Origin: Nephrocerus scutellatus
Taxonomy: Eukaryota > Arthropoda > Insecta > Diptera > Pipunculidae
Assembly (NCBI GenBank): GCA_947095585.1
Contig: OX352763.1
Coordinates: 60,483,016 to 60,547,015, forward strand
DNA length: 64,000 nt
Reading direction: 5' to 3'
Every line of letters starts with the position of its first letter. The first letter of the stretch is position 1. Positions 1-64,000 of the stretch are shown here, piece after piece. Below the pieces are notes generated by a model. The model ran no database searches. It saw nothing but the letters and a program-made list of their open reading frames with translations, and was not told the origin of the DNA. The translations under genes were made by a program, and so were the position numbers.

Positions 1-396
1 CATTATCACATCACATTATATATAAATTATTTATAAGCGAATTTTAATGTTCTTAACCACTAACTGTGAAGTTGTTGCATATTGCATATTACTGCCCAAA
101 CACAGTAATGCAGCTTTTGGTTTCAACTCACATACACACATGATCATCAATCACATCACATACAACAGAATAAATAATTTATAAGCTGATTTAAATGTTC
201 ATAACAATTTATTGTGAGGTGGGTACATATTAAATATATCATATCACTGCACAAACATAGTAATGCAGTTGCGTCGATAGTAGTAGGAGAAGTAAGAGCT
301 GTTAAAAAATATGTGCGTGTAATTTTTACGCGCGGTTGGTGTGAAATTCTTTGACGTTGTGGCCAATATTACGATTAAATTAAAAGGCACGAGTCG
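1..396 (+). repeat. Core 0, 3' end only (cut by window edge)
   Basis: This stretch matches the last ~400 bases of the complete cores, for example 7047-7442. It contains the diverged tandem pair (two AGTAATGCAG-containing segments) and ends at GGCACGAGTCG, after which the degenerate edge monomer of the satellite starts. No coding potential is visible. The integrase part lies outside the window. Confidence 0.9.
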
Positions 397-2870
397 CTTG
401 AGAAATTGCTTAGTTCCCGAAATTCCAGACCATAATGATCATATTCCAGAATTCCCATAGGAAGAAGTCTTATAGTCGCATATTAGTCCTACATTCCGAG
501 TTTCATACGAATCCCTTGAGAAATGGCTTGGTTCCAAAAATCCCAGACCCTATTGGCCAGATCCCAGAATTTCCATAGGAACAAGTCTTATAGTCACATA
601 TTAGTCCTATATTCCGAGTTTCATTCGAATCCCTTGAGAAATGGCTTGGTTCCAAAAATCCCAGACCCTATTGGCCAGATCCCAGAATTTCCATAGGAAC
701 AAGTCTTATAGTCACATATTAGTCCTACATTCCGAGTTTCATACGAATCCCTTGAGAAATGGCTTGGTTCCAAAAATCCCAGACCCTATTGGCCAGATCC
801 AATAATTTCCATAGGAACAAGTCTTATAGTCACATATTAGTCCTACATTCCGAGTTTCATACGAATCCCTTGAGAAATGGCTTGGTTCCAAAAATCCCAG
901 ACCCCATTGGCCAGATCCCAGAATTTCCATAGGAACAAGTCTTATAGTCACATATTAGTCCTACATTCCGAGTTTCATACGAATCCCTTGAGAAATGGCT
1001 TGGTTCCAAAAATCCCAGACCCTATTGGCCAGATCCCAGAATTTCCATAGGAACAAGTCTTATAGACACATATTAGTCCTTCATTCCGAGTTTCATACGA
1101 ATCCCTTGAGAAATGGCTTGGTTCCAAAAATCCCAGACCCTATTGGCCAGATCCCAGAATTTCCATAGGAACAAGTCTTATAGTCACATATTAGTCCTAC
1201 ATTCCGAGTTTCATACGAATCCCTTGAGAAATAGCTTGGTTCCAAAAATCCCAGACCCTATTGGCCAGATCCCAGAATTTCCATAGGAACAAGTCTTATA
1301 GTCACATATTAGTCCTACATTCCGAGTTTCATACGAATCCCTTGAGAAATGGCTTGGTTCCAAAAATCCCAGACCCTATTGGCCAGATCCCAGAATTTCC
1401 ATAGGAACAAGTCTTATAGTCACATATTAGTCCTACATTCCGAGTTTCATACGAATCCCTTGAGAAATGGCTTGGTTCCAAAAATCCCAGACCCTATTGG
1501 CCAGATCCAATAATTTCCATAGGAACAAGTCTTATAGTCACATATTAGTCCTACATTCCGAGTTTCATACGAATCCCTTGAGAAATGGCTTGGTTCCAAA
1601 AATCCCAGACCCTATTGGCCAGATCCCAGAATTTCCATAGGAACAAGTCTTATAGACACATATTAGTCCTTCATTCCGAGTTTCATACGAATCCCTTCAG
1701 AAATGGCTTGGTTCCAAAAATCCCAGACCCTATTGGCCAGATCCCAGAATTTCCATAGGAACAAGTCTTATAGTCACATATTAGTCCTACATTCCGAGTT
1801 TCATACGAATCCCTTGAGAAATGGCTTGGTTCCAAAAATCCAAGACCCCATTGGCAAGATCCCAGAATTTCCATAGGAACAAGTCTTATAGTCACATATT
1901 AGTCCTACATTCCGAGTTTCATACGAATCACTTGAGAAATGGCTTCGTTCCAAAAATCCCAGACCCTATTGGCCAGATCCCAGAATTTCCATAGGAACAA
2001 GTCTTATAGACACATATTAGTCCTTCATTCCGAGTTTTATACGAATCCCTTGAGAAATGGCTTGGTTCAAAAAATCCCAGACCCTATTGGCCAGATCCCA
2101 GAATTTCCATAGGAACAAGTCTTATAGTCACATATTAGTCCTACATTCCGAGTTTCATATGAATCCCTTGAGAAATGGCTTGGTTCCAAAAATCCCAGAC
2201 CCCATTGGCCAGATCCCAGAATTTCGATAGGAACAAGTCTTATAGTCACATATTAGTCCTACATTCCCAGTTTCATACGAATCCCTTGAGAAATGGCTTG
2301 GTTCCAAAAATCCCAGACCCTATTGGCCAGATCCCAGAATTTCCATAGGAACAAGTCTTATAGTCACATATTAGTCCTACATTCCGAGTTTCATACGAAT
2401 CCCTTGAGAAATGGCTTGGTTCCAAAAATCCCAGATCCTATTGGCCAGATCCCAGAATTTCCATAGGAACAAGTCTTATAGTCAGATATTAGTCCTACAT
2501 TCCGAGTTTCATACGAATCCCTTGAGAAATGGCTTGGTTCCACAAATCCCAGAACCCTATTGGCCAGATCCCAGAATTTCCATAGGAACAAGTCTTATAG
2601 TCACATATTAGTCCTACATTCCGAGTTTCATGCGAATCTCTTGGGAAATGGCTTGGTTCCAAAAATCCCAGACCCTATTGGCCAGACCCCAGAATTTCCA
2701 TAGGAACAAGTCTTATAGTCACATATTAGTCCTACATTCCGAGTTTCATACGAATCCCTTGAGAAATGGCTTGGTTCCAAAAATCCCAGACCCTATTGGC
2801 CAGATCCAATAATTTCCATAGGAACAAGTCTTATAGTCACATATTAGTCCTACATTCCGAGTTTCATACG
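397..2870 (+). repeat. 118-bp satellite block 0 (~21 monomers)
   Basis: Tandem head-to-tail monomers of 118 bp: successive ATTCCGAGTTTCAT motifs at 493, 611 and onward are 118 bases apart. The first monomer is degenerate (GCTTAGTTCCCGAA, AATGATCATATTCC). The block ends inside a monomer at TTTCATACG before the TATGTCTCG junction. Several monomers have the AGATCCAATAATTT variant instead of AGATCCCAGAATTT. One monomer near 2630 is the ATGCGAATCTCTTGGG subtype that dominates beyond 33 kb. Short open frames on both strands are by-products of the repeat and are not called as genes. Confidence 0.97.
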
Positions 2871-2893
2871 TATGTCTCGTAACAGTGTCTCGC

Positions 2894-2947
2894 AACAGTG
2901 TGAGCACTTTTAACAGTGTGAGCACTCCAAACAGTGTGAGCACTTCT
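2894..2947 (+). repeat. 18-bp minisatellite, three copies
   Basis: Three head-to-tail 18-bp units of the form AACAGTGTGAGCACTNNN at 2894-2911, 2912-2929 and 2930-2947, followed by a broken fourth unit. The same triple is in core 4 (11753-11806) and, mutated, in core 11 (62759-62812). The other cores keep a single unit. Confidence 0.85.
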
Positions 2948-3010
2948 AACAGTGTATCACTTAACATTTGACTTTTTGAAAAAGCACCCCATATACCTTG
3001 TAGTCAGACG

Positions 3011-3725
3011 TTGTCACATCAAAAGGGAAACTTAACTGTAACGCAGACACCCTATGTAGAATCAAACACAATAACCCAAATACTTTTTACTCCATCGACA
3101 TTAACATAAATGACATCTCTACAACAGTTTTAGGTACAGGAGGTACAACAGTGCATTTTGCATACGAAAATTTAAATGACGGAATACCAATTTCAGAAAA
3201 ACCCTTAAATAAATTTAATCTTCAAATTATCTTATAAAAAGGAATGAATGAACACCTACAACAACCGATATTATTTTTAAAAACAAGCAACGCAAAACAA
3301 TACAACAACAAATTTTTACTGAAGAAAACATGACAGATATATTAAAACATAATCCAGCACCGAACAAACTCACAGCCATTTTTACTTATGACGAAACTTT
3401 CCGTATTGCACAATCAACTTATTCTTAACATTTTGCTCAAAATAAAATTTTTCGACTTATAAAATGCACAGACCTACTAAAGGACATACAATCATATGAC
3501 GAACAGGATCAGAAAATTAATGAATATCATGAGAATAATAACCACCGTGGAATAAACGAAACACTATAACACTTAAAAAGTAAATACTACTTTCCTTTTA
3601 TGAAAACAAAAATAACACAGACAATAAATAACTGCGAAAGATGTCAGCTTCTCAAATATGGCAGATTACCCCCAAAAAAAACCGAAAATCCTATAAAATT
3701 CAATAACGAACATGACATCAATTAA
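3011..3725 (+). pseudogene. Ty3/Gypsy pol remnant, integrase core deleted (core 1)
   Basis: The RNase H C-terminal signature G-K-x-N-x-x-A-D is present at the start, and the HHCC zinc-binding region remains near 3525-3650. The sequence then jumps from the segment after the A-rich run straight to the last codons of integrase, losing all three acidic catalytic residues. The in-frame stop in TATTCTTAACATT and a second stop (CTTATAAAAAGG) are present. It cannot encode a functional enzyme. The flanks of the deletion match core 4. Confidence 0.85.
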
Positions 3726-4571
3726 ATTAATACAAAGAAATATTATACCCGGAAATTAAAATTAAAATATTCCTTTTGTTATATTCGCATCCGATACTGA
3801 AGCATTCATTTATTCAGATCATTCTTGTCCACCGGTTGAATTGGACTGTGTCGCGTTGGTTTTCTAATAATTATAAATCATTAGATTTTGATAAGTTTAA
3901 ATTCGTTATCATAAGTTTTGATTAAATTCGTACTTAATTATAAATAAATTTTATAAATATATAAATTAATAATAAATATTAAATAAAAAAAAGAACAGGG
4001 TAGGCTGTGTCGAAGACACGGCCGTGGGTTTTGAGCGTGACAACGTCTGTCTGGGACGAAATAAAAGAAAACAAAGATCTTGTTGTCTGTGGGACATAAA
4101 CACGGACGGATATATAAAAAAAATGTCTATACTAAATACAAGTCCTACGACTGGCACCGTAGCTCATCACATACATCATTATCACATCACATTATATATA
4201 AATTATTTATAAGCGAATTTTAATGTTCTTAACCACTAACTGTGAAGTTGTTGCATATTGCATATTACTGCCCAAACACAGTAATGCAGCTTTTGGTTCA
4301 ACTCACATACACACATGATCATCAATCACATCACATACAACAGAATAAATAATTTATAAGCTGATTTAAATGTTCATAACAATTTATTGTGAGGTGGGTA
4401 CATATTAAATATATCATATCACTGCACAAACATAGTAATGCAGTTGCGTCGATAGTAGTAGGAGAAGTAAGAGCTGTTAAAAAATATGTGCGTGTAATTT
4501 TTACGCGCGGTTGGAGTGAAATTCTTTGACGTTGTGGCCAATATTACGATTAAATTTAAAGGCACGAGTCG

Positions 4572-5274
4572 CTTGAGAAATTGCTTAGTTCCCGAAATTC
4601 CAGACCATAATGATCATATTCCAGAATTCCCATAGGAAGAAGTCTTATAGTCGCATATTAGTCCTACATTCCGAGTTTCATACGAATCCCTTGAGAAATG
4701 GCTTGGTTCCACAAATCCCAGACCCTGTTGGCCAGATCCCAGAATTTCCATAGGAACAAGTCTTATAGTCACATATTAGTCCTAGATTCCGAGTTTCATA
4801 CGAATCCCTTGAGAAATGGCTTGGTTCCAAAAATCCCAGACCCTATTGGTCATATCCCAGAATTTCCATAGGAACAAGTCTTATAGTCACATATTAGTCC
4901 TACATTCCGAGTTTCATACGAATCCCTTGAGAAATGGCTTGGTTCCAAAAATCCCAGACCCTATTGGCCAGATCCCAGAATTTCCATAGGAACAAGTCTT
5001 ATAGTCACATATTAGTCCTATATTCCGAGTTTCATACGAATCCCTTGAGAAATGGCTTGGTTCCAAAAATCCCAGACCCTATTGGCCAGATTCCAGAATT
5101 TCCATAGGAACAAGTCTTATAGTCACATATTAGTCCTACATTCCGAGTTTCATACGAATCCCTTGAGAAATGGCTTGGTTCCAAAAATCCCAGACCCTAT
5201 TGGCCAGATCCAATAATTTCCATAGGAACAAGTCTTATAGTCACATATTAGTCCTACATTCCGAGTTTCATACG
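4572..5274 (+). repeat. 118-bp satellite block 1 (~6 monomers)
   Basis: Begins with the degenerate edge monomer and ends at TTTCATACG/TATGTCTCG as in block 0. From about 4687 the monomers match 19657 onward base for base wherever compared, including rare variants (CTAGATTCC, TTGGTCATATCCC). This marks the left end of a long duplicated segment. Confidence 0.96.
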
Positions 5275-5380
5275 TATGTCTCGTAACAGTGTCTCGCAAC
5301 AGTGTGAGCACTTCTAACAGTGTATCACTTAACATTTGACTTTTTGAAAAAGCACCCCATATACCTTGTAGTGAGACGTT

Positions 5381-6583
5381 GTCACGTCAAAAGGGAAACT
5401 TAACTGTAACGCAGACACCCTAAGAAGAATCAAACACAATAACCCAAATACTTTTTACCCCATCGACATTAACATAAATGACATTTCTACAACAGTTTTA
5501 GCTACAGTTTAGCTAACAGTGCATTCTGCATACGAAAATTTAAATGACGGAATACCAATTTCAGAAAAACCCTTAAATGAATTTAATCTTCAAATTATCT
5601 TACAAAAAGGAATGAATGAACACCTACAACAACCGAAATAATTTTGAAAAACAAGCAACGCAAAACAATACAACAACAAATTTTTACTGAAGAAAACATG
5701 ACAGGTATATTAAAACATAATCCAGCACCGAACAAACTCACAGCCCTTTTTACTAATGACGAAACTTTCCGTATTGTACAATCAACTTATTCTTAACATT
5801 TTGCTCAAAATAAAATTTTTCGACTTATAAAATGCGCAGACCTACTAAAGGACATACAATCAAATGACGAACAGGATCAGATATTAAATGAATATCATGA
5901 GAATAATAACCACCGTGGAATAAACGAAACACTATTACACTTAAAAAGTAAATACTACTTTCCTTTTATGAAAACGAAAATAACACAGACAATAAATAAC
6001 TGCGAAAGATGTCAGCTTCTCAAATATGGCAGATTACCCAAAAAAAAAACCCGAAAATCCTGTTAAACCCCTTGATATACTGCATATAGATGTTTACACT
6101 ATCAACCACACAACTATATTGACAATTATCGACAAATTCTCAAAATTCGCCTCAGCGTATACATTAACAGGAAGAAACAGTATCTCAATATTAAAATCAA
6201 TTCAACATTATATTAGCTTACATGGGTTATCTAATAAACTGATTTGCGATCTCGGTTCCGAATTTTCAAGTAATATATTTAAAGACTTTTGTAATCAATT
6301 CGACATAAATTTGCATTTCACTTCCTTTCAACAAACTTCCAGTAACGCCGCAGTAGAACGACTTCACTCGACTCCCACAGAAATCTATAGAATTATAACA
6401 GCAAAACGGAAAGAAAAAAATTTAGGCCTAGACCATGAAGAAATTATGACAGAAACAATTATAACATACAATAATGCAATTCATTCTTTAACAAAATTTA
6501 CCCCCTATGAGTTATTTTATGGGAGAACTCATAAATTCAATAAAAACATAAAATTCAATAACGAACATGACTACATCAATTAA
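5381..6583 (+). pseudogene. Ty3/Gypsy pol remnant: RNase H tail plus integrase (core 2)
   Basis: In the parent element this region would have inserted retroviral-type cDNA into the genome. It starts with the RNase H C-terminal signature KGKLNCNADTLRRI (K at 5390). An integrase zinc-binding domain follows, with H-x5-H and C-x2-C (NCERC) around 5900-6015. The catalytic core then shows D in LHIDVY, D in ICDLGSEF and E in AAVERLHS; D and E are separated by 35 residues (DD35E). It ends at HDYIN-stop. Breaks: stop TAA at 5794-5796, further stops upstream, and a ten-A run at ~6040 that puts the zinc domain and catalytic core in different frames. No gag, protease or main RT domain is present. Within Ty3/Gypsy I cannot place the clade firmly. 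Confidence 0.9.
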
Positions 6584-6791
6584 ATTAATACAAAGAAATA
6601 TTATACCCGGAAATTAAAATTAAAATATTCCTTTTGTCATATTCGCAGCCGATACTGAAGCATTCATTTATTCAGATCATTCTTGTCCACCGGTTGAATT
6701 GGACTGTGTCGCGTTGGTTTTCTAATAATTATAAATCATTAGATTTTGATAAGTTTAAATTCGTTACCATAAGTTTTGATTAAATTCGTAC

Positions 6792-6860
6792 TTAATTATA
6801 ATTAATAATAAATAAATTATATAAATATATAAATTAATAATAAATATTAAATAAAAAAAA
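6792..6860. other. AT-only tract, 69 bp
   Basis: Sixty-nine consecutive bases without G or C, made of TAATAAATA-like words and ending in an A run. A corresponding tract lies at the same place in every complete core, somewhat shorter in cores 1 and 4. It sits 10 bases before the conserved hairpin. Function unknown; such tracts can be easily unwound or attach to the nuclear matrix, but nothing here proves either. Confidence 0.85.
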
Positions 6861-6870
6861 GAGCAGGGTA

Positions 6871-6891
6871 GGCTGTGTCGAAGACACGGCC
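6871..6891 (+). other. Conserved hairpin next to the AT tract
   Basis: GGCTGTGTC and GACACGGCC form a 9-bp stem (one G-T wobble) around a GAA loop. The right arm overlaps the perfect palindrome CACGGCCGTG. The same 21 bases occur in all cores that include this region, for example at 4003-4023. It may be a remnant of an LTR/UTR structural element; this is inference. Confidence 0.7.
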
Positions 6892-7092
6892 GTGGGTTTT
6901 GAGCGTGAAAACGTCTGTCTGGGACGAAAGAAAAGAAAACAAAGAACTTGTTGTCTGTGGGACATAAACACGGACGGATATATTAAAAAAAATTTCTATA
7001 CTAAATACAAGTCCTACGACTGGCACCGTAGCTCATCACATACATCATCATCACATCACATTATATATAAATTATTTATAAGCGAATTTTAA
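6892..7092 (+). other. Recurrent 66-codon open frame without ATG (probably not a gene)
   Basis: The frame opens at GTG right after the hairpin. It would encode a basic, Cys/His-containing peptide (RKKRKQRTCC near residues 12-21, a His/Ser-rich stretch near 44-55). It recurs at 10001, 16000, 18514, 21862, 25209, 46766, 61017 and 63688, and is altered in cores 1 and 4. It contains no internal ATG and has no family I recognise. Its persistence is explained by recent amplification of the core, so I do not call a CDS. Confidence 0.4.
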
Positions 7093-7320
7093 TGTTCTTA
7101 ACCACTAACTGTGAAGTTGCTGCATATTGCATATTACTGCCCAAACACAGTAATGCAGCTTTTGGTTTCAACTCACATACACACATGATCATCAATCACA
7201 TCACATACAACAGAATAAATAATTTATAAGCTGATTTAAATGTTCATAACAATTTATTGTGAGGTGGGTACATATTAAATATATCATATCACTGCACAAA
7301 CATAGTAATGCAGATGCGTC
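7046..7320 (+). repeat. Diverged tandem pair, period ~145-155 bp
   Basis: Two similar segments follow each other. TCACATCACA occurs at 7051 and 7196. AAATTATTTATAAGC parallels AATAATTTATAAGC. CACAGTAATGCAG at 7146 parallels CATAGTAATGCAG at 7301. The copies differ by many substitutions and small indels, so the duplication is old. It is present in every core at the same place, just before the satellite. Confidence 0.75.
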
Positions 7321-7442
7321 GATAGTAGTAGGAGAAGTAAGAGCTGTTAAAAAAATATGTGCGTGTAATTTTTACGCGCGGTTGGAGTGAAATTCTTTGA
7401 CGTTGTGGTCAATATTACGATTAAATTAAAAGGCACGAGTCG

Positions 7443-8386
7443 CTTGAGAAATTGCTTAGTTCCCGAAATTCCAGACCATATCATCATATTCCAGAATTCC
7501 CATAGGAAGAAGTCTTATAGTCGCATATTAGTCCTACATTCCGAGTTTCATACGAATCCCTTGAGAAATGGCTTGGTTCCAAAAATCCCAGACCCTATTG
7601 GCCAGATCCCAGAATTTCCATAGGAACAAGTCTTATAGTCACATATTAGTCCTACATTCCGAGTTTCATACGAATCCCTTGAGAAATGGCTTGGTTCCAA
7701 AAATCCCAGACCCTCTTGGCCAGATCCCAGAATTTCCATAGGAACAAGTCTTATAGTCACATATTAGATATTAGTCCTACATTCCGAGTTTCATACGAAT
7801 CCCTTGAGAAATGGCTTGGTTCCAAAAATCCCAGACCCTATTGGCCAGATCCAATAATTTCCATAGGAACAAGTCTTATAGTCACATATTAGTCCTACAT
7901 TCCGAGTTTCATACGAATCCCTTGAGAAATGGCTTGGTTCAAAAATCCCAGACCCAATTGGCCAGATCCCAGAATATCCAAAGGAACAAGTCTTATAGTC
8001 ACATATTAGTCCTACATTCCGAGTTTCATACGAATCCCTTGAGAAATGGCTTGGTTCCAAAAATCCCAGACCCTATTGGCCAGATCCCAGAATTTCCATA
8101 GGAACAAGTCTTATAGTCACATATTAGTCCTATATTCCGAGTTTCATACGAATCCCTTGAGAAATGGCTTGGTTCCAAAAATCCCAGACCCTATTGGCCA
8201 GATCCCAGAATTTCCATAGGAACAAGTCTTATAGTCACATATTAGTCCTACATTCCGAGTTTCATACGAATCCCTTGAGAAATGGCTTGGTTCCAAAAAT
8301 CCCAGACCCTATTGGCCAGATCCAATAATTTCCATAGGAACAAGTCTTATAGTCACATATTAGTCCTACATTCCGAGTTTCATACG
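7443..8386 (+). repeat. 118-bp satellite block 2 (~8 monomers)
   Basis: Standard junctions at both ends. The third monomer carries a 7-bp internal duplication (ATTAGATATTAG at ~7765). The same marker appears at about 10873, 19384, 22735, 26085, 27145 and 29398, and helps trace copied segments. Confidence 0.96.
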
Positions 8387-10551
8387 TATGTCTCGTAACA
8401 GTGTCTCGCAACAGTGTGAGCACTTCTAACAGTGTATCACTTAACATTTGACTTTTTGAAAAAGCACCCCATATACCTTGTAGTGAGACGTTGTCACGTC
8501 AAAAGGGAAACTTAACTGTAACGCAGACACCCTAAGAAGAATCAAACACAATAACCCAAATACTTTTTACCCCATCGACATTAACATAAATGACATTTCT
8601 ACAACAGTTTTAGCTACAGTTTAGCTAGCAGTGCATTCTGCATACGAAAATTTAAATGACGGAATACCAATTTCAGAAAAACCCTTAAATGAATTTAATC
8701 TTCAAATTATCTTACAAAAAGGAATGAATGAACACCTACAACAACCGAAATAATTTTGAAAAACAAGCAACGCAAAACAATACAACAACAAATTTTTACT
8801 GAAGAAAACATGACAGATATATTAAAACATAATCCAGCACCGAACAAACTCACAGCCATTTTTACTAATGACGAAACTTTCCGTATTGTACAATCAACTT
8901 ATTCTTAACATTTTGTTCAAAATAAAATTTTTCGACTTATAAAATGCACAGACCTACTAAAGGACATACAATCAAATGACGAACAGGATCAGATTAAATG
9001 AATATCATGAGAATAATAACCACCGTGGAATAAACGAAACACTATTACACTTAAAAAGTAAATACTACTTTCCTTTTATGAAAACGAAAATAACACAGAC
9101 AATAAATAACTGCTAAAGATGTCAGCTTCTCAAATATGGCAGATTACCCAAAAAAAACTCCGAAAATCCTGTTAAACCCCTTGATATACTGCATATAGAT
9201 GTTTACACTATCAACCACACAACTATATTGACAATTATCGACAAATTCTCAAAATTCGCCTCAGCGTATACATTAACAGGAAGAAACAGTATCTCAATAT
9301 TAAAATCAATTCAACATTATATTAGCTTACATGGGTTACCTAATAAACTGATTTGCGATCTCGGTTCCGAATTTTCAAGTAATATATTTAAAGACTTTTG
9401 TAATCAATTCGACATAAATTTGCATTTCACTTCCTTTCAACAAACTTCCAGTAACGCCGCAGTAGAACGACTTCACTCGACTCTAACAGAAATCTATAGA
9501 ATTATAACAGCAAAACGGAAAGAAAAAAATTTAGGCCTAGACCATGAAGAAATTATGACAGAAACAATTATAACATACAATAATGCAATTCATTCTTTAA
9601 CAAAATTTACCCCCTATGAGTTATTTTATGGGAGAACTCATAAATTCAATAAAAACATAAAATTCAATAACGAACATGACTACATCAATTAAATTAATAC
9701 AAAGAAATATTATACCCGGAAATTAAAATTAAAATATTCCTTTTGTCATATTCGCAGCCGATACTGAAGCATTCATTTATTCAGATCATTCTTGTCCACC
9801 GGTTGAATTGGACTGTGTCGCGTTGGTTTTCTAATAATTATAAATCATTAGATTTTGATAAGTTTAAATTCGTTACCATAAGTTTTGATTAAATTCGTAC
9901 TTAATTATAATTAATAATAAATAAATTATATAAATATATAAATTAATAATAAATATTAAATAAAAAAAAGAGCAGGGTAGGCTGTGTCGAAGACACGGCC
10001 GTGGGTTTTGAGCGTGAAAACGTCTGTCTGGGACGAAAGAAAAGAAAACAAAGAACTTGTTGTCTGTGGGACATAAACACGGACGGATATATTAAAAAAA
10101 ATTTCTATACTAAATACAAGTCCTACGACTGGCACCGTAGCTCATCACATACATCATCATCACATCACATTATATATAAATTATTTATAAGCGAATTTTA
10201 ATGTTCTTAACCACTAACTGTGAAGTTGCTGCATATTGCATATTACTGCCCAAACACAGTAATGCAGCTTTTGGTTTCAACTCACATACACACATGATCA
10301 TCAATCACATCACATACAACAGAATAAATAATTTATAAGCTGATTTAAATGTTCATAACAATTTATTGTGAGGTGGGTACATATTAAATATATCATATCA
10401 CTGCACAAACATAGTAATGCAGATGCGTCGATAGTAGTAGGAGAAGTAAGAGCTGTTAAAAAAATATGTGCGTGTAATTTTTACGCGCGGTTGGAGTGAA
10501 ATTCTTTGACGTTGTGGTCAATATTACGATTAAATTAAAAGGCACGAGTCG
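8387..10551 (+). repeat. Core 3 (2165 bp)
   Basis: Same layout as core 2. It shares with core 6 a diagnostic nonsense mutation in the integrase zinc-binding domain, and its flanking satellite also matches that of core 6 with an offset of ~8513 bases. The segment from its 3' part into block 3 also matches core 2/block 2 at an offset of 3109. Confidence 0.9.
8491..9692 (+). pseudogene. Ty3/Gypsy RNase H tail plus integrase remnant (core 3)
   Basis: The same domains are recognisable as in the core 2 remnant. A stop TAA at 9114-9116 sits between the two cysteines of the zinc-binding motif (NC-stop-RC), in addition to the stop shared by other cores (TATTCTTAACATT). A 2-bp loss near 8990 (CAGATTAAATG versus CAGATATTAAATG) shifts the frame upstream of the HHCC motif. 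The catalytic core from about 9200 to 9692 is open and keeps the D, D and E residues, but no usable start precedes the first D. Confidence 0.88.
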
Positions 10552-11729
10552 CTTGAGAAATTGCTTAGTTCCCGAAATTCCAGACCATATCATCATATTC
10601 CAGGATTCCCATAGGAAGAAGTCTTATAGTCGCATATTAGTCCTACATTCCGAGTTTCATACGAATCCCTTGAGAAATGGCTTGGTTCCAAAAATCCCAG
10701 ACCCTATTGGCCAGATCCCAGAATTTCCATAGGAACAAGTCTTATAGTCACATATTAGTCCTACATTCCGAGTTTCATACGAATCCCTTGAGAAATGGCT
10801 TGGTTCCAAAAATCCCAGACCCTCTTGGCCAGATCCCAGAATTTCCATAGGAACAAGTCTTATAGTCACATATTAGATATTAGTCCTACATTCCGAGTTT
10901 CATACGAATCCCTTGAGAAATGGCTTGGTTCCAAAAATCCCAGACCCTATTGGCCAGATCCAATAATTTCCATAGGAACAAGTCTTATAGTCACATATTA
11001 GTCCTACATTCCGAGTTTCATACGAATCCCTTGAGAAATGGCTTGGTTCAAAAATCCCAGACCCAATTGGCCAGATCCCAGAATATCCAAAGGAACAAGT
11101 CTTATAGTCACATATTAGTCCTACATTCCGAGTTTCATACGAATGCCTTGAGAAATGGCTTGGTTCCACAAATCCCAGACCCTGTTGGCCAGATCCCAGA
11201 ATTTCCATAGGAACAAGTCTTATAGTCACATATTAGTCCTAGATTCCGAGTTTCATACGAATCCCTTGAGAAATGGCTTGGTTCAAAAATCCCAGACCCA
11301 ATTGGCCAGATCCCAGAATATCCAAAGGAACAAGTCTTATAGTCACATATTAGTCCTACATTCCGAGTTTCATACGAATGCCTTGAGAAATGGCTTGGTT
11401 CCACAAATCCCAGACCCTGTTGGCCAGATTCAATAATTTCCATAGGAACAAGTCTTATAGTCACATATTAGTCCTACATTCCGAGTTTCATACGAATCCC
11501 TTGAGAAATGGCTTGGTTCAAAAATCCCAGACCCAATTGGCCAGATCCCAGAATATCCAAAGGAACAAGTCTTATAGTCACATATTAGTCCTACATTCCG
11601 AGTTTCATACGAATGCCTTGAGAAATGGCTTGGTTCCACAAATCCCAGACCCTGTTGGCCAGATCCCAGAATTTCCATAGGAACAAGTCTTATAGTCACA
11701 TATTAGTCCTACATTCCGAGTTTCATACG
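10552..11729 (+). repeat. 118-bp satellite block 3 (~10 monomers)
   Basis: Standard junctions. The right half is a dimer-based local amplification, listed separately. Monomers alternate between a TTGGTTCAAAAATC type (one base shorter, AATATCCAAAGG) and a GGTTCCACAAATC / CCCTGTTGG type. Confidence 0.96.
11000..11704 (+). repeat. 235-bp dimer, three tandem copies
   Basis: The pair of monomer types described for this block repeats three times: GACCCAATTGGCC lies at about 11061, 11296 and 11531, 235 bases apart (118 + 117). The middle copy has its own substitutions (AGATTCAATAATTT near 11426). This is a small higher-order repeat, typical of unequal exchange in satellites. Confidence 0.88.
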
Positions 11730-13916
11730 TATGTCTCGTAACAGTGTCTCGCAACAGTGTGAGCACTTTTAACAGTGTGAGCACTCCAAACAGTGTGAGC
11801 ACTTCTAACAGTGTATCACTTAACATTTGACTTTTTGAAAAAGCACCCCATATACCTTGTAGTCAGACGTTGTCACATCAAAAGGGAAACTTAACTGTAA
11901 CGCAGACACCCTATATAGAATCAAACACAATAACCCAAATACTTTTTACTCCATCGACATTAACATAAATGACATCTCTACAACAGTTTTAGGTACAGGA
12001 GGTACAACAGTGCATTTTGCATACGAAAATTTAAATGACGGAATACCAATTTCAGAAAAACCCTTAAATAAATTTAATCTTCAAATTATCTTATAAAAAG
12101 GAATGAATGAACACCTACAACAACCGATATTATTTTTAAAAACAAGCAACGCAAAACAATACAACAACAAATTTTTACTGAAGAAAACATGACAGATATA
12201 TTAAAACATAATCCAGCACCGAACAAACTCACAGCCATTTTTACTTATGACGAAACTTTCCGTATTGCACAATCAACTTATTCTTAACATTTTGCTCAAA
12301 ATAAAATTTTTCGACTTATAAAATGCACAGACCTACTAAAGGACATACAATCATATGACGAACAGGATCAGAAAATTAATGAATATCATGAGAATAATAA
12401 CCACCGTGGAATAAACGAAACACTATAACACTTAAAAAGTAAATACTACTTTCCTTTTATGAAAACAAAAATAACACAGACAATAAATAACTGCGAAAGA
12501 TGTCAGCTTCTCAAATATGGCAGATTACCCCCAAAAAAAACCGAAAATCCTGTTAAACCCCTTGATATACTGCATATAGATGTTTACACTATCAACCACA
12601 CAACTATATTGACAATTATCGACAAATTCTCTAAATTCGCCTCAGCGTATACATTAACAGGAAGAAACAGTATCTCAATATTAAAATCAATTCAACATTA
12701 TATTAGCTTACATGGGTTACCTAATAAACTGATTTGCGATCAGGGTTCCGAATTTTCAAGTAATATATTTAAAGACTTTTGTAATCAATTCGACATAAAT
12801 TTGCATTTCACTTCCTTTCAACAAACTTCCAGTAACGCCGCTGTAGAACGACTTCACTCGACTCTAACAGAAATCTAAAGAATTATAACAGCAAAACGGA
12901 AAGAAAAAAATTTAGGCCTAGACCATGAAGAAATTATGACAGAAACAATTACAACATACAATAATGCAATTCATTCTTTAACAAAATTTACACCCTATGA
13001 GTTATTTTATGGGAGAACTCATAAATTCAATAAAAACATAAAATTCAATAACGAACATGACATCAATTAAATTAATACAAAGAAATATTATACCCGGAAA
13101 TTAAAATTAAAATATTCCTTTTGTTATATTCGCATCCGATACTGAAGCATTCATTTATTCAGATCATTCTTGTCCACCGGTTGAATTGGACTGTGTCGCG
13201 TTGGTTTTCTAATAATTATAAATCATTAGATTTTGATAAGTTTAAATTCGTTATCATAAGTTTTGATTAAATTCGTACTTAATTATAAATAAATTTTATA
13301 AATATATAAATTAATAATAAATATTAAATAAAAAAAAGAACAGGGTAGGCTGTGTCGAAGACACGGCCGTGGGTTTTGAGCGTGACAACGTCTGTCTGGG
13401 ACGAAATAAAAGAAAACAAAGATCTTGTTGTCTGTGGGACATAAACACGGACGGATATATAAAAAAAATGTCTATACTAAATACAAGTCCTACGACTGGC
13501 ACCGTAGCTCATCACATACATCATTATCACATCACATTATATATAAATTATTTATAAGCGAATTTTAATGTTCTTAACCACTAACTGTGAAGTTGTTGCA
13601 TATTGCATATTACTGCCCAAACACAGTAATGCAGCTTTTGGTTCAACTCACATACACACATGATCATCAATCACATCACATACAACAGAATAAATAATTT
13701 ATAAGCTGATTTAAATGTTCATAACAATTTATTGTGAGGTGGGTACATATTAAATATATCATATCACTGCACAAACATAGTAATGCAGTTGCGTCGATAG
13801 TAGTAGGAGAAGTAAGAGCTGTTAAAAAATATGTGCGTGTAATTTTTACGCGCGGTTGGAGTGAAATTCTTTGACGTTGTGGCCAATATTACGATTAAAT
13901 TTAAAGGCACGAGTCG
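11730..13916 (+). repeat. Core 4 (2187 bp)
   Basis: Undeleted relative of core 1. The offset between them is 8859 bases on the left of the integrase and 9345 on the right, the difference (486) being the deletion in core 1. It carries the 18-bp minisatellite triple at 11753-11806. Confidence 0.9.
11871..13070 (+). pseudogene. Ty3/Gypsy RNase H tail plus integrase remnant (core 4)
   Basis: The frame from ATG 12459 runs through CERC, LHIDVY, ICDQGSEF and AAVERLHS without interruption, so zinc-binding Cys and all three acidic residues are in one frame. It then stops at 12876-12878, where GAAATCTAAAG replaces GAAATCTATAG. Upstream stops (CTTATAAAAAGG, TATTCTTAACATT, CTATAACAC) separate it from the RNase H stub. 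The second catalytic motif has Gln (DQG) rather than Leu as in cores 2, 3, 5-8, which probably makes core 4 closer to the ancestral state. Confidence 0.88.
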
Positions 13917-14383
13917 CTTGAGAAATTGCTTAGTTCCCGAAATTCCAGACCATAATGATCATATTCCAGAATTCCCATAGGAAGAAGTCTTATAGTCGCA
14001 TATTAGTCCTACATTCCGAGTTTCATACGAATCCCTTGAGAAATGGCTTGGTTCCAAAAATCCCAGACCCTATTGGCCAGATCCCAGAATTTCCATAGGA
14101 ACAAGTCTTATAGTCACATATTAGTCCTATATTCCGAGTTTCATACGAATCCCTTGAGAAATGGCTTGGTTCCAAAAATCCCAGACCCTATTGGCCAGAT
14201 CCCAGAATTTCCATAGGAACAAGTCTTATAGTCACATATTAGTCCTACATTCCGAGTTTCATACGAATCCCTTGAGAAATGGCTTGGTTCCAAAAATCCC
14301 AGACCCTATTGGCCAGATCCAATAATTTCCATAGGAACAAGTCTTATAGTCACATATTAGTCCTACATTCCGAGTTTCATACG
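13917..14383 (+). repeat. 118-bp satellite block 4 (~4 monomers)
   Basis: Edge monomer, two standard monomers, one AGATCCAATAATTT monomer, then the TTTCATACG/TATGTCTCG junction. It is two monomers shorter than the related block 1. Confidence 0.96.
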
Positions 14384-16550
14384 TATGTCTCGTAACAGTG
14401 TCTCGCAACAGTGTGAGCACTTCTAACAGTGTATCACTTAACATTTGACTTTTTGAAAAAGCACCCCATATACCTTGTAGTGAGACGTTGTCACGTCAAA
14501 AGGGAAACTTAACTGTAACGCAGACACCCTAAGAAGAATCAAACACAATAACCCAAATACTTTTTACCCCATCGACATTAACATAAATGACATTTCTACA
14601 ACAGTTTTAGCTACAGTTTAGCTAGCAGTGCATTCTGCATACGAAAATTTAAATGACGGAATACCAATTTCAGAAAAACCCTTAAATGAATTTAATCTTC
14701 AAATTATCTTACAAAAAGGAATGAATGAACACCTACAACAACCGAAATAATTTTGAAAAACAAGCAACGCAAAACAATACAACAACAAATTTTTACTGAA
14801 GAAAACATGACAGGTATATTAAAACATAATCCAGCACCGAACAAACTCACAGCCATTTTTACTAATGACGAAACTTTCCGTATTGTACAATCAACTTATT
14901 CTTAACATTTTGTTCAAAATAAAATTTTTCGACTTATAAAATGCACAGACCTACTAAAGGACATACAATCAAATGACGAACAGGATCAGATATTAAATGA
15001 ATATCATGAGAATAATAACCACCGTGGAATAAACGAAACACTATTACACTTAAAAAGTAAATACTACTTTCCTTTTATGAAAACGAAAATAACACAGACA
15101 ATAAATAACTGCGAAAGATGTCAGCTTCTCAAATATGGCAGATTACCCAAAAAAAACTCCGAAAATCCTGTTAAACCCCTTGATATACTGCATATAGATG
15201 TTTACACTATCAACCACACAACTATATTGACAATTATCGACAAATTCTCAAAATTCGCCTCAGCGTATACATCAACAGGAAGAAACAGTATCTCAATATT
15301 AAAATCAATTCAACATTATATTAGCTTACATGGGTTACCTAATAAACTGATTTGCGATCTCGGTTCCGAATTTTCAAGTAATATATTTAAAGACTTTTGT
15401 AATCAATTCGACATAAATTTGCATTTCACTTCCTTTCAACAAACTTCCAGTAACGCCGCAGTAGAACGACTTCACTCGACTCTAACAGAAATCTATAGAA
15501 TTATAACAGCAAAACGGAAAGAAAAAAATTTAGGCCTAGACCATGAAGAAATTATGACAGAAACAATTATAACATACAATAATGCAATTCATTCTTTAAC
15601 AAAATTTACCCCTTATGAGTTATTTTATGGGAGAACTCATAAATTCAATAAAAACATAAAATTCAATAACGAACATGACTACATCAATTAAATTAATACA
15701 AAGAAATATTATACCCGGAAATTAAAATTAAAATATTCCTTTTGTCATATTCGCAGCCGATACTGAAGCATTCATTTATTCAGATCATTCTTGTCCACCG
15801 GTTGAATTGGACTGTGTCGCGTTGGTTTTCTAATAATTATAAATCATTAGATTTTGATAAGTTTAAATTCGTTACCATAAGTTTTGATTAAATTCGTACT
15901 TAATTATAATTAATAATAAATAAATTATATAAATATATAAATTAATAATAAATATTAAATAAAAAAAAGAGCAGGGTAGGCTGTGTCGAAGACACGGCCG
16001 TGGGTTTTGAGCGTGAAAACGTCTGTCTGGGACGAAAGAAAAGAAAACAAAGAACTTGTTGTCTGTGGGACATAAACACGGACGGATATATTAAAAAAAA
16101 TTTCTATACTAAATACAAGTCCTACGACTGGCACCGTAGCTCATCACATACATCATCATCACATCACATTATATATAAATTATTTATAAGCGAATTTTAA
16201 TGTTCTTAACCACTAACTGTGAAGTTGCTGCATATTGCATATTACTGCCCAAACACAGTAATGCAGCTTTTGGTTTCAACTCACATACACACATGATCAT
16301 CAATCACATCACATACAACAGAATAAATAATTTATAAGCTGATTTAAATGTTCATAACAATTTATTGTGAGGTGGGTACATATTAAATATATCATATCAC
16401 TGCACAAACATAGTAATGCAGATGCGTCGATAGTAGTAGGAGAAGTAAGAGCTGTTAAAAAAATATGTGCGTGTAATTTTTACGCGCGGTTGGAGTGAAA
16501 TTCTTTGACGTTGTGGTCAATATTACGATTAAATTAAAAGGCACGAGTCG
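14384..16550 (+). repeat. Core 5 (2167 bp)
   Basis: Complete core with all landmarks of core 2. No large deletion. The hairpin and GTG-opened frame start just before 16000. Confidence 0.9.
14491..15691 (+). pseudogene. Ty3/Gypsy integrase remnant with longest open frame (core 5)
   Basis: An ATG at 15077 opens 204 uninterrupted codons: the C-terminal half of the zinc-binding domain (CERC), a lysine/asparagine linker, and a catalytic core with D in LHIDVY (~residue 41), D in ICDLGSEF (~94) and E in AVERLHS (~130). The two zinc-binding histidines (YHENNNHRG) lie upstream of this ATG in the same reading frame, but the shared stop in TATTCTTAACATT cuts them off from RNase H. It has one private change, TSTGR for TLTGR. 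No start context or promoter is evident, so I treat it as a decayed fragment and not a gene. Confidence 0.85.
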
Positions 16551-16898
16551 CTTGAGAAATTGCTTAGTTCCCGAAATTCCAGACCATATCATCATATTCC
16601 AGAATTCCCATAGGAAGAAGTCTTATAGTCGCATATTAGTCCTACATTCCGAGTTTCATACGAATCCCTTGAGAAATGGCTTGGTTCCAAAAATCCCAGA
16701 CCCTATTGGCCAGATCCCAGAATTTCCATAGGAACAAGTCTTATAGTGACATATTAGTCCTACATTCCGAGTTTCATACGAATCCCTTGAGAAATGGCTT
16801 GGTTCCAAAAATCCCAGACCCTCTTGGCCAGATCCAATAATTTCCATAGGAACAAGTCTTATAGTCACATATTAGTCCTACATTCCGAGTTTCATACG
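16551..16898 (+). repeat. 118-bp satellite block 5 (~3 monomers, shortest)
   Basis: Only the edge monomer, one internal monomer with TATAGTGACATATTAG, and one monomer combining CCCTCTTGG with AGATCCAATAATTT. The last looks like a recombinant of two neighbouring monomers of block 2 type, so the block probably shrank by deletion between monomers. Confidence 0.95.
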
Positions 16899-19064
16899 TA
16901 TGTCTCGTAACAGTGTCTCGCAACAGTGTGAGCACTTCTAACAGTGTATCACTTAACATTTGACTTTTTGAAAAAGCACCCCATATACCTTGTAGTGAGA
17001 CGTTGTCACGTCAAAAGGGAAACTTAACTGTAACGCAGACACCCTAAGAAGAATCAAACACAATAACCCAAATACTTTTTACCCCATCGACATTAACATA
17101 AATGACATTTCTACAACAGTTTTAGCTACAGTTTAGCTAGCAGTGCATTCTGCATACGAAAATTTAAATGACGGAATACCAATTTCAGAAAAACCCTTAA
17201 ATGAATTTAATCTTCAAATTATCTTACAAAAAGGAATGAATGAACACCTACAACAACCGAAATAATTTTGAAAAACAAGCAACGCAAAACAATACAACAA
17301 CAAATTTTTACTGAAGAAAACATGACAGATATATTAAAACATAATCCAGCACCGAACAAACTCACAGCCATTTTTACTAATGACGAAACTTTCCGTATTG
17401 TACAATCAACTTATTCTTAACATTTTGTTCAAAATAAAATTTTTCGACTTATAAAATGCACAGACCTACTAAAGGACATACAATCAAATGACGAACAGGA
17501 TCAGATATTAAATGAATATCATGAGAATAATAACCACCGTGGAATAAACGAAACACTATTACACTTAAAAAGTAAATACTACTTTCCTTTTATGAAAACG
17601 AAAATAACACAGACAATAAATAACTGCTAAAGATGTCAGCTTCTCAAATATGGCAGATTACCCAAAAAAACTCCGAAAATCCTGTTAAACCCCTTGATAT
17701 ACTGCATATAGATGTTTACACTATCAACCACACAACTATATTGACAATTATCGACAAATTCTCAAAATTCGCCTCAGCGTATACATTAACAGGAAGAAAC
17801 AGTATCTCAATATTAAAATCAATTCAACATTATATTAGCTTACATGGGTTACCTAATAAACTGATTTGCGATCTCGGTTCCGAATTTTCAAGTAATATAT
17901 TTAAAGACTTTTGTAATCAATTCGACATAAATTTGCATTTCACTTCCTTTCAACAAACTTCCAGTAACGCCGCAGTAGAACGACTTCACTCGACTCTAAC
18001 AGAAATCTATAGAATTATAACAGCAAAACGGAAAGAAAAAAATTTAGGCCTAGACCATGAAGAAATTATGACAGAAACAATTATAACATACAATAATGCA
18101 ATTCATTCTTTAACAAAATTTACCCCCTATGAGTTATTTTATGGGAGAACTCATAAATTCAATAAAAACATAAAATTCAATAACGAACATGACTACATCA
18201 ATTAAATTAATACAAAGAAATATTATACCCGGAAATTAAAATTAAAATATTCCTTTTGTCATATTCGCAGCCGATACTGAAGCATTCATTTATTCAGATC
18301 ATTCTTGTCCACCGGTTGAATTGGACTGTGTCGCGTTGGTTTTCTAATAATTATAAATCATTAGATTTTGATAAGTTTAAATTCGTTACCATAAGTTTTG
18401 ATTAAATTCGTACTTAATTATAATTAATAATAAATAAATTATATAAATATATAAATTAATAATAAATATTAAATAAAAACAAGAGCAGGGTAGGCTGTGT
18501 CGAAGACACGGCCGTGGGTTTTGAGCGTGAAAACGTCTGTCTGGGACGAAAGAAAAGAAAACAAAGAACTTGTTGTCTGTGGGACATAAACACGGACGGA
18601 TATATTAAAAAAAATTTCTATACTAAATACAAGTCCTACGACTGGCACCGTAGCTCATCACATACATCATCATCACATCACATTATATATAAATTATTTA
18701 TAAGCGAATTTTAATGTTCTTAACCACTAACTGTGAAGTTGCTGCATATTGCATATTACTGCCCAAACACAGTAATGCAGCTTTTGGTTTCAACTCACAT
18801 ACACACATGATCATCAATCACATCACATACAACAGAATAAATAATTTATAAGCTGATTTAAATGTTCATAACAAATTATTGTGAGGTGGGTACATATTAA
18901 ATATATCATATCACTGCACAAACATAGTAATGCAGATGCGTCGATAGTAGTAGGAGAAGTAAGAGCTGTTAAAAAAATATGTGCGTGTAATTTTTACGCG
19001 CGGTTGGAGTGAAATTCTTTGACGTTGTGGTCAATATTACGATTAAATTAAAAGGCACGAGTCG
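16899..19064 (+). repeat. Core 6 (2166 bp)
   Basis: Complete core, sister to core 3 through the shared NC-stop-RC mutation. Private differences include AAAAACAAGAGCAGG before the hairpin and ACAAATTATTGTG in the tandem pair. Confidence 0.9.
17001..18205 (+). pseudogene. Ty3/Gypsy RNase H tail plus integrase remnant (core 6)
   Basis: Same domains. A stop TAA at 17628-17630 lies between the zinc-binding cysteines. The A run after GATTACCC has only seven A, so the catalytic core (open to 18205) is in a different frame from the zinc-binding part. D, D and E of the catalytic core are retained. Confidence 0.88.
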
Positions 19065-20244
19065 CTTGAGAAATTGCTTAGTTCCCGAAATTCCAGACCA
19101 TATCATCATATTCCAGAATTCCCATAGGAAGAAGTCTTATAGTCGCATATTAGTCCTACATTCCGAGTTTCATACGAATCCCTTGAGAAATGGCTTGGTT
19201 CCAAAAATCCCAGACCCTATTGGCCAGATCCCAGAATTTCCATAGGAACAAGTCTTATAGTCACATATTAGTCCTACATTCCGAGTTTCATACGAATCCC
19301 TTGAGAAATGGCTTGGTTCCAAAAATCCCAGACCCTCTTGGCCAGATCCCAGAATTTCCATAGGAACAAGTCTTATAGTCACATATTAGATATTAGTCCT
19401 ACATTCCGAGTTTCATACGAATCCCTTGAGAAATGGCTTGGTTCCAAAAATCCCAGACCCTATTGGCCAGATCCAATAATTTCCATAGGAACAAGTCTTA
19501 TAGTCACATATTAGTCCTACATTCCGAGTTTCATACGAATCCCTTGAGAAATGGCTTGGTTCAAAAATCCCAGACCCAATTGGCCAGATCCCAGAATATC
19601 CAAAGGAACAAGTCTTATAGTCACATATTAGTCCTACATTCCGAGTTTCATACGAATGCCTTGAGAAATGGCTTGGTTCCACAAATCCCAGACCCTGTTG
19701 GCCAGATCCCAGAATTTCCATAGGAACAAGTCTTATAGTCACATATTAGTCCTAGATTCCGAGTTTCATACGAATCCCTTGAGAAATGGCTTGGTTCCAA
19801 AAATCCCAGACCCTATTGGTCATATCCCAGAATTTCCATAGGAACAAGTCTTATAGTCACATATTAGTCCTACATTCCGAGTTTCATACGAATCCCTTGA
19901 GAAATGGCTTGGTTCCAAAAATCCCAGACCCTATTGGCCAGATCCCAGAATTTCCATAGGAACAAGTCTTATAGTCACATATTAGTCCTATATTCCGAGT
20001 TTCATACGAATCCCTTGAGAAATGGCTTGGTTCCAAAAATCCCAGACCCTATTGGCCAGATTCCAGAATTTCCATAGGAACAAGTCTTATAGTCACATAT
20101 TAGTCCTACATTCCGAGTTTCATACGAATCCCTTGAGAAATGGCTTGGTTCCAAAAATCCCAGACCCTATTGGCCAGATCCAATAATTTCCATAGGAACA
20201 AGTCTTATAGTCACATATTAGTCCTACATTCCGAGTTTCATACG
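19065..20244 (+). repeat. 118-bp satellite block 6 (~10 monomers)
   Basis: The left half matches block 3 (offset 8513) and the right half matches block 1 (offset 14970). The switch is around 19657. The block therefore looks like the product of recombination between two composite units inside the satellite. Confidence 0.95.
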
Positions 20245-22412
20245 TATGTCTCGTAACAGTGTCTCGCAACAGTGTGAGCACTTCTAACAGTGTATCACTT
20301 AACATTTGACTTTTTGAAAAAGCACCCCATATACCTTGTAGTGAGACGTTGTCACGTCAAAAGGGAAACTTAACTGTAACGCAGACACCCTAAGAAGAAT
20401 CAAACACAATAACCCAAATACTTTTTACCCCATCGACATTAACATAAATGACATTTCTACAACAGTTTTAGCTACAGTTTAGCTAACAGTGCATTCTGCA
20501 TACGAAAATTTAAATGACGGAATACCAATTTCAGAAAAACCCTTAAATGAATTTAATCTTCAAATTATCTTACAAAAAGGAATGAATGAACACCTACAAC
20601 AACCGAAATAATTTTGAAAAACAAGCAACGCAAAACAATACAACAACAAATTTTTACTGAAGAAAACATGACAGGTATATTAAAACATAATCCAGCACCG
20701 AACAAACTCACAGCCCTTTTTACTAATGACGAAACTTTCCGTATTGTACAATCAACTTATTCTTAACATTTTGCTCAAAATAAAATTTTTCGACTTATAA
20801 AATGCGCAGACCTACTAAAGGACATACAATCAAATGACGAACAGGATCAGATATTAAATGAATATCATGAGAATAATAACCACCGTGGAATAAACGAAAC
20901 ACTATTACACTTAAAAAGTAAATACTACTTTCCTTTTATGAAAACGAAAATAACACAGACAATAAATAACTGCGAAAGATGTCAGCTTCTCAAATATGGC
21001 AGATTACCCAAAAAAAAAACCCGAAAATCCTGTTAAACCCCTTGATATACTGCATATAGATGTTTACACTATCAACCACACAACTATATTGACAATTATC
21101 GACAAATTCTCAAAATTCGCCTCAGCGTATACATTAACAGGAAGAAACAGTATCTCAATATTAAAATCAATTCAACATTATATTAGCTTACATGGGTTAT
21201 CTAATAAACTGATTTGCGATCTCGGTTCCGAATTTTCAAGTAATATATTTAAAGACTTTTGTAATCAATTCGACATAAATTTGCATTTCACTTCCTTTCA
21301 ACAAACTTCCAGTAACGCCGCAGTAGAACGACTTCACTCGACTCCCACAGAAATCTATAGAATTATAACAGCAAAACGGAAAGAAAAAAATTTAGGCCTA
21401 GACCATGAAGAAATTATGACAGAAACAATTATAACATACAATAATGCAATTCATTCTTTAACAAAATTTACCCCCTATGAGTTATTTTATGGGAGAACTC
21501 ATAAATTCAATAAAAACATAAAATTCAATAACGAACATGACTACATCAATTAAATTAATACAAAGAAATATTATACCCGGAAATTAAAATTAAAATATTC
21601 CTTTTGTCATATTCGCAGCCGATACTGAAGCATTCATTTATTCAGATCATTCTTGTCCACCGGTTGAATTGGACTGTGTCGCGTTGGTTTTCTAATAATT
21701 ATAAATCATTAGATTTTGATAAGTTTAAATTCGTTACCATAAGTTTTGATTAAATTCGTACTTAATTATAATTAATAATAAATAAATTATATAAATATAT
21801 AAATTAATAATAAATATTAAATAAAAAAAAGAGCAGGGTAGGCTGTGTCGAAGACACGGCCGTGGGTTTTGAGCGTGAAAACGTCTGTCTGGGACGAAAG
21901 AAAAGAAAACAAAGAACTTGTTGTCTGTGGGACATAAACACGGACGGATATATTAAAAAAAATTTCTATACTAAATACAAGTCCTACGACTGGCACCGTA
22001 GCTCATCACATACATCATCATCACATCACATTATATATAAATTATTTATAAGCGAATTTTAATGTTCTTAACCACTAACTGTGAAGTTGCTGCATATTGC
22101 ATATTACTGCCCAAACACAGTAATGCAGCTTTTGGTTTCAACTCACATACACACATGATCATCAATCACATCACATACAACAGAATAAATAATTTATAAG
22201 CTGATTTAAATGTTCATAACAATTTATTGTGAGGTGGGTACATATTAAATATATCATATCACTGCACAAACATAGTAATGCAGATGCGTCGATAGTAGTA
22301 GGAGAAGTAAGAGCTGTTAAAAAAATATGTGCGTGTAATTTTTACGCGCGGTTGGAGTGAAATTCTTTGACGTTGTGGTCAATATTACGATTAAATTAAA
22401 AGGCACGAGTCG
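20245..22412 (+). repeat. Core 7 (2168 bp), twin of core 2
   Basis: Same length as core 2 and identical to it at every position compared, including private variants. It lies wholly within the 3.35-kb duplicated segment. Confidence 0.92.
20351..21553 (+). pseudogene. Ty3/Gypsy RNase H tail plus integrase remnant (core 7)
   Basis: Copy of the core 2 remnant: same stops, same ten-A frameshift, same LSNKL and HSTPTE substitutions. The frame open from 20996 to 21553 covers the catalytic core only. The integrase cannot be made in one piece. Confidence 0.88.
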
Positions 22413-23592
22413 CTTGAGAAATTGCTTAGTTCCCGAAATTCCAGACCATATCATCATATTCCAGAATTCCCATAGGAAGAAGTCTTATAGTCGCATATTA
22501 GTCCTACATTCCGAGTTTCATACGAATCCCTTGAGAAATGGCTTGGTTCCAAAAATCCCAGACCCTATTGGCCAGATCCCAGAATTTCCATAGGAACAAG
22601 TCTTATAGTCACATATTAGTCCTACATTCCGAGTTTCATACGAATCCCTTGAGAAATGGCTTGGTTCCAAAAATCCCAGACCCTCTTGGCCAGATCCCAG
22701 AATTTCCATAGGAACAAGTCTTATAGTCACATATTAGATATTAGTCCTACATTCCGAGTTTCATACGAATCCCTTGAGAAATGGCTTGGTTCCAAAAATC
22801 CCAGACCCTATTGGCCAGATCCAATAATTTCCATAGGAACAAGTCTTATAGTCACATATTAGTCCTACATTCCGAGTTTCATACGAATCCCTTGAGAAAT
22901 GGCTTGGTTCAAAAATCCCAGACCCAATTGGCCAGATCCCAGAATATCCAAAGGAACAAGTCTTATAGTCACATATTAGTCCTACATTCCGAGTTTCATA
23001 CGAATGCCTTGAGAAATGGCTTGGTTCCACAAATCCCAGACCCTATTGGCCAGATCCCAGAATTTCCATAGGAACAAGTCTTATAGTCACATATTAGTCC
23101 TAGATTCCGAGTTTCATACGAATCCCTTGAGAAATGGCTTGGTTCCAAAAATCCCAGACCCTATTGGTCATATCCCAGAATTTCCATAGGAACAAGTCTT
23201 ATAGTCACATATTAGTCCTACATTCCGAGTTTCATACGAATCCCTTGAGAAATGGCTTGGTTCCAAAAATCCCAGACCCTATTGGCCAGATCCCAGAATT
23301 TCCATAGGAACAAGTCTTATAGTCACATATTAGTCCTATATTCCGAGTTTCATACGAATCCCTTGAGAAATGGCTTGGTTCCAAAAATCCCAGACCCTAT
23401 TGGCCAGATCCCAGAATTTCCATAGGAACAAGTCTTATAGTCACATATTAGTCCTACATTCCGAGTTTCATACGAATCCCTTGAGAAATGGCTTGGTTCC
23501 AAAAATCCCAGACCCTATTGGCCAGATCCAATAATTTCCATAGGAACAAGTCTTATAGTCACATATTAGTCCTACATTCCGAGTTTCATACG
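22413..23592 (+). repeat. 118-bp satellite block 7 (~10 monomers)
   Basis: The left ~590 bp match block 2, then the block continues with monomers of the block 6 type (CGAATGCCTT, CTAGATTCC, TTGGTCATATCCC). Standard junctions at both ends. Confidence 0.95.
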
Positions 23593-25758
23593 TATGTCTC
23601 GTAACAGTGTCTCGCAACAGTGTGAGCACTTCTAACAGTGTATCACTTAACATTTGACTTTTTGAAAAAGCACCCCATATACCTTGTAGTGAGACGTTGT
23701 CACGTCAAAAGGGAAACTTAACTGTAACGCAGACACCCTAAGAAGAATCAAACACAATAACCCAAATACTTTTTACCCCATCGACATTAACATAAATGAC
23801 ATTTCTACAACAGTTTTAGCTACAGTTTAGCTAACAGTGCATTCTGCATACGAAAATTTAAATGACGGAATACCAATTTCAGAAAAACCCTTAAATGAAT
23901 TTAATCTTCAAATTATCTTACAAAAAGGAATGAATGAACACCTACAACAACCGAAATAATTTTGAAAAACAAGCAACGCAAAGCAATACAACAACAAATT
24001 TTTACTGAAGAAAACATGACAGATATATTAAAACATAATCCAGCACCGAACAAACTCACAGCCCTTTTTACTAATGACGAAACTTTCCGTATTGTACAAT
24101 CAACTTATTCTTAACATTTTGCTCAAAATAAAATTTTTCGACTTATAAAATGCACAGACCTACTAAAGGACATACAATCAAATGACGAACAGGATCAGAT
24201 ATTAAATGAATATCATGAGAATAATAACCACCGTGGAATAAACGAAACACTATTACACTTAAAAAGTAAATACTACTTTCCTTTTATGAAAACGAAAATA
24301 ACACAGACAATAAATAACTGCGAAAGATGTCAGCTTCTCAAATATGGCAGATTACCCAAAAAAAACCCCGAAAATCCTGTTAAACCCCTTGATATACTGC
24401 ATATAGATGTTTACACTATCAACCACACAACTATATTGACAATTATCGACAAATTCTCAAAATTCGCCTCAGCGTATACATTAACAGGAAGAAACAGTAT
24501 CTCAATATTAAAATCAATTCAACATTATATTAGCTTACATGGGTTACCTAATAAACTGATTTGCGATCTCGGTTCCGAATTTTCAAGTAATATATTTAAA
24601 GACTTTTGTAATCAATTCGACATAAATTTGCATTTCACTTCCTTTCAACAAACTTCCAGTAACGCCGCAGTAGAACGACTTCACTCGACTCTAACAGAAA
24701 TCTATAGAATTATAACAGCAAAACGGAAAGAAAAAAATTTAGGCCTAGACCATGAAGAAATTATGACAGAAACAATTATAACATACAATAATGCAATTCA
24801 TTCTTTAACAAAATTTACCCCCTATGAGTTATTTTATGGGAGAACTCATAAATTCAATAAAAACATAAAATTCAATAACGAACATGACTACATCAATTAA
24901 ATTAATACAAAGAAATATTATACCCGGAAATTAAAATTAAAATATTCCTTTTGTCATATTCGCAGCCGATACTGAAGCATTCATTTATTCAGATCATTCT
25001 TGTCCACCGGTTGAATTGGACTGTGTCGCGTTGGTTTTCTAATAATTCTAAATCATTAGATTTTGATAAGTTTAAATTCGTTACCATAAGTTTTGATTAA
25101 ATTCGTACTTAATTATAATTAATAATAAATAAATTATATAAATATATAAATTAATAATAAATATTAAATAAAAAAAAGAGCAGGGTAGGCTGTGTCGAAG
25201 ACACGGCCGTGGGTTTTGAGCGTGAAAACGTCTGTCTGGGACGAAAGAAAAGAAAACAAAGAACTTGTTGTCTGTGGGACATAAACACGGACGGATATAT
25301 TAAAAAAAATTTCTATACTAAATACAAGTCCTACGACTGGCACCGTAGCTCATCACATACATCATCATCACATCACATTATATATAAATTATTTATAAGC
25401 GAATTTTAATGTTCTTAACCACTAACTGTGAAGTTGCTGCATATTGCATATTACTGCCCAAACACAGTAATGCAGCTTTTGGTTTCAACTCACATACACA
25501 CATGATCATCAATCACATCACATACAACAGAATAAATAATTTATAAGCTGATTTAAATGTTCATAACAATTTATTGTGAGGTGGGTACATATTAAATATA
25601 TCATATCACTGCACAAACATAGTAATGCAGTTGCGTCGATAGTAGTAGGAGAAGTAAGAGCTGTTAAAAAATATGTGCGTGTAATTTTTACGCGCGGTTG
25701 GAGTGAAATTCTTTGACGTTGTGGCCAATATTACGATTAAATTTAAAGGCACGAGTCG
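23593..25758 (+). repeat. Core 8 (2166 bp)
   Basis: Complete core. Its 3' part (GCAGTTGCGTCG, single shorter A run, AATTTAAAGGC) resembles cores 1 and 4, while its integrase resembles cores 2 and 5. It is therefore a mosaic of two core lineages. Confidence 0.9.
23699..24900 (+). pseudogene. Ty3/Gypsy integrase remnant, 204-codon frame (core 8)
   Basis: An ATG at 24286 opens 204 codons to the stop at 24898-24900, covering CERC and the whole DD35E core. The stop in TATTCTTAACATT upstream is again present, as is the CCGAAATAATTTTG stop before it. This is one of the two least damaged integrase copies here. It still lacks a start for the zinc-binding histidines and all other pol domains. Confidence 0.85.
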
Positions 25759-28700
25759 CTTGAGAAATTGCTTAGTTCCCGAAATTCCAGACCATAATGA
25801 TCATATTCCAGAATTCCCATAGGAAGAAGTCTTATAGTCGCATATTAGTCCTACATTCCGAGTTTCATACGAATCCCTTGAGAAATGGCTTGGTTCCAAA
25901 AATCCCAGACCCTATTGGCCAGATCCCAGAATTTCCATAGGAACAAGTCTTATAGTGACATATTAGTCCTACATTCCGAGTTTCATACGAATCCCTTGAG
26001 AAATGGCTTGGTTCCAAAAATCCCAGACCCTCTTGGCCAGATCCCAGAATTTCCATAGGAACAAGTCTTATAGTCACATATTAGATATTAGTCCTACATT
26101 CCGAGTTTCATACGAATCCCTTGAGAAATGGCTTGGTTCCAAAAATCCCAGACCCTATTGGCCAGATCCAATAATTTCCATAGGAACAAGTCTTATAGTC
26201 ACATATTAGTCCTACATTCCGAGTTTCATATGAATCCCTTGAGAAATGGCTTGGTTCCAAAAATCCCAGACCCAATTGGCCAGATCCCAGAATATCCAAA
26301 GGAACAAGTCTTATAGTCACATATTAGTCCTACATTCCGAGTTTCATACGAATGCCTTGAGAAATGGCTTGGTTCCACAAATCCCAGACCATATTGTCCA
26401 GATCCCAGAATATCCAAAGGAACAAGTCTTATAATCACATATTAGTCCTACATTCCGAGTTTCATACGAATCCCTTGAGAAATGGCTTGGTTCCAAAAAT
26501 CCCAGACCCTATTGGTCATATCCCAGAATTTCCATAGGAACAAGTCTTATAGTCACATATTAGTCCTACATTCCGAGTTCCATACGAATCCCTTGAGAAA
26601 TGGCTTGGTTCCAAAAATCCCAGACCCTATTGTCCAGATCCCAGAATTTCCATAGGAACAAGTCTTATAGTCACATATTAGTCCTACATTCCGAGTTTCA
26701 TACGAATCCCTTGAGAAATGGCTTGGTTCCAAAAATCCCAGATCCTATTGGCCAGATCCCAGAATTTCCATAGGAACAAGTCTTATAGTCACATATTAGT
26801 CCTACATTCCGAGTTTCATATGAATCCCTTGAGAAATGACTTGGTTCCAAAAATCCCAGACCCTATTGGCCAAATCCCAGAATTTCCATAGGAACAAGTC
26901 TTATAGTCACATATTAGTCCTACATTCCGAGTTTCATACGAATCCCTTGAGAAATGGTTGGTTCCAAAAATCCCAGACCCTATTGGCCAGATCCCAGAAT
27001 TTCCATAGGAACAAGTCTTATAGTCACATATTAGTCCTACATTACGAGTTTCATACGAATCCCTTGAGAAATGGCTTGGTTCCAAAAATCCCAGACCCTA
27101 TTGGCCAGATCCCAGAATTTCCATAGGTACAAGTCTTATAGTCACATATTAGATATTAGTCCTACATTCCGAGTTTCATACGAATCCCTTGAGAAATGGC
27201 TTGGTTCCAAAAATCCCAGACCCTATTGGCCAGATCCAATAATTTCCATAGGAACAAGTCTTATAGTCACATATTAGTCCTACATTCCGAGTTTCATACG
27301 AATCCCTAGAGAAATGGCTTGGTTCCACAAATCCCAGACCCTATTGGCCAGATCCCAGAATTTCCATAGGAACAAGTCTTATAGTCACATATTAGTCCTA
27401 CATTCCGAGTTTCATACGAATCCCTTGAGAAATGGCTTGGTTCCAAAAATCCCAGACCCTATTGGCCAGATCCCAGAATTTCCATAGGAACAAGTCTTAT
27501 AGTCACATATTAGCCCTACATTCCGAGTTCCATACGAATCCCTTGAGAAATGGCTTGGTTCCAAAAATCCCAGACCCTATTGGCCAGATCCAATAATTTC
27601 CATAGGAACAAGTCTTATAGTCACATATTAGTCCTGCATTCCGAGTTTCATACGAATCCCTTGAGAAATGGCTTGGTTCCGAAAATCCCAGATCCTATTG
27701 GCCAGATCCCAGAATTTCCATAGGAACAAGTCTTATATTCACATATTAGTCCTAGATTCCGAGTTTCATATGAATCCCTTGAAAAATGAATTGGTTCCAA
27801 AAATCCCAGACCCTATTGGCCAAATCCCAGAATTTCCATAGGAACAAGTCTTATAGTCACATATTAGTCCTACATTCCGAGTTTCATACGAATCCCTTGA
27901 GAAATGGTTGGTTCCAAAAATCCCAGACCCTATTGGCCAGATCCCAGAATTTCCATAGGAACAAGTCTTATAGTCACATATTTGTCTTACATTCCGAGTT
28001 TCATACGAATCCCTTGAGAAATGGCTTGGTTCCAAAAGTCCCAGACCCTATTGGCCAGATCCCAGAATTTCCATAGGAACAAGTCTTATAGACACATATT
28101 AGTCCTTCATTCCGAGTTTCATACGAATCCCTTGAGAAATGGCTTGGTTCCAAAAATCCCAGTCCCTATTGGCCAGATCTTAGAATTTTCATAGGAACAA
28201 GTCTTATAGACACATATTAGTCCTTCATTCCGAGTTTCATACGAATCCCTTGAGAAATGGCTTGGTTCCAAAAATCCCAGATCCTATTGGCCAGATCACA
28301 GAATTTCCATAGGAACAAGTCTTATAGTCACATATTAGTTCTACATTCCGAGTTCCATACGAATCCCTTGAGAAATGGCTTGGTTCCAAAAATCCCAGAC
28401 CCTATTGGCCAGATCCCAGAATTTCCATAGGAACAAGTCTTATAGTCACATATTAGTCCTACATTCCAAGTTTCATACGAATCCCTTGAGAAATGGCTTG
28501 GTTCCACAAATCCCAGACCCTATTGGCCAGATCCCAGAATTTCCATAGGAACAAGTCTTATAGTCACATATTAGTCCTACATTCCGAGTTTCATACGAAT
28601 CCCTTGAGAAATGGCTTGGTTCCAAAAATCCCAGACTCTATTGGCCAGATCCCAGAATTTCCATAGGAACAAGTCTTATAGTCACATATTAGTCCTACAT

Positions 28701-31700
28701 TCCGAGTTCCATACGAATCCCTTGAGAAATGGCTTGGTTCCAAAAATCCCAGACCCTATTGGCCAGATCCCAGAATTTCCATAGGAACAAGTCTTATAGT
28801 CACATATTAGTCCTACATTCCGAGTTTCATACGAATCCCTTGAGAAATGGCTTGGTTCCAAAAATCCCAGATCCTATTGGCCAGATCCCAGAATTTCCAT
28901 AGGAACAAGTCTTATATTCACATATTAGTCCTACATTCCGAGTTTCATATGAATCCCTTGAGAAATGACTTGGTTCCAAAAATCCCAGACCCTATTGGCC
29001 AAATCCCAGAATTTCCATAGGAACAAGTCTTATAGTCACATATTAGTCCTACATTCCGAGTTTCATACGAATCCCTTGGGAAATGGCTTGGTTCCAAAAA
29101 TCCCAGATCCTATTGGCCAGAACCCAGAATTTCCATAGGAACAAGTCTTATATTCACATATTAGTCCTACATTCCGAGTTTCATATGAATCCCTTGAGAA
29201 ATGACTTGGTTCCAAAAATCCCAGACCCTATTGGCCAAATCCCAGAATTTCCATAGGAACAAGTCTTATAGTCACATATTAGTCCTACATTCCGAGTTTC
29301 ATACGAATCCCTTGAGAAATGGCTTGGTTCCAAAAATCCCAGACCCTATTGGCCAGATCCCAGAATTTCCATAGGAACAAGACTTATAGTCACATATTAG
29401 ATATTAGTCCTACATTCCGAGTTTCATACGAATCCCTTGAGAAATGGCTTGGTTCCAAAAATCCCAGACCCAATTGGCCAGATCCCAGAATTTCCATAGG
29501 ACCAAGTCTTATAGTCACATATTAGTCCTACATTCCGAGTTTCATACGAATCCCTTGAGAAATGGCTTAGTTCCACAAATCCCAGACCCTATTGGCCAGA
29601 TCCCAGAATTTCCATAGGAACAAGTCTTATAGTCACATATTAGTCCTACATTCCGAGTTTCATACGAATCCCTTGAGAAATGGCTTGGTTCCAAAAATCC
29701 CAGACCCTATTGGCCAGATCCCAGAATTTCCATAGGAACAAGTCTTATAGTCACATATTAGTCCTACATTCCGAGTTCCATACGAATCCCTTGAGAAATG
29801 GCTTGGTTCCAAAAATCCCAGACCCTATTGGCCAGATCCCAGAATTTCCATAGGAACAAGTCTTATAGTCACATATTAGTCCTACATTCCGAGTTTCATA
29901 CGAATCCCTTGAGAAATGACTTGGTTCCAAAAATCCCAGACCCTATTGGCCAGATCCCAGAATTTCCATAGGACCAAGTCTTATAGTCACATATTAGTCC
30001 TACATTCCGAGTTTCATGCGAATCTCTTGGGAAATGGCTTGGTTCCAAAAATCCCAGACCCTATTGGCCATATCCCAGAATTTCCATAGGAACAAGTCTT
30101 ATAGTCACATATTAGTCCTACATTCCGAGTTTCATACGAATCCCTTGAGAAATGGCTTGGTTCCAAAAATCCCAGACCCTATTGGCCAGATCCCAGAATT
30201 TCCATAGGAACAAGTCTTATAGACACATATTAGTCCTTCATTCCGAGTTCCATACGAATCACTTGAGAAATGGCTTGGTTCCAAAAATCCCAGACCCTAT
30301 TGGCCAGATCCCAGAATTTCCATAGGAACAAGTCTTATAGTCACATATTAGTCCTACATTCCGAGTTTCATACGAATCACTTGAGAAATGGCTTGGTTCC
30401 AAAAATCCCAGACCCTATTGGCCAGATCCCAGAATTTTCATAGGAACAAGTCTTATAGACACATATTAGTCCTTCATTCCGAGTTTCATACGAATCCCTT
30501 GAGAAATGGCTTGGTTCCAAAAATCCCAGATCCTATTGGCCAGATCACAGAATTTCCATAGGAACAAGTCTTATAGTCACATATTTGTTCTACATTCCGA
30601 GTTCCATACGAATCCCTTGAGAAATGGATTGGTTCCAAAAATCCCAGACCCTATTGGCCAGATCCCAGAATTTCCATAGGAACAAGTCTTATAGTCACAT
30701 ATTAGTCCTACATTCCGAGTTTCATACGAATCCCTTGAGAAATGGCTTGGTTCCAAAAATCCCAGACCCAATTGGCCAGATCCCAGAATTTCCATAGGAA
30801 CAAGTCTTATAGTCACATATTAGTCCTACATTTCGAGTTTCATACGAATCCCTTGAGAAATGGCTTGGTTCCACAAATCCCAGACCCTATTGGCCAGATC
30901 CCAGAATTTCCATAGGAACAAGTCTTATAGTCACATATTAGTCCTACATTCCGAGTTTCATACGAATCCCTTGAGAAATGGCTTGGTTCCAAAAATCCCA
31001 GACCCTATTGGCCAGATCCCAGAATTTCCATAGGAACAAGTCTTATAGTCACATATTAATCCTACATTCCGAGTTCCATACGAATCCCTTGAGAAATGGC
31101 TTGGTTCCAAAAATCCCAGACCCTATTGGCCAGATCACAGAATTTCCATAGGAACAAGTCTTATAGTCACATATTAGTCCTACATTCCGAGTTTCATATG
31201 AATCCCTTGAGAAATGGTTTGGTTCCAAAAATCCCAGACCCTATTGGCCAGATCCCAGAATTTCGATAGGAACAAGTCTTATAGTCACATATTAGTCCTA
31301 CATTCCGAGTTTCATACGAATCCCTTGAGAAATGGCTTGGTTCCAAAAATCCCAGACCCTATGGGCCAGATCCCAGAATTTCCATAGGAACAAGTCTCAT
31401 AGACACATATTAGTCCTTCATTCCGAGTTTCATACGAATCCCTTGAGAAATGGCTCGGTTCCAAAAATCCATAGGAACAAGGTTATAGTCACATATTAGT
31501 CCTACATTCCGAGTTTCATGCGAATCTCTTGGGAAATGGCATGGTTCCAAAAATCCCAGACCCTATTGGCCAGATCCCAGAATTTCCATAGGAACAAGTC
31601 TTATAGTCACATATTAATCCTACATTCCGAGTTTCATGCGAATCTCTTGGGAAATGGATTGGTTCAAAAAATCCCAGACCCTATTGTCCAGATCCCAGAA

Positions 31701-33079
31701 TTTCCATAGGAACAAGTCTTATAGTCACATATTAGTCCTACATTCCGAGTTTCATACGAATCCCTTGAGAAATGGCTTGGTTCCAAAAATCCCAGACCCT
31801 ATTGGCCAGATCCCAGAATTTCTATAGGAACAAGTCTTATTGCCACATATTAGTCCTTCATTCCGAGTTTCATACGAATCCTTTGAGAAATGGCTTGGTT
31901 CCAAAAATCCCAGACCCTTTTGGCCAGATCCCAGATCCCAGAATAGGAACAAGTCTTATAGTCACATATTAGTCCTACATTCCGAGTTTCATACGAATCC
32001 CTTGAGAAATGGCTTGGTTCCAAAAATCCCAGACCCTATTGGCCAGATCACAGAATTTCCATAGGAACAAGTCTTATAGTCACATATTAGTCCTACATTC
32101 CGAGTTTCATATAAATCCCTTGAGAAATGGTTTGGTTCCAAAAATCCCAGACCCTATTGGCCAGATCCCAGAATTTAGATAGGAACAAGTCTTATAGTCA
32201 CATATTAGTCCTACATTCCGAGTTTCATACGAATCCCTTGAGAAATGGCTTGGTTCCAAAAATCCCAGACCCTATTGGCCAGATCCCAGAATTTCCATAG
32301 GAACAAGTCTTATAGTCACATATTAGTCCTACATTCCGAGTTTCATACGAATCCCTTGAGAAATGGCTTGGTTCCAAAAATCCCAGACCCTATTGGCCAG
32401 ATCACAGAATTTCCATAGGAACAAGTCTTATAGTCACATATTAGTCCTACATTCCGAGTTTCATACGAACCCTTGAGAAATGGCTTGGTTCCAAAAATCC
32501 CAGACCCTATTGGCCAGATCCAATAATTTCCATAGGAACAAGTCTTATAGTCACATATTAGTCCTACATTCCGAGTTTCATACGAATCCCTTGAGAAATG
32601 GCTTGGTTCCAAAAATCCCAGACCCTATTGGCCAGATCCCAGAATTTCTATAGGAACAAGTCTTATAGACACATATTAGTCCTTCATTCCGAGTTTCATA
32701 CGAATCCCTTGAGAAATGGCTTGGTTCCAAAAATCCCAGACCCTATTGGCCAGATCCCAGAATTTCCATAGGAACAAGTCTTATAGTCACATATTAGTCC
32801 TACATTCCGAGTTTCATACGAATCCCTTGAGAAATGGCTTGGTTCCAAAAATCCCAGACCCCATTGTCCAGATCCCAGAATTTCGATAGGAACAAGTCTT
32901 ATAGTCACATATTAGTCCTTCATTCCGAGTTTCATACGAATCCCTTGAGAAATGGTTTGGTTCCAAAAATCCCAGACCCTATTGGCCAGATCCCAGAATT
33001 TCCATAGGACCAAGTCTTATAGTCACATATTAGTCCTACATTCCGAGTTTCATACGAATCACTTGAGAAATGGCTTGGG

Positions 33080-36000
33080 TCCAAAAATCCCAGACCCTAT
33101 TGGCCAGATCCCAGAATTTCCATAGGAACAAGTCTCATAGACACATATTAGTCCTTCATTCCGAGTTTAATACAAATCGCTTGAGAAATGGCTTGGTTCC
33201 AAAAATCCCAGACCCTATTGGCCAGATCACAGAATTTCCATAGGAACAAGTCTTATAGTCACATATTAGTCCTACATTCCGAATTTCATATGAATCCCTT
33301 GAGAAATGGTTTGGTTCCAAAAATCCCAGACCCTATTGGCCAGATCACAGTATTTCCATAGGAACAAGTCTTATAGTCACATATTAGTCCTACATTCCGA
33401 GCTTCATATGAATCCCTTGAGAAATGGTTTGGTTCCAAAAATCTCAGACCCTATGGGCCAGATCCCAGAATTTCCATAGGAACAAGTCTCATAGACACAT
33501 ATTAGTCCATCATTCCGAGTTTCATACGAATCCCTTGAGAAATGGCTTGGTTCCAAAAATCCCAGATCCCATTGGCCAGATCCCAGAATTTCGATAGGAA
33601 CAAGTCTTATAGTCACATATTAGTCCTACATTCCGAGTTTCATACGAATCCCTTGAGAAATGGCTTGGTTCCAAAAATCCCAGACCCTATTGGCCAGATC
33701 CCAGAATTTCCATAGGAACAAGTCTTATAGTCACATATTAGTCCTACATTCCGAGTTTCATGTGCATCTCTTGGGAAATGGCATGGTTCCAAAAATCCCA
33801 GACCCTATTGGCCAGATCCCAGAATTTCCATAGGAACAAGTCTTATAGTCACATATTAGTCCTACATTCCGAGTTTCATACGAATGCCTTGAGAAATGGC
33901 TTGGTTCCAAAAATCCCAGACCCTATTGGCCAGATTCCAGAATTTCCATAGGAACAAGTCTTATAGTCACATATTAGTCCTACATTCCGAGTTTCATACG
34001 AATCCCTTGAGAAATGGCTTGGTTCCAAAAATCCCAGACCCTATTGGCCAGATCCCAGAATTTCCATAGGAACAAGTCTTATAGTCACATATTAGTCCTA
34101 CATTCCGAGTTTCATGCGAATCTCTTGGAAAATGGCTTGGTTCCAAAAATCCCAGACCCTATTGGCCAGATCCCAGAATTTCCATAGGAACAAGTCTTAT
34201 AGTCACATATTAGTCCTACATTCCGAGTTTCATGCGAATCTCTTGGGAAATGGCTTGGTTCCAAAAATCCCAGACCCTATTGGCCAGATCCCAGAATTTC
34301 CATAGGAACAAGTCTTATAGTCACATATTAGTCCTACATTCCGAGTTTCATACGAATCCCTTGAGAAATGGCTTGGTTCCAAAAATCCCAGACCCTATTG
34401 GCCAGATCCAATAATTTCCATAGGAACAAGTCTTATAGTCACATATTAGTCCTACATTCCGAGTTTCATACGAATCCCTTGAGAAATGGCTTGGTTTCAA
34501 AAATCCCAGATCCCATTGGCCAGATCCCAGAATTTCCATAGGAACAAGTCTTATAGTCACATATTAGTCCTACATTCCGAGTTTCATACGAATCCCTTGA
34601 GAAATGGCTTGGTTCCAAAAATCCCAGACCCTATTGGCCAGATCCAATAATTTCCATAGGAACAAGTCTTATAGTCACATATTAGTCCTACATTCCGAGT
34701 TTCATGCGAATCTCTTGGGAAATGGCATGGTTCCAAAAATCCCAGACCCTATTGGCCAGATCCCAGAATTTCCATAGGAACAAGTCTTATAGTCACATAT
34801 TAGTCCTACATTCCGAGTTTCATGCGAATCTCTTGGGAAATGGCTTGGTTCCAAAAATCCCAGACCCTATTGGCCAGATCCCAGAATTTCCATAGAAACA
34901 AGTCTTATAGTCACATATTAGTCCTACATTCCGAGTTTCATACGAATGCCTTGAGAAATGGCTTGGTTCCAAAAATCCCAGACCCTATTGGCTAGATCCC
35001 AGAATTTCAATAGGAACAATTCTTATAGTCACATATTAGTCCTACATTCCGAGTTTCATACGAATCCCTTGAGAAATGCCTTGGTTCCAAAAATCCCAGA
35101 CCCTATTGGCCAGATCCCAGAATTTCCATAGGAACAAGTCTTATAGTCACATTTTAGTCCTACATTCCGAGTTTCATACGAATGCATTGAGAAATGGCTT
35201 GGTTCCAAAAATCCCAGACCCTATTGGCCAGATCCCAGAATTTCCATAGGAACAAGTCTTATAATCACATACTAGTCCTACATTCCGAGTTTCATACGAA
35301 TCCCTTGAGAAATGGCTTGGTTCCAAAAATCCCAGACCCTATTGGCCAGATCCCAGAATTTCCATAGGTACAAGTCTTATAGCCACATATTAGTCCTACA
35401 TTCCGAGTTTCATGCGAATCTCTTGGGAAATGGCTTGGTTCCAAAAGTCCCAAACCCTATTGGCCAGATCCCAGAATTTCCATAGGACCAAGTCTTATAG
35501 TCACATATTAGTCCTACATTCCGAGTTTCATGCGAATCTTTTGGGAAATGGCTTGGTTCCAAAAATCCCAGACCCTATTGGCCAGATCCCAGAATTTCCA
35601 TAGGAACAAGTCTTATAGTCACATATTAGTCGTACATTCCGAGTTTCATACGAATCCCTTGAGAAATGGCTTGGTTCCAAAAATCCCAGACCCTATTGGC
35701 CAGATCCAATAATTTCCATAGGAACAAGTCTTATAGTCACATATTAGTCCTACATTCCGAGTTTCATACGAATCCCTTGAGAAATGGCTTGGTTCCAAAA
35801 ATCCCAGACCCTATTGGCCAGATCCCAGAATTTCCATAGGAACAAGTCTCATAGACACATATTAGTCCTTCATTCCGAGTTTAATACAAATCGCTTGAGA
35901 AATGGCTTGGTTCCAAAAATCCCAGACCCTATTGGCCAGATCACAGAATTTCCATAGGAACAAGTCTTATAGTCACATATTAGTCCTACATTCCGAATTT

Positions 36001-38480
36001 CATATGAATCCCTTGAGAAATGGTTTGGTTCCAAAAATCCCAGACCCTATTGGCCAGATCACAGTATTTCCATAGGAACAAGTCTTATAGTCACATATTA
36101 GTCCTACATTCCGAGCTTCATATGAATCCCTTGAGAAATGGTTTGGTTCCAAAAATCTCAGACCCTATGGGCCAGATCCCAGAATTTCCATAGGAACAAG
36201 TCTCATAGACACATATTAGTCCATCATTCCGAGTTTCATACGAATCCCTTGAGAAATGGCTTGGTTCCAAAAATCCCAGATCCCATTGGCCAGATCCCAG
36301 AATTTCGATAGGAACAAGTCTTATAGTCACATATTAGTCCTACATTCCGAGTTTCATACGAATCCCTTGAGAAATGGCTTGGTTCCAAAAATCCCAGACC
36401 CTATTGGCCAGATCCCAGAATTTCCATAGGAACAAGTCTTATAGTCACATATTAGTCCTACATTCCGAGTTTCATGTGCATCTCTTGGGAAATGGCATGG
36501 TTCCAAAAATCCCAGACCCTATTGGCCAGATCCCAGAATTTCCATAGGAACAAGTCTTATAGTCACATATTAGTCCTACATTCCGAGTTTCATACGAATG
36601 CCTTGAGAAATGGCTTGGTTCCAAAAATCCCAGACCCTATTGGCCAGATTCCAGAATTTCCATAGGAACAAGTCTTATAGTCACATATTAGTCCTACATT
36701 CCGAGTTTCATACGAATCCCTTGAGAAATGGCTTGGTTCCAAAAATCCCAGACCCTATTGGCCAGATCCCAGAATTTCCATAGGAACAAGTCTTATAGTC
36801 ACATATTAGTCCTACATTCCGAGTTTCATGCGAATCTCTTGGAAAATGGCTTGGTTCCAAAAATCCCAGACCCTATTGGCCAGATCCCAGAATTTCCATA
36901 GGAACAAGTCTTATAGTCACATATTAGTCCTACATTCCGAGTTTCATGCGAATCTCTTGGGAAATGGCTTGGTTCCAAAAATCCCAGACCCTATTGGCCA
37001 GATCCCAGAATTTCCATAGGAACAAGTCTTATAGTCACATATTAGTCCTACATTCCGAGTTTCATACGAATCCCTTGAGAAATGGCTTGGTTCCAAAAAT
37101 CCCAGACCCTATTGGCCAGATCCAATAATTTCCATAGGAACAAGTCTTATAGTCACATATTAGTCCTACATTCCGAGTTTCATACGAATCCCTTGAGAAA
37201 TGGCTTGGTTTCAAAAATCCCAGATCCCATTGGCCAGATCCCAGAATTTCCATAGGAACAAGTCTTATAGTCACATATTAGTCCTACATTCCGAGTTTCA
37301 TACGAATCCCTTGAGAAATGGCTTGGTTCCAAAAATCCCAGACCCTATTGGCCAGATCCAATAATTTCCATAGGAACAAGTCTTATAGTCACATATTAGT
37401 CCTACATTCCGAGTTTCATGCGAATCTCTTGGGAAATGGCATGGTTCCAAAAATCCCAGACCCTATTGGCCAGATCCCAGAATTTCCATAGGAACAAGTC
37501 TTATAGTCACATATTAGTCCTACATTCCGAGTTTCATGCGAATCTCTTGGGAAATGGCTTGGTTCCAAAAATCCCAGACCCTATTGGCCAGATCCCAGAA
37601 TTTCCATAGAAACAAGTCTTATAGTCACATATTAGTCCTACATTCCGAGTTTCATACGAATGCCTTGAGAAATGGCTTGGTTCCAAAAATCCCAGACCCT
37701 ATTGGCTAGATCCCAGAATTTCAATAGGAACAATTCTTATAGTCACATATTAGTCCTACATTCCGAGTTTCATACGAATCCCTTGAGAAATGCCTTGGTT
37801 CCAAAAATCCCAGACCCTATTGGCCAGATCCCAGAATTTCCATAGGAACAAGTCTTATAGTCACATTTTAGTCCTACATTCCGAGTTTCATACGAATGCA
37901 TTGAGAAATGGCTTGGTTCCAAAAATCCCAGACCCTATTGGCCAGATCCCAGAATTTCCATAGGAACAAGTCTTATAATCACATACTAGTCCTACATTCC
38001 GAGTTTCATACGAATCCCTTGAGAAATGGCTTGGTTCCAAAAATCCCAGACCCTATTGGCCAGATCCCAGAATTTCCATAGGTACAAGTCTTATAGCCAC
38101 ATATTAGTCCTACATTCCGAGTTTCATGCGAATCTCTTGGGAAATGGCTTGGTTCCAAAAGTCCCAAACCCTATTGGCCAGATCCCAGAATTTCCATAGG
38201 ACCAAGTCTTATAGTCACATATTAGTCCTACATTCCGAGTTTCATGCGAATCTTTTGGGAAATGGCTTGGTTCCAAAAATCCCAGACCCTATTGGCCAGA
38301 TCCCAGAATTTCCATAGGAACAAGTCTTATAGTCACATATTAGTCGTACATTCCGAGTTTCATACGAATCCCTTGAGAAATGGCTTGGTTCCAAAAATCC
38401 CAGACCCTATTGGCCAGATCCAATAATTTCCATAGGAACAAGTCTTATAGTCACATATTAGTCCTACATTCCGAGTTTCA
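33080..38480 (+). repeat. 2714-bp segment (23 monomers), two tandem copies
   Basis: Copies at about 33080-35793 and 35794-38480. Rare variants recur exactly 2714 bases apart: TTTAATACAAATCGC (33167/35881), GAGCTTCATATG (33400/36114), ATGTGCATCTCTTGGG, GGCTAGATCCC, TCACATTTTAG, CATAGGTACAAG. 2714 is exactly 23 x 118. A weaker third start is visible near 38560 (CTAATAGACACATATTAG). Confidence 0.9.
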
Positions 38481-39179
38481 TACGATTCCCTTGAGAAATG
38501 GCTTGGTTCCAAAAATCCCAGACCCTATTGGCCAGATCCCAGAATTTCCATAGGAACAAGTCTAATAGACACATATTAGTCCTTCATTCCGAGTTTCATA
38601 CGAATCCCTTGAGAAATGGCTTGGTTCCAAAACTCCCAGACCCTATTGGCCAGATCCCAGAAAAACAAGTCTTATAGTCACATATTAGTCCTACATTCCG
38701 AGTTTCATGCGAATCTCTTGGGAAATGGCATGGTTCCAAAAATCCCAGAGCCTATTGTCCTACATTCCGAGTTTCATGCGAATCTCTTGGGAAATGGCTT
38801 GGTTCCAAAAATCTCAGACCCTATTGGCCAGATCCCAGAATTTCCATAGAAACAAGTCTTATAGTCACATATTAGTCCTACATTCCGAGTTTCATACGAA
38901 TGCCTTGAGAAATGGCTTGGTTCCAAAAATCCCAGACCCTATTGGCTAGATCCCAGAATTTCATAGGAACAATTCTTATAGTCACATATTAGTCCTACAT
39001 TCCGAGTTTCATACGAATCCCTTGAGAAATGCCTTGGTTTCAAAAATCCCAGAACCTATTGGCCAGATCCCAGAATTTCCATAGGAACAAGTCTTATAGT
39101 CACATTTTAGTCCTACATTCCGAGTTTCATACGAATGCCTTGAGAAATGGCTTGGTTCCAAAAATCCCAGACCCTATTT

Positions 39180-42100
39180 GCCAGATCCCAGAATTTCCAT
39201 AGGAACAAGTCTTATAATCACATACTAGTCCTACATTCCGAGTTTCATACGAATCCCTTGAGAAATGGCTTGGTTCCAAAAATCCCAGACCCTATTGGCC
39301 AGATCCCAGAATTTCCATAGGAACAAGTCTTATAGTCACATATTAGTCCTACATTCCGAGTTTCATGCGAATCTCTTGGGAAATGGCTTGGTTCCAAAAG
39401 TCCCAGACCCTATTGGCCAGATGCCAGAATTTCCATAGGACCAAGTCTTATAGTCACATATTAGTCCTACATTCCGAGTTTCATGCGAATCTCTTGGGAA
39501 ATGGCTTGGTTCCAAAAATCCCAGACCCTATTGGCCAGATCCCAGAATTTCCATAGGAACAAGTCTTATAGTCACATATTAGTCCTACATTCCGAGTTTC
39601 ATACGAATCCCTTGAGAAATGACTTGGTTCCAAAAATCCCAGACCCTATTGGCCAGATCCAATAATTTCCATAGGAACAAGTCTTATAGTCACATATTAG
39701 TCCTACATTCCGAGTTTCATACGAATCCCTTGAGAAATGGCTTGGTTCCAAAAATCCCAGACCCCATTGGCCAGATCCCAGAATTTCGATAGGAACAAGT
39801 CTTATAGTCACATATTAGTCCTACATTCCGAGTTTCATACGAATCCATTGAGAAATGGCTTGGTTCCAAAAATCCCAGACCCTATTGGCCAGATCCCAGA
39901 ATTTCCATAGGAACAAGTCTTATAGTCACATATTAGTCCTACATTCCGAGTTTCATGCGAATCTCTTAGGAAATGGCATGGTTCCAAAAATTCCAGACCC
40001 TATTGGCCAGATCCCAGAATTTCCATAGGAACAAGTCTTATAGTCACATATTAGTCCTACATTCCGAGTTTCATATGAATGCCTTGAGAAATGGCTTGGT
40101 TCCAAAAATCCCAGACCCTATTGGCCAGATTCCAGAATTTCCATAGGAACAAGTCTTATAGTCACATATTAGTCCTACATTCCGAGTTTCATACGAATCC
40201 CTTGAGAAATGGCTTGGTTCCAAAAATCCCAGACCCTATTGGCCAGATCCCAGAATTTCCATAGGAACAAGTCTTATAGTCACATATTAGTCCTACATTC
40301 CGAGTTTCATGCGAATCTCTTGGAAAATGGCTTGGTTCCAAAAATCCCAGACCCTATTGGCCAGATCCCAGAATTTCCATAGGAACAAGTCTTATAGTCA
40401 CATATTAGTCCTACATTCCGAGTTTCATGCGAATCTCTTGGGAAATGGCTTGGTTCCAAAAATCCCTGACCCTATTGGCCAGATCCCAGAATTTCCATAG
40501 GAACAAGTCTTATAGTCACATATTAGTCCTACATTCCGAGTTTCATACGAATCCCTTGAGAAATGGCTTGGTTCCAAAAATCCCAGACCCTATTGGCCAG
40601 ATCCAATAATTTCCATAGGAACAAGTCTTATAGTCACATATTAGTCCTACATTCCGAGTTTCATACGAATCCCTTGAGAAATGGCTTGGTTTCAAAAATC
40701 CCAGATCCCATTGGCCAGATCCCAGAATTTCGATAGGAACAAGTCTTATAGTCACATATTAGTCCTACATTCCGAGTTTCATACGAATCCCTTGAGAAAT
40801 GGCTTGGTTCCAAAAATCCCAGACCCTATTGGCCAGATCCAATAATTTCCATAGGAACAAGTCTTATAGTCACATATTAGTCCTACATTCCGAGTTTCAT
40901 ACGAATCCCTTGAGAAATGGCTTGGTTCCAAAAATCCCAGATCCCATTGGCCAGATCCCAGAATTTCGATAGGAACAAGTCTTATAGTCACATATTAGTC
41001 CTACATTCCGAGTTTCATACGAATTCCTTGAGAAATGGCTTGGTTCCAAAAATCCCAGACCCTATTGGCCAGATCCCAGAATTTCCATAAGAACAAGTCT
41101 TATAGTCACATATTAGTCCTACATTCCGAGTTTCATGCGAATCTCTTGGGAAATGGCATGGTTCCAAAAATCCCAGACCCTATTGTCCTACATTCCGAGT
41201 TTCATGCGAATCTCTTGGGAATGGCTTGGTTCCAAAAATCCCAGACCCTATTGGCCAGATCCCAGAATTTCAATAGAAACAAGTCTTATAGTCACATATT
41301 AGTCCTACATTCCGAGTTTCATACGAATGCCTTGAGAAATGGCTTGGTTCCAAAAATCCCAGACCCTATTGGCCAGATCCCAGAATTTCCATAGGAACAA
41401 GTCTTATAGTCACATTTTAGTCCTACATTCCGAGTTTCATACGAATGCCTTGAGAAATGGCTTGGTTCCAAAAATCCCAGACCCTATTGGCCAGATCCCA
41501 GAATTTCCATAGGAACAAGTCTTATAATCACATACTAGTCCTACATTCCGAGTTTCATACGAATCCCTTGAGAAATGGCTTGGTTCCAAAAATCCCAGAC
41601 CCTATTGGCCAGATCCCAGAATTTCCATAGGAACAAGTCTTATAGTCACATATTAGTCCTACATTCCGAGTTTCATGCGACTCTCTTGGGAAATGGCTTG
41701 GTTCCAAAAGTCCCAGACCCTATTGGCCAGATCCCAGAATTTCCATAGGACCAAGTCTTATAGTCACATATTAGTCCTACATTCCGAGTTTCATGCGAAT
41801 CTCTTGGGAAATGGCTTGGTTCCAAAAATTCCAGACCCTATTGGCCAGATCCCAGAATTTCCATAGGAACAAGTCTTATAGTCACATATTAGTCCTACAT
41901 TCCGAGTTTCATACGAATCCCTTGAGAAATGACTTGGTTCCAAAAATCTGGTTCCAAAAATCCCAGATCCCATTGGCCAGATCCCAGAATTTCGATAGGA
42001 ACAAGTCTTATAGTCACATATTAGTCCTACATTCCGAGTTTCATACGAATCCATTGAGAAATGGCTTGGTTCCAAAAATCCCAGACCCTATTGGCCAGAT

Positions 42101-45100
42101 CCCAGAATTTCCATAGGAACAAGTCTTATAGTCACATATTAGTCCTACATTCCGAGTTTCATGCGAATCTCTTGGGAAATGGCATGGTTCCAAAAATCCC
42201 AGACCCTATTGGCCAGATCCCAGAATTTCCATAGGAACAAGTCTTATAATCACATACTAGTCCTACATTCCGAGTTTCATACGAATCCCTTGAGAAATGG
42301 CTTGGTTCCAAAAATCCCAGACCCTATTGGCCAGATCCCAGAATTTCCATAGGAACAAGTCTTATAGTCACATATTAGTCCTACATTCCGAGTTTCATGC
42401 GAATCTCTTGGGAAATGGCTTGGTTCCAAAAGTCCCAGACCCTATTGGCCAGATGCCAGAATTTCCATAGGACCAAGCCTTATAGTCACATATTAGTCCT
42501 ACATTCCGAGTTTCATGCGAATCTCTTGGGAAATGGCTTGGTTCCAAAAATCCCAGACCCTATTGGCCAGATCCCAGAATTTCCATAGGAACAAGTCTTA
42601 TAGTCACATATTAGTCCTACATTCCGAGTTTCATACGAATCCCTTGAGAAATGACTTGGTTCCAAAAATCCCAGACCCTATTGGCCAGATCCAATAATTT
42701 CCATAGGAACAAGTCTTATAGTCACATATTAGTCCTACATTCCGAGTTTCATACGAATCCCTTGAGAAATGGCTTGGTTCCAAAAATCCCAGACCCCATT
42801 GGCCAGATCCCAGAATTTCGATAGGAACAAGTCTTATAGTCACATATTAGTCCTACATTCCGAGTTTCATACGAATCCATTGAGAAATGGCTTGGTTCCA
42901 AAAATCCCAGACCCTATTGGCCAGATCCCAGAATTTCCATAGGAACAAGTCTTATAGTCACATATTAGTCCTACATTCCGAGTTTCATGCGAATCTCTTA
43001 GGAAATGGCATGGTTCCAAAAATTCCAGACCCTATTGGCCAGATCCCAGAATTTCCATAGGAACAAGTCTTATAGTCACATATTAGTCCTACATTCCGAG
43101 TTTCATATGAATGCCTTGAGAAATGGCTTGGTTCCAAAAATCCCAGACCCTATTGGCCAGATTCCAGAATTTCCATAGGAACAAGTCTTATAGTCACATA
43201 TTAGTCCTACATTCCGAGTTTCATACGAATCCCTTGAGAAATGGCTTGGTTCCAAAAATCCCAGACCCTATTGGCCAGATCCCAGAATTTCCATAGGAAC
43301 AAGTCTTATAGTCACATATTAGTCCTTCATTCCGAGTTTCATGCGAATCTCTTGGAAAATGGCTTGGTTCCAAAAATCCCAGACCCTATTGGCCAGATCC
43401 CAGAATTTCCATAGGAACAAGTCTTATAGTCACATATTAGTCCTAGATTCCGAGTTTCATGCGAATCTCTTGGGAAATGGCTTGGTTCCAAAAATCCCAG
43501 ACCCTATTGGCCAGATCCCAGAATTTCCATAGGAACAAGTCTTATAGTCACATATTAGTCCTACATTCCGAGTTTCATACGAATCCCTTGAGAAATGGCT
43601 TGGTTCCAAAAATCCCAGACCCTATTGGCCAGATCCAATAATTTCCATAGGAACAAGTCTTATAGTCACATATTAGTCCTACATTCCGAGTTTCATACGA
43701 ATCCCTTGAGAAATGGCTTGGTTTCAAAAATCCCAGATCCCATTGGCCAGATCCCAGAATTTCGATAGGAACAAGTCTTATAGTCACATATTAGTCCTAC
43801 ATTCCGAGTTTCATACGAATCCCTTGAGAAATGGCTTGGTTCCAAAAATCCCAGACCCTATTGGCCAGATCCAATAATTTCCATAGGAACAAGTCTTATA
43901 GTCACATATTAGTCCTACATTCCGAGTTTCATACGAATCCCTTGAGAAATGGCTTGGTTCCAAAAATCCCAGATCCCATTGGCCAGATCCCAGAATTTCG
44001 ATAGGAACAAGTCTTATAGTCACATATTAGTCCTACATTCCGAGTTTCATACGAATTCCTTGAGAAATGGCTTGGTTCCAAAAATCCCAGACCCTATTGG
44101 CCAGATCCCAGAATTTCCATAAGAACAAGTCTTATAGTCACATATTAGTCCTACATTCCGAGTTTCATGCGAATCTCTTGGGAAATGGCATGGTTCCAAA
44201 AATCCCAGACCCTATTGTCCTACATTCCGAGTTTCATGCGAATCTCTTGGGAATGGCTTGGTTCCAAAAATCCCAGACCCTATTGGCCAGATCCCAGAAT
44301 TTCAATAGAAACAAGTCTTATAGTCACATATTAGTCCTACATTCCGAGTTTCATACGAATGCCTTGAGAAATGGCTTGGTTCCAAAAATCCCAGACCCTA
44401 TTGGCCAGATCCCAGAATTTCCATAGGAACAAGTCTTATAGTCACATTTTAGTCCTACATTCCGAGTTTCATACGAATGCCTTGAGAAATGGCTTGGTTC
44501 CAAAAATCCCAGACCCTATTGGCCAGATCCCAGAATTTCCATAGGAACAAGTCTTATAATCACATACTAGTCCTACATTCCGAGTTTCATACGAATCCCT
44601 TGAGAAATGGCTTGGTTCCAAAAATCCCAGACCCTATTGGCCAGATCCCAGAATTTCCATAGGAACAAGTCTTATAGTCACATATTAGTCCTACATTCCG
44701 AGTTTCATGCGAATCTCTTGGGAAATGGCTTGGTTCCAAAAGTCCCAGACCCTATTGGCCAGATCCCAGAATTTCCATAGGACCAAGTCTTATAGTCACA
44801 TATTAGTCCTACATTCCGAGTTTCATGCGAATCTCTTGGGAAATGGCTTGGTTCCAAAAATTCCAGACCCTATTGGCCAGATCCCAGAATTTCCATAGGA
44901 ACAAGTCTTATAGTCACATATTAGTCCTACATTCCGAGTTTCATACGAATCCCTTGAGAAATGACTTGGTTCCAAAAATCTGGTTCCAAAAATCCCAGAT
45001 CCCATTGGCCAGATCCCAGAATTTCGATAGGAACAAGTCTTATAGTCACATATTAGTCCTACATTCCGAGTTTCATACGAATCCATTGAGAAATGGCTTG

Positions 45101-45235
45101 GTTCCAAAAATCCCAGACCCTATTGGCCAGATCCCAGAATTTCCATAGGAACAAGTCTTATAGTCACATATTAGTCCTACATTCCGAGTTTCATGCGAAT
45201 CTCTTGGGAAATGGCATGGTTCCAAAAATCCCAGA
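39180..45235 (+). repeat. 3032-bp segment, two tandem copies
   Basis: Copies at about 39180-42211 and 42212-45235. Variants repeat at an offset of 3032, including the internal junction CCAAAAATCTGGTTCC (41941/44973), the truncated monomer TATTGTCCTACATTCC (41183/44215) and AGATGCCAGAATTT (39420/42452). The period is 36 bases short of 26 monomers because these shortened monomers are included. A single substitution (ATGCGACTCTCTTGGG at 41675) separates the copies there. Confidence 0.9.
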
Positions 45236-45315
45236 CTCTATTGGCCAGATCTCAGAATTTCCATAGGAACAAGTCTTATAGTCACATATTAGTCCTACAT
45301 TCTGAGTTTCATACG

Positions 45316-47316
45316 AATGTCTCGTAATAGTGTCTCGCAACAGTGTGAGCACTTCTAACAGTTTATCACTTAACATTTGACTTTTTTAAAAAGCACGCCA
45401 TATACCTTGTAGTGAGACGTTGTCACGTCAAAAGGGAAACTTAACTGTAACGCAGACACCCTAACTAGAATCAAACACAATAACCCAAATACTTTTTACC
45501 CCTTCGACATTAACATAAATAACATTTCTACAACAGTTTTAGGTACAGGAGGTACAACAGTGCATTCTGCATACGAAAATTTAAATGACGGAATACCAAT
45601 TTCAGAAAAACCCTTAAATGAATTTAATCTTCAAATTATCTTACAAAAAGGAATGAATGAACACCTACAACAACCGAAATAATTTTTAAAAACAAGCAAC
45701 GCAAAACAACGCAAATAAAATTTTTCGACTTATAAAATGCACAGACCTACTAAAGGACATACAATCAAATGACGAACAGGATCAGATAATAAATGAATAT
45801 CATGAGAATAATAACCACCGAGGAATAAACGAAACACTATTACACTTAAAAAGTAAATACTACTTTCCTTTTATGAAAACAAAAATAACACAGACAATAA
45901 ATAACTGCGAAAGATGTCAGCTTCTCAAATATGGCAGATTACCCCAAAAAAAACCCCCGAAAATCCTGTTAAACCCCTTGATATGCTGCATATAGATTTT
46001 TACACTATCAACCACACAACTATATTGACAATTATCGACAAATTCTCAAAATTCGCCTCAGCGTATACATTAACAGGAAGAAACAGTATCTCAATTTTAA
46101 AATCAATTCAACATTATATTATTGTACATGGGTTACCTAATAAACTGATTTGCGATCAGGGTTCCGAATTTTCAAGTAATATATTTAAAGACTTTTGTAA
46201 TCAATTCGACATAAATTTGCATTTCACTTCCTTTCAACAAACTTCCAGTAACGACTTCACTCGACTCTAACAGAAATCTATAGAATTATAACAGCAAAAC
46301 GGAAAGAAAAAAATTTAGGCCTAGACCATTAAGAAATTATGACAGAAACAATTAAAACATACAATAATGCAATTCATTCTTTAACAAAATTTGCATCCTA
46401 TGAGTTATTTTATGGGATTCAATAAAAACATAAAATTCAATAACGAACATCAATTAAATTAATACAAAGAAATATTATACCCGGAAATTAAAATTAAAAT
46501 ATTCCTTTTGTCATATTCGCAGCCGATACTGAAGCATTCATTTATTCAGATCATTCTTGTCCACCGGTTGAATTGGACTGTGTCGCGTTGGTTTTCTAAT
46601 AATTATAAATCATTAGATTTTCATAAGTTTAAATTCGTTATCATAAGTTTTGATTAAATTCGTACTTAATTATAATTAATAATAAATAAATTATATAAAT
46701 ATATAAATTAATAATAAATATTAAATAAAAAAAAGAGCAGGGTAGGCTGTGTCGAAGACACGGCCGTGGGTTTTGAGCGTGAAAACGTCTGTCCGGGACG
46801 AAAGAAAAGAAAACAAAGAACTTGTTGTCTGTGGGACATAAACACGGACGGATATATTAAAAAAAATTTCTATACTAAATACAAGTCCTACGACTGGCAC
46901 CGTAGCTCATCACATACATCATCATCACATCACATTATATATAAATTATTTATAAGCGAATTTTAATGTTCTTAACCACTAACATTGAAGTTGCTGCATA
47001 TTGCATATTACTGCCCAAACACAGTAATGCAGCTTTTGGTTTTAACTCACATACACACATGATCATCAATCACATCACATACAACAGAATAAATAATTTA
47101 TAAGCTGATTTAAATGTTCATAACAATTTATTGTGAGGTGGGTACATATTAAATATATCATATCACTGCACAAACATAGTAATGCAGTTGCGTCGATAGT
47201 AGTAGGAGAAGTAAGAGCTGTTAAAAAAATATGTGCGTGTAATTTTTACTCGCGGTTAGAGTGAAATTCTTTGACGTTGTGGCCTATATTACGATTAAAT
47301 TAAAAGGCACGAGTCG
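45316..47316 (+). repeat. Core 9 (2001 bp)
   Basis: Sister of core 10. Both begin with CGAATGTCTCGTAATAG, lack ~200 bp between CGCAAAACAACGC and AAATAAAATTTTTCG, and share small integrase deletions. The hairpin and the AT tract are intact. Confidence 0.9.
45421..46457 (+). pseudogene. Ty3/Gypsy pol remnant lacking catalytic Glu (core 9)
   Basis: RNase H stub, HHCC region and the first two catalytic Asp (LHIDFY, ICDQGSEF) are visible. A 13-bp loss between two AACG repeats at ~46253 removes the codons for AAVE, so the catalytic glutamate is gone and the frame shifts. Downstream, GACCATTAAGAA is a stop and an 11-bp loss follows TTTTATGGG. The region with the shared stop TATTCTTAACATT is deleted. 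Core 10 has the same lesions. Confidence 0.9.
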
Positions 47317-50300
47317 CTTGAGAAATTGCTTTGTTCCCGAAATTCCAGACCATAATGATCATATTCCAGAATTCCCATAGGAAGAAGTCTTATAGTCGCA
47401 TATTAGTCCTACATTCCGAGTTTCATACGAATCCCTTGAGAAATGCCTTGGTTTCAAAAATCCCAGACCCTATTGGCCAGATCCCAGAATTTCCATAGGA
47501 ACAAGTCTTATAGTCACATTTTAGTCCTATATTCCGAGTTTCATACGAATGCCTTGAGAAATGGCTTGGTTCCAAAAATCCCAGACCCTATTGGCCAGAT
47601 CCCAGAATTTCCATAGGAACAAGTCTTATAATCACATACTAGTCCTACATTCCGAGTTTCATACGAATCCCTTGAGAAATGGCTTGGTTCCAAAAATCCC
47701 AGACCCTATTGGCCAGATCCCAGAATTTCCATAGGAACAAGTCTTATAGTCACATATTAGTCCTACATTCCGAGTTTCATGCGAATCTCTTGGGAAATGG
47801 CTTGGTTCCAAAAGTCCCAGACCCTATTGGCCAGATGCCAGAATTTCCATAGGACCAAGTCTTATAGTCCCATATTAGTCCTACATTCCGAGTTTCGTGC
47901 GAATCTCTTGGGAAATGGCTTGGTTCCAAAAATCCCAGACCCTATTGGCCAGATCCCAGAATTTCCATAGGAACAAGTCTTATAGTCACATATTAGTCCT
48001 ACATTCCGAGTTTCATACGAATCCCTTGAGAAATGACTTGGTTCCAAAAATCTGGTTCCAAAAATCCCAGATCCCATTGGCCAGATCCCAGAATTTCGAT
48101 AGGAACAAGTCTTATAGTCACATATTAGTCCTACATTCCGAGTTTCATACGAATCCATTGAGAAATGGCTTGGTTCCAAAAATCCCAGACCCTATTGGCC
48201 AGATCCCAGAATTTCCATAGGAACAAGTCTTATAGTCACATATTAGTCCTACATTCCGAGTTTCATGCGAATCTCTTGGGAAATGGCATGGTTCCAAAAA
48301 TCCCAGACCCTATTGGCCAGATCCCAGAATTTCCATAGGACCAAGTCTTATAGTCACATATTAGTCCTACATTCCGAGTTTCATGCGAATCTCTTGGGAA
48401 ATGGCTTGGTTCCAAAAATCCCAGACCCTATTGGCCAGATCCCAGAATTTCCATAGGAACAAGTCTTATAGTCACATATTAGTCCTACATTCCGAGTTTC
48501 ATGCGAATCTCTTGGGAAATGGCTTGGTTCCAAAAATCCCAGACCCTATTGGCCAGATCCCAGAATTTCCATAGGAACAAGTCTTATAGTCACATATTAG
48601 TCCTACATTCCGAGTTTCATACGAATCCCTTGAGAAATGGCTTGGTTCCAAAAATCCCAGACCCTATTGGCCAGATCCAATAATTTCCATAGGAACAAGT
48701 CTTATAGTCACATATTAGTCCTACATTCCGAGTTTCATACAAATCCCTTGAGAAATGGCTTGGTTCCAAAAATCCCAGATCCCATTGGCCAGATCCCAGA
48801 ATTTCGATAGGAACAAGTCTTGTAGTCAGATATTAGTCCTACATTCCGAGTTTCATACGAATCCCTTGAGAAATGGCTTGGTTCCAAAAATCCCAGACCC
48901 TATTGGCCAGATCCCAGAATTTCCATAGGAACAAGTCTTATAGTCACATATTAGTCCTACATTCCGAGTTTCATACGAATCCCTTGAGAAATGGCTTGGT
49001 TCCAAAAATCCCAGATCCCATTGGCCAGATCCCAGAATTTCGATAGGAACAAGTCTTAAAGTCACATATTAGTTACATTCCGAGTTTCATACGAATCCCT
49101 TGAGAAATGGCTTGGTTCTAAAAATCCCAGACCCTATTGGCCAGATCCCAGAATTTCCATAAGAACAAGTCTTATAGTCACATATTAGTCCTACATTCCG
49201 AGTTTCATGCGAATATCTTGGGAAATGGCATGGTTCCAAAAATCCCAGACCCTATTGGCCAGATCCCAGAATTTCCATAGGAACAAGTCTTATAGTCACA
49301 TATTAGTCCTACATTCCGAGTTTCATGCGAATCTCTTGGGAAATGGCTTGGTTCCAAAAATCCCAGACCCCATTGGCCAGATTCCAGAATTTCCATAGAA
49401 ACAAGTCTTATAGTCACATATAAGTCCTACATTCCGAGTTTCATACGAATGCCTTGCGAAATGGCTTGGTTCCAAAAATCCCAGACCCTATTGGCTAGAT
49501 CCCAGAATTTCAATAGGAACAAGTCTTATAGTCACATATTAGTCCTACATTCCGAGTTTCATACGAATCCCTTGAGAAATGCCTTGGTTCCAAAAATCCC
49601 AGACCCTATTGGCCAGATCCCAGAATTTCCATAGGAACAAGTCTTATAGTCACATATTAGTCCTACATTCCGAGTTTCATACGAATGCCTTGAGAAATGG
49701 CTTGGTTCCAAAAATCCCAGACCCTATTGGCCAGATCCCAGAATTTCCATAGGAACAAGTCTTATAATCACATACTAGTCCTACATTCCGAGTTTCATAC
49801 GAATCCCTTGAGAAATGGCTTGGTTCCAAAAATCCCAGACCCTATTGGCCAGATCCAATAATTTCCATAGGAACAAGTCTTATAGTCACATATTAGTCCT
49901 ACATTCCGAGTTTCATACAAATCCCTTGAGAAATGGCTTGGTTCCAAAAATCCCAGATCCCATTGGCCAGATCCCAGAATTTCGATAGGAACAAGTCTTA
50001 TAGTCAGATATTAGTCCTACATTCCGAGTTTCATACGAATCCCTTGAGAAATGGCTTGGTTCCAAAAATCCCAGACCCTATTGGCCAGATCCCAGAATTT
50101 CCATAGGAACAAGTCTTATAGTCACATATTAGTCCTACATTCCGAGTTTCATACGAATCCCTTGAGAAATGGCTTGGTTCCAAAAATCCCAGATCCCATT
50201 GGCCAGATCCCAGAATTTCGATAGGAACAAGTCTTAAAGTCACATATTAGTTACATTCCGAGTTTCATACGAATCCCTTGAGAAATGGCTTGGTTCTAAA

Positions 50301-51492
50301 AATCCCAGACCCTATTGGCCAGATCCCAGAATTTCCATAAGAACAAGTCTTATAGTCACATATTAGTCCTACATTCCGAGTTTCATGCGAATATCTTGGG
50401 AAATGGCATGGTTCCAAAAATCCCAGACCCTATTGGCCAGATCCCAGAATTTCCATAGGAACAAGTCTTATAGTCACATATTAGTCCTACATTCCGAGTT
50501 TCATGCGAATCTCTTGGGAAATGGCTTGGTTCCAAAAATCCCAGACCCCATTGGCCAGATTCCAGAATTTCCATAGAAACAAGTCTTATAGTCACATATA
50601 AGTCCTACATTCCGAGTTTCATACGAATGCCTTGCGAAATGGCTTGGTTCCAAAAATCCCAGACCCTATTGGCTAGATCCCAGAATTTCAATAGGAACAA
50701 GTCTTATAGTCACATATTAGTCCTACATTCCGAGTTTCATACGAATCCCTTGAGAAATGCCTTGGTTCCAAAAATCCCAGACCCTATTGGCCAGATCCCA
50801 GAATTTCCATAGGAACAAGTCTTATAGTCACATATTAGTCCTACATTCCGAGTTTCATACGAATGCCTTGAGAAATGGCTTGGTTCCAAAAATCCCAGAC
50901 CCTATTGGCCAGATCCCAGAATTTCCATAGGAACAAGTCTTATAATCACATACTAGTCCTACATTCCGAGTTTCATACGAATCCCTTGAGAAATGGCTTG
51001 GTTCCAAAAATCCCAGACCCTATTGGCCAGATCCCAGAATTTCCATAGGAACAAGTCTTATAGTCACATATTAGTCCTACATTCCGAGTTTCATGCGAAT
51101 CTCTTGGGAAATGGCTTGGTTCAAAAAATCCCAGACCCTATTGGCCAGATCCCAGAATTTCCATAGGACCAAGTCTTATAGTCACATATTAGTCCTACAT
51201 TCCGAGTTTCATGCGAGTCTCTTGGGAAATGGCTTGGTTCCAAAAATACCAGACCCTATTTGCCAGATCCCAGAATTTCCATAGGAACAAGTCTTATAGT
51301 CACATATTAGTCCTACATTCCGAGTTTCATACGAATCCCTTGAGAAATGGCTTGGTTCCAAAAATCCCAGACCCTATTGGCCAGATCCAATAATTTCCAT
51401 AGGAACAAGTCTTATAGTCACATATTAGTCCTACATTCCGAGTTTCATACGAATCCCTTGAGAAATGGCTTGGTTCCAAAAATCCCAGACCC
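47317..51492 (+). repeat. 118-bp satellite block 9, left of the LINE
   Basis: Standard edge monomer with GCTTTGTTCCC, then monomers related to the end of block 8: the CCAAAAATCTGGTTCC junction monomer is present again at ~48050, as at 41941 and 44973. The satellite lineages on the two sides of core 9 are therefore the same. The last monomer is cut at CCCAGACCC by the LINE. Confidence 0.95.
48598..51032 (+). repeat. 1178-bp segment, two tandem copies
   Basis: Copies start at about 48598 and 49776. Shared markers are CATACAAATCCC, TTCGATAGGAACAAGTCTTAAAG, ATTAGTTACATTCC (a 2-bp loss explaining 1178 rather than 1180), GCGAATATCTTGGG, CATATAAGTCC and GCCTTGCGAAATGG. The second copy ends near 51032, where AGATCCCAGAAT replaces AGATCCAATAAT. 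Confidence 0.9.
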
Positions 51493-51806
51493 AGATATAC
51501 AGCTTGCGCGTTCGCTCGTTCACAAAGTGCAAAGTGCAAAGTGCAGTGTGTGGCGTCCGTTCGTCCCATCCTCAACAGCTAAACAAAAGAAATTGGAGAA
51601 TTATGTTGTTGTATGCTTGCATACACAATGTGATAATCTAATTCTTTTGTAATTATATAACGGATTGTGAGTGTTTGTTTCTTTTGGTGATTTAACTCAT
51701 ATTGTTGTGAAGGCATAACACTGGCAACAATTTGTGTTGATAATCCAAATTGAGACATACTCTTCTCAATTCGGTTTAAAGAAGCGGTAAGTTGTGTATT
51801 TTGTGT

Positions 51807-51986
51807 ATGTTTGTCGTAGTTATGTGTGTTTTCAGAGTGGATCTCAGCAACATACGTGGGCTGAGAACGAATTCGTTCGCTGTGTTTAACCATGTACATG
51901 TCCACAGGCCAGCAATTTTGGCACTGAGTGAAACTCAGGTGTTTGATAATTCCGATGTTTCGGAACTCAGTTTCAACTCAGAGTGA
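51807..51986 (+). pseudogene. LINE endonuclease, N-terminal fragment
   Basis: From ATG 51807 (another in-frame ATG is at 51822) this frame reads into SNIRGLRTN and ILALSETQ, the first two conserved blocks of APE-type LINE endonucleases; the Glu of SETQ is the metal-binding residue. The frame stops at 51987. About one third of the usual endonuclease is missing between this fragment and the next frame, and the join lies in CTCAGTTTCAACTCAGAG, where a CTCAG repeat suggests a deletion by repeat-mediated joining. Confidence 0.8.
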
Positions 51987-53403
51987 GTTTGATGCACTGA
52001 TTGATTCAATCTTAAGAATTGATAAAAAGCATGAAATCGTTATTGCGGGCGATTTCAATGTACACAATTCTGGGTGGCTTCGCCATTCTGGCCAGATAAC
52101 ACCCGAAGGAAGGTGTGTTGAGTTATTTGCTGAGTTCAATCACCTTACTCAGCTTGTAAATGAGCCTACCCGAATACCTGACATTGCATATCATTCCGCT
52201 AACACCCTTGACTTGTTCCTTACCTCTCGTCCTGAGAAATACTCCGTAAATGTATTATCGCCTCTAGGCTCGTCAGACCATTGTGTAGTATCAGCTAATT
52301 TCTCGTTAATAAACCACGTAGTTAGAGAAAAAACTCCCAAAAAAATAGTATGGCAGTACGAGAAAGCCAATTGGGACGGCCTTAACAACTTCTTTGGGAG
52401 AACTAACTGGTCGCTATTTTTTCGTGATAGCAACGAGGATGCCGCTGCTGCTGCAATCACAAACATCATTCTTATTGGTATGAAAAAGTTTATCCCTTTC
52501 AGGAATAAATCTATTAAATCAAAGGAAGATGGATGGTATGACTTGAGCTGTAAAGAGGCTTCTAGGATTAGGGAGGTATGCTTTCGGTTTTACAAAGCAA
52601 ACCCTACCGAGGAAAACCGAAAAAAGCTTAAACGAGCAAGAAATGATTGCAATGCCCATCTTCGGCGAGTCAAATTCGCCTACGACCGAAAATTAAGGCA
52701 AAAAATACTACAATGTCCCAAAGGTAGTAAACATTTTTGGTCTTTCGTGAAAAGAATCAAAAATTCAGCCTCGTCGTCGATTCCAACGCTCATTTATAAT
52801 GACATTCCAGTTGTCAGCTCTATGGACAAGGCCAATCTGTTTGCTGCGCATTTCGCAGCTAGCTCTACGCTTCCAGATTGTGCATTGCCGCCTCCTGCAC
52901 CTCAGAGTATTGAACACTCTATGGGACAGATATTTTTTCGTACTCGTGCAGTTGCTAGAGTTTTAAATGATCTCAACACACACAAATCCGCTGGGCCAGA
53001 TGGTATTTCTCCACTAGTTCTGAAGAGGTGTTCTTCCAAGCTGGCATTACCATTGCGTAAGCTTTTCCATCTATCCTACTCTTCTGGACTCTTCCCGAGA
53101 AGTTGGAAAACTGCATTTGTCCAGCCAATACCCAAAAAAGGCGAGCCGTCGTCTCCTTCTTCGTACCGACCCATAGCACTTACATCCATTCTTTCCAAGG
53201 TCATGGAAACGCTGATCAATTATCAGCTTAAGAAATATCTTGAAACCAACGAAATCCTTAGTGACCGGCAGTATGGATTTCGTGGGCAACGTTCTTTGCA
53301 TCATTTTGGTGAAAGTAAAGCTGTTGCACTCGATATTTCGAAGGCATTTGACAGAGTTTGGCATCAAGCTCTTTTGTGTAAAATGCGTGCTTATGGTGAT
53401 GAT
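51987..53403 (+). pseudogene. LINE endonuclease C-terminal part and first half of RT
   Basis: A single long frame. It begins with IVIAGDFNVHN (endonuclease Asp/Asn block), then SPLGSSDHCVV (catalytic His block). The spacer region is basic. The RT starts at HKSAGPDGISP, followed by PIPKKGE, SYRPIALTS, YGFRGQRS and ALDISKAFDRVWH, the last with the first catalytic Asp. About 18 residues appear to be missing between GQRS and FGESKAVALD. The frame breaks near 53400 in a GATGATGATAAATC run. The apparent start at 51928 is GTG, so the frame is a continuation and not an independent gene. Confidence 0.85.
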
Positions 53404-54439
53404 GATAAATCATTGGATTAGAAGCTATCTTTTGGACCGCTCAATTCAAGTTGTTTTAGACGGTTTCAAGTCTGAAATACACCACATAAATGCTGGCGTT
53501 CCCCAGGGCTCTGTTCTGTCCCCGACACTCTTTCTCATTTTTATTAATGATCTCTTATCTGTGACTTCTAATCCAATTCACTTTTTCGCTGACGACAGCA
53601 CTCTCAGCTTCTCATATAAGTTTGAGGAACGTCCCTCCACCTCTGATGTGGAACTCAAACAACTCTGTATGTTAAGCTCGTTAAATTCTGACCTTGACAG
53701 CATAATACAATGGGGAGAAATCAATCGAGTAGAATTTAACGCTTCCAAAACCCAATGCTGTCTCCTGTCGTCCAAGCGAATCCTTAACCCCATGCCGTTA
53801 TCCATGAATGGCACTTGCATCGAGGAAACTGAAAATCTCGCAATTCTCGGTATGTGCGTTAACGACAAGCTTCGTTGGAATGACCACATATTTACCGTCG
53901 CCAAAAACGCTGCGAAATGTTTAGGTTTTCTAGCCCGGTGCAAGAAATATTTCACTCCCTCTGATCTGGCTACCATATACAAGTCTTTTATTCGCCCAAA
54001 ACTTGAGTATAATTGCCATATCTGGTCTGGTGCGCCTAAGACTATTTTGCATCAGCTAGATAGAATACAAAACCGCGCGATAAAACTTATCGGTGACGAA
54101 AATATAGCAAAATCAATAGATTCGCTTGAACACCGCAGGAAGGTTTCCTGCTTGTCACTGTTTTATCGCTTCTTCTACCAGCGGTGCTCAAGAGAAATAG
54201 CCAGCTGCATGCCACCTCTCCTTGAATTCAACCGCAATACCCGTGGCGCTCTAAATGCTCATCAGTTTACCCTCAAGCCCATCTTCGGACGTACAGTTAA
54301 ATTCAGGGATTCGTTCTTCAGCCGTACAACACGTATGTGGAATGCTCTGCCAAGCTCTGTCTTCCCACCTCACTATGATCCACAGGCATTCAAAACACAA
54401 GTTCATAGACATCTCCTCTTTTCTCCTCCTCTTCCTTAA
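53404..54439 (+). pseudogene. LINE RT, second half (FADD box)
   Basis: Continues the RT one frame over. It reads HWIRSYLLDRS, then GVPQGSVLSPTLFLIFINDL, then HFFADDSTLS with the two catalytic aspartates, then NASKTQ and the thumb region up to a stop at 54437-54439. Blocks typical of LINE RT C-termini (YKSFIRPKLEYNCHIW, RIQNRAIKLIG) are present. No RNase H or Cys-rich domain follows. The open frame extends upstream to 53240 only by chance. Confidence 0.85.
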
Positions 54440-54529
54440 CGCCCACGCTGTGCCAAGCATAAAGCCGAGCATTATAAGGGTGCGAACCCCTTGAAGCGTG
54501 CGCGAATTATAAAAAAAAAAAAAAAAAAA
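54440..54529 (+). other. LINE 3' UTR and poly-A tail
   Basis: A short 3' UTR contains a possible small stem (AAGGG 54476-54480 with CCCTT 54488-54492, 7-base loop) and ends in 19 A (54511-54529). The preserved 3' end indicates normal target-primed insertion on the + strand. The stem is weak and is only a candidate for the RT recognition structure. Confidence 0.75.
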
Positions 54530-57500
54530 GATCCCAAAATTTCGATAGGAACAAGTCTTATAGTCACATATTAGTCCTACATTCCGAGTTTCATTCGAAC
54601 CCCTTCAGAAATGGCTTGGTTCCAAAAATCCCAGACCCTATTGGCCAGATCCCAGAATTTCCATACGAACAAGTCTTATAGTCACATATTAGTCCTACAT
54701 TCCGAGTTTCATACGAATCCCTTGAGAAATGGCTTGGTTCCAAAAATCCCAGATCCCATTGGCCAGATCCCAGAATTTCGATAGGAACAAGTCTTATAGT
54801 CACATATTAGTCCTACATTCCGAGTTTCATACGAATCCCTTGAGAAATGGCTTGGTTCCAAAAATCCCAGACCCTATTGGCCAGATCCCAGAATTTCCAT
54901 AGGAACAAGTCTTATAGTCACATATTAGTCCTACATTCAGAGTTTCATGCGAATCTCTTGGGAAATGGCATGGTTCCAAAAATCCCAGACCCTATTGGCC
55001 AGATCCCAGAATTTCCATAGGAACAAGTCTTATAGTCACATATTAGTCCTACATTCCGAGTTTCATACGAATCCCTTGATAAATGGCTTGGTTCCAAAAA
55101 TCCCAGACCCTATTAGCCAGATCCCAGAATTTCCATAGGAGCAAGTCTTATAGTCACATATTAGTCCTACATTCCGAGTTTCATACGAATCCCTTGAGAA
55201 ATGGCTTGGTTCCAAAAATCCCAGACCCTATTGGCCAGATCCAATAATTTCCATAGGAACAAGTCTTATAGTCACATATTAGTCCTACATTCCGAGTTTC
55301 ATACGAATCCCTTGAGAAATGGCTTGGTTCCAAAAATCCCAGACCCCATTGGCCAGATCCCAAAATTTCGATAGGAACAAGTCTTATAGTCACATATTAG
55401 TCCTACATTCCGAGTTTCATACGAATCCCTTGAGAAATGGCTTGGTTCCAAAAATCCCAGACCCTATTGGCCAGATCCCAGAATTTCCATACGAACAAGT
55501 CTTATAGTCACATATTAGTCCTACATTCCGAGTTTCATACGAATCCCTTGAGAAATGGCTTGGTTCCAAAAATCCCAGATCCCATTGGCCAGATCCCAGA
55601 ATTTCGATAGGAACAAGTCTTATAGTCACATATTAGTTACATTCCGAGTTTCATACGAATCCCTTGAGAAATGGCTTGGTTTCAAAAATCCCAGACCCTA
55701 TTGGCCAGATCCCAGAATTTCCATAAGAACAAGTCTTATAGTCACATATTAGTCCTACATTCCGAGTTTCATGCCAATCTCTTGGGAAATGGCATGGTTC
55801 CAAAAATCCCAGACCCTATTGGCCAGATCCCAGAATTTCCATAGGAACAAGTCTTATAGTCACATATTAGTCCTACATTCCGAGTTTCATACGAATCCCT
55901 TGAGAAATGGCTTGGTTCCTAAAATCCCAGACCCCATTGGCCAGATCCCAGAATTTCGATAGGAACAAGTCTTATAGTCACATATTAGTCCTACATTCCG
56001 AGTTTCATACGAATCCCTTGAGAAATGGCTTGGTTCCAAAAATCCCAGACCCTATTGGCCAGATCCCAGAATTTCCATAGGAACAAGTCTTATAGTCACA
56101 TATTAGTCCTACATTCCGAGTTTCATGCGAATCTCTTGGGAAATGGCATGGTTCCAAAAATCCCAGACCCTATTGGCCGGATCCCAAAATTTCCATAGGA
56201 ACAAGTCTTAGAGTCACATATTTGTCCTACATTTCGAGTTTCATACGAATCCCTTGAGAAATGGCTTGGTTCCAAAAATCCCAGACCCTATTGGCCAGAT
56301 CCCAGAATTTCCATAGGAACAAGTCTTATAGTCACATATTAGTCCTACATTCCAAGTTTTATACGAATCCCTTGAGAAATGGCTTGGTTCCAAAAATCCC
56401 AGACCCTATTGGCCAGATCCCAGAATTTCCATAGGAACAAGTCTTATAGTCACATATTAGTCCTACATTCCAAGTTTTATACGAATCCCTTGAGAAATGG
56501 CTTGGTTCCAAAAATCCCAGACCCTATTGGCCAGATCCCAGAATTTCCATAGGAACAAGTCTTATAGTCACATATTAGTCCTACATTCCAAGTTTTATAC
56601 GAATCCCTTGAGAAATGGCTTGGTTCCAAAAATCCCAGATCCTATTGGCCAGATCCAAGAATTTCCATAGGAACAAGTCTTATAGTCACATATTAGTCCT
56701 ACATTCCGAGTTTCATACGAATCCCTTGAGAAATGGCTTGGTTCCAAAAATCCCAGACCCTATTGGCCAGATCCCAGAATTTCCATAGGAACAAGTCTTA
56801 TAGTCACATATTAGTCCTACATTCCGAGTTTCATACGAATCCCTTGAGAAATGGCTTGGTTCCAAAAATCCCAGACCCTATTGGCCAGATCCCAGAATTT
56901 CCATAGGAACAAGTCTTATAGTCACATATTGGTCCTACATTTCGAGTTTCATACGAATCCCTTAAGAAATGGCTTGGTTCCAAAAATCCCAGACCCTATT
57001 GGCCAGATCCCAGAATTTCCATAGGAACAAGTCTTATAGTCACATATTAGTCCTACATTCCAAGTTTTATACAAATCCCTTGAGAAATGGCTTGGTTCCA
57101 AAAATCCCAGATCCTATTGGCCAGATCCAAGAATTACCATAGGAACAAGTCTTATAGTCACATATTAGTCCTACATTCCGAGTTTCATACGAATCCCTTG
57201 AGAAATGGCTTGGTTCCAAAAATCCCAGACCCTATTGGCCAGATCCCAGAATTTCCATAGGAACAAGTCTTATAGTCACATATTAGTCCTACATTCCGAG
57301 TTTCATACGAATCCCTTGAGAAATGACTTGGTTCCAAAAATCCCAGACCCTATTGGCCAGATCCCAGAATTTCCATAGGACCAAGTCTTATAGTCACATA
57401 TTAGTCCTACATTTCGAGTTTCATGCGAATCTCTTGGGAAATGGCTTGGTTCCAAAAATCCCAGACCCTATTGGCCAGATCCCAGAATTTCCATAGGAAC

Positions 57501-58253
57501 AAGTCTTATAGTCACATATTAGTCCTACATTCCGAGTTTCATATGAATCCCTTGAGAAATGGCTTGGTTCCAAAAATCCCAGACCCTATAGGCCAGATCC
57601 AATAATTTCCATAGGAACAAGTCTTATAGTCACATATTAGTCCTACATTCCTAATTTCATACGAATCCCTTGAGAAATGGCTTGGTTCCAAAAATCCCAG
57701 ACCCCATTGGCCAGATCCCAAAATTTCGATAGGAACAAGTCTTATAGTCACATATTAGTCCTACATACCGAGTTTCATACGAATCCCTTGAGAAATGGCT
57801 TGGTTCCAAAAATCCCAGACCCTATTGGCCAGATCCCAGAATTTCCATACGAACAAGTCTTATAGTCACATATTAGTCCTACATTCCGAGTTTCATACGA
57901 ATCCCTTGAGAAATGGCTTGGTTCCAAAAATCCCAGATCCCATTGGCCAGATCCCAGAATTTCTATAGGAACAAGTCTTATAGTCACATATTAGTCCTAC
58001 CTTCCGAGTTTCATACGAATCCCTTGAGAAATGGCTTGGTTCCAAAAATCCCAGACCCTATTGGCCAGATCCCAGAATTTCCATAGGAACAAGTCTTATA
58101 GTCACATATTAGTCCTACATTCCGAGTTTCATGCGAATCTCTTGGGAAATGGCATGATTCCAAAAATCCCAGACCCTATTGGCCAGATCCCAGAATTTCC
58201 ATAGGAACAAGTCTTATAGTCACATATTAGTCCAACATTCCGAGTTTCATACG
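54530..58253 (+). repeat. 118-bp satellite block 9, right of the LINE
   Basis: Resumes at GATCCCAAAATTTCG in monomer phase. A local run at 56340-57080 carries CCAAGTTTTATAC variants repeated at 118-bp steps. ATTAGTTACATTCC (55635) is shared with the 1178-bp segment to the left of the LINE, so the insertion is in the middle of one lineage of monomers. It ends at TTTCATACG before CGAATGTCTCG-type core 10. Confidence 0.95.
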
Positions 58254-58360
58254 AATGTCTCGTAATAGTGTCTCGCAACAGTGTGAGCACTTCTAACAGT
58301 GTATCACTTAACATTTGACTTTTTTAAAAAGCACCCCTTATACCTTGTAGTGAGACGTTG

Positions 58361-59118
58361 TCACGTCAAAAGGGAAACTTAACTGTAACGCAGACACCCT
58401 AACTAGAATCAAACACAATAACCCAAATACTTTTTACCCCATCGACATTAACATAAATGACATTTCTACAACAGTTTTAGGTACAGGAGGTACAACAGTG
58501 CATTCTGCATACGAAAATTTAAATGACGGAATACCAATTTCAGAAAAACCCTTAAATGAATTTAATCTTCAAATTATCTTACAAAAAGGAATGAATGAAC
58601 ACCTACAACAACCGAAATAATTTTTAAAAACAAGCAACGCAAAACAACGCAAATAAAATTTTTCGACTTATAAAATGCACAGACCTACTAAAGGACATAC
58701 AATCAAATGACGAACAGGATCAGATAATAAATGAATATCATGAGAATAATAACCACCGAGGAATAAACGAAACACTATTACACTTAAAAAGTAAATACTA
58801 CTTTCCTTTTATGAAAACAAAAATAACACAGACAATAAATAACTGCGAAAGATGTCAGCTTCTCAAATATGGCAGATTACCCCAAAAAAAACCCCGAAAA
58901 TCCTGTTAAACCCCTTGATATGCTGCATATAGATTTTTACACTATCAACCACACAACTATATTGACAATTATCGACAAATTCTCAAAATTCGCCTCAGCG
59001 TATACATTAACAGGAAGAAACAGTATCTCAATTTTAAAATCAATTCAACATTATATTATTGTACATGGGTTACCTAATAAACTGATTTGCGATCAGGGTT
59101 CCGAATTTTCAAGTAATA
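58361..59118 (+). pseudogene. Ty3/Gypsy pol remnant, left part (core 10)
   Basis: RNase H stub, HHCC region and the first two catalytic Asp (LHIDFY, ICDQGSEF) are recognisable, then the sequence is interrupted at AAGTAATA by the DNA transposon. The stretch before the insertion matches core 9 with only a difference in the C run after the A tract. Confidence 0.88.
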
Positions 59119-59140
59119 ACGGGTGTTTTTTTAAGAGGTT
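59119..59140. repeat. DD41D left terminal inverted repeat
   Basis: ACGGGTGTTTTTTTAAGAGG begins directly after the TA. It pairs with 60401-60422 with mismatches at position 2 and in the AAG/AGG word. Confidence 0.9.
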
Positions 59141-59224
59141 GCCGATTTTTTTTTTGAATAAAACACATATAAAATTATGAAATGACCAAAATTTTTTTTT
59201 ATTTGGTAGATAATTTTTTGGCAT

Positions 59225-60310
59225 TTAACATTTTAACACAATTTCTGGCATATGGCTACCACGACTATTTTTCACAAATGTCATTCTGGAGGTCCAATTT
59301 TCCAGCACTTTTTCAAGCATTTGAGGGCGTATGTCAGCAATGACACGTTGAATATTGGTTTCCAAAGCGTCAATCGATTGAGGTTTATCCACATAAACCA
59401 ATGACTTCACGTATCCCCACAAAAAGTAATCGAGTGGCGTCAAATCGCACGAACGCGGAGGCCAATTCACCGGACCATTTCTCGAAATAATGTTGTCGTT
59501 GAAAGTTTCTTTCAATAAGTCGATTGTTTCACGTGCTGTATGGCAAGTGGCACCATCTTGTTGAAACCACATTTCATCCATATCCATATCTTCAAGATTT
59601 GACAACAAAAACTCATTTAACATGGTTCTGTATCGATTTCCATTCACGGTAACGCGTCGTCCTTCCTCATTTTTAAAGAAATATGGACCGATGATCCCAC
59701 CAGCCCATAGACCGCACCAAACAGTACATTTATCAGGATGCATTGGTAATTCTTGAACGGCGTGTGGATTATCTTTGCTCCAAATGCGACAATTTTGTTT
59801 GTTGACGTATCCATTTAACAAAAAATGCGCCTCATCACTGAAGAGAATTTTACGGTAAAAAAATGGATCTTCGTTCAATTGATTTAACGACCAATCACTG
59901 AATTCACGGCGCAAACGATGGTCGTGTGGCTTTAATTCTTGCACCAATTGAATTTTGTATGGCACCAAACCCAAATCTTTACGTAAAATTTTCCATAAAG
60001 TCGATGGACAAAGTCCAATTTGCTGAGCACGACGACGAATCGATAAATTGTCGTTTTCTTCGACACTGGCCTCAACGACAGCAATATTTTCTTCTGTACG
60101 AACTCTTCTCATTCTTGTCGGTGGCTTGGCATCCAAAAGAGTGAATGTAGACCGAAATTTGGTAATTACGTTCTTTATGGTGGTCTCTGACGGACGATTA
60201 TGTGCACCATAAAATTCACGAAGTGCTCTATAAACATTTTTAATTGAACACTGATTTTGAAAATAAATTTCCACGATTTGAAAACGTTGTTCTGGAGTTA
60301 ACCTATTCAT
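59225..60310 (-). CDS. Mariner-like transposase, DD41D
   Basis: Catalyses cut-and-paste transposition of this element at TA sites in the nucleus. The frame is 361 codons from ATG 60310 to the stop at 59225, within the usual mariner range (~340-370). The open frame extends 12 codons further upstream, but only to a GTG. Residues ~1-125 hold two helix-turn-helix-like regions (TPEQRFQIVEIY; LSIRRRAQQIGLCPSTLWKILR), the expected paired-like DNA-binding domain. The catalytic core has D159 (FSDEAHF), D252 (WFQQDGATCH) and D294 (TPLDYFLWG), with 41 residues between the last two. A mariner-type WPPRSCDLTPLD block is present. There is no stop or frameshift. All three Asp are intact, so the enzyme could be active; activity itself cannot be judged from sequence. 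Confidence 0.93.
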   Translation of the reverse strand: MNRLTPEQRFQIVEIYFQNQCSIKNVYRALREFYGAHNRPSETTIKNVITKFRSTFTLLDAKPPTRMRRVRTEENIAVVEASVEENDNLSIRRRAQQIGLCPSTLWKILRKDLGLVPYKIQLVQELKPHDHRLRREFSDWSLNQLNEDPFFYRKILFSDEAHFLLNGYVNKQNCRIWSKDNPHAVQELPMHPDKCTVWCGLWAGGIIGPYFFKNEEGRRVTVNGNRYRTMLNEFLLSNLEDMDMDEMWFQQDGATCHTARETIDLLKETFNDNIISRNGPVNWPPRSCDLTPLDYFLWGYVKSLVYVDKPQSIDALETNIQRVIADIRPQMLEKVLENWTSRMTFVKNSRGSHMPEIVLKC

Positions 60311-60400
60311 AATGATTTGCCAAACAATACTGAGTAGAAATGCCACTTTGAGCTGTCAAAACAACTGTCATAAAATAAAACGACATCTATCGGAAAAACA

Positions 60401-60422
60401 AACCTCCTAAAAAAACACCCTT
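60401..60422. repeat. DD41D right terminal inverted repeat
   Basis: Reverse complement begins AAGGGTGTTTTTTTAGGAGG. It lies 91 bases upstream of the transposase ATG and is followed by the TA duplication at 60423-60424. The 60311-60400 gap is the likely promoter/5' UTR; no clear TATA box is visible. Confidence 0.9.
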
Positions 60423-60707
60423 TATATTTAAAGAATTTTGTAATCAATTCGACATAAATTTGCATTTCACTTCCTTTCAACAAACTTCCAGTAACGACTT
60501 CACTCGACTCTAACAGAAATCTATAGAATTATAACAGCAAAACGGAAAGAAAAAAAATTAGGCCTAGACCATTAAGAAATTATGACAGAAACAATTAAAA
60601 CATACAATAATGCAATTCATTCTTTAACAAAATTTGCATCCTATGAGTTATTTTATGGGATTCAATAAAAACATAAAATTCAATAACGAACACGACTACA
60701 TCAATTA
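60423..60707 (+). pseudogene. Ty3/Gypsy pol remnant, right part (core 10)
   Basis: Resumes the integrase after the transposon at TATATTTAAAGAATTTTG. The 13-bp loss at the AACG repeat (~60495), the GACCATTAAG stop and the 11-bp loss after TTTTATGGG are as in core 9. The catalytic Glu is absent. Confidence 0.88.
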
Positions 60708-61567
60708 AATTAATACAAAGAAATATTATACCCGGAAATTAAAATTAAAATATTCCTTTTGTCATATTCGCAGCCGATACTGAAGCATTCATTTATTCAG
60801 ATCATTCTTGTCCACCGGTTGAATTGGACTGTGTCGCGTTGGTTTTCTAATAATTATAAATCATTAGATTTTCATAAGTTTAAATTCGTTATCATAAGTT
60901 TTGATTAAATTCGTACTTAATTATAATTAATAATAAATAAATTATATAAATATATAAATTAATAATAAATATTAAATAAAAAAAAGAGCAGGGTAGGCTG
61001 TGTCGAAGACACGGCCGTGGGTTTTGAGCGTGAAAACGTCTGTCCGGGACGAAAGAAAAGAAAACAAAGAACTTGTTGTCTGTGGGACATAAACACGGAC
61101 GGATATATTAAAAAAAATTTCTATACTAAATACAAGTCCTACGACTGGCACCGTAGCTCATCACATACATCATCATCACATCACATTATATATAAATTAT
61201 TTATAAGCGAATTTTAATGTTCTTAACCACTAACATTGAAGTTGCTGCATATTGCATATTACTGCCCAAACACAGTAATGCAGCTTTTGGTTTTAACTCA
61301 CATACACACATGATCATCAATCACATCACATACAACAGAATAAATAATTTATAAGCTGATTTAAATGTTCATAACAATTTATTGTGAGGTGGGTACATAT
61401 TAAATATATCATATCACTGCACAAACATAGTAATGCAGTTGCGTCGATAGTAGTAGGAGAAGTAAGAGCTGTTAAAAAAATATGTGCGTGTAATTTTTAC
61501 TCGCGGTTGGAGTGAAATTCTTTGACGTTGTGGCCTATATTACGATTAAATTAAAAGGCACGAGTCG

Positions 61568-62735
61568 CTTGAGAAATTGCTTTGTTCCCGAAATTCCAGA
61601 CCATAATGATCATATTCCAGAATTCCCATAAGAAGAAGTCTTATAGTCGCATATTAGTCCTACATTCCGAGTTTCATACGAATCCCTTGAGAAATAGCTT
61701 GGTTCCAAAAATCCCAGACCCTATTGGCCAAATCCCAGAATTTCCATAGGAACAAGTCTTATAGTCACATATTAGTCCTACATTCCGAGTTTCATACGAA
61801 TCCCTTGAAAAATGGTTGGTTCCAAAAATCCCAGACCCTATTGGCCAGATCCCAGAATTTCCATAGGAACAAGTCCTATAGTCACATATTAGTCCTACAT
61901 TCCGAGTTTCATACGAATCTGTTGAGAAATGGCTTGGTTCCAAAAATCCCAGACCCTATTGGCCAGATCCCAGAATTTCCATAGGAACAAGTCTTATAGT
62001 CACATATTAGTCCTACATTCCGAGTTTCATACGAATCCCTTGAGAAATGGCTTGGTTCCAAAAATCCCAGACCCTATTGGCCAGATCCCAGAATTTCCAT
62101 AGGAACAAGTCTTATAGTCACATATTAGTCCTACATTCCGAGTTTCATACGAATCCCTTGAGAAATGGCTTGGTTCCAAAAATCCCAGACCCTATTGGCC
62201 AGATCCCAGAATTTCCATAGGAACAAGTCTTATAGTCACATATTAGTCCTACATTCCGAGTTTCATGCGAATCTCTTGGGAAATGGCTTGGTTCCAAAAA
62301 TCCCAGACCCTATTGGCCAGATCCCAGAATTTCCATAGGACCAAGTCTTATAGTCACATATTAGTCCTACATTTCGAGTTTCATGCGAATCTCTTGGGAA
62401 ATGGCTTGGTTCCAAAAATCCCAGACCCTATTGGCCAGATCCCAGAATTTCCATAGGACCAAGTCTTATAGTCACATATTAGTCCTACATTTCGAGTTTC
62501 ATGCGAATCTCTTGGGAAATGGCTTGGTTCCAAAAATCCCTATTGGCCAGATCCCAGAATTTCCATAGGAACAAGTCTTATAGTCACATATTAGTCCTAC
62601 ATTCCGAGTTTCATACGAATCCCTTGAGAAATGGCTTGGTTCCAAAAATCCCAGACCCTATTGGCCAGATCCAATAATTTCCATAGGAACAAGTCTTATA
62701 GTCACATATTAGTCCTACATTCCGAGTTTCATACG
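61568..62735 (+). repeat. 118-bp satellite block 10 (~10 monomers)
   Basis: Edge monomer with CCATAAGAAGAAG. Three consecutive monomers of the ATGCGAATCTCTTGGG type with CCATAGGACCAAG lie near 62262-62530; the last lost CAGACC (AAAATCCCTATTGG). It ends TTTCATACG/AATGTCTCG. Confidence 0.95.
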
Positions 62736-62878
62736 AATGTCTCGTAACAGTGTCTCGCAACAGTGTGAAAACTTTTAACAGTGTGAGCACTCCAAACAAT
62801 GTGAGCACTTCTAACAGTGTATAACTTAACATTTGACTTTTTGAAAAAGCACCCCATATACCTTGTAGTGAGACGTTG

Positions 62879-63448
62879 TCACGTCAAAAGGGAAACTTAA
62901 CTGTAACGCAGACACCCTAAGAAGAATCAAACACAATAACCCAAATACTTTTTACCCCATCGACATTAACATAAATGACATTTCTACAACAGTTTTAGGT
63001 ACAGGAGGTACAACAGTGCATTCTGCATACGAAAATTTAAATGACGGACGGTGTTATAGTCACATATTAGTTCTACATTCCGAGTTTCATACGAATCCCT
63101 TGAGAAATGGCTTGGTTCCAAAAATCCCAGACGAAAATTTAAATGACGGAATACCAATTTCAGAAAAACCCTTAAATTAATTTAATCTTCAAATTATCTT
63201 ACAAAAAGGAATGAATGCACACCTACAACAACCGAAATAATTTTGAAAAACAAGCAACGCAAAACAATACAACAACAAATTTTTACTGAAGAAAACATGA
63301 CAGCACCGAACAAACTCACAGCAATTTTTACTAATGACGAAACTTTCCGTATTGTACAATCAACTTATTCTTAACATTTTGCTCCACATAAAATTTTTCG
63401 ACTTATAAAATGCACAGACCTACTAAAGGACATACAATCAAATGACGA
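62879..63448 (+). pseudogene. Ty3/Gypsy pol remnant without integrase domains (core 11)
   Basis: RNase H signature KGKLNCNADTLRRI near 62887-62930, then spacer broken by an inserted satellite fragment. A 24-bp loss between two CAG words at ~63303 and the stop in TATTCTTAACATT follow. Everything from the HHCC motif to the end of integrase is missing. Confidence 0.85.
63048..63131 (+). repeat. 84-bp satellite fragment inserted in pol, flanked by 18-bp direct repeats
   Basis: Bases from ~63054 to 63131 match one satellite stretch (TTATAGTCACATATTAG through CCAAAAATCCCAGA). Both sides carry CGAAAATTTAAATGACGG (63030-63047 and 63132-63149), which occurs once at this place in the other cores. The fragment is shorter than a monomer and starts with ACGGTG filler. 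Confidence 0.9.
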
Positions 63449-64000
63449 TACTGAAGCATTTATTTATTCAGATCATTCTTGTCCACCGGTTGAATTGGAC
63501 TGTGTCGCGTTGGTTTTCTAATAATTATAAATCATTAGATTTTGATAAGTTTAAATTCGTTACCATAAGTTTTGATTAAATTCGTACTTAATTATAATTA
63601 ATAATAAATAAATTATATAAATATATAAATTAATAATAAATATTAAATAAAAAAAAGAGCAGGGTAGGCTGTGTCGAAGACACGGCCGTGGGTTTTGAGC
63701 GTGACAACGTCTGTCCGGGACGAAAGAAAAGAAAACAAAGATCTTGTTGTCTGTGGGACATAAACACGGACGGATATATTAAAAAAAATTTCTATACTAA
63801 ATACAAGTCCTACGACTTGCACCGTAGCTCATCACATACATCATCATCACATCACATTATATATAAATTATTTATAAGCGAATTTTAATGTTCTTAACCA
63901 CTAACTGTGAAGTTGCTGCATATTGGATATTACTGCCCAAACACAGTAATGCAGCTTTTGGTTTCAACTCACATACACACATGATCATCAATCATATCAC

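What the first reader, a model, noticed from the sequence alone, without database searches (positions are those of the whole stretch)
1..64000. Composite array: dead Ty3/Gypsy pol core plus 118-bp satellite amplified as one unit
Ten complete cores and two partial ones all have the same orientation, the same left junction (TTTCATACG then T/A-ATGTCTCG) and the same right junction (GGCACGAGTCG then a degenerate monomer). Independent insertions would give different junctions and orientations. The core and satellite therefore multiply together, while the number of monomers per unit varies from about 3 to 166. A satellite growing inside a repeat built from retroelement remains, amplified at three nested levels, is the most unusual system in the window.
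Basis: partly seen in the sequence, partly recalled or inferred. Interest (0 to 1): 0.85.

Follow-up and report, generated by a model that had tools for sequence, protein, structure and literature searches.

The report
Satellite array seeded by two transposons
In a fly genome, two copies of a mobile element that carries its own satellite DNA landed in the same dead retroelement, and exchange between them most likely multiplied the stretch in between into a 12-unit composite array whose founding insertions can both still be read.

Summary
The "core" is not a retroelement unit in which a satellite grew. Its left ~120-155 bp and right ~590 bp are the two ends of a dispersed Helentron-like (DINE-1/HINE) transposon that carries the 118-bp satellite in its middle. 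The pol part between them is host DNA: RNase H tail, integrase and LTR piece of a dead Ty3/Gypsy copy. The array (C3:60475768-60564826, about 89 kb) has 13 elements and 12 gypsy spacers. Its outermost ends differ from the inner ones and mark two separate founding insertions. A lies in RNase H: the left flank ends ...YEIVYK and spacers resume KGKLN.... B lies in an LTR. Both pre-insertion sites are found elsewhere in the genome. The inner junctions are A's right end and B's left end, as unequal exchange between the A and B satellites predicts. The spacer junction occurs 12 times genome-wide, all here; the element's 5' end 2,175 times and a monomer piece 40,495 times. A second array of the same form, with an unrelated spacer, lies on C1. 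This is an unusually complete case of a known kind of process.

The parts
1..3024 (-). HINE-like element, first in the window (true 5' end on the right at 3024; 3' part begins at -184, outside the window), 21 monomers
3025..3991 (+). gypsy spacer (RNase H tail-integrase-LTR fragment), deleted copy, subgroup alpha
3992..5392 (-). element, 6 monomers
5393..6859 (+). gypsy spacer, subgroup beta; 0 substitutions against the spacer at 20363
6860..8504 (-). element, 8 monomers
8505..9968 (+). gypsy spacer, beta
9969..11883 (-). element, 10 monomers
11884..13336 (+). gypsy spacer, alpha
13337..14501 (-). element, 4 monomers
14502..15967 (+). gypsy spacer, beta; reference copy; integrase H2C2 (over cut-off) and rve (31.8 bits, just under its cut-off of 32.6) in the 14906-15688 frame
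15968..17016 (-). element, 3 monomers; 3' hairpin in 15968-16040, subterminal inverted repeat motif at each end (one substitution in the 3' copy)
17017..18481 (+). gypsy spacer, beta
18482..20362 (-). element, 10 monomers
20363..21829 (+). gypsy spacer, beta
21830..23710 (-). element, 10 monomers
23711..25176 (+). gypsy spacer, beta
25177..45433 (-). element whose satellite spans about 166 monomer lengths, with higher-order repeats
45434..46733 (+). gypsy spacer, subgroup gamma (internal deletion about core 411-532)
46734..58371 (-). element with a long satellite, interrupted by a LINE
51493..54528 (+). later LINE insertion (endonuclease and RT domains, A-tail) in the satellite; not part of the unit
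58372..60984 (+). gypsy spacer, gamma, interrupted by a mariner-type insertion
59119..60422 (-). later mariner-type insertion (376-aa open frame with DUF4817 helix-turn-helix), similar inverted ends and apparent TA duplication by eye
60985..62889 (-). element, 10 monomers
62890..63655 (+). gypsy spacer, deleted; holds a satellite fragment at about 63051-63132 between 20-bp direct repeats
63656..64000 (-). start of the rightmost element (founder B side), which continues to 81811 with about 147 monomers

Best explanation
A non-autonomous Helentron (DINE-1/HINE type) with a central 118-bp satellite inserted twice, in the same orientation, into one dead Ty3/Gypsy copy. Copy A went into the RNase H coding region and copy B into the LTR downstream, now 1.46 kb apart. 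Because both carry homologous satellite arrays, misaligned exchange between them duplicated the interval. Every new unit therefore has A's right (5') end, the gypsy spacer, B's left (3') end and a hybrid satellite. Repeated exchange made 12 spacers. The satellite blocks kept changing in length (3 to 166 monomers) and gained higher-order repeats. Shown: the element, both insertion sites, the two junction types and the distinct outer ends. Inferred: that the exchange was unequal crossing-over rather than break-induced replication or another homologous recombination route, and the order of events.
For: (1) In all 20 fetched dispersed copies (of 29 left-end hits outside the window) monomer sequence lies left of core 1-117, and 13 of the 20 also show a piece of core 1903-2166 beyond the monomers. 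19 of 20 have a recognisable right terminus ending GTCAAAA or a one-base variant, followed by unrelated flanks (best pair 25 of 60 identical); the 20th, L022, is cut short. (2) The left flank of the leftmost element is gypsy RT/RNase H ending ...YEIVYK, while inner spacers begin KGKLNCNADTL. The 4 paralogous gypsy copies fetched, of the 5 at 93-94% identity, read straight across this site. (3) In 6 of 6 fetched LTRs the B-left and B-right flanks follow each other; best on the right is the LTR at C3:60461273 (left flank 92% over 239 columns, right flank 37 of 38). (4) A's 3' end differs from the 12 other array 3' ends by 4.4-6.6% and from six dispersed copies by 3.0-6.0%; the 12 differ from each other by at most 3.5% (L021 and L024 left out). 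(5) A ~775-bp internal stretch is missing in 12 of 12 non-leftmost array elements and in 0 of 8 dispersed copies that have both neighbouring pieces. (6) The first monomer is B-type in 12 of 12 non-leftmost blocks and different in the leftmost. The last monomer of the leftmost block (CCAATAATTTCC form) recurs in 8 of 11 inner blocks and not in the rightmost. (7) The rightmost 5' end differs from the inner ones at 5-7 of 63 aligned sites and in the segment upstream. (8) The spacer junction is found 12 of 12 here.
Against: The interior monomers do not show one clean A/B switch: block-specific 31-mers are mixed in the long blocks, and in short blocks the B signal comes mostly from the first monomer. 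Three of 11 inner blocks lack the A-type last monomer. The present right end of founder A (-1648) shares its two substitutions with only 2 inner right ends (3024, 11883); the other 9 have the form seen in dispersed copies (7) or a variant of it (2), so changes after founding must be assumed, and the right end alone is not diagnostic. No reads were available to verify unit order. The LTR at C3:60461273 is taken as the same gypsy copy's 5' LTR by position only. The seven dispersed copies without a core 1903-2166 piece were not explained; some run off the fetched 10 kb.
Confidence: 0.87

Rival explanations
1. One reading: a dead gypsy core is the founding unit, a satellite arose inside it, and both were amplified together.
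For: Same orientation and same junctions in all window units; the spacer junction is unique to this array.
Against: The monomer piece exists in 40,495 copies and the element 5' end in 2,175 on both strands, while the spacer junction exists 12 times. Gypsy copies of the same family lack the element at this site in 4 of 4 fetched.
Confidence: 0.04
2. A single Helentron insertion replicated by rolling circle past its terminator, took flanking gypsy DNA along and was integrated as a concatemer.
For: Helitrons are known to make tandem arrays this way (review PMC12628747, passages); the unit starts at the element's 3' terminus.
Against: Inner left ends lack ~775 bp that the leftmost element has, and are 4.4-6.6% different from it. 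The outermost right end is of another subtype and its flank continues the LTR. The two B flanks are adjacent at empty sites, so the spacer's end is an insertion point and not a read-through stop.
Confidence: 0.04
3. Many independent insertions of the element into gypsy or LTR copies that were already tandemly repeated.
For: The element sits in A/T runs and is abundant.
Against: Twelve identical insertion points at both junctions, with the private ~775-bp deletion in 12 of 12.
Confidence: 0.02
4. Assembly artefact (false or collapsed repeats).
For: Long arrays are hard to assemble and no reads could be checked; spacers 5393 and 20363 are identical.
Against: No N in the 104 kb. Spacers fall into three groups 2.8-3.8% apart, with private deletions and private TE insertions. 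The genome paper gives QV 64.7. Exact unit number remains untested.
Confidence: 0.03

Closest known systems
HINE / DINE-1 non-autonomous Helentrons with central tandem repeats (Drosophila, mite, Culex; PMC4067079 and PMC2374699, passages seen)
   Same: 13-bp subterminal inverted repeats, 3' hairpin, T-run target, no target duplication, central tandem repeats
   Different: Not compared by sequence with published families; 118-bp central repeat; an autonomous partner with the same ends was not shown
Cg_HINE elements of Crassostrea gigas (PMC7492417, passages seen)
   Same: Satellite-like central repeats spread genome-wide by Helentrons
   Different: Here two insertions also seeded a composite array that includes foreign flanking DNA
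Double-insertion model of TE-derived satellites (McGurk and Barbash 2018; seen only as described in passages of PMC12628747)
   Same: Two insertions of one family provide the substrate for tandem expansion
   Different: The two insertions are 1.46 kb apart, the exchange substrate is the element's own satellite, and the interval between is amplified
Co-amplification of satellites with adjacent TEs in rye (PMC4857426, passages seen)
   Same: Satellite arrays with retroelement fragments multiplied together
   Different: In the passages seen the satellite is not described as part of a transposon; here founder insertions and empty sites are identified
Calliphora vicina Helitron2_Cv/Helitron3_Cv (PMC3630058, passages seen)
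   Same: DINE1-like Helitrons in a higher fly
   Different: Those carry short GTCT/GTCY-type protosatellites; no 118-bp repeat in the passages seen

Membership tests
HINE/DINE-1 (non-autonomous Helentron) | subterminal inverted repeats of about 11-15 bp | tested here: met
   5' TTTTGA-CGTGACAACGTCT and inverted 3' copy of the same 13-mer, exact at both ends in dispersed copies such as L016, L017 and L018; one substitution in the 3' copy of the window reference unit and of founder A. The 5' 13-mer is exact in 16 of 19 dispersed copies
HINE/DINE-1 (non-autonomous Helentron) | 3' subTIR about 38-60 bp from the 3' end and a palindrome about 8-35 bp from it | tested here: met
   44 nt plus the T-run; hairpin with GTGTC-TTC-GACAC stem predicted, about 11 nt from the end; criteria from passages of PMC4067079
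HINE/DINE-1 (non-autonomous Helentron) | insertion in T-runs without target duplication | tested here: met
   Empty sites for A (4 of 4 fetched paralogues) and B (6 of 6 fetched LTRs), both in A/T-runs; the run makes the exact base ambiguous
HINE/DINE-1 (non-autonomous Helentron) | central tandem repeats between two end modules | tested here: met
   20 of 20 fetched dispersed copies have at least one monomer match beside the right module, two of them (L015, L021) only one; 13 of 20 show part of the left module too
HINE/DINE-1 (non-autonomous Helentron) | autonomous Helentron partner with the same ends in the genome | tested here: inconclusive
   Helitron_like_N gave 151 matches, 150 of 622 candidates having been scored; 0 of 8 fetched 3.5-kb loci hold the subTIR at <=1 mismatch, but the flanks are too short to reach element ends
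Double-insertion origin of a tandem array | two distinguishable same-orientation insertions at the array's outer ends | tested here: met
Double-insertion origin of a tandem array | a clear switch from B-type to A-type repeats inside each inner satellite block | tested here: inconclusive
   Edges fit (12/12 left, 8/11 right); interiors mixed
Ty3/Gypsy LTR retrotransposon (spacer) | integrase zinc finger and core domain | tested here: met
   PF17921 1.9e-14 and PF00665 1.8e-7 (under its cut-off) in one copy; PF00665 2.5e-10, 41 bits against a cut-off of 32.6, in a second copy
Ty3/Gypsy LTR retrotransposon (spacer) | complete gag-pol between two LTRs | tested here: not met
   The unit holds only an RNase H tail, integrase and part of an LTR

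The most novel reading that the evidence does not exclude
Satellite-carrying Helentrons act genome-wide as portable recombination handles: wherever two lie in the same orientation, their internal satellites can convert the DNA between them, whatever it is, into a new composite satellite. A second array on C1 (45.848-45.903 Mb) has a passenger 38-mer found 9 times in the genome, all there and all exact; 8 of the 9 lie 13 bp (one of them 11 bp) from an element 5' end listed, and the ninth is joined to one at 1 mismatch. That array was not read far enough to prove two founders.
Probability: 0.5. Interest if true: 0.7.

Novelty: new variant of a known kind. Interest (0 to 1): 0.55.

Why it matters
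How a dispersed transposon becomes, or drags its neighbours into, a satellite is usually inferred from end products. Here both founding insertions, matching pre-insertion sites, the hybrid inner units and a second case remain in one assembly, so the double-insertion route can be tested and dated directly. It also offers a way by which any sequence, genes included, could be turned into a composite tandem array in a genome with some two thousand such element ends.

Tried and rejected
Rejected: a plant origin (my first guess from genome size and contig number); the transposon content and the six chromosome lengths point to the fly Nephrocerus scutellatus. Rejected: a terminal-inverted-repeat transposon; the inverted repeat is subterminal on the left, and there is no target duplication. 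Rejected: the 11-mer GGCACGAGTCG as a genome-wide marker; it is too short (643 hits against 78 for the control). Led nowhere: the A/B switch inside satellite blocks by 31-mers; subTIRs beside Helitron Rep domains. In one search, L021 and L024 gave meaningless 27-52% distances because the end finder hit a rearranged copy; they are left out of the divergence figures. In the right-end comparison, L022 has no value (cut short), and L009, L012 and L024 are compared poorly because they are rearranged there. One search's spacer table was wrong for two units, because the left-end pattern missed a base change; it was redone. The 5'-end and 3'-end genome counts (2,175 and 926) use patterns of different length and are not directly comparable.
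Full report
The window carries 11 left and 11 right core ends with constant junctions on one strand, 118-bp arrays of 3 to about 166 monomers, and longer-period structure inside and above them. Fetching 20 kb on each side shows the array's limits: window coordinates -7247 to 81811, C3:60475768-60564826, about 89 kb, with 13 satellite blocks and 12 spacers. No N is present in these 104 kb.

The source is an insect. The six chromosome lengths equal those published for Nephrocerus scutellatus, a pipunculid fly: 142.24, 129.18, 119.92, 100.35, 94.73 and 26.91 Mb (passages of PMC11252644; contig lengths).

The key result came from asking where else the core's left end occurs. A 32-mer (<=2 mismatches) has 40 hits, 11 of them in the window. 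I fetched 20 of the 29 others. In 20 of 20, monomer sequence lies to the left of core 1-117 (in L015 only a 30-bp piece; in L022 only core 1-88 is kept). In 13 of the 20 a piece of core 1903-2166 lies beyond the monomers (ten with at least 234 bp; L009, L011 and L013 with 33, 175 and 76 bp), and 10 have core ~1570-1899 further left. Nineteen of 20 have a recognisable right terminus (GTCAAAA or a one-base variant) and the flanks that follow are unrelated: best pair 25 of 60 identical, mean 29%. So core 1-117 and core ~1577-2166 are the two ends of a dispersed element with the satellite in its middle. The true 5' end is the right one: TTTTGACGTGACAACGTCT. The other end has the inverted 13-mer 44 nt plus a T-run from the terminus, and a hairpin about 11 nt from it. 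These are published features of HINE/DINE-1 elements, non-autonomous Helentrons (passages of PMC4067079 and PMC2374699). Eight dispersed copies with both left pieces have 524-801 bp between core 1899 and 1903, and the leftmost array element has 774 bp; the window units lack this stretch.

Genome counts: element 5' end 1,102 + 1,073 = 2,175; 3' end 503 + 423 = 926; a 32-base piece of the monomer 17,240 + 23,255 = 40,495, which at 118 bp each is about 4.8 Mb or 0.8% of the genome. Reversed-pattern controls gave 0 in all three. The element/gypsy junction occurs 12 times, all in this array. The LTR/element junction occurs 12 times at <=1 mismatch, all in this array, and 4 times at 3 mismatches elsewhere.

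The rest of the core is host DNA. Spacers carry an RNase H tail (motif recalled, read from the frames) and Ty3/Gypsy integrase (PF17921, PF00665), and end in an AT-rich piece that matches sequence found in pairs on either side of gypsy copies on C1, C4 and C6, hence an LTR. Relative to the C1 copy the spacer lacks about 2.1 kb between integrase and LTR (coordinates).

Two founding insertions can be identified. Left of the leftmost element the gypsy reads ...DYEIVYK; the spacers resume with KGKLNCNADTL. Four fetched gypsy copies, of five at 93-94% identity, run straight through this point. That is insertion A. The 3' (left) ends of all 12 other elements abut the LTR piece. The flank right of the rightmost element continues that LTR: 37 of 38 bp match the LTR at C3:60461273, where the two flanks lie next to each other within an A-run; in the five other fetched LTRs the two flanks also adjoin, at 84-96% on the short right side. 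That is insertion B. The LTR at C3:60461273 lies on the same strand about 14.3 kb upstream of A and is probably the 5' LTR of this very copy, with other elements nested between; this is inferred from position.

The inner units are hybrids. A's left end is 4.4-6.6% different from the other 12 left ends, while these differ by at most 3.5% from each other. The ~775-bp stretch is missing in 12 of 12 of those and in 0 of 8 dispersed copies with both neighbouring pieces. The first monomer is the same degenerate type in 12 of 12 non-leftmost blocks and different in the leftmost. The last monomer of the leftmost block recurs in 8 of 11 inner blocks and not in the rightmost. The rightmost 5' end is its own subtype. 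This is what exchange between A and B must give: A's right end, spacer, B's left end, repeated. Results that do not fit simply: 3 of 11 inner blocks do not carry the A-type last monomer; two substitutions at the leftmost right end are shared by only 2 of 11 inner right ends; and 31-mers show mixed A and B content inside long blocks. Later mutation, exchange and turnover would explain these, but that is not shown.

Spacers form three groups: alpha (-1647, 3025, 11884; <=0.69% apart), beta (six copies; <=0.82%) and gamma (45434, 58372; 0.31%), with 62890 at 2.0-3.2% from the rest. Groups differ by 2.8-3.8%. Alpha and beta are interleaved, and spacers 5393 and 20363 have no substitution between them, so multi-unit duplications or conversion happened after the groups had diverged. 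Later events are a LINE in one satellite block and a mariner-type element in one spacer.

Generality: the 5'-end list (first 100 places only) shows eight ends on C1:45.848-45.882 Mb with partly repeating spacing. The four flanks that I could fetch are identical over 110 bp. The passenger 38-mer occurs 9 times in the genome, all exact and all at C1:45.848-45.903 Mb. The element-passenger junction is found 8 times, 7 exact and 1 with one mismatch; the ninth passenger lies 11 instead of 13 bp from its element end. So a second, unrelated passenger was co-amplified with the same element. Whether it also had two founders is untested.

Literature: Helentrons that carry and spread satellite-like repeats, and double insertion as a seed of tandem arrays, are described (passages of PMC7492417 and PMC12628747). 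Searches for 'Nephrocerus scutellatus' with 'satellite DNA' and for 'Pipunculidae' with 'Helitron' gave no paper, and ten listed for 'Helentron', 'unequal crossing', 'satellite', 'co-amplified' (listing only) were not opened except PMC12628747; the library holds open PMC papers only. The labels jockey-like, mariner-type and the RNase H motif are recalled; the Pfam domains are.

Noticed in passing
63029-63150: An approximately 80-bp piece of the satellite sits inside the gypsy spacer between two 20-bp direct copies of spacer sequence, like a satellite fragment inserted with a target duplication or by templated break repair.
   Followed up: partly
59119-60422: Mariner-type insertion with a 376-aa uninterrupted frame (DUF4817 helix-turn-helix), similar inverted ends and an apparent TA duplication by eye; an exact 14-mer inverted-repeat scan found none.
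   Followed up: partly
51493-54528: LINE with endonuclease and RT domains and an A-tail inserted in a monomer; by eye 8 bp of the monomer are missing at the site and no target duplication is seen.
   Followed up: partly
G000 C4:62506810-62531974 and C2:66224312-66236116: Helitron Rep-domain matches recur at regular spacing (about 8,217-8,227 bp and 5,637 bp), suggesting tandem arrays of autonomous Helitrons.
   Followed up: no
L029, about window -8800 to -7900: Upstream of founder A the gypsy RT region is preceded by what looks like the 3' part of another LTR retroelement with an env-like tail and a purine-rich tract (read by eye).
   Followed up: no
81812-83600 (L032): Right of founder B's LTR remnant follows a stretch that looks by eye like LINE ORF1 coding sequence.
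   Followed up: no
64231-81604: The rightmost satellite block has its best monomer similarity at lag 13 (also 25-26 and 38), a higher-order repeat of about 1.5 kb, different from the lag 25 of the 25.8-45.3 kb block.
   Followed up: partly
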